Source of the DNA: Ruminococcus sp.
Lineage (GTDB): Bacteria > Bacillota > Clostridia > Oscillospirales > Acutalibacteraceae
DNA length: 64,000 bases
Assembly: GCA_017457955.1 (NCBI GenBank)
Contig: JAFTGL010000014.1
Coordinates: forward strand, 31,822-95,821
Direction: 5' to 3'
Shown: one piece after another, positions 1-64,000 of the stretch
Numbering within the stretch: the stretch's first letter is position 1
Layout of the letters: each line of letters begins with the position of its first letter
Translations under genes and position numbers: made by a program
The notes under the pieces: generated by a model
The model's input: the letters and a program-made list of their open reading frames with translations, nothing else
What the model was told of the DNA's origin: nothing
The model's database searches: none

Positions 1-1751
1 AGGATGATATCGAACGGCTGGGCGATGTTTACGCGGAAAATGAGAAGATCCTGAACGACTTTACGCAGGACGCGCTGACGATCGTAGACGTTATCCACGG
101 CAGCGCGGTTATCCCCGAAAGCCCCGGCAAGGCTTCGGGTACCTACCGGACCGATGTGTCGCGGTGGCTTGCGGGATGGATCATCGGCATCGAATGGGAC
201 CCGAATCTGGTCATCAATACGGATGAACAGCATCCCGATATGCGCGAGTATGACGGACAGTATCTGTATACCCAGAGCGCGTCCCCCTTTGAGGCGTTTT
301 TGTGCCGGGCGGGCGACGCGCTGATCGAGCACGAAACCGAGCAGTATCAGTTCCAGGCGCCGCTCGCGTTTACCAACTGGATCACGACCGATCCGCTCAG
401 CCATCCCAACGAGCCGCATTTTGACGAGGATAAGGCGACTGTCAATACCGAGAACATCAAGTTCCGCAACTTCGGACCGGGGATGTTTGCGTCGTATCAC
501 ATTTACCCCTACTATCCGGACAGCCTGAACTATCAGGAGGATTATCTGCTGAATATAAACGAGAACGGCGAGGTGGATACCTACACCGCATACCTCAAGG
601 ATCTCAGGCTTGTACATACGCTGCCGATCCTTGTCGCGGAGTTTGGCATCCCGACCTCGCGCGGCATGGGACATGAGAGCGTGATGGGCTATAATCAGGG
701 TCACGTCGACGAAAACGCGCAGGGCGCGATGCTCTCGGACATGATCGACTCGATTTTTGATACCGGCTATGCGGGCGGCTTGATGTTTACATGGCAGGAC
801 GAGTGGTTCAAGCGGACATGGAACAACGTCATGTTCGATATCGCCGACCGCCGTCCGTTCTGGTCAAACATCCAGACCACCGAGCAGTGCTTCGGCATTC
901 TGGCGTTTGATCCGGGCGAGAATTACACCGTTTGTTATCCTGACGGGGATCTGTCCGACTGGGACAATACCGACGCGACCGCCGTCACCGATCAGGGCGA
1001 GCTGTACGTGCGCAGCGACGAGCGTTATGTCTACCTGATGGTCAAGGCTGAGGGGTATGACTTCAATAACGATACCCTTTATATCCCGATCAACACGATC
1101 GCGGGGCAGGGCAACACCTCCTATAAGGACGGCGATTTGACCTTCGACGACGGAGCGGACTTTCTAATCAAGCTCCATGGCGCTGACGACTCGCATATCT
1201 ATGTCGACCGTTACTATGACGCGTTCAACTACCATTATGTCGAGTCGCGCATACTGACTGACTTTCCGCTGTTGAAGGACGCGGACGTAAAGGACAGCGG
1301 AGTCTTTGACGAGATGCTGATGTGCTACGGCTATCATCTGACCGTAGGCGGTACGGGGGCTGAGGTGCCCGATAAGGCGTATGAAACCGGCAAGCTCCAA
1401 TACGGCAACGCCAATCCCGAGGCGGAGGACTATGCGTCGCTCTCCGACTTTTGTTACGGCGTCGGCGGCGTTGAGCTGCGTATCCCGTGGCAGCTGCTCA
1501 ACGTGATGGATCCGTCCTCAAAGCAGCAGATCGGCGACTTTCGCGAGGAGCAGGTCTTCGTACCGCAGGATTTTGACGCTTTCGATCTCGGCTTTGGCTA
1601 TGTCAAGGGCAGCGAAGAAAAAGAGATCAGCCTGTCCGGCAGCTATACCTATGACGAATGGACGCTGCCGACATGGCATGAGCGGCTTAAGCCCGCTTAT
1701 TATGAGCTGCAGCAGTACCTGCAGAAGTACAGGACAACAGCAAAACGATAA
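1..1751 (+). CDS. Clan GH-A-like glycoside hydrolase paralogue, 5' partial
   Basis: The reading frame is open from base 3 to the TAA at 1751, so the gene begins upstream of the window. The first internal GTG (156) is not the real start, because the residues before it align with the middle of the downstream paralogue at 1776-3896. It looks like a TIM-barrel hydrolase. GIEWDP (Glu codon 192) sits where clan GH-A enzymes carry the acid/base, and LVAEFGIPTSRG (Glu codon 639) where they carry the nucleophile. [11 protein letters not shown] follows. The C-terminal half starts with a YPDGDLSDW motif and resembles a CBM9/DOMON-like beta-sandwich. The assignment of catalytic residues is inference, and the substrate is unknown. 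It is probably exported like its paralogue. Confidence 0.6.
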   Translation, partial: DDIERLGDVYAENEKILNDFTQDALTIVDVIHGSAVIPESPGKASGTYRTDVSRWLAGWIIGIEWDPNLVINTDEQHPDMREYDGQYLYTQSASPFEAFLCRAGDALIEHETEQYQFQAPLAFTNWITTDPLSHPNEPHFDEDKATVNTENIKFRNFGPGMFASYHIYPYYPDSLNYQEDYLLNINENGEVDTYTAYLKDLRLVHTLPILVAEFGIPTSRGMGHESVMGYNQGHVDENAQGAMLSDMIDSIFDTGYAGGLMFTWQDEWFKRTWNNVMFDIADRRPFWSNIQTTEQCFGILAFDPGENYTVCYPDGDLSDWDNTDATAVTDQGELYVRSDERYVYLMVKAEGYDFNNDTLYIPINTIAGQGNTSYKDGDLTFDDGADFLIKLHGADDSHIYVDRYYDAFNYHYVESRILTDFPLLKDADVKDSGVFDEMLMCYGYHLTVGGTGAEVPDKAYETGKLQYGNANPEAEDYASLSDFCYGVGGVELRIPWQLLNVMDPSSKQQIGDFREEQVFVPQDFDAFDLGFGYVKGSEEKEISLSGSYTYDEWTLPTWHERLKPAYYELQQYLQKYRTTAKR

Positions 1752-1775
1752 TTTGACGGAAACGGAGGCGGCAGC

Positions 1776-3896
1776 ATGAAACGAATCGCGGCATTTTTGA
1801 TGGCGGCTATGATGCTGATGCTGACCGCCTGTGATCTGAAAACAGAGAACGCCGGTGTGCGGGCACGGATGACGATGCCCGACGCACACGGCGTTTTTAT
1901 GCCTTTTTATGCGGCGGATAACGGTTATTTTTATCGCCGCACCAACGCGGGCGAGGGGGAGCTGTTCTATATTCAAGGCGTCAACATGGGACTGACCGAG
2001 CCGCAGACAGATCTGAGCGCGCCCGACACCACCTACGACACCTATCTGCAGTGGTTTTCATGGATCGCCGCGATGAACGCAAACACCGTGCGTGTATTCA
2101 CGGTGATGAATCCCGACTTTTACCGTGCCTTTGCGGATTATAATGATGCACACGCCGACAGTCCGCTTTACCTGATTCAAGGTATCTGGTTTTCGGAGGA
2201 TCTGATGTATGAGCTGACTGATGCGCTCGAGAGCGATAAGATCCTGATCTCTGCATTCAAGCGCTCCGTGACCGAGACGCTGGATATCATCCACGGGTCG
2301 AGCGACGATACGGTCTACGGCTCATATAATCCGGCGGTGTATGACCGCGATATCTCCGAGTATGTGGTCGGCTATATCCTCGGGCTGGAATACCCGGCGG
2401 AGTTTGTGATCGAGACCAACGCTTCGCATCCCGATCAGGCGGATTATCGCGGCAAATACCTGAGCACCGCAGAGGGTTCAACGCCGTTTGAGGCGTTTTT
2501 GTGCGAGGTAGGGGACACCCTGATCGACTATGAGACCGATGCCTATTCCTGTCAGATACCGGTCGCGTTTTTGAACTGGCAGACGCTCGATACCCTGACC
2601 CATTCCGCCGAGCCTTATGCCGAAGAAGAGGACGCTGTCAGCGTCGATACCGAAAAGATCGTTGTAACGGGTGATTACTGTGCGGGACTGTTCGCGGCGG
2701 TGGACGCTTATCCTTACTATCCCGAATTCATGAATCATCAGGCGGAGTATTCCAATGCAGAGGACAATTATCTTGCGTATCTGAATGATCTGAAGCAAAC
2801 CTACAGTGTTCCGCTGCTGATCGCCGAATACGGGCTGAGCACTTCGCGCGGGATCGCACATCAGGGGCTGAACGGCTATCAGCAGGGCGGACTGACCGAA
2901 CGGCAGCAGGGCGAGCTTGACGCACAAATGGCGCGGGATATCTGCGACGCGGGCTGCTGCGGCGGACTTCTCTTTTCGTGGCAGGACGAGTGGTTCAAGC
3001 GCACGTGGAACACGGAGATGTACTATCCTCCCAAGGCGGCTGACCGTACGCATGACCTGTCCTCGGCAGAGCAGAGCTACGGTGTTCTCGCCTTTGACGC
3101 TGCCGCGGCGTATCCCGACGGCGATACCTCCGAATGGAACAGCGAGACCGGGATCGGAGAATCACGCGTATGCGCGCGCTATGACGCGGAATATCTGCAT
3201 CTGCTGGTGTCGCTGCCGGATGACTTTGATTTTGACAGCGATACATATTATATCCCGATCAGCGTGACGGGTGAGGGCAGCACTTATCGAAAAAACAGCG
3301 ATCTGCAATTCTCGGAGCCGGTCGACTACCTGATCGAGATCAACGGAAGAGAGCATACGCGTGTGTTGTGCGACGCATACCGCGATGTATTCCATTATCG
3401 CCAAGCGGTACTGCGAAAGATCTTCGGCGATGATCAGGCGGCGCCCGCAGAGCGTAACAGCGGAGACTATCACCCTTCCTATCTGCTGACCTCCAATGAA
3501 ATGTACCTTCCGGATGAGGACGTAACGGTTGAGCCGCAGTATGTCGAGACCGGTCTGCTGCGTTACGGTAACGCCGATCCCGAAAGCGGGGATTATGATT
3601 CACAGGCTGACTTTTACCTTGCGGACAACAAACTCGAGATGCGGATCGCGTGGTACTTGATCGGCGTCAAGAATCCACGTGCTAAGGCGTGTATTGCACC
3701 GCTCGCGGGCGACAATATTACCTTTACGACCTTTGATACAATCAGGCTCGGCGCAGGGATTAAAGGCGGGATCAAACTGTATGACAGCGGCTTCAACGGA
3801 CTGGTGCCGCAGACGTATACCCCGCGGCTGAAAGAGTCATATACGATGATCGGCGACGCGTTTGCCTCTTTGCCGAGCTTTGAAATCAGCGAGTGA
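1776..3896 (+). CDS. GH-A-like hydrolase lipoprotein
   Basis: 706 aa. The GGAGG upstream and a clean lipoprotein signal (hydrophobic stretch, LTAC with Cys19) fix the start at 1776. The protein should be anchored to the outer face of the membrane. Order: lipobox; a TIM-barrel-like region with GVNMG and [22 protein letters not shown] (possible acid/base Glu); [12 protein letters not shown] (possible nucleophile Glu); [12 protein letters not shown]; then a C-terminal beta-rich domain beginning YPDGDTSEW. It is a tandem paralogue of the gene ending 24 nt upstream, so the two are probably co-transcribed. Polysaccharide hydrolysis or binding is inferred from the fold-like motifs. I could not name a GH family. 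Confidence 0.65.
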
Positions 3897-4010
3897 CGGG
3901 GATCAACACCGGCTCATCGGCTCATCCCAGACGGCCGTTATGATCTCCCTGTCAGGATTTGCAATTAATGTAGTCTATCACATCAAGAAAAGATGACATT
4001 TACATTGTAA

Positions 4011-4047
4011 AAAAGAGTCCTTCACATGAAGGGCTCTTTTGCATATC
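4011..4047 (+). terminator. Intrinsic terminator after the hydrolase pair
   Basis: An AAAAGAGTCCTTCA arm pairs with TGAAGGGCTCTTTT across a 2-nt apex, with one G-T pair, followed by TTTTGC. The A-tract on the other side means it could act in both directions, also ending the minus-strand dockerin relic at 4066. Confidence 0.75.
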
Positions 4048-4065
4048 CGATATTCTGTTCTTTGT

Positions 4066-4269
4066 TCAGGACATTTCGCCTATGTAATAGGGATTAATGA
4101 ATTCTGCGAGAAAACGCATCTTTGTTACGTCAGTAATATCCAAGCCGTCGCCGTCTGCATCTGCTGCTTTCTCATTGAATAATGGGACAGTAAAGTCAGC
4201 GAGTATTCTTTGGATCACGGTTACGTCAAGGATCTTTATAACACCATCGCCGTCAGCGTCACCGATCAT
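4066..4269 (-). pseudogene. Orphan type I dockerin module
   Basis: 67 codons on the minus strand encode almost exactly one type I dockerin. The two duplicated Ca-binding segments are DADGDGVIKILDVTVIQRIL and DADGDGLDITDVTKMRFLAEF (split here for length). The frame upstream of the ATG meets a TAG within seven codons, and there is no signal peptide or catalytic domain. It is therefore best read as the surviving C-terminal end of a lost cellulosome- or amylosome-type enzyme. Type I dockerins bind cohesins on scaffoldins, which supports a Ruminococcus-like host. It could instead be a tiny standalone dockerin, but an export signal is missing. Confidence 0.6.
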
Positions 4270-4443
4270 TCGTTCTTGCCTCTTCTGCTATGCGCTTTGA
4301 GTTCAGCGCGGAGAGGTGCTTTTATCAAGGTTTTCAGGGAGAAAAGGCGCTTTGATAATTGCATATATTTTTTCCGTTGCTTTATGAAATTTTTTGTGTT
4401 AAAATGATAAAGATTGATACATTCTGTCAGAGAGGGCTTCGTA

Positions 4444-5397
4444 TTGAAAAAAGTCATTTTGATTATCGCGGGTACCTTGCTGGTACTGATCAGCCTTGGT
4501 TTGGTGCTGTATCCCTTCATCAGCAACTATCTTATGGGGCTGAACCAGCAGGCTGAGGTAAGCGCATATCAGGAGTATGTAGATCATGCGGATGACGCGC
4601 TCGTTGAGCAGATGCTCGCCGATGCGCGGGATTATAATAAGAGCCTGTACGGTCATGTTATCATCACCGACCCGTTTGACCCGAATTTCCATCCCATATT
4701 TGATAAAGAATACAATAGTCTGCTGAATCTGAAAGGCGACGGCGTCATGGGATATGTGGACATCCCGTCGATCGATGTACTGCTCCCCATTTACCACGGG
4801 ACCTCGGATGATGTGCTCGCTAAGGGCGTAGGTCATCTGCAGAACACCTCGCTGCCGGTCGGGGGGAAGGGGACTCATGCGGTGTTGACCGGACATACCG
4901 GTTTATCCACAGCGAGGCTCTTTACTGACATCAATCAGCTCAAGGCGCGCGATACCGACCCCGACAGCGGCAAGACCGCCGAGCAGGCACAGGGCGACAT
5001 CTTTTTGATCCATGTGCTGAACCAGACGCTGGCGTATGAGATCGACCAGATCAAGGTCGTAGAGCCCAGCGAAACAGATGATCTGAAAATCGATATGGAA
5101 CAGGATTATGTCACGCTGGTCACCTGTACGCCATACGGTATCAATTCACACCGCTTGCTGGTGCGAGGAACACGTGTACCGTATACGCCGGAACAGGAAC
5201 AGGCAATATCTGATTTGGATCGCGTTGTCGAGAGCACATGGATGCTTGAATATAAAAAGGCGCTGATCGCCGGCTTTGTATTATTGTTCCTGCTCATCCT
5301 GATTATCATTCTGGTCAGAGTCCTGCTCAAGCGCCGCAAAAGAAAAAACAACGATCCGGTTACAGTGAACAGATCAAAAGAAGATGACTCCGGGTGA
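4444..5397 (+). CDS. Class C-like sortase 1
   Basis: 317 aa from TTG 4444, which has GAGAGGG seven bases upstream. A TTG at 4414 in the same frame would add ten residues before the membrane segment and lacks a ribosome site. Sortases cleave LPxTG-type signals and make an acyl-enzyme through Cys; class C enzymes polymerise pilins. Visible: an N-terminal membrane helix (VILIIAGTLLVLISLGLVLY), His151 in TGHTG, Cys228 in TLVTCTPYG, Arg237 in SHRLLVRG, and a second C-terminal membrane helix followed by a basic tail (RVLLKRRKRK). The paired helices are typical of class C. First of four tandem sortases ahead of LPxTG proteins at 8999-23432. Confidence 0.85.
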   Translation: MKKVILIIAGTLLVLISLGLVLYPFISNYLMGLNQQAEVSAYQEYVDHADDALVEQMLADARDYNKSLYGHVIITDPFDPNFHPIFDKEYNSLLNLKGDGVMGYVDIPSIDVLLPIYHGTSDDVLAKGVGHLQNTSLPVGGKGTHAVLTGHTGLSTARLFTDINQLKARDTDPDSGKTAEQAQGDIFLIHVLNQTLAYEIDQIKVVEPSETDDLKIDMEQDYVTLVTCTPYGINSHRLLVRGTRVPYTPEQEQAISDLDRVVESTWMLEYKKALIAGFVLLFLLILIIILVRVLLKRRKRKNNDPVTVNRSKEDDSG

Positions 5398-5401
5398 TAG
5401 C

Positions 5402-6367
5402 ATGAGAAAAGAAAAAAAGCCGAAAAAAGCAAAGAAAGTTATCTTATGGATCGTTGCCATCCTGCTGATGATCGTCGCGATCATTCTGGCGGCATATCCG
5501 TTCATCAGCGATTATGTCAATTCTATCAACGTCCAGGGACAAGGCGTCGTCTATGAAGAAAACGTTGAAAAACTCGACGAGATCGATTACGACCAACTGC
5601 TCAGGGACGCACGCAGCTACAACGCCGGGTTGATCGGAAGCACCTACAACGATGATCCGTTCGCGAAAGTTTTCCGTTATCCCGACGATTATATGGACAT
5701 GCTGCGTATCGATAACACGGACGTTATGGCGAGTATCAGTATCCCGAAAATCAACGTCAATCTCCCGATCTACCACGGCACCTCGGATGAGATCCTGCAG
5801 GAAGGCGTCGGACACCTCAGCACCTCCTCGCTGCCTGTCGGCGGAAAAGGCTCGCACTGCATCCTGACCGGGCATACCGGCTACTCGCAGCTGCGGCTGT
5901 TTTCGGACGTTGACCAGATGGAGGAGGGCGATGTGTTCTTCATCACCGTTCTCAAAGAAAAGCTGGCATACAGAGTATATGCCAAGGACGTGATCCTCCC
6001 CGAGGAAACCGGTTCTCTGCAGATCGATCCCGACGAGGATTACTGTACGCTGGTGACCTGCTATCCGTTTGGTGTAAACACCCACCGTCTCCTGATCAGA
6101 GGCACCAGAATCGATCTGGGCGAGGGAGAAGAGCTCGCGAAAGATCAGACAAATGGCGAAAGCACCTGGGATCAGGAGTACAAAAAGGCGATCCTTCTGG
6201 GACTGGCGTTGCTGGCGGCGATACTGATCGTCTTTTTCACCCTGCGTTATATTGTGCGCAAGATAAAGCGCTCGAAGCAAAAGAAGACAGAACAGGCGGC
6301 GCTGCTGCCCGATCAGGAAGATAAACCCGATGACCAAGTTGTTTCCGAGGATGAGATAAGTGAGTAA
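5402..6367 (+). CDS. Class C-like sortase 2
   Basis: 321 aa, beginning 4 nt after the previous stop. An in-frame ATG at 5384 would overlap the previous gene by 14 nt and add only six residues. Layout is the same as sortase 1: basic N-terminus, membrane helix, His158 in TGHTG, Cys220 in TLVTCYPFG, Arg229 in THRLLIRG, then a C-terminal helix with a lysine-rich tail. It is a close paralogue of the sortases on either side. Likely role: assembling or anchoring the downstream pilins and adhesin at the membrane surface. Which sortase serves which substrate cannot be read from sequence. Confidence 0.85.
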   Translation: MRKEKKPKKAKKVILWIVAILLMIVAIILAAYPFISDYVNSINVQGQGVVYEENVEKLDEIDYDQLLRDARSYNAGLIGSTYNDDPFAKVFRYPDDYMDMLRIDNTDVMASISIPKINVNLPIYHGTSDEILQEGVGHLSTSSLPVGGKGSHCILTGHTGYSQLRLFSDVDQMEEGDVFFITVLKEKLAYRVYAKDVILPEETGSLQIDPDEDYCTLVTCYPFGVNTHRLLIRGTRIDLGEGEELAKDQTNGESTWDQEYKKAILLGLALLAAILIVFFTLRYIVRKIKRSKQKKTEQAALLPDQEDKPDDQVVSEDEISE

Positions 6368-7346
6368 GCATATGGATACCGACCGTGTAACGGCTGTTTG
6401 TGAAGCGGAAGCGCCTGTACAGGAAAACGGTCGGAAAACAAAAAAGAAAAAGGGCAGGGCAAAGCGCGTTATCGCATGGATCGTTGCAGTTTTTCTGATC
6501 CTTGCGGCGCTGCTGCTGGCGGCATATCCTTTTATCAGCGACTGGTACAATAGTCTCGGCACCGAGCAAGAGGTTGTTCAGTACCTCGATTATATCGCCC
6601 GCCCGCCCGCCAACAAATACAAGCAGCTGATAGAGGATGCCCGTGAGTATAACAAGCAGCTGATCGAATGGCCGATCAACGGCGATCCTTTCTCCGAGCT
6701 GATCAAGGAGCCGGACGGCTACTATGAGCAGCTCAGCATTCCCGAAACGGACGTTATGGCGACGCTCCGCATCCCGAAGATCAATATCAATCTGGCGGTG
6801 TTTCACGGGACGGCTCCCGACGTCCTTACGCACGGCGTAGGTCATGTCGCATATTCCTCTCTGCCTGTCGGCGGCGAGGGCAGTCACAGCGTTTTGTCAG
6901 CGCATACGGGCTATGCCAACCAGCGCTTTTTCTCCGATCTCAATCAGATGGAGGTGGGCGACGTTTTCTATGTTACCTGCTTCGGAGAAGAGATGGCCTA
7001 CCGCGTGACCCGCATTGACGTCGTTGAGCCGCACGATTCTTCGCTCCTGCAGATCGAGCCCGACAAGGATTACTGCACGCTGGTTACCTGTACACCCTTC
7101 GGCGTCAATACCCACCGTTTGCTTGTAAGAGGCGAACGCTGTGAGATCGAAGAGGCTCAGGAGATCGAAGAAACCACCGAGACAGCCGACAGCACATGGA
7201 ACCGCGAGTACATCAAGGCGATCCTTCTGGGACTGGCGGTTATGCTCGCGATCCTGCTGATATTCATTATTGTCAGGGCGATCGTCCGCGCTATCGGCAA
7301 GCAAAGAAAGAAGAAATCGAAAGATGAAACAAAGCCAAAAACATAG
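6360..7346 (+). CDS. Class C-like sortase 3
   Basis: 328 aa from GTG 6360, overlapping the previous stop by 8 nt; ATG 6372 is an alternative start. The cytoplasmic N-tail is longer than in its neighbours and lysine-rich (KTKKKKGRAKR), then a membrane helix. Catalytic residues: His182 in a variant SAHTG (the others have TGHTG or AGHRG), Cys244 in TLVTCTPFG, Arg253 in THRLLVRG. A C-terminal helix and basic tail follow. It is translationally coupled within the four-sortase operon. Confidence 0.85.
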   Translation: MSKHMDTDRVTAVCEAEAPVQENGRKTKKKKGRAKRVIAWIVAVFLILAALLLAAYPFISDWYNSLGTEQEVVQYLDYIARPPANKYKQLIEDAREYNKQLIEWPINGDPFSELIKEPDGYYEQLSIPETDVMATLRIPKININLAVFHGTAPDVLTHGVGHVAYSSLPVGGEGSHSVLSAHTGYANQRFFSDLNQMEVGDVFYVTCFGEEMAYRVTRIDVVEPHDSSLLQIEPDKDYCTLVTCTPFGVNTHRLLVRGERCEIEEAQEIEETTETADSTWNREYIKAILLGLAVMLAILLIFIIVRAIVRAIGKQRKKKSKDETKPKT

Positions 7347-8409
7347 TAGGGCATTTTCCTATGTTATCGCCGTACTGGTTTTCCTGCTCGGCGCGCTGCT
7401 CTTTGCCTATCCCTTTGTCAACCGCAGGCAGACTGCGCTGAACGCCGAGCAGACGCTGGAGTCCTTCCGGTTCGTGCGCTCGGTCTATAACGACGCTGCC
7501 GATGCGCCTATCATCAATGACGACGGCGTCGTGGAGCTGACGCCTTATCAGAAAAGCGGCCGCTCCCTGACTTTTGCAGAGCGCAACAACTATGATAAGA
7601 CCAAGTTCAATGAGTTGAAAGCGGCGATGGAGGATTACAACCAAAAAATCTACGGCGATCATCAGGCGGGCTTGAAAGATGCGTGGTCGTATGAGGAAGC
7701 GGAGTTTGATCTGACTCGTTACGGTTTGTATGAGAATGTGATCGCCGAGCTTCGTGTACCGGCGATGGACTGCGATCTGCCGCTGTACCTCGGCGCAACA
7801 TGGGACAATATGGCTTGGGGAGCGGTGCAGCTGGGCAAGACCTCGATGCCGATCGGCGGTGCAAACACCAACTGCGTCATCGCGGGCCACCGCGGCTGTA
7901 CGAACGGGCCGTATTTCTTGTATATCCAGAATCTGACGATAGGGGACAAGGTCTATATCGATAACCTGTGGGAAACACTGACCTACAAGGTGACAGATAT
8001 CAGGATCATCTCTCCCGACGATATCCCGTCGATCCTGATACAGGAGGGCAAGGATATGGTCACGCTGATCACCTGCCACCCCTATCCCTATAATTATCAG
8101 CGCTACGCGGTATTCTGCGAGCGGTGCGAGAACGATCCGCCTGTGGAATATGATGAAAACGGTATAGCGGTCACTGCGATAAAGAGCGGTTCAGACGGTT
8201 CACAGCAGGACGGCTCCGACGTACAGCAGGTCATACAAACTTCGGCGGCAGCGGTAGACGGCGCTGACGAATCCAAGAAGTTTATTCAGGCGGAAACCAT
8301 ACTGACATATGCGATTCCTGCGTTTCTTGTCCTGTTGGCGGTCGTATTGTTTGCTTTGACGTCTAAACGCCGACTGATAAAACGAAGGCGTAAAAAAGAA
8401 ACAGAATAA
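7324..8409 (+). CDS. Divergent sortase 4
   Basis: 361 aa from ATG 7324, overlapping sortase 3 by 23 nt. It differs from the other three. A longer insert lies between the N-terminal membrane helix and the catalytic barrel. Its active-site sequences are AGHRG (His189), TLITCHPYPYNYQRY (Cys251, Arg260) and GLYENVIAELRVPAMDCDLP. A 60-residue low-complexity linker (GSDGSQQDGSDVQQ) precedes the C-terminal helix and KRRRKK tail. It may act on a different sorting signal, for example LPLTG of the giant adhesin rather than LPTTG of the pilins. That pairing is inference. Confidence 0.8.
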   Translation: MKQSQKHSRAFSYVIAVLVFLLGALLFAYPFVNRRQTALNAEQTLESFRFVRSVYNDAADAPIINDDGVVELTPYQKSGRSLTFAERNNYDKTKFNELKAAMEDYNQKIYGDHQAGLKDAWSYEEAEFDLTRYGLYENVIAELRVPAMDCDLPLYLGATWDNMAWGAVQLGKTSMPIGGANTNCVIAGHRGCTNGPYFLYIQNLTIGDKVYIDNLWETLTYKVTDIRIISPDDIPSILIQEGKDMVTLITCHPYPYNYQRYAVFCERCENDPPVEYDENGIAVTAIKSGSDGSQQDGSDVQQVIQTSAAAVDGADESKKFIQAETILTYAIPAFLVLLAVVLFALTSKRRLIKRRRKKETE

Positions 8410-8421
8410 TGTATTTTCAAA

Positions 8422-8453
8422 GGGGCTGCCGCGTTAAGTATCGCGGCAGCCCC
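8422..8453 (+). terminator. Terminator of the sortase operon
   Basis: A perfect 12-bp stem, GGGGCTGCCGCG with CGCGGCAGCCCC, encloses an 8-nt loop 12 nt after the last sortase stop. The T-run after it is weak (AATTTG), but the stem is strong. Confidence 0.75.
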
Positions 8454-8723
8454 CAATTTGTGTCATTCCACTGTGAGGTATATATCATATTTTCTGAGAG
8501 AAACAAGAAACGAATTTGGTTGTTTTGACGAAAAACAAACCTCAATTTTATACAATTTAGCTAGTGAAAAAATGTTGACTTTTTAGTATAATTATTATAA
8601 AATTTTAATGGATTTTTATTAATTTTTAATTGTTTTTATTTATTGTTGCATAGTATTAGCTATTTTGCTCTTTTTAGTTTGAAGAAAACTATACGTTATT
8701 CAAAAATATACCAAATTATTTCA
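8454..8723. other. AT-rich intergenic region ahead of the adhesin leader
   Basis: About 270 bp, strongly A+T rich, with no credible gene. A TTGACT at 8575 is followed by several TATAAT-like stretches (8587, 8596), but the spacings (6 and 15) are off, so no promoter is called here. The composition fits an upstream activating or curved region for the promoters beyond it. Confidence 0.4.
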
Positions 8724-8760
8724 GAAAAGGAGTTGACAGGAATGCCGGCCGGTGCGACAA
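8724..8760 (+). promoter_or_regulatory. TTGACA box with possible extended -10
   Basis: The 16-bp stretch 8724-8739 contains TTGACA at 8733-8738. Sixteen bases on is TGc-GACAAT (8755-8760), a weak extended -10. Nearly the same 16-bp box (14 of 16) occurs at 63935-63950. Its first half also reads AAAAGGAG, a strong ribosome site for the short frame at 8742, so it may be read either way. Confidence 0.35.
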
Positions 8761-8813
8761 TTATGTATGTATGTATGTGTGCTCAGAAGCGTCGGTCACA
8801 GCTTCTCCGTTAA
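8742..8813 (+). CDS. Possible 23-aa leader peptide
   Basis: ATG 8742 lies nine bases after AAAAGGAG and opens a 23-codon frame (starts MPAGATIMYVCMCAQ, ends RRSQLLR) that includes the TATG tetranucleotide repeat. A change in repeat number would shift its frame. It ends inside the promoter of the adhesin. No family is recognised. It may be a leader peptide or a chance frame; the ribosome site is the only positive evidence. Confidence 0.25.
   Translation: MPAGATIMYVCMCAQKRRSQLLR
8762..8777. repeat. (TATG)4 simple repeat
   Basis: Four perfect TATG copies, followed by a degenerate TGTG. They begin two bases after the candidate -10 and sit inside the short frame at 8742. A second tetranucleotide repeat lies in a similar setting at 63976. 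Confidence 0.9.
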
Positions 8814-8838
8814 CACTTTACAGTTATATACGTATAAT
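8810..8838 (+). promoter_or_regulatory. Strong promoter for the adhesin
   Basis: TTAACA at 8810-8815, exactly 17 bp, then TATAAT at 8833-8838. This is a near-consensus SigA-type promoter and predicts transcription from about 8845, giving a leader of about 155 nt to the adhesin start. Confidence 0.65.
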
Positions 8839-8850
8839 AAAGCAGAAACA

Positions 8851-8899
8851 GGCGCAGTGCGTCCCTGAACAAGGGGCGTAGTGCGCCGTTTTGCGTTTT
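8851..8899 (+). promoter_or_regulatory. Leader hairpin, possible attenuator
   Basis: Arms 8851-8866 and 8872-8887 form a 16-position GC-rich stem (one mismatch, two G-T pairs) with a 5-nt loop, followed by GTTTTGCGTTTTG. Placed just after the predicted start of transcription, it looks like a terminator-type attenuator or a 5'-end stabiliser. No known riboswitch class was recognised in this leader. Confidence 0.45.
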
Positions 8900-8998
8900 G
8901 ATAACGGTCGTTCGACGATCATTTTACGGGTTGTATCCGGTTTCGATTCGATGAATTAAGTTAACACTCTGTATGTCTAAGTAGTAGGAGTAAAAACT

Positions 8999-11900
8999 AT
9001 GGGATTTATTAATGTGAAAAAACTGATAGGGAGTTTGCGAAAGACAGCGAAGCGCGCTGTCTCGCTGGCGCTTGCCATCGTGATCGTGCTTTCTGTGTTC
9101 GTTGCGCTCGATCTGCACTTTGATCTGTTCACGCTGAAAGCCAGCGCCGCCGAATCGCAGACGCAGTATGCCGATATCAACGAATATCAGCTTGCAGAGT
9201 TTTCCCGTATTCAGAACGAAATATTCTCTTATAACGGCGGGAACCTGAATACTCCCAATTCGACTAATTATACAACCTCAGAAAGCCTTGATTATTATAT
9301 TCGCAATGGAAGGGCTGTCGTGAAAACCGGTAATGATTATTTCAACTGGGTCGATACGGACGAAGGTGTATCTAACGGAACTGTCAGCCGTTGGGACGGC
9401 ACGAAAACGACATCTTTATATTATCAAAGCTACTACGCGCCCGGTTACAGAAAGATCGGAACCAACTATTACGTATATTTACCGGTAACGAATGCAACAG
9501 AATTCTATCGTGCCCTTTATTCTGTTCAGTCGTATGCTTATTATCGTTATAATAATTCTGATTACACATCTTATAATTATTATATTGATATTCAAACGGA
9601 CATTGATATGAACGGCGCAAATTACTCTTTTGAGCCATTTACTGCTTACGGAACAGATTCTCTTCGGAGCTCGACAACTGGACAATATGGACAAATGGTT
9701 TATATCGAGGGCAATGGTCACACCGTATATAATATGAGAATTGCGGGTGATAACGCTTACGGCGTTGGGCTGTTTTCATATGCGCCGACATTTTTCGTGT
9801 GCAAAAATCTCGGATTTCAATCCGCGATGCTTCTTTATACGGGTACAGCAGATCAATCTAATTCCAGCACATATACCCATTCCAGTCAGATGGGTCTGCT
9901 CATGGCTCAAACGGGCGTTAAATTCTATATCGATAACGTACATTCTGTTGGATCGTATATGCAGACCATAGCGGATGGCAGCTGGGGGTTAGGAGGACTT
10001 ATCGGCCGTTCCAATCAAACATATCATCCCTCTGTTCCAAGCGGAAACGGAAGCAGGGGAAATAAGTTTATAAAAAACTGCTCAACAGAAAAGGGCGTTA
10101 TGTTTGGCGGTCAACATGTAGGCGGATTGACTTCGTTTATTTCTTCGACAAGCTACAGTAGTAACAATGATAAGCAAAAATATGACGTCGATTTTCCTGA
10201 TGATGCTTTTAACCTGGTAATGAGGACGACAAATTTCACATACCCATTTATGGTTTTTGATTCATCCTCAGTCGACTGCGTACTGTTTTCGCTTGGAGCC
10301 GACTCAGGTTCGCTCATCTCTTGCGGAACGGGAATGCGTGTAAAGAATTGTTATACGAACAATACTATATATGCCGAAAATAACACCGGCGGTTTTATAG
10401 GCCGAACAGCCGACGTCAATTTGGCAGGCGTAACTCCGCCTATGATCGATGACGCGTCTGGAAGACAGTATACTGTAAATAATTCTTATGAGAATTGTTA
10501 TTCCAGTGGTATTGTAGAGGGCAGCGTTGCGATGGGTGGATTTGTCGGATTGACCAACGGCAGAAGGAATTACACAAAGTCTCAGATCGCAATCACGGAT
10601 GGAAATCAGGGGAGTAGTACTCCCAAGGGATCCTCGGTGTTTAAAAACTGTTTTACTACGGCAATGGTAGGTATGGACTATGCCGGCAAGTATTGCGGCG
10701 GATTTATAGGAATGGACGATAACTATACCAATGATACTTCAACCATCAGTGTAGCGGGAAATACTTACACCGGACAGGGTTCGTGGTTTGTTAATTGCTA
10801 TGCTGCCGGAGAGGTAGGCAATATTCTTACCGTTACAGATTTGGATAAAGCAAAAGAATATGAAAAGAGTGACTTTTTCGGAAGCACATTTGGCAGTTCG
10901 ACAACCGATCGCTCGACTATCAGCGATGGTCACACCGTATTCGACTATTACCCAACGGGCGGTTTTGTAGGCGTTTCTAATCTTGATCGCTACCGATATC
11001 ACGTGTTTGGTTACAATACCAGTAGCGCAAGTGATAGCGGATTGAGATATTGGCACGGAAACTATTATAACTGCTATTATGATATGCAAACTACTGCTAT
11101 GAGAGAAATGGCAGTTGGTATGGCGGTGTGTAACACCAATTCATCCAATGAACCGGTAATTGATCCGAAAAACATGAGTGGCAACCGAGCGTTTTCTGTT
11201 GCGGGCGTGCGCGGTGTCTATACTGCAAAAAGTGATACAAAAAAGCTCGTAACTGCCAGTGGCAACTACGTTCTTGCCGACGGTTCAGATGAAATACCCA
11301 AGGCTGATTATGACGCAAATCCTGCTGCCTATGCAGGCGCGGAACTGATGACCATGCTCGGTCTGACGGATATGACCGACATGGATTCAAGCGGCGCGGC
11401 GAGCACCACTTGGACATATACCCAGCAGTATTATCCACAGATTTCCTCCATGATGGTCGCTGATTTGACTAAGTCATCCATCAAACAGGTCGATACTTCT
11501 GATATCGACAATAATATATCAGGAAAAAATGCTGCAGGCTCTGTATTCTTTATTTCGGATTCCGGAACATCGCCATCCGGTGATACTACAATAACTACGG
11601 CGACAGTTTCTGCCTACAAGAAGCCTGTTCTCAGTCTCGCTTCGGTTCAGCCGACGCCTATAGGCGATCCGTATGATGTGACCGATGACACGACCGGCAA
11701 CCGTTATACCAAGCAGGATTACAAGCCGCAGGTGCAGACCGACTTTGTCGACCTGACAGCCGCGGCGCAGATGTCCGAAGTCGTCAAGGCGTACCGCTAT
11801 TCCCAGGCGGCTACCGCTACCGTTTTCCTCGACCACTGGGATCTGACGATGAACACCAAGACCGGTGACGCGGACAAGCAGGATTCCGACCACGTACCTT

Positions 11901-14900
11901 CTCTCGACCGTAACGCCATGCAGCGCAGCGGAACGATGCAGATCAACGGCAAGGACGTTGCGCTTTGGTCGATTACTTATACGCATTTGTCCGCTGATAA
12001 ATACTCCTTTAAGGTCAACGCCGGCGACTCGATGGCGTTCTCCTACGGTAAAGAAGGCTTTGCCAAGAGCGACGACGCCTGTGAGCTTGAGGTCGCGGTG
12101 CCCAACTCTGACGCGACGATCTACTTTGCGTTCAACGGTCTTAACACCGACTATTATGCATTATACGCTGATGTGACGACTCCGAGCGGCGAGACGACAC
12201 GCCAGACATGGCATACGCCTCCTGCGGAGTATCAGGAGGATCCGACGCCGTATATCCTCGCCGGCGGTTTCGAAGGAAACGGAGCAACCAACGCCGAGAC
12301 GGGCGTCACGCTCCCCAACTGGAAAGAGAAAGACGTGGACGGCGCCGGCACCGCGAGACTGCGCTATGACGCTTCGCTCAGCGATGATGATAACCGCATC
12401 TATAAGCTGGCGGTTAACTGTCCCGCAGGTACCTATGAATTCAAGGTTACTCACAGCACCTGGGCGGATGAATCCCAGTGGGGCGCTGACGGCGTTCCCG
12501 CAGGCTCCAACATGAGCTTGAAGCTCGTTGAGGACGCACAGGTCACTTTCCTGTTCAACGAAAACACCAAGAAGCTCACTATGCAGTTCGACAATGCCAA
12601 CAAGGCGGTCGCCTACAACTGCGGCGAGCACTTTGTCAAGAGAGAGGGCGGCGGCGTCGAGGGCTTTTCCGTTCTGGCACACTCCGAACAGATCGGTGTC
12701 AACGCCCACTGGTATGTCAACAGCCCTGAGGGTCTGGAGGCGGCGGCTCGCGCAGGTCTGATGGATCCCAACTCCGATGAGACGGAATACACCTATCATT
12801 TCACCCTTTCGGGCAATGATATGTGGTCGAAAAACTATGCATATAAAATCATCAAGGACGGCGTGGATGAAGGTCCTAACCAGTGCTTCTATCTGGATAC
12901 GCCTCCGGACTCCGGCGCACCTTCTTCGCTGAACCTGACGATACATTACTTCCCGAATAATATCGGTAACGCGCGTTTCAGCGTTACCTGTGATGATGAG
13001 GAGATCGCCTCTTTGATCTCGATAGATGATCAAAGTGCTCATTATGACTCCTATGGCTTATCCGGCGTGTCTGAGCTCTTCGGTGACAGCTGGTTAACAA
13101 GTCCGGACTATCTTATGGGTGTAGATTCTGAGGATGAGGGCATTTTCAAGTACTCATTCGATGAGATCAATTTCCGCTATCTCGGCTATACGGACGGTCA
13201 GCTGCCTGCAGGCTCCTACAGCTTCAAGGTCGTAGCGGGCAACACATGGGAGTCCGGTCTTGACTATGGCGATGCAAAGGGCGGCAACTATACCTTCAAC
13301 CTTGTACAGCCTGCCGATAAGGTCACTGTCAGATTCGATCCTTCTTCTGAGGCCGACTGTAAGATCACGATTGATGTCAATCCGCCGACAGCATTGGATA
13401 CTAAGAACTACGTCATCACCGCTTCAGCCGCTTTCGCCAGCGTGCTCGGCGTAGAGGAATGGAAGAAGAACTACGAGGATGCTCAGCCCGCATTCATGCT
13501 CTTCAACAACGGTACACAGCGATTTGAAAAATGGGTCTATGACGTAACGCCAAACGATAACGTTACCCTTGACGAATGGGGCGACGAGGGATATCCGATC
13601 TGGTGTTACGGTTTCAAGGTCATCCCTGTCGGCAACGATGATAACAAGCCCAATCTGCTGATCGAGCTGACAAAAATGCGTACCAGCTATGACCTCTATA
13701 TTGCATACGATGAGACGACAGACCAGGTTTTGATCTACGCCTTTGATCATACCGGCTTTACCCATGACTTGACCGAAGCAGACGGCTATGCGATCTACAA
13801 CAGATCGACGGGCGAGCTGATCAGCAAAAGCGAAAGTCAGGATTATCTGGTATCGGGTTCTCTGGAGCCCGCGTTCTACACGATTCTCGGTGAAGAAGCG
13901 CTGACAGAATACAACTGGTCGGGCAACTATCTGCCGTCGGCACGCCGCGGCTTGCTGGTTCCTGCTAACGACGGTACGGGCAGACTCCATCTTTCCGAGC
14001 CTTACCGTGTCACCAATATCAAGAGCGAAACGGAATTCGGTACCTCGTTCAGCTTCAAGGTTTCCGCCGGCGGCACATGGGACCTGTCCTATCCGGCGAT
14101 CGGTAACCAGATCGTCACCGTCGCTTATCCCGACGATGCGAGGAGTACGGCTTCGTGGAATAAAAATGAGTGTGACATCGACATCTTCTTTGACCCCGAC
14201 ACGCATCGGGTAGTCGACGTGACCGCCTACAACGGCGCGAATGCCGGCAGCTACATCTTCGAGCTCAACGAAGAGGAGCTGCAATGGTACGTAGCGGCTA
14301 CCAACAAGCTGTTCGACCAGAATATGTTCTCGGATCAGGAGAACGTTACCGTATATGATACCGTGCGCGATATCACTTCGGACTTCTATTTCACCTACGG
14401 TTCCGGAAGCGAGCAGCGCGGTCTGATGGTAGAGAGCGATGCGGTCCGCAACACTACTGACGGCTTCTATAATGCGGATGAATTCGGTCTGGCTTACAGC
14501 ATGAGAGAACGTTATCTGAAAAATGAGGAAACGATAACTCGCAGCAGTACGATGGAAGGTACATTTACAGCGGATATTATCGATCTGAAGAACAGAACTC
14601 TAACCCATGATGACGCTGTTCAGCTTTCGGGAAATGAGAAAGACGCTTACGACGGTTTTGTGCTTAGTTCCAACCAGCTTCTTACAAAATTCTATGTGGA
14701 ACAGTTCGCACCCGGTAAGAAGTGGCTGAAAATCAACACTGTAGGCTACGGATATTCTGACGAATATAAGAACTGGCAGCAGCAATTCCTGACCTATAAC
14801 AATTACATAGATGATAAGGAAAAGTTTGACCGTTACGAAAAGCTTTTCCTGCAGCTGTGCTCAGCTTTCCCGTATCAGGGCAGCAAGGTCAATGAGTTCA

Positions 14901-17900
14901 CGCTTTATGCCTATTTGACAGAGCGTAAAAATGATACCAGCGACGAGGTTTACCAGAGCATGGTCGAAGCGCTCGACTATGATATCCTTTATTGGAAAGA
15001 GAATCTGGAAACAAGAGCCGCTAACGGCGAGGATCGGGAGCCGAGCACGGTGTTTGACTCCAATACGCAGTTCATTGTCGGCTCGCGCGACATCCGTCTG
15101 ATCCCCTCGTCCTATCTGGAGGCGGGTGTTGACGCAAACGTCAACGTTGTCCAGAAGGCAGGCGACGAAGCGAACGCCACTAACTCCGTCCGTTTAAATT
15201 ACAATACCACTGGTTATGCCAGCGATAATTATTCGTTTATGGCGCTGGTAAAAGATCAACCGATTATGGATGATGGATCATACGGTGAAGCTATTTCTCA
15301 GCAATTCACGCAAGATATTGACGAACTCTCTTTCGGATATTATAACTATGCAATGACCTCCGCGTTCCTTTCCACCGATAAGGTTGGTCTGGGTATCTAT
15401 AATAACTATAACGATCAGAAGATTGCCCATTACGATAGCTCCGGTGTACGTGATGACGATGACCCTAATGTACGTAACAGCTCTACAGCAGATGAGAACA
15501 ACGATGACTTAATATCGCTAGACGGCCATAGATATTTTGCGATGAGCTCGACGTATAATACGAAGCCCGGCGAAGAAACTGAAAGGGATAAGTTGCGTTA
15601 TAATTATAACGATACTGCCGAGTTCGGAGATCCTGACAATGTTTCCAGGCGTACCTCAGTAAACCTTAACGCCGGCTATTTCAACAACATGTCTATCATC
15701 GGTTCTACCTATGACCGCAATCAGACAGACGAGAAAGAAGACGCTCAGGTTCTGGTCAAGATCTTCAAGGTCAATACCGATGAGAACGGCAATCACATCA
15801 TGAACCCCGACGGTTCATACAGCACCACTCCTGTTTACTTCTCAAATAATACGAACGCGACCACCGCGTATGCGTCTAACTATAAGAAGTGGTCCGGTCT
15901 GGCAAACTTCACCGCTGCCGATACCGGCTACTATGAGGTTCAGTTCAACTGGGTACTGTCAGACGGACGTTATATGCAGGACAGCAAGTATGTCGACATC
16001 AAGCTGGTCGAACCCGGTATCACCAAGACGGTCAATACCGAGTATGAGACCGCCGGCGACAACATGCTGACCTACACCATCAAGTACACCAACTTCAATA
16101 CCGAGCTTCTCGTTGACTTTGCGATCCTGGATATCCTTCCCTTTGACGGAGACGTGAGATACAATCCCGCGAGCGGCAGGATCAACTCCACCAATCTGGC
16201 TGACAGTCATAATGATCTGAAGTTTAAACTGAAAGCGGTAACAGTGCAGCAAAGCTCGAAATCAGACGTCCGAGAGATCTATTTCACGAACAGCGAGCAA
16301 GTCAAGAACTGGCTGCAAAAGACAACGACGGAGGACGGAGAAACATTCGTCACGACCAACGAAGAAGCGGCGAAAAACCTGACGCTGAGCGAGTCGGGCT
16401 TCATCGAGGATTCGGATGGAGTGTCATGGACGCCATTGGGGCACGCAGAGCAATCTCTCCAGAAATATGCGCCCGGACGCTACACAACGTTCTTCGACGG
16501 CGGCAGCGAGACTACATTGGATAATGATGCCACCGCAGTTTGCATCAGCGGTATGCAGCTTGCGACAGGTCAGGAGATCACTGTCGAGTTCACCTTTGCT
16601 TTTGAAGGAGAGATCACCGACTACTATTCAAACGACGCATTCTACTACATCCGTGCTACCGAGGCAACCAACACCGAGGATGCCGGAATGAGTCGTCCGG
16701 TCGGTACCGCGATCGTATCCCGTGACCTGACAGGCTTCGCGTGGCTCGATAACGACGGCGACGGTATCATCGACAGCAATGAATCCAAGCTCCAGAATAT
16801 GGAGGTACAGCTCTACAGGCAGATTCAGGTAACCAATCCCGATACCGGCGTCACATCCTCGAATTATGTTGATACCGGTTCCAGAACGACAACGGATACC
16901 AATGGATTCTATAAATTCAGCAATATCGAATCCGGTTACTATGAAGTCAGGTTTATGAGTCCGACTGACGGTGACCTGTATGTTGTCGGAAATGACTCCA
17001 AACAGGTTGCGTTTACCGATTTGCGCGGGACCACAAAGCTCAGAGAGGTCAATGAGCGGCGCAGCGAGCCGAGTGTTATCACAAACGGTTACACGACCCG
17101 CAACCTCGCTGTAGCGACCCAGACAAATCCTGAGCAGCAGATCGAGGCAGAGAAACGCTTTACCTATGCGATCTCCGGCATCTACATGCCGTCCAACAGC
17201 CTGGTATATTCCAACAATAACAATAAGACGATGACAAACGCTACCGATGAAAACTATCTCTACACGCGTTTGTTCCAGAATGCCGGTTTCAGTTCTATCT
17301 GGGACATCGGCTACCAGTACTCTATTGATATTGATAAGACAAATGACGCCGAGGAAAAACTCGAGGGCGTAAAGTTCCTCGCCGAATTCCTCAACCCCAA
17401 CGACGGTCTGTGGTACCCTGTCAAGTACAAGACTGTAGCCGAGGGTACGGCGCTCGAAACCAAGGTCATGGACACCAACTTTACAACGCCCGGTACGCTG
17501 GGCGACTACACAGCCGACTCGTGGGGTACAGCGGTAGTTGAGCAGTTCGAGGCGGAAGAGGTTCCAACCGGCAATTACAGAACTGCCTATGTCGTCGACA
17601 AGACCGGTTCCGATTTTATCAATATGCACTACTGGGGTGACTCAGTTAACACTTCTTGGCCGGGAGTCGAGCTGAGAAGAGTCGTTACAAATACTACCGG
17701 CGGAAACGTCTATGTAGCTTATATTCCCGAGGGAACGAATGGCGTTATCTTCAATAACAAAGAGGGCGATAACGGTCTGCAGACCTCCAACATCGAGGGC
17801 GATGCACTTAAGACGACCGATACGATCTATACCCTGACGTCAGAGGATGGTAAGATCGGATGTGAAGGAAGCGATGCAAGTTCCTTCCGCGAGGTATACT

Positions 17901-19249
17901 TCGTCAACACCCAAGGCTGGGAAAATGTTTATGCCTATGGATGGGGCGGAACGTACAGTGTTGGAGATTGGCCGGGATATCCGATGAGGCAGCTCACAGA
18001 TACCCTATGGTCGACGCTGATCCCGACAGATATGACAGGCTTGATCTTCAACAATAATAATGGCAGCCAGACTGTTGATATTACCTACTCTACGCTGACA
18101 GGGAGTACCGTATTTGCACTCTCTTCCGAGAAGGACGGAAATAAATACAGAGTCAATACGGATATTGTATCCGCAGGCACAAAGCGCGTATACTTTGTCA
18201 ATTCTCCCGAGTGGTCAAGCGTCTCGCTCCACCGCTGGGGTGGTGCTACAGCCGGAACCGACTGGCCAGGCATGCCGATGACTCGGATCGATGATACTGA
18301 GATATATTACGTGGATATTCCCGATGATACAACCGGCGTAATTTTCAATAACAACGGATCCGGTGAACAGACAGCCAACATTGAAGGAACGATCGGCAAG
18401 ATTTATAGAACAACAGGTCTTGACGGTGAAAACCGTTATACGACAACCGAGGTCTACTCCGGCAACACCTCTGCCGAGGATAACCCGAACCGTAATATCT
18501 ACTTTACCAACAACTACGGCTGGACGGGCAAGATCTATGTCCAGACCATCGGCGGCGCAAATCCGTCCGGTGCCGGCGGCATTGAGATGACGCTCGATCA
18601 CACCAACGACTACGGTGAGGAAATGTACGTTGCCAGCGTCCCGAAGGATACAGAAAAGCTCGTGTTTTTCAACATCAAAACCGGTGAGTCCGCACGCCAG
18701 AACCAGACCACTCAGATTGACTACAGCAACGAGGTACAGGGCTGGTATATTACAGGGCGTGAGGTCAACGGTGAAGTTACCATCAATGAAGGCGATTATT
18801 ACTATACCGACGCCGAAGGCAACATCTCGCTGCCCAAGCTGATTGACGGTCGCTACCGTATCACCGAGATCGAGACGCTTGATGACTATGTGCTCTTCGG
18901 AGAGCCGATCGAGTTCAACCTGCCGTACACCATCAGCACCGATCTGCTCGCGCAGAGCAACGCCGATTATGCGCTTCTGCTCAACGAAGATTACATCGAG
19001 TCGCAGGATGAGGAGTACATCCGCTACAAGCACCTGGGCATGAACGTGGTCAACCACAAAGAGCAGTTCGATCTGCCGCTCACCGGTAAAGCACGCGACA
19101 ATCTGTTGTGGAATCTGCTGATCGGTCTGGCGCTGTTCCTGCTCGGTTCCATAGCGTTCATCTTAGTGTTCAAGAAGCGAGACAAGCTCCAGGCGGTCAC
19201 GCTTCCTGCAAAAAATCTTATCCCGCACAACACGGATAAGAGAGAATAA
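8999..19249 (+). CDS. Giant LPLTG-anchored adhesin with starch-binding repeats
   Basis: 3416 aa. ATG 8999 has GTAGGAG upstream and a long signal peptide (cleavage probably after KASAAES). N-terminal third: a beta-helix-like region with GLUG-type repeats (NCYSSGIVEGSVAMGGFVG near 500, others near 540-610). Middle: X25-like modules with repeated SFKV/YEFKV...W cores near 1001, 1143, 1405 and 1681. Near 2340-2390: a DUF11-like segment. Near 2577-2660: an SdrD-B-like domain (FAWLDNDGDGIIDSNE). Four CBM26-like modules near 2860, 2964, 3062 and 3164 show W-x-YAYGWGG, WPGYPM and IFNNN cores. Then a SpaA-like domain, LPLTG at 3359, a membrane helix and KKRDK. It probably sits on the wall or pilus tip and binds starch. 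The binding is inferred. Confidence 0.85.
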   Translation: MGFINVKKLIGSLRKTAKRAVSLALAIVIVLSVFVALDLHFDLFTLKASAAESQTQYADINEYQLAEFSRIQNEIFSYNGGNLNTPNSTNYTTSESLDYYIRNGRAVVKTGNDYFNWVDTDEGVSNGTVSRWDGTKTTSLYYQSYYAPGYRKIGTNYYVYLPVTNATEFYRALYSVQSYAYYRYNNSDYTSYNYYIDIQTDIDMNGANYSFEPFTAYGTDSLRSSTTGQYGQMVYIEGNGHTVYNMRIAGDNAYGVGLFSYAPTFFVCKNLGFQSAMLLYTGTADQSNSSTYTHSSQMGLLMAQTGVKFYIDNVHSVGSYMQTIADGSWGLGGLIGRSNQTYHPSVPSGNGSRGNKFIKNCSTEKGVMFGGQHVGGLTSFISSTSYSSNNDKQKYDVDFPDDAFNLVMRTTNFTYPFMVFDSSSVDCVLFSLGADSGSLISCGTGMRVKNCYTNNTIYAENNTGGFIGRTADVNLAGVTPPMIDDASGRQYTVNNSYENCYSSGIVEGSVAMGGFVGLTNGRRNYTKSQIAITDGNQGSSTPKGSSVFKNCFTTAMVGMDYAGKYCGGFIGMDDNYTNDTSTISVAGNTYTGQGSWFVNCYAAGEVGNILTVTDLDKAKEYEKSDFFGSTFGSSTTDRSTISDGHTVFDYYPTGGFVGVSNLDRYRYHVFGYNTSSASDSGLRYWHGNYYNCYYDMQTTAMREMAVGMAVCNTNSSNEPVIDPKNMSGNRAFSVAGVRGVYTAKSDTKKLVTASGNYVLADGSDEIPKADYDANPAAYAGAELMTMLGLTDMTDMDSSGAASTTWTYTQQYYPQISSMMVADLTKSSIKQVDTSDIDNNISGKNAAGSVFFISDSGTSPSGDTTITTATVSAYKKPVLSLASVQPTPIGDPYDVTDDTTGNRYTKQDYKPQVQTDFVDLTAAAQMSEVVKAYRYSQAATATVFLDHWDLTMNTKTGDADKQDSDHVPSLDRNAMQRSGTMQINGKDVALWSITYTHLSADKYSFKVNAGDSMAFSYGKEGFAKSDDACELEVAVPNSDATIYFAFNGLNTDYYALYADVTTPSGETTRQTWHTPPAEYQEDPTPYILAGGFEGNGATNAETGVTLPNWKEKDVDGAGTARLRYDASLSDDDNRIYKLAVNCPAGTYEFKVTHSTWADESQWGADGVPAGSNMSLKLVEDAQVTFLFNENTKKLTMQFDNANKAVAYNCGEHFVKREGGGVEGFSVLAHSEQIGVNAHWYVNSPEGLEAAARAGLMDPNSDETEYTYHFTLSGNDMWSKNYAYKIIKDGVDEGPNQCFYLDTPPDSGAPSSLNLTIHYFPNNIGNARFSVTCDDEEIASLISIDDQSAHYDSYGLSGVSELFGDSWLTSPDYLMGVDSEDEGIFKYSFDEINFRYLGYTDGQLPAGSYSFKVVAGNTWESGLDYGDAKGGNYTFNLVQPADKVTVRFDPSSEADCKITIDVNPPTALDTKNYVITASAAFASVLGVEEWKKNYEDAQPAFMLFNNGTQRFEKWVYDVTPNDNVTLDEWGDEGYPIWCYGFKVIPVGNDDNKPNLLIELTKMRTSYDLYIAYDETTDQVLIYAFDHTGFTHDLTEADGYAIYNRSTGELISKSESQDYLVSGSLEPAFYTILGEEALTEYNWSGNYLPSARRGLLVPANDGTGRLHLSEPYRVTNIKSETEFGTSFSFKVSAGGTWDLSYPAIGNQIVTVAYPDDARSTASWNKNECDIDIFFDPDTHRVVDVTAYNGANAGSYIFELNEEELQWYVAATNKLFDQNMFSDQENVTVYDTVRDITSDFYFTYGSGSEQRGLMVESDAVRNTTDGFYNADEFGLAYSMRERYLKNEETITRSSTMEGTFTADIIDLKNRTLTHDDAVQLSGNEKDAYDGFVLSSNQLLTKFYVEQFAPGKKWLKINTVGYGYSDEYKNWQQQFLTYNNYIDDKEKFDRYEKLFLQLCSAFPYQGSKVNEFTLYAYLTERKNDTSDEVYQSMVEALDYDILYWKENLETRAANGEDREPSTVFDSNTQFIVGSRDIRLIPSSYLEAGVDANVNVVQKAGDEANATNSVRLNYNTTGYASDNYSFMALVKDQPIMDDGSYGEAISQQFTQDIDELSFGYYNYAMTSAFLSTDKVGLGIYNNYNDQKIAHYDSSGVRDDDDPNVRNSSTADENNDDLISLDGHRYFAMSSTYNTKPGEETERDKLRYNYNDTAEFGDPDNVSRRTSVNLNAGYFNNMSIIGSTYDRNQTDEKEDAQVLVKIFKVNTDENGNHIMNPDGSYSTTPVYFSNNTNATTAYASNYKKWSGLANFTAADTGYYEVQFNWVLSDGRYMQDSKYVDIKLVEPGITKTVNTEYETAGDNMLTYTIKYTNFNTELLVDFAILDILPFDGDVRYNPASGRINSTNLADSHNDLKFKLKAVTVQQSSKSDVREIYFTNSEQVKNWLQKTTTEDGETFVTTNEEAAKNLTLSESGFIEDSDGVSWTPLGHAEQSLQKYAPGRYTTFFDGGSETTLDNDATAVCISGMQLATGQEITVEFTFAFEGEITDYYSNDAFYYIRATEATNTEDAGMSRPVGTAIVSRDLTGFAWLDNDGDGIIDSNESKLQNMEVQLYRQIQVTNPDTGVTSSNYVDTGSRTTTDTNGFYKFSNIESGYYEVRFMSPTDGDLYVVGNDSKQVAFTDLRGTTKLREVNERRSEPSVITNGYTTRNLAVATQTNPEQQIEAEKRFTYAISGIYMPSNSLVYSNNNNKTMTNATDENYLYTRLFQNAGFSSIWDIGYQYSIDIDKTNDAEEKLEGVKFLAEFLNPNDGLWYPVKYKTVAEGTALETKVMDTNFTTPGTLGDYTADSWGTAVVEQFEAEEVPTGNYRTAYVVDKTGSDFINMHYWGDSVNTSWPGVELRRVVTNTTGGNVYVAYIPEGTNGVIFNNKEGDNGLQTSNIEGDALKTTDTIYTLTSEDGKIGCEGSDASSFREVYFVNTQGWENVYAYGWGGTYSVGDWPGYPMRQLTDTLWSTLIPTDMTGLIFNNNNGSQTVDITYSTLTGSTVFALSSEKDGNKYRVNTDIVSAGTKRVYFVNSPEWSSVSLHRWGGATAGTDWPGMPMTRIDDTEIYYVDIPDDTTGVIFNNNGSGEQTANIEGTIGKIYRTTGLDGENRYTTTEVYSGNTSAEDNPNRNIYFTNNYGWTGKIYVQTIGGANPSGAGGIEMTLDHTNDYGEEMYVASVPKDTEKLVFFNIKTGESARQNQTTQIDYSNEVQGWYITGREVNGEVTINEGDYYYTDAEGNISLPKLIDGRYRITEIETLDDYVLFGEPIEFNLPYTISTDLLAQSNADYALLLNEDYIESQDEEYIRYKHLGMNVVNHKEQFDLPLTGKARDNLLWNLLIGLALFLLGSIAFILVFKKRDKLQAVTLPAKNLIPHNTDKRE

Positions 19250-19380
19250 TTTATTTTCAATCCTCGGGGCGGCGGCCATCCGCTCCGGGGTTGGATACAG
19301 AATGGTTCGCCATTCAAAAACAGTTCACATAGGGTAACTATCCCTGAAATCAAAAACCATTTTAGCAAAGGAGAAAAATC
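19250..19380. other. Short gap between adhesin and first pilin
   Basis: 131 bp. It holds an imperfect GC hairpin (about 19264-19292, CGGGGCGG with CCGCTCCGG) without a T-run, and the AAAGGAG of the pilin. No clear promoter is seen, so the pilin probably shares the adhesin transcript. Confidence 0.4.
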
Positions 19381-21348
19381 ATGAAAAAGCTATTATCTTT
19401 AGTTGTTGTCGCACTGATGATTTGCGCAATGACTATCCCGGCGTTCTCAGCTGATGACGCCGTTCCCACCAATGCTCCCGTGATCGACGGAACAAGAGCA
19501 AACACTATCACCATCCATAAGTTTGACCCCGCGAAGGTCGTCAAGAACGGCGACGACGTTGACGTTGACGCTTCTATTGCTGCTGATGCAGGTGTTGCAG
19601 GCGCTACCTTCACCGCGTTCAAGGTTCTGGCTTATGATCCGGCTACCAAGACCTATGACTTCACCACTGATTTTGCCGGCAAGGGTATCACCCTCAGCAA
19701 TGTTATTCAGGATGCCAACGACAAGTACACCTCTTACGGCACCACTTCTGAGCTTGAGAAAGAGATCAACATCATGCAGAAGGTTGCCGGTACTCTCAGC
19801 GGTGATGCAAGCGCTACCACAACAGCTGACGGTTCCGCTACCATCAATCTCGGCGCTAACCCCGGCGTTTACCTCGTCATGGAAACTGTAGTTCCCGATA
19901 ACTACATCGTTACCACTCAGGCGTTCCTCGTTTCCGCTCCTACCTTCGACGGTTCTACCGATACATGGGTCTATGATGTGACTGCTCTGCCCAAGAACCA
20001 GAAGATCGACGTTGACAAGAGCATTGACTCCGCTGTAGCGGATACCAATACCAACGATTCTTCCGACGCATATGCGGTAGGCGACATCGTTGACTACACC
20101 GTTACCGTAGCCGTTCCCAACTATGGCCGTTCCACTACTTATCCCGACTATCAGGTAACCGACGCGATGGCTCTGTATGATAACGATCCCGCAGGCTTCG
20201 GCATCACCCGTTTCAACAACCTCGACATGGTATTCACCGATACCCTCTCCAACGGACTTACCTTCCTGCCCAACTCTCTGACAGTTAAGGTTTCCGGCGA
20301 TCCTGCTGATATCACTCTGGACAAGGGCGACGAGAAAAAGACCATCGTTGACAAGGCGAGCGAGACCTCTACCGCTGTTAAGCAGGTCACCTACAACTAT
20401 GCTGCTGCTTCTGCCGCTGGCAAAACCGTCGGCGATTACACCCTCACTCAGAACGGTCAGACCGTTACTGTTGATGTTGCGTGGGCAGCTCTGAACGATT
20501 ATCAGGGCCAGACCATCACTCTGACCTACTCTGCTCAGGTCAACGAGAATGCTGTTGCCGGTACCAACCAGAACAACACCATGCAGATTGAGTTCGTCAA
20601 CGATCCTACCTCCAAGAAGGGTGAGGCTTCCGATCCGACCAAACCTCCGACAGACACCGATACTGATGACGACAACGACGTTTATACCTATGCGATGGAT
20701 CTGACCAAGCTGTTCGACAACACTACTGACGCTGCTAAGGCGAACGATGTTGTATTCACGCTCAGCAAGGGCTCCGATCCTGTCCTTTTCACCTATGATG
20801 CTACCGCCAAGAAGTACACTGTATGGACCGGCCGTACGATCACTAACGGTGACAATACCTATGCAGTTCCCGCTACCTACGGCGTAGATCCGACCGCTGC
20901 GGATTATACTGCTGACGCTGATGTGCCCGCTTCCGTACTTGTCGATGCTAACAAGCTCACCGCTAACATTTCTCCGCTGAACAGCGGCGTGCTGAATGTC
21001 AACGGTCTCAAGGACGGTACCTACACCCTCACCGAGACCAAGACCGCAGACGGCTACTCCATCCTCACCGCTCCTCTGACCGTTGTTGTTTCCGAGGTCA
21101 AAGACCCCACCGACAGCACCAAGGTTATCGCTAAGGTTTCCGCTACTGTTGACGGCAATGCTGTTACCTGCAACGATCCTACCGACGGTCACTTCAAGTT
21201 CGAAGTGAACAACCCCAAGGCTAAGTTCTTCTCCCTGCCCACCACCGGTGGTCTCGGTCTCTGGCTGTTCACCGTAGGCGGCGGTATCCTGATGGCAGGC
21301 GCTATCATCTTCATCACCGTTCTGCGCAAGAAGAGAAACGCTGCCTGA
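19381..21348 (+). CDS. SpaA-type pilin, probable backbone 1
   Basis: 655 aa with AAAGGAG upstream. A signal peptide (MKKLLSLVVVALMICAM, cleavage near FSA-DD) leads to a modular pilin. The pilin motif is VTALPKNQ at 203-206, whose Lys205 is the usual polymerisation lysine. E-boxes are YLVMETVVPDNY (Glu168) and YTLTETKTADGY (Glu552), which support intramolecular isopeptide bonds. LPTTG is at 619-623, then a membrane helix and RKKRNAA. Class C sortases join the LPTTG Thr of one pilin to the motif Lys of the next. Length and motif set fit a major (backbone) pilin. Codon use is strongly biased compared with nearby genes, suggesting high expression. Confidence 0.9.
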   Translation: MKKLLSLVVVALMICAMTIPAFSADDAVPTNAPVIDGTRANTITIHKFDPAKVVKNGDDVDVDASIAADAGVAGATFTAFKVLAYDPATKTYDFTTDFAGKGITLSNVIQDANDKYTSYGTTSELEKEINIMQKVAGTLSGDASATTTADGSATINLGANPGVYLVMETVVPDNYIVTTQAFLVSAPTFDGSTDTWVYDVTALPKNQKIDVDKSIDSAVADTNTNDSSDAYAVGDIVDYTVTVAVPNYGRSTTYPDYQVTDAMALYDNDPAGFGITRFNNLDMVFTDTLSNGLTFLPNSLTVKVSGDPADITLDKGDEKKTIVDKASETSTAVKQVTYNYAAASAAGKTVGDYTLTQNGQTVTVDVAWAALNDYQGQTITLTYSAQVNENAVAGTNQNNTMQIEFVNDPTSKKGEASDPTKPPTDTDTDDDNDVYTYAMDLTKLFDNTTDAAKANDVVFTLSKGSDPVLFTYDATAKKYTVWTGRTITNGDNTYAVPATYGVDPTAADYTADADVPASVLVDANKLTANISPLNSGVLNVNGLKDGTYTLTETKTADGYSILTAPLTVVVSEVKDPTDSTKVIAKVSATVDGNAVTCNDPTDGHFKFEVNNPKAKFFSLPTTGGLGLWLFTVGGGILMAGAIIFITVLRKKRNAA

Positions 21349-21662
21349 TTCGGATGACCGGAAAGTCCGATTCAGCGGTAAAGCAAAATTACGCTTTACC
21401 GGATTAACAATTCTTTGATTTCAGGACTCATTTCCCCCGGGCAGGGGCGCTGCCTCTGCCCGGGGCCCTAAGGTTTTTCCAAAGTGTTTTCCTTAAAAAA
21501 ACGCTATGGCAAACCTGCCTTTGCCCAAAACATTTTGGAAAGGCTTTAGCGAAATATAACTCTATGTGAAACACTTCGGGCTTACGCCCGCATCGGCCAA
21601 GGGGAGAGCAAACCCCTTCATTCTCAAAATTTAGGATTTATACTATGAAAGGAGATTTGATG
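21349..21662. promoter_or_regulatory. Structured gap between the two pilins
   Basis: 314 bp without a gene but dense in inverted repeats. A 9-bp pair is at 21376-21384/21393-21401. A 10-bp GC arm CCCCGGGCAG is at 21435-21444 with its complement at 21456-21465. A 15-bp pair (14 matches) TTTCCAAAGTGTTTT is at 21476-21490/21527-21541. A small GGGC..GCCC lies near 21579. None has a clean terminal T-run. These structures could terminate partly, or process and stabilise the mRNA to set the ratio of the pilins. A dispersed non-coding repeat is the alternative. Confidence 0.5.
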
Positions 21663-23432
21663 ATGAAAAAATTTGCTGCTATTATGTTAGCTATGCTGCT
21701 GATCGTTGCGATGACAGTCGTCAGCTTCTCTGCTGCCAGCACTGTTGCTGTCGGCACCGGCGACGGTACTCTGAATGTGTACAAAAATATTGCTCAAGGC
21801 AACACAACAGGCGGTCTTGAAGGTGCAGGCTTCACAGCCTATAAGGTTATGACATTTGAAGGTACCGCTCCTAACCAGTACTTCTCATTCACCGCGCCCT
21901 ATGCTTCTAACTCTGCTGTTCAAAGCTATGCCGACACCGACCTCACTCCGGTCAATGGCGAGACCAACAAGTATGTCACCTACGGCGACACCGATGACTT
22001 AGAGGGTATTATTTCTACTCTGGAAGGCATCACTAACACAACCACCGCTTCCTCTGAAGCGACAACCGATTCAGATGGTAAAGCAACCTTTACCAACCTT
22101 GACAAGGGCGTTTATCTCGTCAAAGAGACGACCGTCCCCGACGGCTATTCCGCTTCTTCCCAGTCCTTCCTCGTTGCGATTCTTGAAGATAATCAGGTTG
22201 TCAACGCATATCCGAAGAACATGAAGATGGAGATAGACAAGAACATCCTGACCGATGAACAGTATACTGCGGCTCAGACTGCTCCGACTGCGAATACCGG
22301 TTCTGATTCGACCAACCTTTCTGTCGGCGATACCGTCAACTATCAGATCCAGTCTCAGGTTCCGAATTATGACAACCGCGTGATCGATCAGATGGATTCC
22401 ACTTCCGGTGTAAAGGTCGTTGAGATTACCGATACTCTCTCCAACGGTCTTACTTTCTCCGATACGAACCTTTCCGCGATGAAAGTTTTTGCCGGTGATA
22501 TTGATATCACTTCTTCCGTTATCAAAACCAGAACTGATGACCAGCACTTTAAAGTAGAGATTCCGCTTGACGCTGTATATAGTGTAGCCAACAACATTAA
22601 TTATCTCGGCAGAAACCTGTATGTGGTGTATCAGGCAACAGTCAACACCAATGCGGCTGTCACCGACGGCAATAACAACACCGCTCAGCTCAAGTATAAG
22701 AACAGCCCGGATGACAATGCTTATGATCCCACTCCGGTTGATATCCCCGAAGAGAAGATTCCGGTCGTTTATACCTATCAGATGAACCTCACCAAGCTCC
22801 TCGACGGTCAGGCGGTAACAGGCACTCCTTCTGTTGAGAACCTCAGATTCGTTCTGAAGCAGGGCGAAAACAACGTTTCTGCTACCGGTTCCAACGGTGT
22901 TTATACCGTTACCAACGATCACGCTGCTTCTGCTACGCAGATGTCGCTTAAACCCACCGACGGCACTCTGCAGGTCAAGGGTCTCTCCGCGGGCACCTAC
23001 ACCCTGACCGAGTCCGGTTCCGTTACCGGTTACACCACCCTCCAGTCCCCGATCACCATCGTTGTGACCGACGATGGTTACGGTGTAGTTGGTGCTATGA
23101 TCAACGGCGCCGGTGAGAATCTGATGGTTCAGGCTGATAACCCTGATTATAACGAAGAATATAAGAACGAACAGGATGCCTATAAACTTGTAAATCCGAG
23201 AGATGGTAGTTATGATGGTGATCCCGATTATCCGCATCCTGAGTATGACAATGATACCCCTGAAAAGCTGGACACCGGCATTTTCGCTCTTACCGTCAAC
23301 AACCCCTCCAGCCAGTTTGACCTGCCCACCACCGGCGGTATGGGTATTCTGATCTTCACCCTCGGCGCTGCGGTTGTACTCGCTCTCGCAATCGTACTCT
23401 TCACCGTTGCCCGTAAGAAGAAGTCCGAGTGA
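21663..23432 (+). CDS. SpaA-type pilin 2
   Basis: 589 aa from ATG 21663, eight bases after AAAGGAG (21648-21654). The ATG at 21645 lies upstream of that site and the one at 21660 is too close to it. Signal peptide MKKFAAIMLAMLLIVAMTVV. Pilin motif AYPKN at 182-186 (Lys185). E-boxes YLVKETTVPDGY (Glu155) and YTLTESGSVTGY (Glu450). LPTTG at 554-558, then a membrane helix and ARKKKSE. It is a shorter homologue of the upstream pilin, separated by the structured gap. Either could be the main shaft. The presence of a motif Lys in both means both could be polymerised. Confidence 0.9.
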   Translation: MKKFAAIMLAMLLIVAMTVVSFSAASTVAVGTGDGTLNVYKNIAQGNTTGGLEGAGFTAYKVMTFEGTAPNQYFSFTAPYASNSAVQSYADTDLTPVNGETNKYVTYGDTDDLEGIISTLEGITNTTTASSEATTDSDGKATFTNLDKGVYLVKETTVPDGYSASSQSFLVAILEDNQVVNAYPKNMKMEIDKNILTDEQYTAAQTAPTANTGSDSTNLSVGDTVNYQIQSQVPNYDNRVIDQMDSTSGVKVVEITDTLSNGLTFSDTNLSAMKVFAGDIDITSSVIKTRTDDQHFKVEIPLDAVYSVANNINYLGRNLYVVYQATVNTNAAVTDGNNNTAQLKYKNSPDDNAYDPTPVDIPEEKIPVVYTYQMNLTKLLDGQAVTGTPSVENLRFVLKQGENNVSATGSNGVYTVTNDHAASATQMSLKPTDGTLQVKGLSAGTYTLTESGSVTGYTTLQSPITIVVTDDGYGVVGAMINGAGENLMVQADNPDYNEEYKNEQDAYKLVNPRDGSYDGDPDYPHPEYDNDTPEKLDTGIFALTVNNPSSQFDLPTTGGMGILIFTLGAAVVLALAIVLFTVARKKKSE

Positions 23433-23468
23433 TTTTACTTACTAAACAGAATAATGTAAGATAACTTT

Positions 23469-23510
23469 GCCCCGATAGTTACTAAACAGTAACTATCGGG
23501 GCACTATTTG
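23469..23510 (+). terminator. Terminator of the pilin operon
   Basis: A perfect 15-bp stem (GCCCCGATAGTTACT with its complement, 23469-23483/23488-23502) with a 4-nt AAAC loop. It lies 36 nt after the pilin stop and is followed by ACTATTTGATAGTTTT. Confidence 0.85.
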
Positions 23511-23639
23511 ATAGTTTTGTTGACAACGGGCAGCAGCCGATTTGTTTTTCAGATTACAGACTGCTTGCCAAAGAGTTGAAAATAAGTGAGAGGTCAATAC
23601 AGCAGATAAGGTATAATAAAATCTATTCAGACAAAAAGA

Positions 23640-23676
23640 AAAAGTCCAAGAAACACTGATGTTTCCTGGACTTTTC
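23640..23676. terminator. Probable bidirectional terminator at the element edge
   Basis: AAAAGTCC..AGAAACA pairs with TGTTTC..GGACTTTT around a CTGA loop, with A-runs on one side and T-runs on the other. It lies between the pilin operon and the integrase relic, as often found beside element ends. Confidence 0.6.
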
Positions 23677-23706
23677 GGATGGTCCGAGTGAAAGTTCACA
23701 TCGGCT
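23677..23706 (-). other. Possible tRNA 3'-end remnant or att relic
   Basis: Read on the minus strand, the stretch ends in ACTCGGACCA preceded by a T-arm-like GTGAA..TTCAC. This resembles the 3' end of a tRNA gene, a common integration target, and lies next to the integrase relic. No full cloverleaf can be formed, so this is only a suggestion. Confidence 0.2.
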
Positions 23707-23763
23707 TAAATACTGGGTTTTTCGACCGCTGATAGTACAAGTGATAGTAAAACTCTGCAATCA

Positions 23764-23949
23764 TCATGCTATCAGTAAATTGTTATCTTTCAAATAGCAA
23801 TCTGCCATTAAAAGATTCTCGTCGCTAAATTCCTCAAACGCGTCGCAATAGGTATTCATTGTAACGGTAATATCAGTATGTCCAAGTATATGTTGTAAAA
23901 CCTTTGCTTGCATACCGCCCTCGATACAGCGTGTAGCGAATGTATGCCG
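23764..23949 (-). pseudogene. Tyrosine integrase C-terminal relic
   Basis: 61 codons plus stop on the minus strand keep the end of a phage/ICE tyrosine recombinase catalytic domain: RHTFATRCIEGGM (part of the H-x-x-R box), VLQHILGHTDITVT (the LGH box) and MNTY, where the nucleophile Tyr is expected. The codon before CGG 23949 is TAA, and the rest of the enzyme is missing, so the gene is dead. Its C-terminus points outward, as an element-end integrase should. No other integrase is in the window. Confidence 0.75.
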
Positions 23950-24243
23950 TTACGGTATAATAATGACAAACGGAAAAAAGCCAGTATTCAAGGGGCTTTC
24001 TGCGTTTGTCGCTGTTTTTCAATTCCTTTTCCAACAGTTGATTATCAGCGAGAGAATTGTCGAGAAAAGGGGGCTGTAAAGGTAAAGACAAAAAATCTTA
24101 AAAGGGCATTTCATTTTTCGGAATGAAGTGCCCTTTTTATATATAATCCGACATTTTGCGTTCACTATGAAAAGTGGACGTTTTTTTCTTATTAAAATCT
24201 GACTAATACCAATTAAAAACATCGAATCGAAAGGAGGGGTATT
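23950..24243. other. Non-coding gap at the left edge of the element
   Basis: 294 bp between the integrase relic and the first intact element gene. It holds the terminator at 24100 and an A/T-rich stretch before the AAAGGAGGGG of the next gene. I see no convincing gene or further integrase sequence. Confidence 0.4.
24100..24137 (+). terminator. Intrinsic terminator upstream of the first element gene
   Basis: AAAAGGGCA..TTCATT pairs with AATGAA..TGCCCTTTTT around TTTCGG. It insulates the element's first operon from read-through. Confidence 0.75.
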
Positions 24244-24927
24244 ATGAGTGAAGTCAAAAAAGCACCTGACGGTCTGGACGGGTTTATCGCTCTGTGTGAT
24301 GATCACAAGGACGAAATGCTGTTAGAGACAGGGAGAAAGCTATATACCGAAAAAGACTTTAGCTGTGTCTATTGCCTCGACTATGAAAAGAAGTCGGGCT
24401 GCAAGTATAAGGTGTGTCAATACACACCGGAGAAGGTGTGTTGCGGATGTGCTTCTCTGTCTGCCGTATGGAGATACTTAGCATTTGAGATCGATCATGA
24501 GAGATTGATTAGAAGGGTCAATCACTACATCAGGATCTGTAAAAGGAAGAAAAGCAATCCGACGGTCTTTTACGATTCTGCACATCAATCTGTTTTTAAC
24601 AACTGTTATTTGAAGTTGAATCACGAGAATTCCAAGCTCTTAGCTGCCGTGTATCTTCTCACGGCTGATGAACGGCTCTGGAAATCTGCATGGAGCCATA
24701 TCAACATGAATGACATATCTTTTGGAAAAATCAAGCCAAAGGTTTTGTCATCGGATACATACACATTATTCTGTGCTGCGAAAGACCTGTATTTGGGTTC
24801 GGATCACTTTTCTTTTTCTGATCTGGCTGATCCCGCTGTCGTTGACATAACAAGATTCTGTTTAGTGTTGAACGCATTAGGGATCGTGAGATTCGGCTAC
24901 AACTATATCAATATCAAAAAATTTTGA
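24244..24927 (+). CDS. Cys-rich protein of unknown function
   Basis: 227 aa with AAAGGAGGGG upstream. Not recognised. The N-terminal 80 residues hold a cluster of cysteines (CVYCLDY, GCKYKVCQY, KVCCGCASL) that could bind zinc or an Fe-S cluster. The rest is helical and hydrophilic. It precedes the replication initiator by 17 nt and probably shares its transcript. An accessory role in replication or regulation is only positional inference. Confidence 0.55.
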   Translation: MSEVKKAPDGLDGFIALCDDHKDEMLLETGRKLYTEKDFSCVYCLDYEKKSGCKYKVCQYTPEKVCCGCASLSAVWRYLAFEIDHERLIRRVNHYIRICKRKKSNPTVFYDSAHQSVFNNCYLKLNHENSKLLAAVYLLTADERLWKSAWSHINMNDISFGKIKPKVLSSDTYTLFCAAKDLYLGSDHFSFSDLADPAVVDITRFCLVLNALGIVRFGYNYINIKKF

Positions 24928-24944
24928 AGGAAGGAGAATAACAC

Positions 24945-25799
24945 ATGGCTGTTTTCAGAGTTGAAAAAACAAGAGACTTTACTGTCATGAGCAACCACCA
25001 TTTAAGAAATCCGCGCCTGTCCCTGAAAGCAAAGGGTCTGATGTCCCTCATGCTTTCGCTGCCTGAGGATTGGGACTATACCACAAAAGGTCTCGCCTAT
25101 ATCTGTAAAGACGGGATCGACGCAATCTCGACAACATTGCGCGAGCTGGAAGATCAGGGCTACCTTACCCGTGAACGTGTCAGAATGTCAAACGGTCGTC
25201 TCGGCACGGTTGAATATACGATTCATGAACAACCGCAAAAGCCCATTACAGAGCCATTTCCACCTAAACGGGAAAATCCAGTACAGGTAAATCCAGTACA
25301 GGTTTTCCCTGATCAGGTTTTTCCTGAACAGGACTTTCCTGAACAGGAAAATCCCGCACAATTAAATAAAGATATACAAAGTACGGATAGATCAAATAAA
25401 GATAAATCAACAGACAAGAGAGACAAGACGCGCGTGCGCGAGTACCGCGAACTGATCAAGGACAATATCGAGTACGATATCCTCGTTGAGCGCTACGGCG
25501 CCGAAAAGCTGGACGCTCTTGTTGAGCTTATGCTGGAGGCTATTATCTCGGATCATCCCTATTGTGTGATCTCGTCGGAGAAATTGCCTCGCGATTTGGT
25601 CAGATCTCAATTATTGAAAATTGATTCTTCGCATATCGAGTTTGTCTTAGGCGAGTTGAACGAAACGACAAGCAAGGTCGGCAATACAAGGGCTTATGTC
25701 CTCTCAGCGTTGTTTAACGCACCTACGAACATGGATAATCACTATCAATTTGAGGTCAATCACGATTATCCTATGCACCGACGACGCCGTAAGGCGTGA
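24945..25799 (+). CDS. Replication initiator-like winged-helix protein
   Basis: 284 aa with AAGGAAGGAG upstream. The N-terminal 90 residues (FRVEKTRDFTVMSNHHLR, then SLKAKGLMSLMLSLPEDW) match the helix-turn-helix domain found at the start of replication initiators in Clostridial conjugative elements and plasmids. The C-terminal part (from about 150) resembles DUF6017 of the same proteins. Between them, residues 109-139 are a repetitive linker (NPVQVNPVQVFPDQVFPEQ) encoded by six 15-bp DNA repeats. It probably starts element replication at those repeats, as other initiators with internal origins do; this is inference. Confidence 0.7.
   Translation: MAVFRVEKTRDFTVMSNHHLRNPRLSLKAKGLMSLMLSLPEDWDYTTKGLAYICKDGIDAISTTLRELEDQGYLTRERVRMSNGRLGTVEYTIHEQPQKPITEPFPPKRENPVQVNPVQVFPDQVFPEQDFPEQENPAQLNKDIQSTDRSNKDKSTDKRDKTRVREYRELIKDNIEYDILVERYGAEKLDALVELMLEAIISDHPYCVISSEKLPRDLVRSQLLKIDSSHIEFVLGELNETTSKVGNTRAYVLSALFNAPTNMDNHYQFEVNHDYPMHRRRRKA
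25273..25362 (+). repeat. Six 15-bp iterons inside the rep gene, candidate origin
   Basis: Head-to-tail 15-mers start at 25273, 25288, 25303, 25318, 25333 and 25348. The shared core is TCC-x-G-x-ACAGG (for example AATCCAGTACAGG, TTTCCTGAACAGG); the last copy is degenerate. An A/T-rich stretch (25360-25430) follows directly and could be the unwinding element. Iterons inside a rep gene are known for RepA_N-type plasmids. The function here is inferred. Confidence 0.55.
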
Positions 25800-25829
25800 G
25801 GATATATTTTCAAGTTCAGATAAGGAAGG

Positions 25830-26828
25830 ATGATAAAGACCTATGTAACAGACGAACAAATCAAACAGGCGCGGGACGCGGATCTGTTTGCCTATTTGCA
25901 GACTTGCGAGCCCGGCGTATTGAAGCGTGACGGTCCGAATTACCGTCACCGCGAGCATGACAGCCTCGTCTATGTATCCAACCGCCGCTTTTGGTATTGG
26001 AACAGTCGAGGCAAACGGATCAACGCCCTGGACTATCTGATGGAGATCCGAGGTTACGGCTTTACCGAGGCGGTGACACGCTTGACCGGCGAGGCTGTGC
26101 CGAGAGCGTCCCCTATCCATCCGCAGGAGCAGCCGAAGCCGCGCAGACCGGCAAAGTTATTTTTACCGTGGCCGAAGAAATGCGCGACCGGATTGTTTAC
26201 TTATCTGCGAAAACGCGGGATCAGCGCGAGCGTGATCGAGCGGTGTATCAGTCTGGGGTTATTGTATCAGGGCAGCTATAAGCCGAAGAAGGACGAGCCG
26301 AAATACATACCGGTCTGTGTCTTTACCGGCACGGATGAAACCGGCAAGGTGAGGTTCGCTTGTATGCGCGGAATCTATGAAACGCTGAAAAAAGACGTCT
26401 ACGGCAGCGATAAGGCATACAGCTTTTGTCTGCCGCCCGAGCAAGCTCACAGCAGTCAGGTTGCCGTCTTTGAGGCGCCGATCGACGCGCTCTCTCATGC
26501 GACCATACAGGAACTTGACGGCTGGCAGTGGAACGGCTACCGTCTATCGCTCGGCGGGACTTCTCCCGTTGCGCTGATCGCTTTTTTGGAGCGCCACCCG
26601 GAGATCCGTCGGGTAACGCTTCACATGGATAACGATTTAGGGGGATTGAAAAATGCCCGAAAGATCAGAGATATGCTGCGTGCCGATCCGAAGTACAAGC
26701 ATATCCGCGTCGGGATCAATCCTCCCCACCAGGGTAAGGACTATAACGAAATGCTGCAAATCAAATTACAGCAAATCGTACAAGGAAAGCAACGCCACCG
26801 CGAAAAGCGTGTGGCTGTTTCAATTTAG
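25830..26828 (+). CDS. DUF3991/TOPRIM primase-like protein
   Basis: 332 aa. The N-terminal part (VTDEQIKQARDADLFAYLQ, then NYRHREHDSLVYV and FWYWNSRG) is typical of CHC2-like/DUF3991 proteins. The C-terminal TOPRIM part shows VAVFEAPIDALSHA (acidic Glu) and LHMDNDLGG (DxD). Such proteins follow the initiator in many ICEs and are thought to prime DNA synthesis on the transferred strand. The zinc ribbon of true DnaG is not evident. The start ATG 25830 sits very close to AAGGAAGG, so translation may be weak. Confidence 0.7.
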   Translation: MIKTYVTDEQIKQARDADLFAYLQTCEPGVLKRDGPNYRHREHDSLVYVSNRRFWYWNSRGKRINALDYLMEIRGYGFTEAVTRLTGEAVPRASPIHPQEQPKPRRPAKLFLPWPKKCATGLFTYLRKRGISASVIERCISLGLLYQGSYKPKKDEPKYIPVCVFTGTDETGKVRFACMRGIYETLKKDVYGSDKAYSFCLPPEQAHSSQVAVFEAPIDALSHATIQELDGWQWNGYRLSLGGTSPVALIAFLERHPEIRRVTLHMDNDLGGLKNARKIRDMLRADPKYKHIRVGINPPHQGKDYNEMLQIKLQQIVQGKQRHREKRVAVSI

Positions 26829-26837
26829 GAGGAAAGA

Positions 26838-27110
26838 ATGAAGCAAAAAGGAAATGTGGTAAAGATCATTGCAAGCGCGGCGAAGAATCCGAATATCAAG
26901 CCCGCCGCGATCCGTGAACTGATGAAGAAGCTGGATATGAACGAAAAGGGCTTTGCGGTCATCATGAATGTCACCGTCGATACTGTGCGGCTCTGGACTG
27001 CCGGCGCGGTCAAGCCCTGCGGTACGGCTATGCGTATCATGCAGATACTCAACGCCTGTCCCGAGGTCGTCAACAGCGTTTTCTCAGTGACGGAGGACAT
27101 TCATGCCTGA
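26838..27110 (+). CDS. Small HTH regulator
   Basis: 90 aa with TAGGAGG upstream. Residues 25-75 (IRELMKKLDMNEKGFAVIMN, then VTVDTVRLWTAGAVKPCGTA) fit the HTH of HigA/NadS-like regulators. It overlaps the next gene by 8 nt, so the two are coupled. Likely a DNA-binding regulator or copy-control protein of the element. Confidence 0.65.
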   Translation: MKQKGNVVKIIASAAKNPNIKPAAIRELMKKLDMNEKGFAVIMNVTVDTVRLWTAGAVKPCGTAMRIMQILNACPEVVNSVFSVTEDIHA

Positions 27111-29115
27111 ACGTCCTTTACATGAGGACTTCGGCGAAAAGATCGGCGGTGCAAAAAAAGACCTTTGGAGATCCCGGGGGCTTTACGCCGACGATCTGGA
27201 TGAAATGAACGGCCGCGAGGCTGATAAGTACGTTACAAAAGATAACGTCTGGAAAAAGCCTGATTATCAGGCGCTGCACGACGACGGCGTTCCGGTCGAT
27301 GTCGTGTACTTTATCAAAAAGGTTCGTGACAGTCTGAATGTCAGACCTGTCATTTACCGCAATTACTCTCCCGAGGAACGGAAACAGGTTCAGAAACGGT
27401 ATATTAATACCGTCCGTCAGTTGCAGGCGGCCATGGAGAAGGTTCGATCTATCGATGACGCTATGCAGGCGTTTGACCGTTTCTATATCGACAATGGATA
27501 TTTGAAACCGAGCACGGATTCATACGGCAGAAATTCGTTTGAAAGAACAAGCGAGTATTCTTTCAATCCTGCCTTATCCTCAAAGCTGTTCTCGACGCTG
27601 AGGGTGACGTCGGAATCTAACTTCCGTTATGATTTCACATCAAAAGCGAAAAGAGATCAGTTCCTCGTTCCGAAGGATCAGAAGATACCGCGCGGGTACG
27701 ATGTACACCTCTATGACGGCAAAGGCTATTCTCGCAGGGATGACTGGCAGGCTGACACCTACTTTGTCACAAAGGGACATTCCATCTTGCAGACAAATAT
27801 CGCCACCCGTGAAGAAGCGATCCGCTGGGCGCAGGATCATGCGAAAAGCAAAACGAAAGTCGGCAAACGGCGCTTTGTCCCTCCGCAGTTGGAGCATATC
27901 AACCGAACAGGTCCCGATTACCGCAACGGTCAGGATATTGTCGGACAGCATTATCTCGATACCTTCGGTTTTCGCGGCGGCGAGTTCGGCAACTGGCTGA
28001 ATCAGCTCGACCGTCAGGCGTCCCTGAATATGGGCTTTGAGGCTTTGAAGGATCTTGCAACAGCGCTGCATATCTCAGACAAGGATATTGCTTTTGCCGG
28101 TACGCTGGCGATCGCGTTTGGCGCTCGCGGCAGCGGCAACGCGGCAGCGCACTATGAACCGCTGCGCAAGGTCATCAATCTGACCAAAATGCACGGTGCC
28201 GGCGCTCTCGCCCATGAATGGTGGCACGGCCTTGACGATTACCTCGGCGGAGTGAAAGGCACCGGCGGTATGCTTTCCGATAACGCACGATACTATGAGC
28301 CGATGAAACGGCTGGTTGATACGATCAAGTTCAAGTCTGAAACGCCTGAACAGGCGAAGGCTCGTGTTGAACAATCCAATGCGCGGCAGAGAAAATCAGC
28401 CGAGGCATGGGTCGATTCCGTGATGAAAAGCACGGTCTACCATACCGACGAACCGATCATCATTGAGCGGTATGAGGCGCTGAAAGCTGACTTTTTGAAA
28501 GGCGTACCGGATACCGTTTTCAAGCTGAGTGTTCTGAAAAAAGAGATCACCGGGCATGTCATTCCGAAAAGCACCTGTCAGGATCTTGAAGTTCAGGAAT
28601 ACATCATGCACAGGATTCAGAATCAGGGCGAACCGACGCCGCAGCGCATCGAGACGGATTACTACAAAAGCTCTCAAAAGATGGGCAGCAGCACCGAGAA
28701 GGACGGCGGCTATTGGGACAGCGCGGTTGAAATGACAGCGCGTGCATTTGCCTGTTATGTCAAGGACAGGCTGCCGTATCAGTCAGACTATCTTGTCGGT
28801 CACGCTGAGAGCTGCGTTGGACTGTACACCAACAAAGACGGCAGCACCGAGGTCGTCAGGGCTTACCCGCAGGGTGAAGAACGCAAGGCAATCAACGCCG
28901 CGTTTGACAATCTGATCGCCGAGCTGAAAAAGGAGCTGGTATTTACTCATACCGAAGAAGTGCCCTCCCTGCCTCTGCCTAAGGAGCAGTCGCCGCAGCA
29001 GCTATCTATTCTTGATGATGAAAAGCCGTCTGTACTCGGTCAGCTCGCCGCGGCGAAGATCGCGCAGAAAGCCGCGCCCCACTCACCGAAAAAGGATCAT
29101 GAACAGTCGTTGTAG
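27103..29115 (+). CDS. Large polyvalent protein with LPD1-like zincin
   Basis: 670 aa, GGAGG upstream. Near residue 367-378 is GALAHEWWHGLD, a zincin motif with His371, Glu372 and His375, embedded in a region typical of large polyvalent proteins of ICEs and phages (LPD1-like). The N-terminal 90 residues begin DFGEKIGGAKKDLW. Such proteins are proposed to travel with the DNA and disarm recipient functions. The C-terminus carries the shared tail KPSVLGQLAAAK...EQSL seen in many proteins of this element. The zinc site looks intact. The substrate is unknown. Confidence 0.7.
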   Translation: MPERPLHEDFGEKIGGAKKDLWRSRGLYADDLDEMNGREADKYVTKDNVWKKPDYQALHDDGVPVDVVYFIKKVRDSLNVRPVIYRNYSPEERKQVQKRYINTVRQLQAAMEKVRSIDDAMQAFDRFYIDNGYLKPSTDSYGRNSFERTSEYSFNPALSSKLFSTLRVTSESNFRYDFTSKAKRDQFLVPKDQKIPRGYDVHLYDGKGYSRRDDWQADTYFVTKGHSILQTNIATREEAIRWAQDHAKSKTKVGKRRFVPPQLEHINRTGPDYRNGQDIVGQHYLDTFGFRGGEFGNWLNQLDRQASLNMGFEALKDLATALHISDKDIAFAGTLAIAFGARGSGNAAAHYEPLRKVINLTKMHGAGALAHEWWHGLDDYLGGVKGTGGMLSDNARYYEPMKRLVDTIKFKSETPEQAKARVEQSNARQRKSAEAWVDSVMKSTVYHTDEPIIIERYEALKADFLKGVPDTVFKLSVLKKEITGHVIPKSTCQDLEVQEYIMHRIQNQGEPTPQRIETDYYKSSQKMGSSTEKDGGYWDSAVEMTARAFACYVKDRLPYQSDYLVGHAESCVGLYTNKDGSTEVVRAYPQGEERKAINAAFDNLIAELKKELVFTHTEEVPSLPLPKEQSPQQLSILDDEKPSVLGQLAAAKIAQKAAPHSPKKDHEQSL

Positions 29116-29126
29116 GGGGTGATTTT

Positions 29127-29882
29127 ATAGACGATGAAAAGAAATATGAGATAGTTGAGGATGATCTGTTTCTTCCCGGTTGCCGTGTCAAGCTGGAACA
29201 CAATCTGTATTTGCATGAATTTGACATTACAGATTTATTGCGGAAAAGTCCTGAGGAAGTCCGAGCTTTATATGATCAGAGCTTTAAGAAGGAAGAAAAC
29301 ATGTATGAGATTCTTCAATCCGGCATGAAGGTGTGGGAAAAGGACGCAATAGAAACACGGCGACTGCAATTAGCGCTGAATTATCTCGAGATCGCTCCCG
29401 TACAGCATACCGGCAATCAGTGGGTCAAGGATGATAAAGGAAACCGAACGATCAGTAACATGGTGTATAAGATGACCTGCAGCATAACTGAAAATACCCG
29501 TTGGAATTTGTGGAGCAGTAACGCTCTCAACAAACGCTGGCATGTTGAATGGCAGGTCATTTTCAACACTCCGAAACCGCACCATTATATTGTGATCGCC
29601 GGAAAGGAGCGCAAGTATTCTGATCGGTATGACGCGGAGAATTATCTGAACGGTCGTCTCCGCGCCTTTGCTAAGTATTTTCAGGAGATCTCACCGCCTG
29701 TGCCGAAGGAGTATGAATACGCTTTTTCGGAAAGCGGAAAGCTGTTGCCCGGTTATCATGTGGAGAGTGAGGAACCAAAACAGGATAAGGATTCCGTTCT
29801 CGGAAAGCTCAGTGAGGCAAAATCGCAGCAGAAGGCCACTCCGGCTACTCCTTCTAAAAAGAAAACGGAGCCGGAAATATGA
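29127..29882 (+). CDS. Polyvalent-type element protein, probable AUA start
   Basis: 251 aa if read from ATA 29127, five bases after AGGGGGTG. The first in-frame ATG (29211) would drop a segment (KKYEIVEDDLFLPG, then RVKLEHN) that matches the N-terminus of the paralogue at 29896. That argues for the upstream start. Middle: NQWVKDDKGNRTISNMVYKM. Near the end: EISPPVPKEYEYAFSESG and LLPGYHVESEEP. Then the shared tail DSVLGKLSEAK. Function unknown. It is arranged as a tandem pair with the next gene. Confidence 0.6.
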   Translation: MDDEKKYEIVEDDLFLPGCRVKLEHNLYLHEFDITDLLRKSPEEVRALYDQSFKKEENMYEILQSGMKVWEKDAIETRRLQLALNYLEIAPVQHTGNQWVKDDKGNRTISNMVYKMTCSITENTRWNLWSSNALNKRWHVEWQVIFNTPKPHHYIVIAGKERKYSDRYDAENYLNGRLRAFAKYFQEISPPVPKEYEYAFSESGKLLPGYHVESEEPKQDKDSVLGKLSEAKSQQKATPATPSKKKTEPEI

Positions 29883-29895
29883 ATGACAGGAGGAA

Positions 29896-30735
29896 ATGTT
29901 GAGGAAAGAAAAGTATTACGGCGTGTTTGACTACGGTGATCGACTTGAACCCGGCATAGAACTGAAAATCGAGCATACCGTTGTGGAGGGTTATGACGAT
30001 AACACTCTGGATTTGGCGCCTGTTATCGCATTAGGGTCAGACGATCTGGCAAAAGCAAGAGACAAGAGCGTTGAAACTGAACAAGCCCTTTTTGAAAAAA
30101 TCAGAGCTTCGGTTCGTGAGTGGGAGCGTCAGGCGGCGGTTACGAAAACCTATAACCGTGCGCTCGAATATCTCAATACTCCGGCAGCCGAACATACTTC
30201 AAATCAATGGGTACATGAGAATTATCATGACCGCGATACCATCAGTAACAAGGTGTATCAAATGAGCGTGTCTGTTTGGGAAGATACCAAATATGACAGA
30301 GCGTCCGGACAGTCGGTACCGATCGCATGGTATGTGACATGGGATGTGCGCACCAATGCTCCGACACGAGGCTATAATGTTGAGATTGCCGGTCAGAATA
30401 GAAAACGCTATACCGACAAAGCAGCGGCGCAAAAATACATCGAGGGACGTAAAAAGGCGTTTGCGCATCTCTTCACAGAAATATCGCCGCCTGTTCCTCC
30501 CGAATATGCTCGACCTTTTATGGTCAACGGCGTTCTGTTGCCCGGCTATACGATACAGGGGCAGGAACCGTCGGTATCCACCAAAACAGCCGACGAGATC
30601 ATCAATGAGATCCTCGGTGTAGAATCTGTCACTAAGGACAAAAAGCCCTCCGTGCTGAAAAAGCTCGCTGAGGGTAACAAAGGAAAAACGGCGTCGGCAA
30701 GGGGCGCGGATAAGAAGGAGGAACAGAGCTTATAA
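29896..30735 (+). CDS. Tandem paralogue of the preceding element protein
   Basis: 279 aa. It shares with its upstream neighbour the blocks NQWVHENYHDRDTISNKVYQ, EISPPVPPEYARPF and LLPGYTIQGQEP, so the pair arose by duplication. TTG 29899 is better spaced from AGGAGG than ATG 29896, and either is possible. It ends with the shared tail KPSVLKKLAEG...EEQSL. No catalytic motif is seen. Similar proteins sit beside polyvalent zincins in other gut Firmicutes elements, as I recall. Function unknown. Confidence 0.6.
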   Translation: MLRKEKYYGVFDYGDRLEPGIELKIEHTVVEGYDDNTLDLAPVIALGSDDLAKARDKSVETEQALFEKIRASVREWERQAAVTKTYNRALEYLNTPAAEHTSNQWVHENYHDRDTISNKVYQMSVSVWEDTKYDRASGQSVPIAWYVTWDVRTNAPTRGYNVEIAGQNRKRYTDKAAAQKYIEGRKKAFAHLFTEISPPVPPEYARPFMVNGVLLPGYTIQGQEPSVSTKTADEIINEILGVESVTKDKKPSVLKKLAEGNKGKTASARGADKKEEQSL

Positions 30736-31142
30736 AGGTTTTAATGGTGGAGCCGGGCAAGGTTCCATACGAAACTGAGGTTGAGAGCGGGTATAAGAAC
30801 ATTCTGAAAGCTCTCGACTGCGATATTTTTCAGGCGACCTATCCGTTTGAGGATATGGTCGCTGTTTTATGTGATGACGAGGGCAAAATCAACGGCTCGA
30901 CGCCGAACCGTGCTTTGTATGACGCTGACGGTGAGATGTACGACATCATTCATGGCAAGTTTATGGTCGTCGGTCTTGGAGAGGAAGATTTCACAGATCT
31001 ATCTCCCGAGCTGATGGAGAAGTTCAAGGAGCGATTCAAGCACCCGGAATCATTCATGCAGCTTTGCGGCAGGGTCGTCGCGATCAAGGAGCCGATACCC
31101 GGTGAAAAAGCGCCCGGTAAGGCTCAGGGTCAAGAGTTATGA
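30732..31142 (+). CDS. DUF3846-like protein, probable AUA start
   Basis: 136 aa from ATA 30732. The start overlaps the upstream TAA as ATAA, ten bases after AAGGAGG. The resulting IKVLMVEPGKVPYE is the usual beginning of DUF3846 proteins; ATG 30744 would remove four conserved residues. Other family-like features: CDDEGKINGSTPNRAL and GKFMVVGLGEEDF. Small proteins of this type are common in conjugative elements and their role is not known. Confidence 0.6.
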   Translation: MKVLMVEPGKVPYETEVESGYKNILKALDCDIFQATYPFEDMVAVLCDDEGKINGSTPNRALYDADGEMYDIIHGKFMVVGLGEEDFTDLSPELMEKFKERFKHPESFMQLCGRVVAIKEPIPGEKAPGKAQGQEL

Positions 31143-31939
31143 TGTGGGCGGCGACGAAAGGCGCTTATCTGCTCACGGTGCAGCTGGACGACTTCTTTCC
31201 CAATCCGCGGCGTGAGGACGAAAACTTCGGTTCGATGATCTGCTTTCACCGTCGTTATCAATTAGGCGACGAGCATGATTACAGTAATTCTGACGATTTG
31301 ATCAAGGATCTGTATATCAAGGCGGCCGGCGGCGGAGATCGCGGCGAGCAAAAGTACGAGGATCTGACAGAAAAGTATGACGTCTGGCCTTTGAGCTCGC
31401 AGCGGATACAGGAGTTGAATCAAGCGCTGATGTCGCAGATCGAAAAAATGTATGTTGTTCTGCCTGTCTATCTGCTCGATCACAGCGGACTTGCTATGAG
31501 TACAACGGACTTTAATGATTGCTGGGACAGCGGACAGGTCGGTATCATCTTTGTCTCCAACGATAAGATCAAAGAAGAATACGAGGTCGGTTCTATTGAG
31601 CCGGTGCTCCGCTTGCAAGTCGAGGAACGGCTGAAAGGTGAAGTTGCCGAGTATGACGCTTTTCTGCGCGGCGAGTGCTATTGCTATGAGTTGTATGAGG
31701 ACGGCGAGTTGGTACATAGCTGCGGCGGATTTATCGGAGCTTTTGATAAAGCTGTCAAGGATATGATTGAGTATCTTCCCGATGACTGTGCCGGAATGGT
31801 GGATGATCTGGTTGAGACAAACGATTCACCCTCTATGGTTCAGACGCTTTTGCAGCACGCACGGATTCAGGTGGATCAGGCAGCGAAGGATCGTGAACAT
31901 CAGTCGCGGCAGAAGTCTCTTGATCCAGTTTTGAGTTGA
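31139..31939 (+). CDS. Element protein with PR-x-D-x-G-x-M-x-C-x-HRRY signature
   Basis: 266 aa; ATG 31139 overlaps the previous stop as ATGA, with ATG 31142 as alternative. The N-terminus (FFPNPRREDENFGSMICFHR, then RYQLGDEH) is a signature I recognise from ICE and phage accessory proteins. No enzymatic motif is visible. The C-terminal region has a weak version of the shared tail (SPSMVQTLLQHA) but ends differently, 58 bp before the group II intron. The last residues may therefore have changed after the insertion. Confidence 0.55.
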   Translation: MMWAATKGAYLLTVQLDDFFPNPRREDENFGSMICFHRRYQLGDEHDYSNSDDLIKDLYIKAAGGGDRGEQKYEDLTEKYDVWPLSSQRIQELNQALMSQIEKMYVVLPVYLLDHSGLAMSTTDFNDCWDSGQVGIIFVSNDKIKEEYEVGSIEPVLRLQVEERLKGEVAEYDAFLRGECYCYELYEDGELVHSCGGFIGAFDKAVKDMIEYLPDDCAGMVDDLVETNDSPSMVQTLLQHARIQVDQAAKDREHQSRQKSLDPVLS

Positions 31940-31997
31940 TTATTATAGACAAAGGAGCTGTTGATATGATATAATTATAATTAAATAAATCGGAATT

Positions 31998-33874
<1,877 letters not shown>

Positions 33875-33889
33875 TAAAGGAGAGAGTAG

Positions 33890-34690
33890 ATGAAAATAAC
33901 GATGTTAGGAACAGGAAATGCGCTCGTGACCGAGTGTTATAATACTTGCTTTGTTATTGAAGATAACGGACAATACTTTATGGTCGACGGCGGCGGTGGA
34001 AATGCCGTTCTTACGCAGATAAAACACGCAGGCTATGACTGGATGGATATGCGCCATATCTTTGTCACACACAAGCACGTCGATCACCTTTTGGGTATCG
34101 TGTGGATGGTGAGAATGATATGTCAGTTCATGGTTCACGGCGAATACAAGGGCGAGGCATTTATCTATTCCCACAAGGAAGTCCTCGGTCTGCTTAAATG
34201 TATGGCTGAAAAGCTCCTGCAAAAGAAAGAGTCTGACTTCATCGGAAAAAGGCTTCATCTAGTGGAGGTCACTGACGGTGAAACTTTGGACATCATCGGT
34301 CACAGGGTCACATTTTTTGATATACAGTCCACGAAGGCAAAGCAGTTCGGATTCTGTATGGATATGGGAGACGGAAACAAGCTGACCTGCTGTGGTGATG
34401 AGCCGTACAGTGAATGTGAACGCAGATATGCCGAAAACAGTAAGTGGCTGCTTCACGAAGCATTTTGCCTTTATTCGCAGTGTGATATATTTGATCCTTA
34501 TGAAAAACATCATTCTACGGTAAAAGATGCCTGTGAACTGGCTGAAGGACTTCATGTAAAGAACCTTTTGCTATACCATACAGAGGACAAAACTATCAAG
34601 GAAAGAAAGAAACTTTATATAGATGAAGGAAAACAGTATTTTTACGGCAATATCTTCGTGCCATATGATTTGGAAGCAGTATCTTTATAA
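33890..34690 (+). CDS. MBL-fold hydrolase, RNase Z-like
   Basis: 266 aa, AAAGGAGAGAG upstream, 16 bp after the intron. The zinc-binding HxHxDH is intact as THKHVDHLLG. Further ligand regions are CCGDEPYSE, LLHEAFC, KHHSTVKDA and LLYHTED. It starts MKITMLGTGNALVTECYNTC as in the RNase Z/arylsulfatase branch of the superfamily. It has no shared element tail and is closed by its own terminator at 34726, which suggests cargo that entered separately from the transfer genes. Substrate unknown. Confidence 0.75.
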   Translation: MKITMLGTGNALVTECYNTCFVIEDNGQYFMVDGGGGNAVLTQIKHAGYDWMDMRHIFVTHKHVDHLLGIVWMVRMICQFMVHGEYKGEAFIYSHKEVLGLLKCMAEKLLQKKESDFIGKRLHLVEVTDGETLDIIGHRVTFFDIQSTKAKQFGFCMDMGDGNKLTCCGDEPYSECERRYAENSKWLLHEAFCLYSQCDIFDPYEKHHSTVKDACELAEGLHVKNLLLYHTEDKTIKERKKLYIDEGKQYFYGNIFVPYDLEAVSL

Positions 34691-34725
34691 ATTCTGATTT
34701 ATACAACTAAATATCTATCAATCTG

Positions 34726-34760
34726 ACTCTGATCGGAGAAATCCTTTCAGAGTTTTTCTT
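34726..34760 (+). terminator. Terminator after the MBL gene
   Basis: ACTCTGA (34726-34732) pairs with TCAGAGT (34747-34753), followed by TTTTCTTTT. It separates the intron/MBL insert from the transfer operon. Confidence 0.7.
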
Positions 34761-34790
34761 TTGCAAAAAAACAGGTAAAGGGGGAATTTT

Positions 34791-35261
34791 TTGCAGGAAG
34801 AAATCGATCAGAGAACCGTATCGATCACTGTTCAGGCGGCAAAACTGTCGGGACGGGTATTGAAAGCGGCTATGACGGCAGCGCTGCAGAAAATGCAGCA
34901 GCAGCGACATACGCCGAAGGTCGGCCGTAACAGTCTGAAAAAGCTCGCGGGACACGACGGCGGTATGAATACGATCGAGGTCTCAGGGCGGCTGCGTTCC
35001 TTTGAGCGCTATGCCCGAAAATATCAGATAAGGTATCATATAGAAAAAGAGGTCGGCTCCAAGCCGCCTCGCTGGACGGTATATTTCAAGGCGAATCAAG
35101 CTGACGCGCTGACCGCCGCTTTTCAGGAATATACCAACAAGGATCTCAGACGTTCCAAGAAGCCGTCGCTGGTCGCTCAGCTCCGTAAATTCAAGGAGCT
35201 TGTCAAGTCGATCGGCAAGGATCGCGTTAGAAACAAGGAGCACGGAGGTCCCGAACGCTGA
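34791..35261 (+). CDS. pcfB: PcfB-like (DUF3801) conjugation protein
   Basis: 156 aa from TTG 34791. The start (EEIDQRTVSITVQAAKLSGR) and the middle (FERYARKYQIRYHIEKE, WTVYFKANQADALTAAFQEY) match the PcfB family. PcfB proteins work with the VirD4-type coupling protein to bring relaxosome to the channel. Its tail KPSLVAQLRKFKELV is a version of the motif shared by a dozen proteins here, which is notable for a coupling-protein partner. It overlaps virD4 by four bases. Confidence 0.85.
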   Translation: MQEEIDQRTVSITVQAAKLSGRVLKAAMTAALQKMQQQRHTPKVGRNSLKKLAGHDGGMNTIEVSGRLRSFERYARKYQIRYHIEKEVGSKPPRWTVYFKANQADALTAAFQEYTNKDLRRSKKPSLVAQLRKFKELVKSIGKDRVRNKEHGGPER

Positions 35262-37099
35262 GCAAGAACGATATTATCAAAAGATATGTCATTCCGCATT
35301 TACCGTACTTGATCTTTGTATGGATATTTGCAAAGCTCGGTGAGGCGATACGCCTCTCGCCCGGGGTTGACGCCTCGACAAAAATGCTGGGGCTCAGTCA
35401 AGGCTTTTCAGCCGCCTTCGATCACTTTCTGTTCTCTGCATGGATCGATCTTCTTATCGGTATCATTGGCGCAGCAGTAGTACGGCTTATCGTATATGTC
35501 AAAAGCAAGAACGCCAAGAAGTACCGGAAGAATGTCGAGTACGGCAGCGCTCGTTGGGGCAACAAGAAGGATATAGCGCCGTATATGTCAACCGATTCAT
35601 GGGATAACATCATCCTCACGATGACCGAGGGACTGATGATGTCCGGCAGGCCGAAAAATCCTACCTACGCCAGAAACAAGAATGTGCTGGTCGTCGGCGG
35701 GTCCGGTTCCGGTAAGACAAGGTTCTTCATCAAGCCGAACCTTATGCAAATGCACAGCTCGTATGTCGTGACCGATCCGAAAGGAACGGTGCTGATCGAG
35801 TGCGGGAAAATGCTGCAAAAGGGACCGCCGAAGCGTGACAAACAGGGCAATATCGTTCGGGATAAGAGAGGAAAGATCGTGCGTGATCCGTATAAGATCA
35901 GGGTGTTCAATACGATCAACTTCTCAAAATCCATGCACTTCAATCCGTTTGCGTATATACACAGCGAAAAGGATATTTTGAAGATCGTCACTACCCTTAT
36001 TGCCAACACCAAAGGCGAAGGTAAATCCGGCGACGATTTTTGGGTGAAGGCCGAAACGCTGCTCTATACCGCGCTGATCGGGTATATCTACTATGAAGCG
36101 CCGACCGAGGAACAGAACTTCGCTACGCTCGTAGAAATGCTCAACGCTATGGAAGTCCGCGAGGATGACGAGAATTTCAAGAACGCTGTTGACCTATTGT
36201 TTGACGCCCTCGAAAAGAGAGATCCCGATCATTTTGCTCTCAGGCAGTATAAGAAATACAAGTTGGCGGCGGGCAAAACAGCGAAGTCAATCCTGATCTC
36301 CTGCGCGTCGCGTCTGGCTCCCTTCGATATACGGGAAGTCAGAGAAATCACCATGTACGACGAACTGGAATTAGACAAGCTCGGCGACGAACGGACAGCG
36401 CTGTTTCTGATCATGTCGGATACCGACGGCACCTTCGCATTTCTGATCAGCTTGATTTATTCGATCCTGTTTAACAGACTGTGCGAGCGCGCCGACGACA
36501 AGTACGGCGGCCGTCTGCCGGTTCATGTGCGCTGTCTTATTGACGAGGCGGCGAATATCGGTCAGATACCGAACCTCGAAAGGCTGATGGCAACTATCCG
36601 ATCCCGAGAGATTTCCGCGTGTCTTGTATTGCAGGCGCAGTCTCAGTTAAAAGCGCTGTATAAGGATAACGCGGATACGATTATCGGCAACTGCGATTCA
36701 AGCCTGTTTCTCGGCGGTAAGGAAGAAACCACGCTGAAAAGCTGGAACTCCCTGTTGGGTAAGGAAACGATAGATCTGTATAATGAAAGTGTGACGAAGG
36801 GTAATCAGGAGAGTCACGGACAGAACTATCAGAAGCTCGGCAAGGATCTGATGTCGATGGACGAGATCGCCGTGATGGACGGCGGTAAATGTCTGTTGCA
36901 GATCAGGGGTGTGCGTCCATTCTTATCTAAGAAGTACGACATCACCAAGCACCCCAACTACAAGTATTTATCTGACTACGATCAGAAAAATGCTTTTAAC
37001 ATAGAACAATTCTTATCAACACGCTTCAAGCCGGATAAGGATGAAGCGTTTATCAACTATGAGATCAGCGCCGATGAATTGGCGCGTTATTCAAGGTAA
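35258..37099 (+). CDS. virD4: VirD4/TraG-type coupling protein, probable CUG start
   Basis: 613 aa from CTG 35258, which overlaps the pcfB stop as CTGA and lies nine bases from GGAGG. The next start, TTG 35309, would cut into the first membrane helix (RYVIPHLPYLIFVWIFAKLG). Two N-terminal membrane helices; Walker A VVGGSGSGKTRFF near residue 146; Walker B-like CLIDEAANIGQIPN near 426; then TIRSREISACLVLQAQSQLK. It is the hexameric ATPase that links relaxosome and secreted proteins to the type IV channel at the inner membrane. Confidence 0.9.
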   Translation: MSKNDIIKRYVIPHLPYLIFVWIFAKLGEAIRLSPGVDASTKMLGLSQGFSAAFDHFLFSAWIDLLIGIIGAAVVRLIVYVKSKNAKKYRKNVEYGSARWGNKKDIAPYMSTDSWDNIILTMTEGLMMSGRPKNPTYARNKNVLVVGGSGSGKTRFFIKPNLMQMHSSYVVTDPKGTVLIECGKMLQKGPPKRDKQGNIVRDKRGKIVRDPYKIRVFNTINFSKSMHFNPFAYIHSEKDILKIVTTLIANTKGEGKSGDDFWVKAETLLYTALIGYIYYEAPTEEQNFATLVEMLNAMEVREDDENFKNAVDLLFDALEKRDPDHFALRQYKKYKLAAGKTAKSILISCASRLAPFDIREVREITMYDELELDKLGDERTALFLIMSDTDGTFAFLISLIYSILFNRLCERADDKYGGRLPVHVRCLIDEAANIGQIPNLERLMATIRSREISACLVLQAQSQLKALYKDNADTIIGNCDSSLFLGGKEETTLKSWNSLLGKETIDLYNESVTKGNQESHGQNYQKLGKDLMSMDEIAVMDGGKCLLQIRGVRPFLSKKYDITKHPNYKYLSDYDQKNAFNIEQFLSTRFKPDKDEAFINYEISADELARYSR

Positions 37100-37404
37100 G
37101 GTTCAGGAGGTATATTTTACTATTTGAGGATCAGGGATTCTCCCTAAGTAAATAAAATAGAAACCCAATGCGCACCGCTGTTGACCGGACAGCGGCTTTC
37201 CTGTTTTCAGGAATACCTTTTGTCAATTTCCGCTCAATTTTCAGTCAATGACAATTATTCATGGCAAATTGCCGTTGTACGATCTAAGGGGTATTAACAG
37301 GTTATCAACAGGCAATTTAAGTGCAATAAAGTGTTGCTTGCGGACAATGACAAATTTCAAAACAGAAATCAACATTTTTTAAGGGTTCTATTAGGGGGAA
37401 TTAA
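37100..37404. promoter_or_regulatory. Non-coding gap with terminator and inverted repeats
   Basis: 305 bp with no gene. It holds a terminator-like stem CCGCTGT/ACAGCGG (37175-37195) with CTTTCCTGTTTT. There are two wide inverted repeats: TTGTCA/TGACAA (37220-37225/37249-37254) and AAATTGCC/GGCAATTT (37266-37273/37311-37318). A DnaA-box-like TTATCAACA is at 37302. It could regulate the channel operon or be an origin of transfer. Confidence 0.45.
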
Positions 37405-37620
37405 ATGTCATTCTTTTCGAGCGCTATCGACACTCTGAAAATTCTTGTTATCGCACTCGGCGCCGGTCTTGGCGCATGGGGCGTTGTCAATCTTCTCGAA
37501 GGCTACGGTAACGATAATCCCGGTGCGAAATCGCAGGGTATGAAGCAGCTCATGGCCGGCGGCGGTATCGCCGTCGTTGGCGCAACTCTCATTCCGCTTC
37601 TGTCAAGTCTGTTCAGCTAA
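37405..37620 (+). CDS. Maff2 family, VirB2-like channel subunit
   Basis: 71 aa with GGGGG upstream. Two hydrophobic segments (TLKILVIALGAGLGAWGVVN and GGIAVVGATLIPLLSSLF) are separated by a short polar loop containing the conserved GNDNPGAKSQGMKQLMAGG. This is the Maff2 family found just before the TrbL-like gene in Tn1549-type elements, probably a pilin or channel subunit of the type IV system. Confidence 0.85.
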   Translation: MSFFSSAIDTLKILVIALGAGLGAWGVVNLLEGYGNDNPGAKSQGMKQLMAGGGIAVVGATLIPLLSSLFS

Positions 37621-37629
37621 GGATCGCCT

Positions 37630-38490
37630 ATGCTGATTATCGACGCTCTATCAGACTGGATAAAGGAGGGCATGGTAGACGCGGTAGAGAGCCAGTATCA
37701 GGGGATTTTTGATTCTGTTAACAGTCAGGTCACCGACGTATCAACACAGGTCGGTCAGACGCCGCAGGGTTGGAACGGCAGCGTGTTCAGCATGATCAAA
37801 ACGCTGTCGGAGAGCGTTGTCGTTCCGATCGCCGGCATGATACTTACTTTCGTGCTTGTATATGAACTGATCCAGATGATATTGGAAAAGAACAACATGC
37901 ACGACTTTGATACATTCAACATATTCAAATGGATTTTCAAAACGTTCGTCGCGGCGTATCTGCTGACGAACTGCTTTACGATCGTCATGGCGGTATTTGA
38001 TCTCGCTCAATCTGTCATCACGCAGGGCGCGGGGATCATTAACAACAATCTTGACGTCAGTGCGTCAATGAGCGATCTGCGGACCAAGCTCGAAGCAATG
38101 GGCGTGTGGGAGCTGATCGGACTGTGGCTTGAAAGCAATATCATTCATTTGTGTATGTGGATTCTTTCTATCGTGATTTTCGTTATCGTTTACGGCAGAA
38201 TGATCGAGATCTATCTGACCGTCAGCATGGCGCCGATCCCGTTCTCTACGATGGCGAACCGTGAATGGGGACAGATCGGTACCAACTATCTGCGTTCGTT
38301 ATTCGCGCTGGCGTTTCAGGGCTTTCTCATTCTCGTATGCGTGGCGATCTACGCGGTGCTGGTTCAGACGATACCGTCGTCAGACAGTATTCACGGGGCG
38401 ATTTGGGGTACGGCAGGCTATACCGTCCTTCTCGCCTTCGCTCTCTTTAAGACAGGCTCATTATCTAAATCAATATTCAATGCTCATTGA
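37630..38490 (+). CDS. VirB6/TrbL-like membrane protein
   Basis: 286 aa, polytopic. It begins with a hydrophilic segment, then about six membrane helices (for example VVPIAGMILTFVLVYELIQM, WILSIVIFVIVYGRMIEIYL, SLFALAFQGFLILVCVAIYA). Size, position after Maff2 and the motif SMAPIPFSTMANREWGQIG fit the TrbL/CD0411-like channel protein of Clostridial ICEs. It should form part of the inner-membrane pore. Confidence 0.85.
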   Translation: MLIIDALSDWIKEGMVDAVESQYQGIFDSVNSQVTDVSTQVGQTPQGWNGSVFSMIKTLSESVVVPIAGMILTFVLVYELIQMILEKNNMHDFDTFNIFKWIFKTFVAAYLLTNCFTIVMAVFDLAQSVITQGAGIINNNLDVSASMSDLRTKLEAMGVWELIGLWLESNIIHLCMWILSIVIFVIVYGRMIEIYLTVSMAPIPFSTMANREWGQIGTNYLRSLFALAFQGFLILVCVAIYAVLVQTIPSSDSIHGAIWGTAGYTVLLAFALFKTGSLSKSIFNAH

Positions 38491-38508
38491 TACATTAAGG
38501 GGGATTCT

Positions 38509-38943
38509 ATGAGTAACAGCAAAGAAAACATCACGCCCGAAGCGGCGGAAAACAACGACCTCAAACTCGAGGTCAGCGTCAGACCGATCGCTCCGCGCAA
38601 CAATCTGGTAGGCTTCGCCACCGTCACCATCAACGACAGCTTTGCCGTCGAAAACATCCGCGTCTGCAAGGGTGAAAAGGGATTGTACGTCAATATGCCG
38701 TCCCAGCAGGACAGTCAGGGAAACTGGCGCGACGTGTTCAAGCCCATCACCGCGGAATCGCGCAAGCTGCTCATTTCGGCAATCCTCAACGGCTATACCG
38801 CCGCGATCGATAAGATGCGCGAGACGGTAGACGCGACGAAGGAGGCGGATAAGCCTTCTCTGACCGGCGCTCTTAAAGATAACGCCGGTAAGGTCAAAAG
38901 TCAGCCAAAGAAAACTGCCGGCAAGAGTGAGCAGAGTCTTTGA
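38509..38943 (+). CDS. SpoVG-family protein with element tail
   Basis: 144 aa with AAGGGGG upstream. Residues 25-100 match SpoVG (VSVRPIAPRNNLVGFATVTI, FAVENIRVCKGEKGLYVNMP). SpoVG proteins bind nucleic acid and act as global regulators; element copies are widespread. Beyond the SpoVG domain it carries an extra C-terminal tail, KPSLTGALKDNAGK...SEQSL, matching that of unrelated proteins here. It overlaps the methyltransferase gene by one base. Confidence 0.8.
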   Translation: MSNSKENITPEAAENNDLKLEVSVRPIAPRNNLVGFATVTINDSFAVENIRVCKGEKGLYVNMPSQQDSQGNWRDVFKPITAESRKLLISAILNGYTAAIDKMRETVDATKEADKPSLTGALKDNAGKVKSQPKKTAGKSEQSL

Positions 38944-39500
38944 TGGCTGAAAGCAAAAAGTACAATATCATCTATGCCGATCCGCCGTGGCGGTATGAAC
39001 AGAGAAACATACCCGGCGGCGCCGAGCACCACTATCCGACGATGACGCTGGACGAGATCTGCAAGCTTCCTGTCGCGGAGCTTGCAGATAAGGACTGCGC
39101 TTTATTTTTGTGGACGACCTTTCCGAAGCTCAAAGAAGCGTTTCAGGTCATGGAGGCATGGGGCTTCAAGTATCGCACCCTTGCCTTCCTGTGGCTCAAA
39201 CAGAACCGTAAGGCGGATTCGTGGTTTTACGGGATGGGGTTCTGGACGCGGTCGAACGCCGAGGTATGCTTGCTCGCGATCAAGGGACGCCCGAAGCGCA
39301 AATGTGCCGGTATCCATCAGTTTGTGATCTCCCATATCGAACAGCACAGCAAAAAGCCCGATGTGGTACGGGATAATATCGTCATGCTGATGGGTGATCT
39401 GCCGCGTGTGGAGCTGTTTGCAAGACAAAAGACGCCCGGCTGGGACGTTTGGGGCAACGAGGTCGATTGCGACCTTGTTATGCCGGAAAGGAGTGCGTGA
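38943..39500 (+). CDS. MT-A70 family adenine methyltransferase
   Basis: 185 aa from ATG 38943. The catalytic DPPW is intact at 13-16 (YADPPWRYEQ), followed by YPTMTLDEICKLPV, FLWTTFPKLKEAF, TLAFLWLKQNRK and the C-terminal GWDVWGNEVD, all typical of MT-A70 DNA N6-adenine methyltransferases of phages and ICEs. A probable role is methylating element DNA to evade host or recipient restriction. No cognate nuclease lies beside it, so it is an orphan methylase. Confidence 0.85.
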   Translation: MAESKKYNIIYADPPWRYEQRNIPGGAEHHYPTMTLDEICKLPVAELADKDCALFLWTTFPKLKEAFQVMEAWGFKYRTLAFLWLKQNRKADSWFYGMGFWTRSNAEVCLLAIKGRPKRKCAGIHQFVISHIEQHSKKPDVVRDNIVMLMGDLPRVELFARQKTPGWDVWGNEVDCDLVMPERSA

Positions 39501-39501
39501 T

Positions 39502-40236
39502 ATGGAGTTCAGAGAAGCGTTACAACAGCTCAGAGAGCGGCTTGACGACAGTTTGATACATCACGCCAAGTTGACGCAGCGTGACGACATCGGTGAACTC
39601 TATAAGCTGCAAGCCTATTCAGAGACACATTATTACATGAAGGCTGTACATGATTATACCGCAAGTGAGGTCGAAGCGCTGTTACAGTTTGTTGATCCGC
39701 TGGAAGTTGCCTATTGGTGCCGTGAAGAAAACACACATCAAGTGGGACTGCCTATCTGTGATCTGCTCAAAGAGATCCATGCCGACGAACGATTTGAAAA
39801 AATCGAGCCTGACTTGTCATTGGAAACAAAGACAAGCAGATTGATCGAGAGGTTTGAACTAAATCTATATCGCTACATGGGGAATGTACGCGAGTTGAGT
39901 GATACAGAGATCACAAGGCAAGCTGAAAAAATCGCGGCAACGATGGCGGCGTACAGATATACGGTCGATGAACTTGTGCGGGATAATCTCGATGAAGGAG
40001 TGATCGATCATCTGCTTGCATTTGAAGATCCTCTCAAATATCTTGCCGACCGCTGGCCGGAGTGTTCTCAGTACGGCGTAGATGTGTTTGAGAATATCGA
40101 ATATGATCTTATCAATAAGGATGACCGGCAGATCGGTTCTATACATGATCGACTGAAAGACGCTCAACGCAAGGCGGCAGAACAGCCTAAGTCAACACGC
40201 GGGGATACGGCGCGCAGGGATAAGGAATCGAGGTGA
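39502..40236 (+). CDS. Element protein of unknown function with shared tail
   Basis: 244 aa from ATG 39502, after AAGGAG. Mostly helical and acidic. Features: YSETHYYMKAVHDYTASEVE, LQFVDPLEVAYWCREE, DELVRDNLDEGVIDHLLAFE. The two similar halves (each with FVDPLE or FEDPLK) suggest an internal duplication. It ends with a divergent version of the shared tail, GSIHDRLKDAQRKA. I do not recognise a family with confidence. Confidence 0.6.
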   Translation: MEFREALQQLRERLDDSLIHHAKLTQRDDIGELYKLQAYSETHYYMKAVHDYTASEVEALLQFVDPLEVAYWCREENTHQVGLPICDLLKEIHADERFEKIEPDLSLETKTSRLIERFELNLYRYMGNVRELSDTEITRQAEKIAATMAAYRYTVDELVRDNLDEGVIDHLLAFEDPLKYLADRWPECSQYGVDVFENIEYDLINKDDRQIGSIHDRLKDAQRKAAEQPKSTRGDTARRDKESR

Positions 40237-40240
40237 TAGA

Positions 40241-40654
40241 TTGGCTTATGTTCCCGTACCAAAGGATCTCACAAAGGTCAAGACAAAGGTTGCTTTTAAC
40301 CTGACAAAGCGGCAGCTTATCTGTTTTTCTCTCGGGGGTGTGATCGGGATACCGACATATTTTCTGACGAGGGGAGCTATCGGCAATACGCCGGCGCTTC
40401 TGTTGATGATGGCGCTGATGGCTCCGTTCTTCTTGTTTGCTATGTATGAGAAGGACGGACAGCCTGCCGAAAAGCTGTTGAAGAACCGACTCCGCTTTAT
40501 GCTCTGGCCTAAGGAGAGACCGTACAAAACACAGAATATTTATCGTTCAGATAAGGGGGATTCGTTTATTGGCAAAAACCAAGCGGCAGTCAGATCAGGA
40601 AAGAAGATTGCAGCAAAACATCAAGCAGCAAAAAAAGCTCCGCGCCGAGGTTAA
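40241..40654 (+). CDS. prgI: PrgI family, VirB3-like protein
   Basis: 137 aa from TTG 40241 (MAYVPVPKDLTKVKTKVAFN, then LTKRQLICF). Two hydrophobic helices follow (GGVIGIPTYFLTRG, ALLLMMALMAPFFLFAMYEK). PrgI proteins fill the VirB3 position next to VirB4 in Gram-positive type IV systems. The basic C-terminal 28 residues overlap the start of virB4 by 86 nt in another frame, a long overlap. Confidence 0.85.
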   Translation: MAYVPVPKDLTKVKTKVAFNLTKRQLICFSLGGVIGIPTYFLTRGAIGNTPALLLMMALMAPFFLFAMYEKDGQPAEKLLKNRLRFMLWPKERPYKTQNIYRSDKGDSFIGKNQAAVRSGKKIAAKHQAAKKAPRRG

Positions 40655-43058
40655 GTCAAAGCAGAATAACGCTGCAAGGGGCAGCGTCAAGGGTAAGCCG
40701 TCCAAGAAAAAGGACGGCTTTTTTGCTAAGGTTTTCGGAACGGCGCCGCAGAGCGTACAACAGAGTATTCCATACATCAACATGTACCGTGACGGTATCT
40801 GCCGCGTGAGCGAGCGGGAGTACAACAAAACGATACAGTTTTTCGATATAAACTATCAGCTTGCGCAGGCTGACGATCAGGCGCTCATATTTGAGAATTA
40901 CTGCGATTTTCTCAATTACTTTGATTCGTCTATCTCTGTGCAGCTCACGCTGGTCAATCAGCGTACCAATATCCGCGACTTTCAAAAGAGTATTCAGATC
41001 CCGTTGGTTGGTGATGAACACGACGACACCCGCAAGGAGTACAACGGTATGCTGCAAGGTCAGCTCAGAAAGGGCAACAACGGTATTACCAAGTGTAAGT
41101 ATCTGACCTTTGGCATTGAGGCTGACGACCTTCGCACCGCAAAGCTGAGGCTCGAAAGGATCGAAACGGATATTATTATGAACTTCAAGAAGTTCGGCGT
41201 ACAGGCGCAGTCGCTCGACGGCAAGGAGCGTCTCAGCTTGCTTCACCGCCAGCTTCACCCCGACGGTCAGGAAAAGCTCAAATTTGACTGGAAGGATCTT
41301 GCTAATACCGGTCTGTCTACAAAGGACTTCATTGCGCCTTCCGGCTTCTCGCTTGCGAAGGACGGCAGGAGCTTTCGCGTCGGCGGATACTACGGCGCGG
41401 TCTCGTTCCTTCAAATTCTCGCGCCCGAGCTGTCCGATCAGCTCCTTGCGGACTTCTTGCAGCTCAACGACACAATCAGCGTCAATATTCATATCAAGTC
41501 CATCAATCAGGCGGAGGCGATCAAGAATATCAAGCGCAAGATGTCCGACTTGCAGAAGATGAAGATTGAGGAACAGAAGAAGGCTGTCCGCGCCGGTTAC
41601 GACATGGATATTATTCCTTCCGATCTCGCTACCTACGGCGACGAGGCAAAGAATCTGTTGGAGGATCTGCAAAGCCGTAACGAGAGAATGTTCCTGATCA
41701 CCTTTATCATTGAAAATTTTGCCGAGAAGCAAAAGAAGCTCAATAATGATATTTTTTCCGCTTCGGGTATTGCGCAAAAACATAACTGCGCTTTGAAGCG
41801 GCTCGACTATCAGCAGGAGCAGGGCTTTATGTCCTCTCTGGCGCTTGGCGTCAATCAGCTCGAGGTCGAGCGCGGTATGACAACCAGCAGCACGGCAATC
41901 TTTGTGCCGTTCCTTACCTGCGAGCTTTTCCAGGAGGGTGAGGCGCTGTATTACGGCCTTAACGCGATCTCCAACAACATGATCATGGCAAACAGAAAGT
42001 ATCTGAAAAATCCCAACGGTCTTTTCCTTGGAACACCCGGCAGCGGTAAGTCATTCGCCGCTAAGCGTGAAATGCTCAATGTGTTTCTGCTCACGCAGGA
42101 TGACATCATTATCGCCGATCCCGAGAATGAGTACGGACCGCTGGTTAAACGCTTCGGACGTCAGGGGCAGGTCATCGACATATCGCAGAACTCTACCAAC
42201 TACATCAATCCGATGGATATTAACCTCGATTATTCCGACGACGAGAACCCGATCAATCTGAAAAGCGACTTTCTCCTGTCGCTATGTGATCTGATCGTCG
42301 GCGGCAAGGACGGTCTGTCTCCGATTGAAAAGACGATTATCGACCGCTGTACGAGGCTTGTCTACCGCGAGTATCTGCAAAATCCCTGTCCCGAGAATAT
42401 GCCGATCCTCGGCGACCTGTATGACCTTCTGAGAGCGCAGCCGGAACCCGAGGCGCAGAGAGTAGCGACCGCTATGGAAATCTACGTCAACGGTTCTCTG
42501 AACGTGTTTAATCATCAGAGTAATGTTGATTTGAACAGTCACCGCGTAATTTGCTTCCAGTTAAAGTCGCTCGGCAAGGCGCTCAAAGAAATGGGATTGC
42601 TAATCATGCAGGACGCCGTGTGGAACCGCGTAACCGTCAACAGAGCAAAACATAAGACGACATGGTTCTATATCGACGAATTCCATCTGCTGCTCAAAGG
42701 ACAGACCGGCGCTTTCTCGGTCGAGATCTGGAAACGCTTTCGTAAGTGGGGCGGTATTCCGTCCGGCCTGACGCAGAACGTCAAGGATCTGCTCGCGTCG
42801 CGTGAGATAGAGAACATCTTTGAGAACTCCGACTTTATCTATATGCTCAATCAGGCGCAGAGTGACCGTACTATCCTTGCAAAGCAGCTCGGTATCTCTC
42901 AGCACCAGCTTTCTCATGTCACACAGTCCGGCCCGGGCGAAGGTCTCTTATTCTTCGGCAATGTCATCATTCCGTTTGTCGATCACTTCCCGAAGGATAC
43001 GACCTTATATCAGATCATGACCACTCGTCCCGACGAGGTTAAGGATGAAGCCGCATAA
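40569..43058 (+). CDS. virB4: VirB4-like type IV secretion ATPase
   Basis: 829 aa from TTG 40569. A basic N-terminus (KTKRQSDQERRLQQNIKQQK) leads to the VirB4/TraE region, then Walker A LGTPGSGKSFAAKRE near 487 and Walker B TWFYIDEFHLLL near 697, followed by QNVKDLLASREIENIFENSD. It powers assembly and transport of the conjugation channel at the membrane. Length and motifs are normal for the family. Confidence 0.92.
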   Translation: MAKTKRQSDQERRLQQNIKQQKKLRAEVKSKQNNAARGSVKGKPSKKKDGFFAKVFGTAPQSVQQSIPYINMYRDGICRVSEREYNKTIQFFDINYQLAQADDQALIFENYCDFLNYFDSSISVQLTLVNQRTNIRDFQKSIQIPLVGDEHDDTRKEYNGMLQGQLRKGNNGITKCKYLTFGIEADDLRTAKLRLERIETDIIMNFKKFGVQAQSLDGKERLSLLHRQLHPDGQEKLKFDWKDLANTGLSTKDFIAPSGFSLAKDGRSFRVGGYYGAVSFLQILAPELSDQLLADFLQLNDTISVNIHIKSINQAEAIKNIKRKMSDLQKMKIEEQKKAVRAGYDMDIIPSDLATYGDEAKNLLEDLQSRNERMFLITFIIENFAEKQKKLNNDIFSASGIAQKHNCALKRLDYQQEQGFMSSLALGVNQLEVERGMTTSSTAIFVPFLTCELFQEGEALYYGLNAISNNMIMANRKYLKNPNGLFLGTPGSGKSFAAKREMLNVFLLTQDDIIIADPENEYGPLVKRFGRQGQVIDISQNSTNYINPMDINLDYSDDENPINLKSDFLLSLCDLIVGGKDGLSPIEKTIIDRCTRLVYREYLQNPCPENMPILGDLYDLLRAQPEPEAQRVATAMEIYVNGSLNVFNHQSNVDLNSHRVICFQLKSLGKALKEMGLLIMQDAVWNRVTVNRAKHKTTWFYIDEFHLLLKGQTGAFSVEIWKRFRKWGGIPSGLTQNVKDLLASREIENIFENSDFIYMLNQAQSDRTILAKQLGISQHQLSHVTQSGPGEGLLFFGNVIIPFVDHFPKDTTLYQIMTTRPDEVKDEAA

Positions 43059-43080
43059 GAAGCGTAGGGGGTGGAAGAAT

Positions 43081-45612
43081 ATGCCGAGAGAAAGAGAAGA
43101 TATACGGGCACAGCCGAGGGAGCGGACGTCAGATAAACCGATCAGCAATCCGACAGTGGATCGCCTGTCAGCGGCGTCGCGTACATCTGAAGGATCGACG
43201 CGACGACCGCAAACGATTGTTGACAAAGGCTTCGGCGATCACAGCAGCGAGGCGTCCGTTGACAGTACATCGTCAAGTACGGATAACGCGAGAGATACAC
43301 ACGACTTTTCGCAGACGAGCGCTCGACACACTATGTCGCAGGAGAGCCGCGGCGCGGCGGCGTATGGTAACTATTCTTCTTCGCGTGAGGGTTCGGCCGC
43401 CCGTCAGGATGACGCTCAGCCGCGACATCACGTTCAGAGTGATAAAAACCGCTATCATCAACGGTTCAGAGAGGCGGCGCGGGCAGAGGAAAACAATACC
43501 CGTACCTCAAAGCTGAATTTTGCCGACGATGATCTGTCCCGAGAGGACGCGGTTAACCGAAAACTCGAAAGAGCGCAGGCGCGGGCGGAGCGTTTTGAAA
43601 AGCGTACACACAAAGCGGAACGCAAGCTGCCTTCCCGACGCCGACTTCGTGTCGATGTATCTACCGATCCTGCTACCGGTAAATCCAAACAGCGGTTGAG
43701 ATTTGAAAAGGAGATCAAGGATCAATCGGCCGCTCTCAACGGACCGGCGGCGCTAAAGCCGATCAAAGCCGTGGCAGGTATGGCAGGCGGTATGATCCAT
43801 AATCAGATCTACCGCAACGAACAGGAGAACGTCGGTATTCAGGCGGCACACCGCGCCGAGCTTGTCGGCGAAGCCGGTCTCCGTTATGCTAACCGCGCCC
43901 GAAAGCTGGCACCGTATAACAAGGTGAAACGGTTGCAGGGCAAAACCATCAACGCGCAGGCAAAGGCGGCGTATCAAAAGGCGTTAGCGGATAATCCTGC
44001 TTTGAAAAAGAAAGGTCTTGCGAAGCTCGCCTACAAGAAGCGCCTGAAACGTAAGTACGCGAAAGCGGCGCACGACGCATACAAGAAAGGCAAACAAGCT
44101 AAGGACACCGCCGTCACAACGGAGAAGATCGCAAAGAAGGTCGTGCAGGCAATCAAGAATCACCCGATAGCTTGTCTCGTGATCGGATTGCTTCTTTTTC
44201 TGATTATCTTTATCGCTTCGGCGTTTTCTTCCTGCGCCAGTATTGGAGCGGGAACCGGCGGTATTGTATCCGCGTCGTCCTATCAAGCGGACGACTATAC
44301 CATATCTCAGGCGGAACTCACCTATACCGAGTGGGAGACTGATCTGCAAATGGAGATCGACGATATTGAAAACACCCATCCCGGGTATGACGAATATCAC
44401 TATCAGATCGACGCGATAGAGCATGATCCTTATGTCTTGATGGGCTATCTGACCGCTGTGTACGGAGAGTTTGACAGCGCTACCGCTGAGACCGCTATGC
44501 GCGGGCTATTCAACAGTCAATATAATTTGTCTGTCACAGAAGAAGTGCAGCGCAAAACGCGGACTGAATCGCGCACCGATCCAACGACGCACCGTCAATC
44601 GGCAACTGAGGTTGAGTATGAATATAAGATCCTCAATGTCAAGCTGACTACAACGCCGCTTGAAAGGGTCGTCGCCTCTCGCATGAACGCCGAGCAAAAG
44701 GAGATATGTGAGCTGTTGATGACAACAAAGGGCTGTCGCCAGTATGTCGGCAATGTATTCGGAGATACCAACTGGATACCGTATGTCACAAGCTATTACG
44801 GCTACCGCGTTCACCCGATCAGTGGGGATAAGAACTATCATACCGGTGTTGACATCGGTATGGCTCAGGGTACGGAGATACGAGCCGGTCACGACGGAAC
44901 TGTTACGATTGCCGGTGAGAACGGCGGCTACGGCTTATGCGTAGAGCTGTCCGGCAAAACGCCCGAGGGTAAGAACCTTGTCACAAAGTACGGTCATTGT
45001 TCGCAGATACTTGTATCGGTCGGTGATACGGTCAGCGCAGGTGATGTGATCGCAAAGGTCGGCAGTACAGGTGATTCGACCGGTCCGCACCTTCATTTTG
45101 AAGTGTTGGTTGACGGAGATTACCTTAATCCGCTGTTTTTTGCCGAGACCGGCGACGAGACCGAGCGGCACTTGCCGACAGGAACAGGGCGCAGCGGCAG
45201 CTATACCAATTACAGCGTACCGCCCTCGGCACTATCCGACGCAAGGTTTAAAGCAATCCTGACAGAAGCGGAAAAGTATCTCGGTTACCCGTATGTATGG
45301 GGTGGATCGAGTCCGGAAGAATCGTTTGACTGTTCGGGTTTTGTCTCGTGGGTCATCAATCACAGCGGTTGGGACGTCGGACGACAGGGCGTTTTAGGTT
45401 TGGAAGATTTCTGTACGACTATTGCGCCTTCTGAGGCAAAGCCCGGCGATCTGATCTTCTTTGAGCGAACCTATGACGTTGTGGGCGCAAGCCATGTTGG
45501 GATCTATGTCGGTGACGGCATGATGATCCATTGCGGCGATCCCATATCCTATACAAGTATCAATACAAGTTATTGGCAGGAACACTTTTTACATTTCGGC
45601 AGACTGCCGTAA
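43081..45612 (+). CDS. Transfer peptidoglycan hydrolase, M23 plus NlpC/P60
   Basis: 843 aa from ATG 43081, after AGGGGGTGG; an upstream ATG at 43045 lies inside virB4. The N-terminal third is long, disordered and charged (arginine- and serine-rich). A membrane helix follows (ACLVIGLLLFLIIFIASAF). Extracellular part: an M23-like domain (HTGVDIGMAQGTEI ... GPHLHFEVLVDG) with its zinc-binding histidines, then NlpC/P60 (FDCSGFVSWV with the catalytic Cys, ASHVGIYVGDG with His). It opens the cell wall for the channel, in place of VirB1. Confidence 0.9.
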   Translation: MPREREDIRAQPRERTSDKPISNPTVDRLSAASRTSEGSTRRPQTIVDKGFGDHSSEASVDSTSSSTDNARDTHDFSQTSARHTMSQESRGAAAYGNYSSSREGSAARQDDAQPRHHVQSDKNRYHQRFREAARAEENNTRTSKLNFADDDLSREDAVNRKLERAQARAERFEKRTHKAERKLPSRRRLRVDVSTDPATGKSKQRLRFEKEIKDQSAALNGPAALKPIKAVAGMAGGMIHNQIYRNEQENVGIQAAHRAELVGEAGLRYANRARKLAPYNKVKRLQGKTINAQAKAAYQKALADNPALKKKGLAKLAYKKRLKRKYAKAAHDAYKKGKQAKDTAVTTEKIAKKVVQAIKNHPIACLVIGLLLFLIIFIASAFSSCASIGAGTGGIVSASSYQADDYTISQAELTYTEWETDLQMEIDDIENTHPGYDEYHYQIDAIEHDPYVLMGYLTAVYGEFDSATAETAMRGLFNSQYNLSVTEEVQRKTRTESRTDPTTHRQSATEVEYEYKILNVKLTTTPLERVVASRMNAEQKEICELLMTTKGCRQYVGNVFGDTNWIPYVTSYYGYRVHPISGDKNYHTGVDIGMAQGTEIRAGHDGTVTIAGENGGYGLCVELSGKTPEGKNLVTKYGHCSQILVSVGDTVSAGDVIAKVGSTGDSTGPHLHFEVLVDGDYLNPLFFAETGDETERHLPTGTGRSGSYTNYSVPPSALSDARFKAILTEAEKYLGYPYVWGGSSPEESFDCSGFVSWVINHSGWDVGRQGVLGLEDFCTTIAPSEAKPGDLIFFERTYDVVGASHVGIYVGDGMMIHCGDPISYTSINTSYWQEHFLHFGRLP

Positions 45613-45634
45613 ATCTATATATCGGAGGTATTAT

Positions 45635-45856
45635 TTGAATCCAAAAATTGAAAAGCTCAATAGAGATATTGAGAAAACAGAAACCAAAATTGCCGAGCTG
45701 CAAGATAAGCTCCGCGAGTATAAGAAGCAAAAGACTGACCTCGAAAACAGCGAGCTCATTGCTTTCTGCCGTGACAATCATTTGACGCCGGCTGAACTTG
45801 CGGAGTTTTTACAGAAACGAAATGCAAAAGAAACGGAGGATGATCATGAGAATTAA
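45635..45856 (+). CDS. DUF4315 family coiled-coil protein
   Basis: 73 aa from TTG 45635, after GGAGG. Almost wholly coiled coil (IEKLNRDIEKTETKIAELQD), then ENSELIAFCRDNHLTPAELA. Always found between the hydrolase and the DUF4366 gene in Tn1549-type elements. Exact role unknown. It overlaps the next gene by 11 nt. Confidence 0.8.
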   Translation: MNPKIEKLNRDIEKTETKIAELQDKLREYKKQKTDLENSELIAFCRDNHLTPAELAEFLQKRNAKETEDDHEN

Positions 45857-46634
45857 GCGAATTGCCGCTTTGACGGCGCTGTTCATGTTGATGGCGGTCT
45901 TTACTTTCTCGCTATCGGTATTCGCCGAGCCCGTAGACACGACGACCGCACCGGCGGCGCCGACTGCACCTGTGGCGGAGACGACAGCTCCTGCGCCTGC
46001 GCCGACAGCCGCACCGACTATTCCGGCTCCGACGTTATCACCGAACGCCTTAACACCCAACGGGCAGGCTTCGGTACTCAACTACTATCAGAGCGACAGT
46101 GACGACAAAGAGTTTTACACGATCACTACACCGGCGGGCAACGTCTTTTATCTGGTCGTGGACGGAGCGCGTGGCTCTGAAAACGTCTACTTTCTCAATG
46201 CCGTGACAGAATCCGATTTGATGGCACTCGCGGCTGAGAACGATAGGATCACGATCAGCTCGATTCCTTCCTCTCAGTCCTGTATCTGTTCGGATAAATG
46301 TACGGACGGCCATGTGAATGAGGATTGCCCGGTATGCAAAACCGATATAAGCAAATGCTCGGGTAAATCTTCATCAACCGCTGATGAAGTGAATCCGAGC
46401 GGAAAGGCTGAGAAGGGCGGAGATAATAACATGATGATATATATTGTAATCGGCGCGGCGTTCGTGCTTGTCGCCGGTATCGGTATTTACATGAAGATCA
46501 TCAAGCCGAAGAAGCAGGGATCTGCATTTGACGACGAGGAAGAAGCCGAGGGCTACGGCGAGGACTACAGTGACGGTGAGCACTACGGCAGTCCCGAATA
46601 TCTGCCCGAGGATGATACCGACGGCGACGAGTGA
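45846..46634 (+). CDS. DUF4366/CD1107-like surface protein of the transfer system
   Basis: 262 aa from ATG 45846 with GGAGG. Signal peptide ending at VFAEP, a Pro/Ala/Thr-rich stretch (TAPAAPTAPVAETTAPAPAP), the conserved NVFYLVVDGARGSENVYFLN, a Cys cluster (SCICSDKCTDGHVNEDCPVC), a membrane helix near 205 and a very acidic cytoplasmic tail (DDEEEAEGYGEDYSDGEHYG). It is part of the extracellular face of the conjugation machine. Confidence 0.85.
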   Translation: MRIKRIAALTALFMLMAVFTFSLSVFAEPVDTTTAPAAPTAPVAETTAPAPAPTAAPTIPAPTLSPNALTPNGQASVLNYYQSDSDDKEFYTITTPAGNVFYLVVDGARGSENVYFLNAVTESDLMALAAENDRITISSIPSSQSCICSDKCTDGHVNEDCPVCKTDISKCSGKSSSTADEVNPSGKAEKGGDNNMMIYIVIGAAFVLVAGIGIYMKIIKPKKQGSAFDDEEEAEGYGEDYSDGEHYGSPEYLPEDDTDGDE

Positions 46635-46678
46635 CGCCGTAAGGAAACAGCAAGATAAGGTTTATATAGATCGCGGAC

Positions 46679-46704
46679 GCGGAGACTATGGGGGTAGTCT
46701 CCGC
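46679..46704 (+). promoter_or_regulatory. Strong hairpin in the gap before 46730
   Basis: A perfect 10-bp stem GCGGAGACTA/TAGTCTCCGC with a TGGGGG loop, 45 nt after the DUF4366 stop. There is no T-run, so it may be an RNA processing or stabilising element rather than a terminator. Confidence 0.5.
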
Positions 46705-46729
46705 GCCCACACTTTAGGAGGTTCATTTT

Positions 46730-47212
46730 TTGATCAAACACATTATGCCGTTAACCGGCTATATTCATCTGTACCGCTCTCTGCTTCGTTTCTATGATAT
46801 GCCGGAGAACGAGGTCAAGGAAATGCTTTACGCGCTGAATACAGCAAATCTCGACTGTTTCGGCTACTATCACCCGGATATAGCGATCATCGAGAGCGGA
46901 CCGGCGACATTTGCTTATCGGTTGGAGAGGTCGCACGACCGCCCCTATCGTACAGAGGTTCAGCTATACAAGGCGCTTGAAGCGTTACAGCACCATGTTG
47001 AAACGCCGCTGATGACCTGCTATCAGCGCGAGGCGTTGCAGAAGCTCCGCTGTATCATGTCGAATCTCGAATATCGCTTTTTCAAGAGCTACGGGATCGA
47101 GATTTTTGACAACCGTACCGTTTACAGTGAGTGCGCCTTCCGTCTGATTCCGAAGAAGGACGAGCCGAGCGTTCCGATCATGTGTGAATGGCTCAATCTG
47201 CCGTCAGCGTAA
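46730..47212 (+). CDS. Element protein of unknown function
   Basis: 160 aa from TTG 46730 with AGGAGG. Features: YDMPENEVKEMLYALNTANL and ETPLMTCYQREALQKLRCIM. No motif points to a function, and the shared tail is absent. It separates the channel genes from the nucleotide cassette. Confidence 0.5.
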   Translation: MIKHIMPLTGYIHLYRSLLRFYDMPENEVKEMLYALNTANLDCFGYYHPDIAIIESGPATFAYRLERSHDRPYRTEVQLYKALEALQHHVETPLMTCYQREALQKLRCIMSNLEYRFFKSYGIEIFDNRTVYSECAFRLIPKKDEPSVPIMCEWLNLPSA

Positions 47213-47225
47213 GGGAACGGTCGGT

Positions 47226-47549
47226 ATGACAACCAAAGATTTAGAAGCTGTATTTGAGGAACAGGTGCAGCGCTGTCGTAAGGTGCTTTTACAAAAGGGC
47301 AAGGAATATACGCCCGATGAAGCGGATCGCTTTTCATCGTTCAAGACTGCCGCGGTCTTACAGCACACCTCTCAGGAAAATGCTCTGCTGGGTATGCTCT
47401 CAAAGCATATTGTATCTCTGTACGATATGAGCTTTGTCGGAACTGATCATTACGATATGGCGGTATGGGACGAGAAGATCACGGACGCGCTCAATTACCT
47501 GTTCATTTTAGCAGCTATTTTGAAGGAGGAAAAATCATCAGAAACATAG
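47226..47549 (+). CDS. DUF1599-like (nucleotide modification associated) protein
   Basis: 107 aa from ATG 47226. The pattern GKEYTPDEADRFSSFKTAAV, LLGMLSKHIVSLYDM and EKITDALNYLFILAAIL matches the small DUF1599 family found in phages near nucleotide and base-modification genes. It is coupled to the ThyX-like gene. Direct activity unknown; an all-alpha NTP-pyrophosphatase-like fold is possible. Confidence 0.6.
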   Translation: MTTKDLEAVFEEQVQRCRKVLLQKGKEYTPDEADRFSSFKTAAVLQHTSQENALLGMLSKHIVSLYDMSFVGTDHYDMAVWDEKITDALNYLFILAAILKEEKSSET

Positions 47550-48316
47550 AAGTCAAAATACTGAACTGCGACGCGGTACAAGAGGCTGAAAAGAATACCG
47601 TGTTTGCGGCAAGGTTGACGCAGCGCGGGCATGAGATCCACAGCATGGATGATCTCATGCAGCTATATAACAAGGATTATTCAGAGAAAACGCTTCAAAG
47701 CATTATCTCGCTGCCTCACCCGACCGTACAGAAATTTGAGGTCATCACCGTCGCCGTCGTCGGCGCGAGTCGCCGTTTCCTCTCACAGATCACGCGGCAC
47801 CAAAACGAGGTCAAGTTTATGAGTGCGTCGCTGCAGTACAGCAACTATGACGGAAAAGCCGACTTTGTGATTCCTTACGAGATCCTGACCGCTCCCGAGG
47901 ATGTTCGGGATTACTATTTAGAGAACTGTCAGGATGATATGGATTTCTATTCGTTTTTGACAGCCTGCGGTATCGATCACGACACGGCGGGTTATGTCAC
48001 GCCGCAGGCGCTCCGCAACATCCTGATCATATCCGCGACGCCCTTTCAGTGGAAACACATGATCGGTCAGAGGGTATGCCGCCGCAATACCGATGAAATG
48101 CAGATCGTCATGTTGAAGATCTGGAAGGAGCTATATGAGCTCAGTCCTGTTATGTTCTCCGTTGATCAGGCGGGCACCTTCTGTCAGCGCGGCAAGTGCA
48201 TGGAAGGTAAAATGAGCTGCGGCGATTCCGATATTTCGTTTCTCACTCCCGACCTGATCCTCGATATGTATTATCCGGCGCTGAAAGAGGCTGAACATGA
48301 AGATAAGGCTGCTTGA
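47537..48316 (+). CDS. thyX: ThyX-like flavin-dependent thymidylate synthase, probable AUC start
   Basis: 259 aa. AGGAGG (47524-47529) points to ATC 47537 (MRNIEVKILNCD); ATA 47546, overlapping the previous TAG, is an alternative. No ATG, GTG or TTG lies near. ThyX converts dUMP to dTMP with FAD and folate. The signature region reads GASRRFLSQITRHQNEVKFM followed by SASLQYSN. RHQ replaces the usual RHR, and the spacing to Ser is one longer, so activity may differ. Middle: TPQALRNILIISATPFQWKH and QRVCRRNTDEMQ. It overlaps dut by 20 nt. Confidence 0.75.
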   Translation: MRNIEVKILNCDAVQEAEKNTVFAARLTQRGHEIHSMDDLMQLYNKDYSEKTLQSIISLPHPTVQKFEVITVAVVGASRRFLSQITRHQNEVKFMSASLQYSNYDGKADFVIPYEILTAPEDVRDYYLENCQDDMDFYSFLTACGIDHDTAGYVTPQALRNILIISATPFQWKHMIGQRVCRRNTDEMQIVMLKIWKELYELSPVMFSVDQAGTFCQRGKCMEGKMSCGDSDISFLTPDLILDMYYPALKEAEHEDKAA

Positions 48317-48710
48317 TTTCGGCGTACCGGAGGATCGCCGGCCATTCAGACCGCACGACAACGACGCCGGCGCAGATGTGTATATGCCCTATGAATGTAC
48401 TGTGAAGCCCGGCGAGATCATAAAAATACCGCTCGGGTTCGGTATCGAGGTACCGGACGGCTTCGCGGGCTATGTATTTCCTCGCAGCAGTATGGCAGTC
48501 AAGGGGCTGGTATGCGAGCTGCCGCCGGTCGATTCCGGCTATCGCGGCGAGATTCACGCAATTATCAGCAATGTCAGCAATAAGGAGCATACGATCCGCA
48601 AGGATGACCGGATCGGTCAGCTTGTCATTATGCCTGTGATCATTGCCGATTTTGTATCGGAGCACGGCAGTCAGCGCGGTTTGGGCGGATTCGGCAGTAC
48701 AGGAGAATAA
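48297..48710 (+). CDS. dut: dUTP diphosphatase
   Basis: 137 aa. The five dUTPase motifs are present: DNDAGADVYMP (I), FPRSSMAVKGL (II), ELPPVDSGYRGEIHAII (III, with the catalytic Asp), RKDDRIGQLVI (IV) and RGLGGFGSTG (V). It hydrolyses dUTP to dUMP, the substrate of the ThyX-like neighbour, and keeps uracil out of DNA. Length is normal for a trimeric enzyme. Confidence 0.92.
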   Translation: MKIRLLDFGVPEDRRPFRPHDNDAGADVYMPYECTVKPGEIIKIPLGFGIEVPDGFAGYVFPRSSMAVKGLVCELPPVDSGYRGEIHAIISNVSNKEHTIRKDDRIGQLVIMPVIIADFVSEHGSQRGLGGFGSTGE

Positions 48711-48722
48711 GGGGGTGTAACT

Positions 48723-49145
48723 ATGATATGCGTTGACGCGAGGAATGAGATATTTGAACATATCGAGCTGTTTGACGCTCCGGCTATGTTCACGAACGCC
48801 CGGGTTGACCACTCTACGATTCCCGACGGGCTGTTCTGCTATGATGTGCGCGGCTCAGACGAAGATCCGGGCGCTTTGTGTGTGATCGAGCCTTCTGTGC
48901 TGGTCAATCACTCCGGCACGGTCATCGGGATCGAGGATTATATGCTTAAAAAAGGACAGGCGAAGTATATTGCTTCTCATATCAACTTTCTCGGCGACGA
49001 GATCACGCTGGACGAATTCTGCAAACAGCACCATGTAGAGGTCTCAGAGCCGAAAAAAGGTGTGCTGGACGCCTTGAAAGAAAACAAGGAAAAAGCGGCG
49101 CGGCAGCCTGTCAAGTCTGTGAAAGCCGGAGAGCAGTCGAGATAA
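48723..49145 (+). CDS. LPD28-like polyvalent-associated protein
   Basis: 140 aa with GGGGGTG upstream. The core FTNARVDHSTIPDGLFCYDV followed by VNHSGTVIGIED fits the LPD28-type domain of ICE polyvalent proteins. It ends with the shared tail as KKGVLDALKENKEKA...GEQSR. Role unknown; perhaps delivered with DNA. Confidence 0.6.
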   Translation: MICVDARNEIFEHIELFDAPAMFTNARVDHSTIPDGLFCYDVRGSDEDPGALCVIEPSVLVNHSGTVIGIEDYMLKKGQAKYIASHINFLGDEITLDEFCKQHHVEVSEPKKGVLDALKENKEKAARQPVKSVKAGEQSR

Positions 49146-49273
49146 ACGCTGCATGTAACCCCTAAACCGGAGTTTTAATATAAAATGCTTATTATCTCAT
49201 TTTCGGCTTTGAAAAGGCAGATAAACAGTACGGTTTTCAGACGAAAAGCGTTACATTGAAACAGTAAAGAAAT

Positions 49274-49300
49274 AAGCGGCCGGAGTGATACCGACCGCTT
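49274..49300 (-). terminator. Terminator of the minus-strand XRE gene
   Basis: AAGCGG..CGG pairs with CCG..CCGCTT just beyond the XRE stop; on the minus strand it is followed by TTATTTCTTT. Confidence 0.6.
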
Positions 49301-49304
49301 AGGC

Positions 49305-49619
49305 TTACTTTTTACTGTTCAGTTCTTTCATCAAGTGGAGAATATGCCGCATGGATTCAGGCGAGAGCTTTTTGCCTTCCTCTATGAATTCCTTTAAGGC
49401 TTCGGGATCGTCGTTGCCTTCGTCAAAGAATTCGAGCGGCGTCACACCGAGATATTCGCAGATATAGAAGAATGCTTGCATTGACGGCAGCGACTTCTTG
49501 TTCTCAATATTATTGATATAGTTGTTTGCCTGTCCGAGCGACAGCGACATATCCCTTGCGGATACGCCTTTCTGCGTTCTCAGCTTTGCGATCCTCTCAG
49601 GTACAAAATCCTCATACAT
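49305..49619 (-). CDS. XRE-family repressor
   Basis: 104 aa from the second ATG (49619), better spaced from AAAGGA than ATG 49631. Helix-turn-helix: RIAKLRTQKGVSARDMSLSL, GQANNYINNIENKKSLPSMQ. The C-terminal helix is SPESMRHILHLMKEL. It is divergent from the SLOG gene, with palindromes in between, and probably represses that promoter and its own. Confidence 0.8.
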   Translation of the reverse strand: MYEDFVPERIAKLRTQKGVSARDMSLSLGQANNYINNIENKKSLPSMQAFFYICEYLGVTPLEFFDEGNDDPEALKEFIEEGKKLSPESMRHILHLMKELNSKK

Positions 49620-49697
49620 AAGCGACACCATCCTTTCATGTATTAGATTGTACCTTATACAGACAGAAGATTCACAAATTGAAAAAGGGTGTTTTCG

Positions 49698-49755
49698 TTG
49701 ACACGCTAACTTTAATCTATTAGAATTGTTATAGATACAAGGTTTTAACTATAAC
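49698..49755 (+). promoter_or_regulatory. Promoter and operator of the SLOG gene
   Basis: TTGACA (49698-49703), 17 bp, TAGAAT (49721-49726). A perfect inverted repeat GTTATAG/CTATAAC (49728-49734/49749-49755) lies across the start of transcription, and CTAT..ATAG flanks the -10. This is a fitting operator for the divergent XRE repressor. Confidence 0.7.
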
Positions 49756-49768
49756 AGGGGGTGTGAAT

Positions 49769-50200
49769 ATGGAAAAGAGCTGTTGCTTCTTCGGACACCG
49801 CGATTCACCTTCGAGCGTCAGACCGAAGCTGACCAAAGCGATCAAGGATCTGATAGAGGAACGCGGCGTAACTGACTTTTATGTAGGCAATCAAGGCGGT
49901 TTTGATTCGCTGGTATTATCTGTGCTGAAACAGCTTGCGGTCCGCTATCCGCAGATACGCTATACAATCGTCCTCGCCTATCTCCCCGATGATAAGAGCG
50001 GTATCATAGAAACGAACACCCTTTATCCCGAAGGATTGGAAAGCGTACCAAAGCGCTTTTGTATCGCGCGGCGCAACGACTGGCTGATCAGAAAATCCGA
50101 GTATGTCATCTGCTATGTCAGCCATATTACCGGCGGCGCGGCTCAGTTTATGAAGAAAGCGCAGAAACAGAACAGAACTGTTATAAATATAGCTCTATAA
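49769..50200 (+). CDS. SLOG-domain protein (YpsA/DUF1273-like)
   Basis: 143 aa from ATG 49769. CCFFGHRDSPSSVRPKLT, DFYVGNQGGFDSLVLSVLKQ and a C-terminal ICYVSHITGGAAQFMKKAQK are typical of the small SLOG family. SLOG domains bind nucleotide-derived ligands. They occur in stress and anti-phage contexts and in ICEs next to XRE regulators. It could sense a signal that triggers transfer. That role is inference. Confidence 0.75.
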   Translation: MEKSCCFFGHRDSPSSVRPKLTKAIKDLIEERGVTDFYVGNQGGFDSLVLSVLKQLAVRYPQIRYTIVLAYLPDDKSGIIETNTLYPEGLESVPKRFCIARRNDWLIRKSEYVICYVSHITGGAAQFMKKAQKQNRTVINIAL

Positions 50201-50231
50201 CGTCCAGAATTGAGCTGTATCGCATTTTTTT

Positions 50232-50269
50232 GAGAAGGTAAGGTAATTTGACTACCTTCTCATTTTTTT
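50232..50269 (+). terminator. Terminator after the SLOG gene
   Basis: GAGAAGGTA/TACCTTCTC stem with a 12-nt loop followed by ATTTTTTT. Confidence 0.85.
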
Positions 50270-50394
50270 GCCCGAAAACACAGGTATATGAAAGCATTTT
50301 TGCTCAAAAAGTCAGTGTTTAAGCCGTTTTTGGCATATAGGCAACATTTTGAATTTTAAGTTGATACTAAACAAATTTGTTAGGAGGCAGATTA

Positions 50395-52506
50395 TTGAAA
50401 TTAGTAATTGCAGAAAAGCCGTCTGTGGCGCTGTCTATCGCAAAAGTGCTCGGCGCCTCTAAAATGCACGACGGCTATCTGGATGGCGGCGGATATGTGG
50501 TGAGCTGGTGCTTCGGGCACCTGCTGGCGTTTGCCGATCCCGGGCTCTATGACGAGACGCTGAAAGCATGGTCGTATGATACGCTGCCGATCATACCCGA
50601 TAAATGGCTGTTCAGCGTTGAAAGGGACAAGAAAAAGCAGTTGAATCTTCTCTGTGATCTGATGAAGATGAAAGAGGTCGAAAGTATCGTATGCGCGACG
50701 GACGCGGGACGCGAGGGCGAGCTGATTTTCAGGCGCGTGTATTACTACTCAAAGTGTAACAAGCCGATCGAAAGGCTGTGGATCTCGAGTATGGAGGATG
50801 AAGCGATCCGCGAGGGGTTTGATCACCTTCGTTCCGGCGAGGATTACGAGCTGCTTTATCAGGCGGCGCTTTGCCGTGCTCAGGCGGACTGGATCGTCGG
50901 GATCAATGCGTCAAGGCTGTTTTCCGTCCTTTACAAATCACGCCTGAATGTCGGGCGCGTGATGTCCCCGACGCTTGCGCTCATGGTTAAGCGTGAAGCG
51001 GATATACACAGCTTCAAAAGCAAGCCATTCTATATTTCCGAGATCACCTGCGGCGGTTTTACGGCGAGTGCGGAGAGAACAGACGATCAGCACACGGCCG
51101 AGAATATCAGGCGCGCTTGTGACGGTCAGTCGGCAAAGGTCGCAAAGATCGATACGCATAAAAAGTCCGAGAAGCCGCCGAAGCTCTATGATCTGACGAC
51201 CTTACAGCGGGAATGTAACCGCATTTTCGGGTTTACGGCGCAGCAGACGCTTGATTATCTCCAATCATTATATGAAAAGAAGCTCTCCACCTATCCGAGA
51301 ACGGACAGCTGCTATCTGACCGAGGATATGCGCGATACGGCGGAGAAGCTGATCGCATGGCTCCGTGAAAACACGGCTGTCGGCAAGGGGTTTATGGGTA
51401 ATGCCGATATAACAAGGATAATGGATAATAAGAAGGTCACGGACCACCATGCGATCATTCCTACAATGGAGATAACAAAATGCGATCCGGCGGAGCTGCC
51501 GAAGGGCGAACGCTGTGTGCTGGAGCTGATCGAGGCGCGGCTGCTGTGCGCTGTCGCTCAGCCGAACATCTATGAGGCAACAACGGTCACGCTGACCTGT
51601 GCCGATCATGCGTTTACCGCCAAAGGTAAAACCGTACTCCAATCGGGATGGAAAGAGATCGAACGCCGATTCCTTTCTGAACTGAAACAGAGTGCGGACG
51701 CCGCTGAACCGGTATTACCAAAGCTGACAGAAGAACAGCTCTTTGATTATGTGACAGCGAGCGTCCGCGAAGGAAAGACTACACCGCCGAAGCGCTATAC
51801 CGAGGATACGCTGCTTTCAGCTATGGAAACGGCTGGCGCCGAAGAAACACCCGATGACGCAGAGCGCAAAGGCTTGGGTACGTCGGCGACCAGGGCGTCT
51901 ATCCTTGAAAAGCTCGTCACATCCGGCTTTGTCGAGCGCAGAAAGAAGCTGCTGATCCCCACACAGACCGGTATCAATCTGATCAGGATACTGCCGGATA
52001 ACATCAAGTCTCCGCTGCTTACGGCTGAATGGGAATCGCAGTTGAAGCAGATCGAGCGCGGCGAAATAAGCGCCGAGGATTTTATGACCGGCATTACCGA
52101 TATGATCCGTGACCTGATACAGACGCACGATCACCCTGAAAAGGAGTATTTGCCGCTGTTTGCTAAGGAAGATACCGAGAGCGGTGTTATCGGCGTATGT
52201 CCGCGCTGCGGTTCTTCTGTCGTCGCAAAGCATAAAGGATTTTTCTGTGAGAACCGCGATTGCTCTTTCATACTCTGGAAGGACAATCCCTTTTTCAGAT
52301 CGAAAAAGAAACAGCTCACAAAGAGTATTGCGACAGCTCTTTTGTCGGACGGCCGCGCTTTTGTCGATGATCTATACAGCGAGAAGAAGAACAAGAACTA
52401 CGACGCTTTCGTCGTCCTTAACGATACGGGCGGCAAATATGTCAATTTCAAGATAGAGTTTCCGCAAAGATCTGATCATAAGCGTAAGAAAGGCAGCCGT
52501 AAGTGA
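50395..52506 (+). CDS. topB: DNA topoisomerase III
   Basis: 703 aa from TTG 50395, with TAGGAGG upstream. TOPRIM part: KLVIAEKPSVALSIAKVLGA and ATDAGREGELIFRR. Catalytic Tyr300 in LSTYPRTDSCYL. C-terminal zinc-ribbon-like CPRCGSSVVAKHKG..CENRDC near 601, then a conserved FSKKK-type region. Type IA topoisomerases of this kind are carried by most Tn1549-type elements and probably resolve intermediates of transfer replication. It overlaps the next gene by 4 nt. Confidence 0.92.
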   Translation: MKLVIAEKPSVALSIAKVLGASKMHDGYLDGGGYVVSWCFGHLLAFADPGLYDETLKAWSYDTLPIIPDKWLFSVERDKKKQLNLLCDLMKMKEVESIVCATDAGREGELIFRRVYYYSKCNKPIERLWISSMEDEAIREGFDHLRSGEDYELLYQAALCRAQADWIVGINASRLFSVLYKSRLNVGRVMSPTLALMVKREADIHSFKSKPFYISEITCGGFTASAERTDDQHTAENIRRACDGQSAKVAKIDTHKKSEKPPKLYDLTTLQRECNRIFGFTAQQTLDYLQSLYEKKLSTYPRTDSCYLTEDMRDTAEKLIAWLRENTAVGKGFMGNADITRIMDNKKVTDHHAIIPTMEITKCDPAELPKGERCVLELIEARLLCAVAQPNIYEATTVTLTCADHAFTAKGKTVLQSGWKEIERRFLSELKQSADAAEPVLPKLTEEQLFDYVTASVREGKTTPPKRYTEDTLLSAMETAGAEETPDDAERKGLGTSATRASILEKLVTSGFVERRKKLLIPTQTGINLIRILPDNIKSPLLTAEWESQLKQIERGEISAEDFMTGITDMIRDLIQTHDHPEKEYLPLFAKEDTESGVIGVCPRCGSSVVAKHKGFFCENRDCSFILWKDNPFFRSKKKQLTKSIATALLSDGRAFVDDLYSEKKNKNYDAFVVLNDTGGKYVNFKIEFPQRSDHKRKKGSRK

Positions 52507-53309
52507 GCGCGTCTACCTGTTTTGAGTACGGCGGCTATCATTTCTTTCCCTTGCGGAGATTCACGAATGGAGAGGGCGATTTTTTCGCTCTCTCCAAGCG
52601 TCTTGAACGTGATCCGGCATTAGGCCTATCCGACTATAAAGACCGTCAGAAGTTTCCGTATTCGTATGACGAGTTTTACAAAGTAACAACTAATCCCAAT
52701 TACGACATATTTTGCTGTGTGGAGAACGGTAAAATCTATGTGCCGGCGACACACGAATTGTTTATCTATCATAATCCGAGCGATTATCGCAAACGCGAGC
52801 AGCGGATCATCAAGAACCGTCTGCTGATCAATACGAAGAATCAGACCTTTAACATGCAGGAGATCGATAACCGCCGTTTTATGTTCAATCCAAAAACCGG
52901 TATCCTGCTTCTCGGATCGCAGCTCCCTCCGTCGCGGAAGATACGCGGCAGTCACGCGGAGGATCTGTCTAATGCCGGTATTTACTGCGGGTATGATGAT
53001 TATGTGCGCGGCTGGGTCGGCGTCGGCAAGGATTATCCTCACGGCGTTATCCACTTTGCTCCGAATGTTGACGACAGGAATACCGAGTTGTATAACCGTG
53101 CCTTTGATACGCTGGAAATGTTCGCGCAGAACGGCGCTGAGGCTGAAACGGTTGTAAGGGCGCTCGGAAAACGCTGGGAACAGCCGTTATTTTCGATCCT
53201 AAGTGATTTGGAGCAAAAGCCGTCTATCTATGAACAGCTAAAACAAAAACCGGCAGTCAATAACGCTCAACCAAAACAACCATCAAAAAAGAAGGAGGCG
53301 GTAATATGA
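52503..53309 (+). CDS. Element protein of unknown function with shared tail
   Basis: 268 aa from GTG 52503. Not recognised as a named domain. Visible: YGGYHFFPLRRFTNGEGDFF at the N-terminus, NTKNQTFNMQEIDNRRFMFN in the middle and NAGIYCGYDDYVRGWVGVGK. Tail KPSIYEQLKQKPAV followed by a Lys-rich end. Four coupled genes (52503-55124) have the same design of distinct body plus shared tail. Confidence 0.55.
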   Translation: MSASTCFEYGGYHFFPLRRFTNGEGDFFALSKRLERDPALGLSDYKDRQKFPYSYDEFYKVTTNPNYDIFCCVENGKIYVPATHELFIYHNPSDYRKREQRIIKNRLLINTKNQTFNMQEIDNRRFMFNPKTGILLLGSQLPPSRKIRGSHAEDLSNAGIYCGYDDYVRGWVGVGKDYPHGVIHFAPNVDDRNTELYNRAFDTLEMFAQNGAEAETVVRALGKRWEQPLFSILSDLEQKPSIYEQLKQKPAVNNAQPKQPSKKKEAVI

Positions 53310-53944
53310 GTATTACCAATATCGAAGCGGAACAGTTACGCGAAATGTCTGACAAGGAAGGTCTGATCATTCAGGGCTGCGGCGGTCCCCTGCAGGAATG
53401 GGTTGACGGTATCAACGATATGCTGACGGCGGACGGCATTTTGAAGAACGGCAGTCGTTTTGAAGATGTTTTTACCTTTGAACACGAAAAAGTGACGTGC
53501 TTGCTCTTTCCGTTTGAAGGTGTGGAGCTTGACGTCGGTAAGCTCGCGGTCTGGCGTATGAAAACGCACGGTCAGTTTTACGGCACATGGCTCTCGGATT
53601 ATGTGCCGAACCGCTTAGGCGGATTCATCGACGAATCACAGTACGCGACCGATAAGCCTGATTGTGCTTTGATCGGGCAGGATGGCAACATATTCAATCT
53701 CGTCGGGATCGCTTCTCATACTCTCAAACGGTACGGCCTCGCGGATCAGGCGAAAGAAATGTCCTCGCGTGTGATGTCGAGCGGCAGCTACAACGAAGCG
53801 CTGGCTATCATCGGCGAGTATGTCAATATTACTGACGAGGAACATGTCAGAGAGTATCGCCCGTCTGTCGTGAAGAAGATCAAGGACGCGAAGGTCGCGG
53901 AGCCGTCCAATCAGCCGAAGCAGCACAAGCCGCAGGAAAGGTAG
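53306..53944 (+). CDS. Element protein of unknown function with shared tail
   Basis: 212 aa, overlapping the previous stop as ATGA. Body: EMSDKEGLIIQGCGGPLQEW and VDGINDMLTADGILKNGSRF. The latter pattern recurs in ICE proteins that accompany YodL/DUF4316 genes. Tail RPSVVKKIKDAKVAEPS. Role unknown. Confidence 0.55.
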   Translation: MSITNIEAEQLREMSDKEGLIIQGCGGPLQEWVDGINDMLTADGILKNGSRFEDVFTFEHEKVTCLLFPFEGVELDVGKLAVWRMKTHGQFYGTWLSDYVPNRLGGFIDESQYATDKPDCALIGQDGNIFNLVGIASHTLKRYGLADQAKEMSSRVMSSGSYNEALAIIGEYVNITDEEHVREYRPSVVKKIKDAKVAEPSNQPKQHKPQER

Positions 53945-53952
53945 GTGATATT

Positions 53953-54426
53953 ATGGATGACAGAGTTTACGGCGTATGGGCTGTCCGCAGCGGCAGCTCG
54001 ATGTTCGGCCACGCCGAGGCGTGGTGTAAAGATCACGGCAAAGTGATCGAGTTTGAATCCAAAGCAGAAGCGGAGAAGTATGCCGCTGAACGCAACGCCG
54101 AGACGTCTCCGTACTGTCACTATCATGTGATGTCAAAGCAGCATGACCGCGATTCGATCCGGTATCCGATCGAGCGTACACCTGACGATAAGATCCCCGC
54201 GGTCGGTCGTCCGTCTCATTTACCTGAGAACTATCTGCTGAACGCCGAGCTGAAAGAAGAAGCGCAAACAGGCAACTATAATATGCTTGACGGCAGGATG
54301 GATAATCTTGCGCCGGAGAGCGCGGCGGAAAAGTCCTCCGTGATCGACAAGCTGAAAGTCGATCAGCCGGATCAGGAGCCGAGGCAGCGCTCTCAAAGGA
54401 GTAAGAGTCAGGAGCGTGATAGATGA
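53953..54426 (+). CDS. DUF4316-like element protein
   Basis: 157 aa. The N-terminal half (YGVWAVRSGSSMFGHAEAWC) is a small alpha/beta domain known beside relaxase genes. The C-terminal half (ENYLLNAELKEEAQTGNYNM, then LDGRMDNL) fits DUF4316, ending with the shared tail as SSVIDKLKVDQ. DUF4316 may thus be the larger domain around the tail. Function unknown. Confidence 0.6.
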   Translation: MDDRVYGVWAVRSGSSMFGHAEAWCKDHGKVIEFESKAEAEKYAAERNAETSPYCHYHVMSKQHDRDSIRYPIERTPDDKIPAVGRPSHLPENYLLNAELKEEAQTGNYNMLDGRMDNLAPESAAEKSSVIDKLKVDQPDQEPRQRSQRSKSQERDR

Positions 54427-55124
54427 TACCGCAGGTATTCCGCGACATAGATATTCTCGGTTCCTTAGAGCAGATTATGGATCAGCACACAAAGCATTAC
54501 AAGGATGATTTCATCATAGACAGGAATATTATCTGTAAGCTGGCGAATTCACCTGACGAAACAGACCGCCACCTGATATGGCTGTGTCGTCCGCTCGGAA
54601 CGCATATCATGCGGGAGCGGGATATATACCTCGAAGGAACGCACGAAAACAAGTGCTTTTCGTTTTATCACGATCAGACAAAGGAAAATGTGCTGGCGTA
54701 TGCTCTCCATCTGAAAAGCAGAGACGGCTTCAATGTCACCGGCGACGTCTACCAGCTCGATTACGCGGCTGAGGTCGAGCGCGTCAAGTTGCTGACCTGC
54801 CCGATCCACCGTATCACATTTTTCTTTCCCGATGATACGGAGTTTACAGTGCCGTATCGAACCTATCGCGGATCTCTCAACGAGCTGTCTCAAAAGCACG
54901 GCGAGTTAAAAGCAATGCGATATGAGCCTGAGAGCGAAGCGGAGCTCAATGATATTCTCCGACGTCAGTGGTTCAAGCGTGACCGGCACGCCGACCTCGG
55001 GGATATAACAAAGCATATCGAGGGGTTGAACAAACCGTCTGTCCGCGACAAGCTGCAGGAGGCAAAGACCGAGATCAAGCCTTCGGAGGACAACGCACCG
55101 AAGAAGGATGAACAATCCTTATGA
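54423..55124 (+). CDS. Element protein of unknown function with shared tail
   Basis: 233 aa, overlapping both neighbours by 4 nt. Body: GSLEQIMDQHTKHYKDDFII, HLIWLCRPLGTHIMRERDIY and YALHLKSRDGFNVTGDVYQL. I do not recognise the fold. Tail KPSVRDKLQEAKTEI...DEQSL, one of the clearest copies. It is coupled to mobC, so it may be made with the relaxosome. Confidence 0.6.
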   Translation: MIPQVFRDIDILGSLEQIMDQHTKHYKDDFIIDRNIICKLANSPDETDRHLIWLCRPLGTHIMRERDIYLEGTHENKCFSFYHDQTKENVLAYALHLKSRDGFNVTGDVYQLDYAAEVERVKLLTCPIHRITFFFPDDTEFTVPYRTYRGSLNELSQKHGELKAMRYEPESEAELNDILRRQWFKRDRHADLGDITKHIEGLNKPSVRDKLQEAKTEIKPSEDNAPKKDEQSL

Positions 55125-55465
55125 GTAAAAAGCGTAAGAACATGCTGCACATGTATGTTTCCGATCAGGAGGAAAAGCAAATACATGATCGTATGACAGA
55201 AACCGGTTTTGCAAGTCTGTCGGCATATCTTCGCAGCATGGCGCTTGACGGTTATATTATCCATGTGGATCTGAGCGATATTCGCGCGCTTACAAAGCTG
55301 CTGGGTATGTGTTCTAAAAACCTTAATCAGTATGTCAGACGTGCCAATGAGACCGGCAGTATCTACGCTGCCGATATTGAGGATTTGAACGAACGGCTGA
55401 ATGAGATCAGAGCAGACATGAAAACCATACTAAAACAGTTTGAAAAATACAGTAAAACACGCTGA
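55121..55465 (+). CDS. mobC: MobC-like relaxosome protein
   Basis: 114 aa. Basic start (SKKRKNMLHMYVSDQEEKQI), a ribbon-helix-helix-like part (GFASLSAYLRSMALDGYI) and the MobC signature LLGMCSKNLNQYVRRANETG followed by a coiled coil. MobC binds near the nick site and helps the relaxase. The relaxase gene is 3.2 kb downstream, separated by regulators. Confidence 0.85.
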   Translation: MSKKRKNMLHMYVSDQEEKQIHDRMTETGFASLSAYLRSMALDGYIIHVDLSDIRALTKLLGMCSKNLNQYVRRANETGSIYAADIEDLNERLNEIRADMKTILKQFEKYSKTR

Positions 55466-55532
55466 CAAATCTACTCATACACGGTACAATAAAGATAGGA
55501 ATATATCACTATTTTAGAAAGGAGCGCTGATC

Positions 55533-55823
55533 ATGCGTCTGTTGTTCAAAATTCTTTTGTTACCGATTATTCTTATTACTTGGATCTTGTATGGAGTTTG
55601 CAGGCTGATCGTTCTCGCTTCGGGCGTGCTTCTCGGTATTTTGTCGGGAATGGCGCTCATAGCGGCCGGAGTGCTGTTTTTCAGGGTTGGCATTTTACCC
55701 GGCGCTGCTGTATTGATGATCGCTTTTCTGATCAGCCCATACGGTATTCCAAAGCTGGCTGCATGGCTGATCGGTAAGCTCGGCGGTCTCAATTACGTTA
55801 TGAGAGATTTTGTTGTGAGTTAA
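55533..55823 (+). CDS. CD1845-like small membrane protein
   Basis: 96 aa with AAAGGAG upstream. Three hydrophobic stretches (LLFKILLLPIILITWILYGV, VLASGVLLGILSGMALIAAG, FFRVGILPGAAVLMIAFLIS), and the conserved SPYGIPKLAAWLIGKL. Such proteins lie between MobC and relaxase in many Tn1549-like elements. Role unknown. Confidence 0.8.
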   Translation: MRLLFKILLLPIILITWILYGVCRLIVLASGVLLGILSGMALIAAGVLFFRVGILPGAAVLMIAFLISPYGIPKLAAWLIGKLGGLNYVMRDFVVS

Positions 55824-55873
55824 AGCACATAAAAAAGGGAGCGATACGTTGCTATGCAGCGTGTCGCTCTTTT

Positions 55874-57190
55874 TTAATGCTTGTAGTATTCATGTCTGTT
55901 GACATACCAACAGCCTTTTTCTTCGTATGCTGTATAATATCTTCCGTCACGAGCGTCTTTAAGCACTTTTTCGTAAGAGAGATTTCTGAGCTTGGCGTAC
56001 AGTTCAAGAGAAATAAACTCATTTTTCTGTTTTTCCTTGCTCATACTGGAAAGGCAAGGCTCGTTTTCGTCGATATACCAACGTCCGCCGATTTTAATAG
56101 CTGTCGAGTAAAAACCATTATGAACGTCCAAACGCATTTTATCATGTCTGACGCCGTACCTATCAGCATACTCCATTAAAGGAATAAACTTAGTTTTGTC
56201 CTCGCTTGGTGTGACCGGCTGTTCGGTTTTGTCTATGTACCAATGGCCATGTGTAAAAACAGCCGTTTTATATCTGTTGTTTTTCAGATCATCGGCAATC
56301 AACTTGTAAGGTATGTGGTTAAGATCAGCATACTCTCTCCATAATATATACGGTGTAAAAGGATGTGATTCTAAAATATACCATAATCTGTTACCGCTGT
56401 CCTGGATGACAGGCAACAAACCTTTTTCTACAAGAGAATACACATAGGTATATGGCTGTCCGTGTATTTTTGCGTATTTTCCCAACCTGATGTATCCGTG
56501 TTTTGAAAGATACTCTTTAGAATAATCACGGGTATTCGTTTTACACGGTTCGTTTTCGCTGATGAACCAGCGACCCGATATGTTGACTGCCGTTTGATAT
56601 TTTCCTTTCTTGATATCCTGAAGTAAGCAAAGATACGCTACGCAGCACCTTTCAGCATATTTGTGGATGGCAATCAGATTAAAAAGCGGTTCATCCTTGT
56701 GAATAAGATATATGCCTCTTTTACCGACGCGCTTTGATTTCAATAATCCTCGGCTCACAAGCGAAAAGATATTTTTTCTTTCCATGCCGTGCAGCTCGGC
56801 GTATTCGGAAACAGTCAAATAATCTCCGCGGCTTTCTTCGCCGGTTTTTGGCGTTTCTGATGGATCGATGTACCAAATATCTCCATATTTTTGTGCCGTC
56901 GTATATTTACCTGCGTAGATGTGATTTCTTAAAGTAGCAGAGGATAAACCGTGATCTTTGGCATACTGCTCAACAGTGATGTAATGCTCGGGAGCCTGAA
57001 TATCTTTGATCATTTCCTCGAGCTCCCAACGCTGGACTCTCCAACCGGTTCCCAAGAATTGGATCGTTTTATACTCTCCGTTTTTCGCTTTTTTTCTAAG
57101 TGTACGAAGCGATATACCGCTCTCTTTGGAAAAATCCGAGAGACTGATATATTCTAAATGCGGCGCTGGTTTGTTTTTCAATCGGTTCAC
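55874..57190 (-). CDS. Protein of eight tandem HTH-like repeats
   Basis: 438 aa, minus strand. The whole protein is eight copies of a module of about 43 residues: 14-56, 70-112, 124-167, 171-214, 233-275, 281-324, 335-377 and 392-434. Consensus: [FY]I-x-L-x-[EK]YA-x2-[HY]G, a helix, then G-x-Y-x-TA and WYI-x3-EP. Each copy resembles a MerR/excisionase-type winged HTH. Together they could read a long DNA site. Its promoter holds two near-identical 11-mers 30 bp apart, fitting self-regulation. It is divergent from the XRE gene. Could be an excision or transfer regulator. I know of no described protein built this way. Confidence 0.7.
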   Translation of the reverse strand: MNRLKNKPAPHLEYISLSDFSKESGISLRTLRKKAKNGEYKTIQFLGTGWRVQRWELEEMIKDIQAPEHYITVEQYAKDHGLSSATLRNHIYAGKYTTAQKYGDIWYIDPSETPKTGEESRGDYLTVSEYAELHGMERKNIFSLVSRGLLKSKRVGKRGIYLIHKDEPLFNLIAIHKYAERCCVAYLCLLQDIKKGKYQTAVNISGRWFISENEPCKTNTRDYSKEYLSKHGYIRLGKYAKIHGQPYTYVYSLVEKGLLPVIQDSGNRLWYILESHPFTPYILWREYADLNHIPYKLIADDLKNNRYKTAVFTHGHWYIDKTEQPVTPSEDKTKFIPLMEYADRYGVRHDKMRLDVHNGFYSTAIKIGGRWYIDENEPCLSSMSKEKQKNEFISLELYAKLRNLSYEKVLKDARDGRYYTAYEEKGCWYVNRHEYYKH

Positions 57191-57200
57191 CTCAATTATC

Positions 57201-57249
57201 GAATAATCGATATTGAATTATTATAGCACAGAATAGTCGATTTTTGCAA
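57201..57249 (-). promoter_or_regulatory. Promoter and direct repeats of the repeat-HTH gene
   Basis: On the minus strand, TTGCAA (57244-57249), 18 bp, TATAAT (57220-57225). GAATAGTCGAT (57231-57241) sits in the spacer and GAATAATCGAT (57201-57211) beyond the -10, exactly 30 bp (about three helical turns) apart. Confidence 0.6.
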
Positions 57250-57324
57250 GGTAATTCGTCGCACTATTTCGGTATTTTATCATACGATTGTAGGGTAAAA
57301 TATAAACAGAAATGAGGTAATTGA

Positions 57325-57633
57325 ATGGATGCTAATCAACGAATTCGCTTTTTGATGAAGCAGCGTGGCTGGACGGCTTATCGCCTTTCAAAGAACAGCG
57401 GCTTATCTGAAAATACTATTGCGACCATATTAAAACGAAATTCTGTCCCTTCAATCAATACTTTGGAACGGATCTGTAAAGGCTTTGGAATTACGTTATC
57501 TGAATTCTTTGCCGAAGGAGATACGGTGGAAGTATCAGACGATACAAAGCAGCTTATTGAATATTGGGTGGGGCTTTCACCCGAACAAAAACAATCTGTA
57601 TTAGATTTACTAAAAAATATGAATCAACAATAA
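57325..57633 (+). CDS. XRE-family regulator 1
   Basis: 102 aa with GAGGTAATTGA upstream. HTH: IRFLMKQRGWTAYRLSKNSG, LSENTIATILKRNSVPSINT. The C-terminal part (DTKQLIEYWVGLSPEQKQSV) is a short helix of the type seen in small Clostridial repressors. It faces the eight-repeat protein across a shared 134-bp promoter region. Confidence 0.8.
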   Translation: MDANQRIRFLMKQRGWTAYRLSKNSGLSENTIATILKRNSVPSINTLERICKGFGITLSEFFAEGDTVEVSDDTKQLIEYWVGLSPEQKQSVLDLLKNMNQQ

Positions 57634-57647
57634 CATAAACAATTATT

Positions 57648-57679
57648 GAGCGAGCGTTTCGGCGTCTCGCTCATTTTTT
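57648..57679 (+). terminator. Terminator after the first XRE gene
   Basis: GAGCGAG/CTCGCTC stem with an 11-nt loop, followed by ATTTTTTAT. Confidence 0.85.
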
Positions 57680-57700
57680 ATATAAGGGGGTTTTAGATAA

Positions 57701-58159
57701 TTGCATAACGGTGAAAGAATCCGCTTCTTTCGCAAAAGAAAAGGTCTGACACAGAAACAGTTAGGCATATTGGCAGGCTTTTCCGATAAGGTGGCCGACG
57801 TCCGTATTGCTCAATATGAGGTCGGCAAACGGAGATGTAAAGAGAAAACGATAGAGGCGATAGCAAAGGTGCTGGACGTATCGCCTCTTGCTTTGAGTAT
57901 TCCTGAGATCAACGATCCGCTCAAACTGCTTCACACCATGTTTGCGCTGGAGGATACCTACGGCGAGTGGGTTGAGGGAAACAACGGAGCAGTCTCCTTG
58001 AACTTTGATCCGTATAACAATAAGGACGCGGCGCGGCTATATGTTATGCTCTGCGCATGGCGCGAGCAATACGAAAAGCGTCTCAACGGAAAAATCACAA
58101 AGAAAGAATATGATAACTGGCGCTACAACTTTACTGACAAAGGCGGGAATGAAGCATGA
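57701..58159 (+). CDS. XRE-family regulator 2
   Basis: 152 aa from TTG 57701 after GGGGG. HTH: RIRFFRKRKGLTQKQLGILA, with YEVGKRRCKEKTIEAIAKVL following. The C-terminal half (FALEDTYGEWVEGNNGAVSL, then YNNKDAARLYVMLCAW) is shared by regulators preceding relaxase genes in gut ICEs. It overlaps the next gene by 4 nt and may control the relaxase operon. Confidence 0.8.
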   Translation: MHNGERIRFFRKRKGLTQKQLGILAGFSDKVADVRIAQYEVGKRRCKEKTIEAIAKVLDVSPLALSIPEINDPLKLLHTMFALEDTYGEWVEGNNGAVSLNFDPYNNKDAARLYVMLCAWREQYEKRLNGKITKKEYDNWRYNFTDKGGNEA

Positions 58160-58656
58160 GAAAGCATTTGCCGGTCTATCTTCACTCTGCCGGTTACGCT
58201 AAGGAGTATCACGAAACAGAATACTATCAGATGTCGTTTCGTTTGAATGTCAAGTGTCGTGACGCGATTCAGGAGGCGATCGACAGTCATTATCAAAATG
58301 ACCGTTTGAATGAAGCTGCCGTACATGAAGTAGTCGAGCAATTCGGCTATGAGCGGACAATGGTGCTTCTCGCAAATACAGTGATACAAAAGGAGTGGGA
58401 CGGACGGTTTTCGCCCGAGAATCGGGAATGGGCGCACATGATCCCGGCGCCGTGCGATATGCTCGGTGACAGAGGCAAACGGTTTATGATCGATAAGGTT
58501 CATCCCGGACTCGTCGATCTGTTCATTACGCAGGTTCGCCGTGAGCACGAAAGAGCTATCGGTCGTCGTCCTTCTGTAAAAACAGCCTTGAAAGAAAACA
58601 GCGCTCAGGCTGCGGCAGAACCGAAGCCTCACAAGAAAAGCGAGCAATCTTTATAG
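58156..58656 (+). CDS. DUF3849-like protein with shared tail
   Basis: 166 aa, overlapping the XRE stop. The pattern PVYLHSAGYAKEYHETEYYQ, LLANTVIQKEWDGRFSPENR and HPGLVDLFITQVR fits DUF3849 of conjugative elements. Tail RPSVKTALKENSAQA...SEQSL. Function unknown; it lies 17 nt ahead of the relaxase. Confidence 0.7.
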   Translation: MRKHLPVYLHSAGYAKEYHETEYYQMSFRLNVKCRDAIQEAIDSHYQNDRLNEAAVHEVVEQFGYERTMVLLANTVIQKEWDGRFSPENREWAHMIPAPCDMLGDRGKRFMIDKVHPGLVDLFITQVRREHERAIGRRPSVKTALKENSAQAAAEPKPHKKSEQSL

Positions 58657-58673
58657 CCTAAGGGGGTGATAAT

Positions 58674-60080
58674 ATAGCGACCACACGGCTCATGCCGCTC
58701 CACATCGGAAAAAGACAAACGAGCTCGACGGCTATTGCAAAGATCATCGACTACGCGGAGAATCCCGAAAAAACAGATAACGGCAGGCTGATCACCGGCT
58801 ATGAGTGCGACACCGTTACCGCCGATACGGAATTTGTTTTGGCAAGGCAGCAATACATTCAGCTTACCGGCAGACGGCGCGGCAGAGACGATGTGATCGG
58901 CTATCATCTCCGTCAGGCGTTTCTGCCCGGAGAGATCACGCCGGAAGAAGCAAATGAGGTCGGTTATGAGCTTGCCATGAAGCTGACGAAGGGCAACAAC
59001 GCCTTTGTCGTTTGCACTCATATCGACAAGCACCATATCCATAATCACATCATTATCTGCTCGATCAATCTGGACGGCAAACGAAAGTTTCGCAACTTCT
59101 GGAACTCAGCATGGGCGATCCGCAGGATCAACGACAAGCTCTGTTTGGAGCATGGTCTGTCCGTCGTTGGAGAACCGCAGCCGAGTCAAAGTCATTACGG
59201 CGATTGGCTTGGGGATGATAAGAAGTTGTCCTATCAGGAACGGCTTCGCCGTATCATCGATACCGTGCTGGAAGAAAAGCCGAAGGACTTTGCGGAGTTT
59301 CTGAAAAGGCTCGGCGACTACGGCGTCACCGTTAATACCGACCGAAAGAATCTGCGATTGAAGGCACCCGGTCAAACGAAGTTTACACGATGTAATACGC
59401 TCAGAGGCGATTATACCGAAGAAGCGATCCGTGAACGAATATCGGGCAATCGTGTTGTTGCTCCGCGTGATAAAAAGAAAAGACCGACTGTTCCGAAGGT
59501 TGGTCTGCTGATCGATATAGACGCGGCGATCCGTGCCGGCAAGGGATCGGGCTATGAACGCTGGGCGAAGGTCTTTAATCTCAAACAGCTCTCTCAGGCT
59601 GTTCTTTATCTGAAAGAGCACGGCGATATAAGCTATGAGGACCTGAAAGATCGAACAGCCTCGGCGGTGTCAAGGTTTAATGATCTGTCAGCCGAGATAA
59701 AGGATCTCGAAGCTCAGATGGCGGACAACGCCGAGCTGCAAAAGCAGATCATCAATTACGCTAAGACGCGAGAGGTCTATGCTGAATATCGAAAATCCAG
59801 GTATAGTAAAAAGTTTCGTGCGGAGCATGAATCGGAGATACTGATACATCAGGCGGCGAAAAAATACTTTGACAGTCTGGGAGATAAAAAGCTCCCCACC
59901 GTCAGAGTGCTTCGCAAGGAATACGCCGATCTTCTTGCAAGAAAACGCAAGGCGTATTCCGCATACAAGCAAGCGCGTGAGGAAATGAAAGAGCTCTACA
60001 ATGTAAAATCCAATGTAGAGCACCTTTTGAATATTTCTGAACCGAAGGACGAGCGCGAGCGAGAAAAAACACGACGGTAG
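58674..60080 (+). CDS. MOB-type relaxase, probable AUA start
   Basis: 468 aa from ATA 58674, five bases after AGGGGGTG. The first six codons give the family's usual MATTRLMPLHIGK; the ATG at 58692 would lose five of those residues. Relaxase motifs: IIDYAENPEKTDNGRLITGY at the N-terminus and the metal-binding HIDKHHIHNHII near 115-126. The C-terminal half is helical and charged. It nicks the origin of transfer and leads the strand into the recipient. The stop codon lies within the terminator hairpin. Confidence 0.88.
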   Translation: MATTRLMPLHIGKRQTSSTAIAKIIDYAENPEKTDNGRLITGYECDTVTADTEFVLARQQYIQLTGRRRGRDDVIGYHLRQAFLPGEITPEEANEVGYELAMKLTKGNNAFVVCTHIDKHHIHNHIIICSINLDGKRKFRNFWNSAWAIRRINDKLCLEHGLSVVGEPQPSQSHYGDWLGDDKKLSYQERLRRIIDTVLEEKPKDFAEFLKRLGDYGVTVNTDRKNLRLKAPGQTKFTRCNTLRGDYTEEAIRERISGNRVVAPRDKKKRPTVPKVGLLIDIDAAIRAGKGSGYERWAKVFNLKQLSQAVLYLKEHGDISYEDLKDRTASAVSRFNDLSAEIKDLEAQMADNAELQKQIINYAKTREVYAEYRKSRYSKKFRAEHESEILIHQAAKKYFDSLGDKKLPTVRVLRKEYADLLARKRKAYSAYKQAREEMKELYNVKSNVEHLLNISEPKDEREREKTRR

Positions 60081-60099
60081 ATGATCTCTGCCGTCGTGT
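60069..60099 (+). terminator. Hairpin overlapping the relaxase stop
   Basis: ACACGACGG (60069-60077) pairs with CCGTCGTGT (60091-60099) around a 13-nt loop that includes the stop codon. The T-run is poor. Confidence 0.5.
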
Positions 60100-60104
60100 G
60101 ATTC

Positions 60105-60180
60105 AGCGTTCTTTGAACGCGCAGCCCGTCAACAAAGTTGACGATCTCAGGGGTTTGGGGAATTGTCACCAACAAGCGTT
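60105..60180. repeat. Paired short hairpins at the right end of the element
   Basis: Two perfect 6-bp hairpins with 3-nt loops: GCGTTC-TTT-GAACGC (about 60106-60120) and GTCAAC-AAA-GTTGAC (60128-60142). A G-rich stretch (AGGGGTTTGGGG) follows. The placement after the relaxase and at the end of element sequence suggests an origin of transfer or recombination end, but neither is proven. Confidence 0.4.
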
Positions 60181-60225
60181 TAGGCAAAAGTAATATTACT
60201 TTGCATTGCTTGCGAGTTGCATATC

Positions 60226-61401
60226 TCAGTTATACACTCTGATCCATTGACTGCCGCCCTCGACGTCATATCTCAGAGTAGAACCGTCAGGATAATAGAC
60301 AAGGCAGGCACAGTGACCGCCCGGCTTGACGGTATCATAATAGATATTGTATGTCACGGTATTGTGATCGCGTGACGGGTTTTCTTCACCGCCCGGGTAC
60401 ATGAGCATAGAGGTCAGCCCTAAGTCGCGTGCGGCGAAGGCGACATAAACGGCGCCGTCAACACACATGACTTGCGAATAGGAGTAGTTGGCTTCAATGT
60501 ATTTTGAGAATGCTTTTAGTTTTTCCTTGTCGGTCATGCTATCGGTCCAACATGCTTTTTCTATTTTGCGTATTTCAGTCAGTCTTTTTTCAATCGTCGA
60601 TTTGTTTTCTATCAGATCAATCGTCACAATACAGCGCTTGATTAGTTTGTCTTTATAATAGAAATCTAACGGGAAAGATGTCTTTTCACACTTCAAGCCC
60701 CACACGTTGGCACGGAAGGGATAAAACATACCCGAAGCATAGTGAGCGGCTACCCACGCGGCTTCTTCGCCTTTCTCATTTCGGACGAGACAGTCATACC
60801 CGTGTGCGATCTTTCCGTTCTTCGTCATCAGGTAGCTTTCTTTAAAGCGGTCGTCAGCGTAATCGATCTTGTAGTCATAGCTGCCGTTGTTGACTTGAAT
60901 AAAAATATCCTCCGGCTCTAATGTCCGGTCGGGTATCAGCATAAGCGTCCGGCTGACGGAGCTCTCGCTGTTGTCGATCACAAGCGTATCGGGAATGTCG
61001 GAAACGTCAAAGGTCACGCCGTCTACGGTGACCTTACCGTTGACGACAGGCGGTGCGGTATCCGGTTCGGTAGGCTTTTCTGTCGGCTGCAGATCTTCAT
61101 CGACGATATTTCCGATCGGATATCCGTCGTTCATCTGAGCAAGGTATCTTTGAATAAATGTAACGTCCATGATAGACAGACCGCCGCCATCGATGTCGCC
61201 GTAGCGGAGAATATGACCGTCAGTGTCCTCAATCATTTCCACTAATACGCGCTGGATCACGGTCGCGTCAATGATCGTCACTTCTCCGTCGAGGTCAACG
61301 TCGCCTTTGCGCCGGACCGCTGCCGACGTGATGACTGTTGAGATCAAAATGATCGATAATAAAAGGAACAACGCGGTTAAGCCGGTTATCAATCTTCTCA
61401 T
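60226..61401 (-). CDS. Dockerin-containing transglutaminase-like secreted protein
   Basis: 391 aa, minus strand, from ATG 61401 with AAGGAG. A longer frame (from 61506) would place 35 residues before the signal peptide. Signal peptide MRRLITGLTALFLLLSIILI. Residues 33-90 are a type I dockerin (VDLDGEVTIIDATVIQRVLV; DIDGGGLSIMDVTFIQRYLA). The C-terminal domain has a transglutaminase-like triad: Cys313 in MCVDGAVY, His363 in GGHCACLV, Asp379 in RYDVEGG. It is exported and may dock on a scaffoldin. It probably acts as a cysteine protease or crosslinker; substrate unknown. Confidence 0.75.
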   Translation of the reverse strand: MRRLITGLTALFLLLSIILISTVITSAAVRRKGDVDLDGEVTIIDATVIQRVLVEMIEDTDGHILRYGDIDGGGLSIMDVTFIQRYLAQMNDGYPIGNIVDEDLQPTEKPTEPDTAPPVVNGKVTVDGVTFDVSDIPDTLVIDNSESSVSRTLMLIPDRTLEPEDIFIQVNNGSYDYKIDYADDRFKESYLMTKNGKIAHGYDCLVRNEKGEEAAWVAAHYASGMFYPFRANVWGLKCEKTSFPLDFYYKDKLIKRCIVTIDLIENKSTIEKRLTEIRKIEKACWTDSMTDKEKLKAFSKYIEANYSYSQVMCVDGAVYVAFAARDLGLTSMLMYPGGEENPSRDHNTVTYNIYYDTVKPGGHCACLVYYPDGSTLRYDVEGGSQWIRVYN

Positions 61402-61675
61402 ATTCGTTCTCCTTTTCAAGATGTCGAATAAAGTCGCCTGTGTTATTATTGTAACAGATTCATTGACGTTTGCAAAGGTGCAATTCGCACATTCTTTCTC
61501 ATTCAAACTATTGCCTATTGTACAGACAGAGAAACGGCGCTCTGTCGGACTTGATGAAAAAAGTCGCAGGATTCTGGCGGGCGGCTGCCGCAGGATATGA
61601 GTATAATATTGAATTTTTACGGAAATATGCTATACTGAAATGAGGAACAAGAGCAAACAGCGGAAGGATGATATA
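61402..61675. promoter_or_regulatory. Divergent gap with promoter for the two-component system
   Basis: 274 bp. TTGAAT (61609-61614), 16 bp, then TGc-TATACT (61631-61636), an extended -10 promoter for the kinase. The upstream part has no gene. The minus-strand gene's promoter was not identified with confidence. Confidence 0.55.
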
Positions 61676-63064
61676 ATGAGCGAGTTAATAGAACGTATCG
61701 GGTTGTCGTCATTTATTCTGGTAATTGTAGAGATGTGGAACAGCGTTTTCCTGCTGATCATGATTCTTTCGCTTGTTTTAGGAATCAGACGGAACAAAAT
61801 ATCTGTGCTTTCGGATAAATATGAAACGCCGTTCACGCGCGAGATACTTCTTTTCTTCACCGCGGTGTTCTTCTACAACGCCTTTGATATCGTGATCAGT
61901 TTTATCATGGGCATCCCGGGCGACTTGTTTGTCGCGCTGAATTACGCTATGGATATCGGCTACTTTGCCGTTGGCGCGTTCCAGACATTGCTGTTTTTGC
62001 AGGTAATTAAAAAGTATGTGGCAGAGAATAACGGCAATACAGCACTAAAAAAGATCTCGTTTATCATGCAGCTTCTTCATATACCCGCGCTGGTGCTTCT
62101 GGCTCTCACTCCATTCACACACTGGCTGTTCTACGTTGATGAACATACAAATTACAACAGAGGCGCGCTGTACCCAGTCTGGTATTATACCACAATAGTA
62201 GCCTTCATTTTCATTTTTGCGGTTTTGATTATATATCGCCGGAAAATTGATAGCTTTATTTCTAAGGTGCTCCTGACAGCCTCGGTTTTGCCAATCATCG
62301 CATTTATTCTGAACTTTACCTATCGCGGAATCAGCTTCAATAATATTGCCGTTTCCGTATCAGCGTTGATTATCTATGTTTTTTATGAAAACCACCGTAC
62401 CGCCGCAGCCGTTCACAGAGAGCATGAGCTGAACCTTGTGCAAAGCGAGCTTTTGGAAAGTAAACTCACAGTGGAACGGGCAAACAATGAAATGCTCCTC
62501 GCGCAGATCCAGCCGCATTTCATCAGCAATTCGCTGATGGCGCTGCGCGCTCAGTGCCGCGAATACCCCGAAATATACGAGAGCATTACCAACTTTTCGC
62601 TCTATCTGCGCTCTCATCTTGAAGCGTTGGGCAGCTCCAATAAAATGATCACCTTTGAGCAGGAGATGGAGAACACCGAAGCTTACCTCGCTTTGGAGGA
62701 ACAGAACTACGGCGACCGCCTGCGAGTGGATTATAACATTGAGTACGATGGCTTTATGCTGCCGCCGCTGTCGGTTCAGCCGCTGGTAGAGAACGCCGTG
62801 CGCCACGGCGTAGGCACCTATGACGAGGGCGGCGTCGTATTGATCAATACACGCAGAGAGCCGGGAAAAATCATCATCGAGATTACGGACGACGGTTCGG
62901 GCAGGAGTAATATCACGCCGCAGCAGTCGAAGCGACGGAGCATAGGTATAGACAATGTTCGTGCAAGGCTCAGGTCGATCGCCGGCGGCGATCTTGAAGT
63001 GCTGGCAAACGAGCGCGGGACAATGGCGAGAATCATTTTGCCCGACGTAACAGGAGGAAAATAA
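61676..63064 (+). CDS. LytS-type sensor histidine kinase
   Basis: 462 aa from ATG 61676 with GGAAGG; an earlier ATG (61640) lies within the likely leader. Six or seven membrane helices (to about residue 225), a coiled coil, then a His_kinase-type box LLAQIQPHFISNSLMALR with the phosphorylated His281. N-box PLVENAVRHGV near 369; G-boxes ITDDGSGRSN and GIDNVRARL. It should sense a small molecule at the membrane and phosphorylate the regulator encoded by the next gene, which overlaps it by one base. Confidence 0.88.
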   Translation: MSELIERIGLSSFILVIVEMWNSVFLLIMILSLVLGIRRNKISVLSDKYETPFTREILLFFTAVFFYNAFDIVISFIMGIPGDLFVALNYAMDIGYFAVGAFQTLLFLQVIKKYVAENNGNTALKKISFIMQLLHIPALVLLALTPFTHWLFYVDEHTNYNRGALYPVWYYTTIVAFIFIFAVLIIYRRKIDSFISKVLLTASVLPIIAFILNFTYRGISFNNIAVSVSALIIYVFYENHRTAAAVHREHELNLVQSELLESKLTVERANNEMLLAQIQPHFISNSLMALRAQCREYPEIYESITNFSLYLRSHLEALGSSNKMITFEQEMENTEAYLALEEQNYGDRLRVDYNIEYDGFMLPPLSVQPLVENAVRHGVGTYDEGGVVLINTRREPGKIIIEITDDGSGRSNITPQQSKRRSIGIDNVRARLRSIAGGDLEVLANERGTMARIILPDVTGGK

Positions 63065-63768
63065 TGCTGACCTTATCCATAGACGATCAGAAGACGGCGA
63101 CAGACTTGATGACCTTTATGCTCAACAAAATTGATCCCGAAGGCACGCACCTCGCGGCAAATACCGTGAGCGAAGCGCAGGAGATGCTGAGCAATGACGT
63201 GCAGATTGTTTTTCTCGATATCGAAATGCCGGGGCTCAACGGGATTCAGCTTGCCGACAAAATCAAGCGCGAATACGACGGTATCAATGTGATTTTTGTC
63301 ACCGGACACCCTGAATACAGCTTTGAGGCATACAGCGTGCATCCCAGCGGCTTTCTCTCAAAGCCGGTCACCGAAAAGGATATTGTGCGTGAGCTTAAAG
63401 AGCTGCGTTATCCGATCACCGAGAAACAGCCGAGACTGCAGGTGCAGTGCAGTCCCTTTGCGGTTTTTGCGGACGATGAACCGTTTGAGTTCAAGCGAAA
63501 GGCTACAATGGAGCTGTTCGCCTATCTTGTCTACAAAAAAGGAGCCTACTGCACAAACGGCGAGATCATCGCGCTGCTTTGGGGCGACGGAACGGAAAAA
63601 CAGGCGTACCTGCGCAAGCTGTTAAGCGATATGCGCGAGTGTTTCAGGGACATAGGCTCAGAGGATGTAATCCTGAAAAAATACGGTAAAACCTCAGTGA
63701 ATATGAACCTGCTTCAATGCGACGGCAGTCCGCAGGTAATCGCCGAAGAATATGGCTGGATAGAGTAA
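63064..63768 (+). CDS. Response regulator with winged-helix output
   Basis: 234 aa with AGGAGG. Receiver domain: SIDDQKTATDLM, phosphorylated Asp52 in FLDIEMPGLNG, FVTGHPEYSFEAY and FLSKPVTEKDI. The output is not LytTR, as usual with LytS kinases. From about 135 it resembles a SARP/BTAD-like or OmpR-like winged helix (FKRKATMELFAYLVYKKGAY, CTNGEIIALLWGDGTEKQAY). It probably regulates transcription. The target might be the gene starting at 63968, by position only. Confidence 0.8.
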   Translation: MLTLSIDDQKTATDLMTFMLNKIDPEGTHLAANTVSEAQEMLSNDVQIVFLDIEMPGLNGIQLADKIKREYDGINVIFVTGHPEYSFEAYSVHPSGFLSKPVTEKDIVRELKELRYPITEKQPRLQVQCSPFAVFADDEPFEFKRKATMELFAYLVYKKGAYCTNGEIIALLWGDGTEKQAYLRKLLSDMRECFRDIGSEDVILKKYGKTSVNMNLLQCDGSPQVIAEEYGWIE

Positions 63769-63967
63769 AAAGAGAATAAAAACCACCACGGAGGGCGGCA
63801 TTAAGCTGCTCTCTTTTGCTTTGTGAAAAATAAACAAAAAAATTTATAAAGTTTGTGCAATTTATTGTTCTTTAAAAGAAAGTTTGTCACGGTTCTGGTA
63901 CACTCTGTTTGTTATAATAATATAGAATATTTATGAAAAAGACTTGACAGAAAGAGAGGGACAGGGT
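63769..63967. promoter_or_regulatory. Upstream region of a gene leaving the window
   Basis: About 200 bp, A/T-rich. A 16-bp box (63935-63950) with TTGACA (63944-63949) is followed after 17 bp by TATGCT (63967-63972), which could be a promoter. The box is nearly identical to that at 8724. Confidence 0.45.
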
Positions 63968-64000
63968 ATGCTCGTAGCAAGCAAGCAAGCAAGCAAGCAA
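63968..64000 (+). CDS. Possible start of a gene cut by the window
   Basis: ATG 63968 follows GAGAGGG and runs open to the edge as MLVASKQASKQ. All codons after the third derive from the AGCA repeat, so a change in repeat number would shift the frame. It is either a real start subject to slippage or an untranslated repeat; the window ends too soon to tell. Confidence 0.3.
   Translation, partial: MLVASKQASKQ
63976..63999. repeat. (AGCA)6 simple repeat
   Basis: Six perfect AGCA copies up to the last base of the window, and perhaps more beyond it. They begin six codon positions or fewer after ATG 63968 and just after the candidate -10. Confidence 0.95.

What the first reader, a model, noticed from the sequence alone, without database searches (positions are those of the whole stretch)
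27103..58656. A shared C-terminal tail on at least a dozen unrelated proteins of the conjugative element
Seen directly: proteins with different bodies end in [K/R/D][P/S]S[V/I/L]-x3-L-x-[E/D/N]-[A/N]..., then a Lys/Pro-rich stretch and often EQSL. Clear copies end at 29115 (KPSVLGQLAAAK), 29882 (DSVLGKLSEAK), 30735 (KPSVLKKLAEG), 35261 (KPSLVAQLRKF, PcfB), 38943 (KPSLTGALKDN, SpoVG), 49145 (KGVLDALKENK), 53309 (KPSIYEQLKQK), 53944 (RPSVVKKIKDA), 54426 (SSVIDKLKVDQ), 55124 (KPSVRDKLQEA) and 58656 (RPSVKTALKEN). A weaker copy ends at 40236. The EQSL codons differ between copies, so the likeness is kept at protein level, not by recent DNA copying. Bodies include a zincin, a SpoVG protein, an LPD28-like protein and a DUF3849 protein. 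Inference: the tail is a recruitment or secretion signal read by VirD4/PcfB, letting the element send a set of proteins into the recipient. PcfB itself carries a copy, which could mean the tail binds a common partner.
Basis: partly seen in the sequence, partly recalled or inferred. Interest (0 to 1): 0.85.

Follow-up and report, generated by a model that had tools for sequence, protein, structure and literature searches.

The report
Shared C-terminal tail, conjugative element proteins
About a dozen otherwise unlike proteins of a gut-bacterial conjugative element end in the same short helix-plus-basic tail as the small protein encoded next to the DNA-export motor, which looks like an address label, possibly for sending proteins into the recipient cell along with the DNA.

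Summary
All 12 tails are in the window; a profile trained without the window or its closest relatives still finds 11. The tail is bipartite: a probable N-capped amphipathic helix, [K/R]-P-S-[V/I]-xxx-L, a basic linker, and a tip ending about 29 residues after the V. In other Tn1549-type elements it ends nearly every PcfB, and also ArdA, ArdC-N/zincin/YodL proteins, SNF2-like giants, element SpoVG, LPD and DUF proteins and a few MobA/MobL relaxases, but not VirD4, VirB4, VirB6 or the elements' own relaxases. Typical SpoVG and divergent ArdA-like proteins lack it. In 197 genomes, tails at E<=0.001 occur only where PcfB does.

Key result: the core of the PcfB tail co-varies with the cargo tails of its own element. 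Lactobacillales plasmids use other cores, again shared by the PcfB relative and ArdC. Five VirD4 plasmids without a PcfB relative show no such match overall. This points to one element-encoded reader at the VirD4-PcfB complex.

Best reading: a recruitment signal, probably for export into the recipient. Export is untested.

The parts
29014..29112 (+). tail of zincin/LPD1 protein (gene 27103-29115)
   Evidence: score 29.2; LPD1 E 2.4e-20
29778..29879 (+). tail of LPD34 protein a (gene 29211-29882)
   Evidence: score 26.7; PF18852
30634..30732 (+). tail of LPD34 protein b (gene 29896-30735)
   Evidence: score 24.9; PF18852
35151..35258 (+). tail of PcfB (gene 34791-35261), encoded directly upstream of VirD4
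   Evidence: score 28.1; DUF3801 PF12687, profile 2-131 of 131
35309..37099 (+). VirD4-like coupling protein, no tail; proposed docking site together with PcfB
   Evidence: score -4.5; several plasmid relatives are annotated VirD4-like, CD1115 family
38842..38940 (+). tail of element SpoVG (gene 38509-38943)
   Evidence: score 19.6; PF04026
40123..40233 (+). tail of 244-aa protein, weakly DUF3848-like (gene start taken as 39502; the mechanical ORF is 39394-40236)
   Evidence: score 20.0, 12.9 with the independent profile; DUF3848 E 0.0049, below its cut-off
49044..49142 (+). tail of LPD28 protein (gene 48723-49145)
   Evidence: score 26.1; PF18843
53208..53306 (+). tail of 268-aa protein without Pfam family (gene 52503-53309)
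   Evidence: score 27.5
53849..53941 (+). tail of 212-aa protein without Pfam family (gene 53306-53944)
   Evidence: score 25.5
54322..54423 (+). tail of DUF4316 protein (gene 53953-54426)
   Evidence: score 14.3, 8.4 with the independent profile; PF14195 match at residues 91-135 overlaps the first 12 residues of the tail
55023..55121 (+). tail of 233-aa protein without Pfam family (gene 54423-55124)
   Evidence: score 30.6
58558..58653 (+). tail of DUF3849 protein (gene 58156-58656)
   Evidence: score 22.8; PF12960
58692..60080 (+). element relaxase (MobA/VirD2 type), no core tail
   Evidence: PF03432; score -1.5

Best explanation
The tail is a portable docking signal. Its probable N-capped amphipathic helix (hydrophobic face at positions 0, +4, +7, +11), flexible basic linker and short C-terminal tip let otherwise unlike element proteins bind one element-encoded reader at the coupling-protein complex, that is VirD4 together with PcfB. 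PcfB, made from the gene directly upstream of VirD4, carries the same tail. It most likely either presents the docking surface or marks where cargo assembles. Much of the recruited set looks useful at entry into a new cell (antirestriction ArdA and ArdC-N, zincins, helicases, a CHC2 zinc-finger fusion, SpoVG), so the likely outcome is export through the T4SS with or ahead of the DNA. Shown: the shared tail, its position, its restriction to PcfB-bearing elements in the samples searched, co-variation of its core with the PcfB tail, and its absence from machine proteins.
For: Position: 77 of 94 whole-protein hits lie within 75 residues of the C-terminus, 43 of them with the core K 30-34 residues from it. 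Frozen profile on 109 further loci: 171 of 1764 unique proteins versus 5.3 in shuffles; without three loci that overlap training regions, 163 of 1702 versus 3.1. In those loci PcfB 46 of 48; transfer-machine, processing and VirD2-type relaxase families 0 of 318. First set: PcfB 26 of 27; VirD4 0 of 52; 1 of 249 machine or processing proteins, judged a false positive by eye. Same bodies: typical SpoVG copies without tail, element copies with one; element-type ArdA 11 of 13, divergent ArdA-like 0 of 14. Tail profile at E<=0.001 in 26 of 41 PcfB-bearing and 0 of 156 PcfB-less genomes. PcfB-cargo core co-variation p 0.0008, again in further loci p 0.0009, p 0.0003 without overlaps and p 0.0013 without the window group. 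PcfB relative versus ArdC-type protein: 0 of 100,000 permutations reach the matched score over 9 lineages, and over 14 when the 5 PcfB-less plasmids are pooled in. The core is at least as conserved as the body in orthologues while the linker diverges.
Against: The elements' own VirD2-type relaxases lack the core (0 of 27, 0 of 8), and a profile comparison of their C-termini with the tail was negative. Tip co-variation was strong in the first set (0 of 20,000 permutations) but not in the second (p 0.19; 0.15 and 0.14), and the tip is less conserved than the body in two of three orthologue families. A looser first test of PcfB-cargo co-variation gave p 0.054. In two of nine PcfB-ArdC pairs the best match is not on the cores. 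One PcfB relative, the DUF3801 protein of L375, has no tail. Same-codon use at identical residues is 0.40 against 0.317 expected, so some tail copying at DNA level has happened.
Confidence: 0.6

Rival explanations
1. Donor-side scaffold: the tail gathers element proteins on PcfB or VirD4 inside the donor (for example to organise DNA processing or protect the element) and nothing is exported.
For: The tail goes with PcfB rather than with VirD4 alone: of 8 order genomes with VirD4 but no PF12687, none has a tail hit at E<=0.1 (some of these VirD4 hits are distant or partial). PcfB itself carries the tail.
Against: Many carriers are antirestriction or anti-defence type proteins expected to act in the recipient. 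ArdC of pSa and primase TraC1 of RP4 are transferred in conjugation according to passages seen of PMC5512222.
Confidence: 0.22
2. PcfB is itself just another exported substrate; VirD4 alone reads the tail and PcfB is not an adaptor.
For: PcfB ends in the same tail even when its body grows to 370 aa, as a substrate would.
Against: VirD4 of the CD1115 family is present in plasmids without a PcfB relative, and there ArdC and the gene before VirD4 show no matching tail overall (5 plasmids, 61 of 120 permutations reach the matched score), although one of the five, Listeria L382, does score high (45). PcfB or DUF3801 directly precedes VirD4 in the window and in 7 of 8 annotated plasmid regions that have it (not L111).
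Confidence: 0.25
3. A degradation or localisation tag read by a host protein (protease adaptor, polar factor).
For: Short C-terminal tags of this size can be proteolysis signals (recalled).
Against: Tails follow the element, not the host: four PcfB copies in one genome (G110) have three different tail types, and near-identical PcfB tails occur in different genomes. In the order sample the tail at E<=0.001 is confined to PcfB-bearing genomes.
Confidence: 0.06
4. A copied DNA cassette or translation-coupling sequence with no protein-level function.
For: Some pairs look like recent DNA copies (L110: 9 of 10, L109: 7 of 9 identical residues use the same codon).
Against: The five EQSL ends in the window use five different codon strings. 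Window pairs with at least 7 identical residues share 13 of 37 codons. The core is conserved at protein level while the linker diverges.
Confidence: 0.03

Closest known systems
XVIPCD of Xanthomonadales T4SS effectors (passages of PMC6759196)
   Same: One conserved C-terminal module on diverse effector bodies; there reported to interact with VirD4 and used to find substrates by sequence.
   Different: XVIPCD is described there as a domain of antibacterial effectors with immunity partners in Gram-negative bacteria. This tail is about 35 residues, Gram-positive, often on antirestriction-type proteins, and tied to PcfB. No sequence comparison was made here.
Polyvalent proteins of Tn1549-like elements and phages (PMC5512222, passages only)
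   Same: Several of the same bodies (ArdC-N, zincin, LPD domains), predicted there to be delivered early.
   Different: The passages shown (12 of 28 places, 12) mention no short shared C-terminal tail, and the main text has 0 occurrences of 'secretion signal'. The whole paper was not read.
F-plasmid protein translocation (PMC8406263, PMC11288057; search listing only)
   Same: A conjugation system that sends several plasmid proteins into recipients.
   Different: Gram-negative; no shared tail is mentioned in the listing text seen.
Pfam DUF3801 (PcfB), DUF6674 and DUF4316
   Same: DUF3801 and DUF6674 matches run over the tail of their own proteins; DUF4316 matches end next to it or overlap its first 12 residues.
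   Different: These are models of single protein families; none describes the tail as a module shared by unlike proteins.

Membership tests
T4SS C-terminal recruitment signal (XVIPCD-like kind) | same C-terminal module on otherwise unlike proteins | tested here: met
T4SS C-terminal recruitment signal (XVIPCD-like kind) | linked to a conjugative or T4SS locus | tested here: met
   26 of 41 PcfB-bearing genomes versus 0 of 156 without. The profile A1 was built from such elements and includes PcfB tails; hits on other proteins alone give 17 of 41 versus 0 of 156 (counted from the tables)
T4SS C-terminal recruitment signal (XVIPCD-like kind) | present on an obligate substrate (relaxase) | tested here: inconclusive
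   VirD2-type relaxases 0 of 27 and 0 of 8. MobA/MobL 4 of 38 over threshold, two of them doubtful by eye, and 3 of 6, one doubtful
T4SS C-terminal recruitment signal (XVIPCD-like kind) | binds VirD4 and directs translocation | not testable with these tools
   needs binding and transfer assays
XVIPCD proper | sequence homology to XVIPCD | not tested
   no comparison made
Pfam DUF4316 | the tail is this domain | tested here: not met
   the match overlaps the first 12 tail residues in 3 of 7 proteins (window, L061, L070) and ends 8 or more residues before the tail in the other 4; many tailed proteins have no DUF4316 match
Pfam DUF3801 (PcfB) | DUF3801 body | tested here: met
   only for the protein at 34791-35261. 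Of the other carriers, the zincin has a match far below the cut-off (E 0.18) and the rest none at E<=1
Polyvalent-type early effector proteins | bodies with LPD, ArdC-N, ArdA, zincin or YodL domains | tested here: met
   for a part of the carriers; several have no Pfam family

The most novel reading that the evidence does not exclude
Gram-positive conjugative elements carry a lineage-coded protein-delivery address. Each lineage has its own helix sequence, shared by PcfB, ArdC and a wider set of entry proteins and changing together with them. The elements then inject a whole kit of antirestriction and anti-defence proteins into recipients, and some MobA/MobL relaxases carry the same address as a ticket to ride the machine.
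Probability: 0.42. Interest if true: 0.9.

Novelty: new variant of a known kind. Interest (0 to 1): 0.82.

Why it matters
A 2025 review calls it surprising that nearly all known Gram-positive T4SS functions are limited to DNA translocation, and calls dedicated effector translocation by these systems a long-standing question, citing evidence for one case in Streptococcus suis (PMC12857230, passages). A short, searchable tail would give a concrete candidate substrate list for Tn1549-type elements and related plasmids, suggest a role for PcfB, and make the question testable with one reporter fusion. In the listings and passages that I saw from ten searches of the open library no paper describes the tail; most subscription journals are not held there.

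Tried and rejected
Relaxase resemblance: VirD2-type relaxase ends show a K-x-N-[V/I]-xx-[I/L]-L pattern and a basic tip by eye, but hhalign of 42 tails against 14 relaxase ends gave 0.2% probability. Rejected as homology. Tip frequency by a simple pattern: cargo 25 of 49, PcfB 8 of 26, MobA/MobL 7 of 10, VirD2-type relaxases 6 of 27, machine 4 of 243, other 46 of 1435. Suggestive only.

Co-variation runs: the loose first version (29 elements, 57 cargo, including false positives) gave p 0.054 for the core. With cargo score at least 14 (21 elements, 44 cargo) core p 0.0008 and tip 0 of 20,000 permutations. Second set: 13 non-redundant elements out of 38, core p 0.0009, tip p 0.19. On checking, three of the 109 second-set loci (L259, L262, L263) overlap training regions; without them core p 0.0003 and tip 0.15, and without the window's close group as well (8 elements) core p 0.0013 and tip 0.14. 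Rows dropped by eye as false positives: L035:19016, L049:19245, L064:10131 (looks like a group II intron reverse transcriptase), L070:2389, L104:572, L053:8487 and L223:17295, L255:18512. Tails identical in two elements were counted once, and hits whose core began more than about 60 residues from the end were left out. The simple gene caller missed the window proteins at 53953 and 58156, so they are absent.

ArdC pairing test: I had read the C-termini before running it, so it is not blind. Grouping of the plasmids was checked afterwards on bodies without the tail: the genes before VirD4 in L370 and L371 are distant PcfB relatives (for example L370 to the L375 DUF3801 protein E 9.7e-8 in a 15-sequence comparison; PF12687 at 23.1 bits for L370, under the 24.1 cut-off, and no PF12687 match for L371), those in the five control plasmids are not. 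With only the 7 lineages over the PF12687 cut-off, 3 of 5040 permutations reach the matched score. The four Bacilli plasmids alone give p 0.042, the minimum possible. Plasmid regions fetched but not used in the test: L111 and L112 (no ArdC-type gene taken), L373 and L374 (ArdC or the gene before VirD4 not in the stretch), L375 (no ArdC found; its DUF3801 protein has no tail), L376, L379 and L383 (no VirD4 in the stretch), L377 (same lineage as L369).

Phylum sample: 6 of 299 genomes have the tail at E<=0.001 and all 6 are among the 14 with PF12687, but outside the window genome and G013 the hits are PcfB's own tails.

PDB search with the PcfB profile found no convincing relative (best E 0.019, an engineered protein).

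A mistake mended on checking: a draft said that DUF4316 ends before the tail; in 3 of 7 matches it overlaps the first 12 residues.
Full report
What is there. The window holds a Tn1549-type conjugative element between about 24 and 60 kb, with DUF6017, PcfB, VirD4, VirB6, PrgI, VirB4, CHAP, topoisomerase, MobC and relaxase genes. Labels without a Pfam call (VirD4, VirB6, PrgI, VirB4, CHAP, topoisomerase, MobC) rest on similarity to annotated relatives; the name Tn1549-type is recalled from this gene set. Twelve of the 38 genes listed end in the tail: zincin/LPD1, two LPD34 paralogues, PcfB, SpoVG, a 244-aa protein, LPD28, three proteins without a Pfam family, a DUF4316 protein and a DUF3849 protein. 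They score 14.3 to 30.6; the other 26 score 3.2 or less.

More than chance. A profile iterated over 82 regions (the window, 77 stretches around 42 PcfB sites, four plasmid regions) finds 77 of 1841 unique proteins, against 3.25 expected from shuffled ends. Of 94 hits over 482,410 windows of whole proteins, 77 lie within 75 residues of the C-terminus. The frozen profile on 109 further loci finds 171 of 1764, against 5.3. Three of those loci overlap training regions; without them it finds 163 of 1702, against 3.1.

Anatomy. In 121 non-redundant tails, chosen by a profile score of at least 14 apart from two window tails added by hand, position -3 is K or R in 108, -2 is P in 77, -1 is S in 116, 0 is V, I or L in 115, and +4 is L, I, M or V in all 121. 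Hydrophobic residues are also frequent at +7 (66%), +11 (56%) and +1 (56%); 0, +4, +7 and +11 is the spacing of one face of an alpha-helix, and helix formation is inferred. A linker of about 20 residues follows (29% K+R, 1.4% aromatic). Then come K at -6/-7, E at -4, E or S at -2, and L, R or I at the end. The distance from position 0 to the end has a median of 29 (quartiles 28-31).

Who carries it. In the Tn1549-like element (name recalled) of Enterococcus faecalis plasmid pMG2200, 3 of the 21 CDS examined carry it: PcfB, the 1306-aa ArdA/ArdC-N/YodL/LPD25 protein, and a 314-aa protein. VirD4, VirB6, VirB4, C40, topoisomerase, relaxase and MobC do not. A Monoglobus element repeats the pattern. 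Elsewhere the tail ends ArdA, SNF2-like proteins of 2474 and 2653 aa, a Strawberry-notch/MutS_I protein of 2587 aa, DUF3848, DUF3849, DUF6674, LPD16 and a CHC2 zinc-finger fusion. Similar giants of 2462 aa (L035, over threshold) and 2875 aa (L039, under it) were not scanned against Pfam. PcfB is tailed in 26 of 27 and 46 of 48 unique copies, even when its body is extended to 370 aa.

Controls on the same bodies. Of 39 unique SpoVG proteins examined, only L176 (14.7) is over the 10.5 threshold; the element copies L094 (10.2) and L089 (8.9) look tailed by eye; the rest, taken to be chromosomal, have none. Of 30 ArdA loci, element-type ArdA (family E below 1e-19) with the C-terminus in hand: 11 of 13; divergent ArdA-like proteins: 0 of 14, one of them a fragment read in a doubtful frame; three loci were cut off before the end. 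MobA/MobL relaxases: 4 of 38 over threshold, of which L051 and L128 look genuine and L129 and L134 doubtful; L184, L124 and L130 look tailed but score 7.3-8.0. In the second set 3 of 6 pass, L312 doubtful.

Distribution. In 197 genomes of the order, PF12687 (PcfB) is present in 41. The tail profile at E<=0.001 hits 26 genomes, all among those 41. The profile was built from such elements and includes PcfB tails, so I also counted only hits on other proteins from the same tables: 17 of 41 against 0 of 156. At E<=0.1 five further genomes without PF12687 appear (G009, G039, G098, G114, G191). Eight genomes have VirD4 (E<=1e-40) but no PF12687, and none has a tail hit. In a phylum sample 6 of 299 genomes have the tail, all with PF12687.

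One reader per element. The core of the PcfB tail resembles the cargo tails of its own element more than those of others (p 0.0008). This held in further loci (p 0.0009) and without overlaps or the window group (p 0.0003 and 0.0013). The tip did so only in the first set. Outside the Tn1549 group the sequence changes but the sharing stays. In a Lacticaseibacillus rhamnosus plasmid PcfB, ArdC and a Toprim protein share TL-xx-KI-xx-AK. In a Lactococcus plasmid the gene before VirD4 and ArdC share TM-x-ERI-xx-AK. In Carnobacterium both share a longer L-xx-EI-xx-AK helix. In a pCF10-type plasmid (by its Prg and Pcf gene names) PcfB and the ArdC-like protein after VirD4 share F-[D/E]-ERL. Over nine lineages with an ArdC-N protein, 0 of 100,000 permuted pairings reach the matched score; in 7 of 9 the best match is on the cores (an earlier draw of 100,000 had one). 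Pooling all 14 plasmids and elements gives 0 of 100,000; the five without a PcfB relative give 61 of 120. Pairs were chosen by gene position and annotation, but after I had seen the ends.

Selection. In orthologues from related elements the 12-residue core is as conserved as the body or more so (zincin 0.77 vs 0.64, LPD34 0.64 vs 0.59, SpoVG 0.83 vs 0.59). The linker falls to 0.35, 0.46 and 0.70, and the tip stands at 0.47, 0.33 and 0.70. Codon use (0.40 same codon against 0.317 expected) shows mainly protein-level likeness with some DNA copying.

Mechanism. The simplest account is a docking helix read by an element-encoded partner at the VirD4-PcfB complex. Export is inferred from the kinds of body and from the transfer of ArdC of pSa and TraC1 of RP4 stated in PMC5512222 (passages). 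Against it, the elements' own relaxases lack the core, so relaxase recruitment would use another route. A donor-side scaffold is not excluded.

Comparison. The nearest known kind is the C-terminal T4SS recognition domain XVIPCD (PMC6759196, passages). The tail works like it in layout but was not compared by sequence and is not filed as a member.

Noticed in passing
L382:2060-2611 and L382:19899-20981: In Listeria innocua plasmid pLIS44 (no PcfB relative) the protein before VirD4 and ArdC share a different C-terminal ending (local score 45); possibly another lineage of the same idea.
   Followed up: no
31139-31939: 266-aa protein ends in a PSM-xxx-L stretch that may be a decayed tail (score 2.0); a similar protein end in L236:9174-9974 scores 10.9.
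   Followed up: partly
L039:4725-13352 and L087:148-6705: Two giant proteins have an internal tail-like segment (KKS[L/V]-xxx-L...) far from the C-terminus.
   Followed up: no
L111:5816-6343 and L111:17747-18244: On plasmid pEFs17-1 a DUF3801 protein and an unlike 165-aa protein share K-P-[L/I]-F-[H/S]-I-[K/R]-x-L-Q near the C-terminus; chosen by eye, not tested.
   Followed up: no
32483-33781: Reverse-transcriptase-like ORF, by my reading a group II intron protein, sits between the LPD/DUF3846 genes and PcfB.
   Followed up: no
4414-23432: Upstream of the element lies a run of sortase-like genes, a 3416-aa surface protein and two pilin-like proteins (my reading of the ORF translations).
   Followed up: no
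47465-48710: The element carries a ThyX-type thymidylate synthase (Pfam Thy1) and a dUTPase-like protein (my reading).
   Followed up: no
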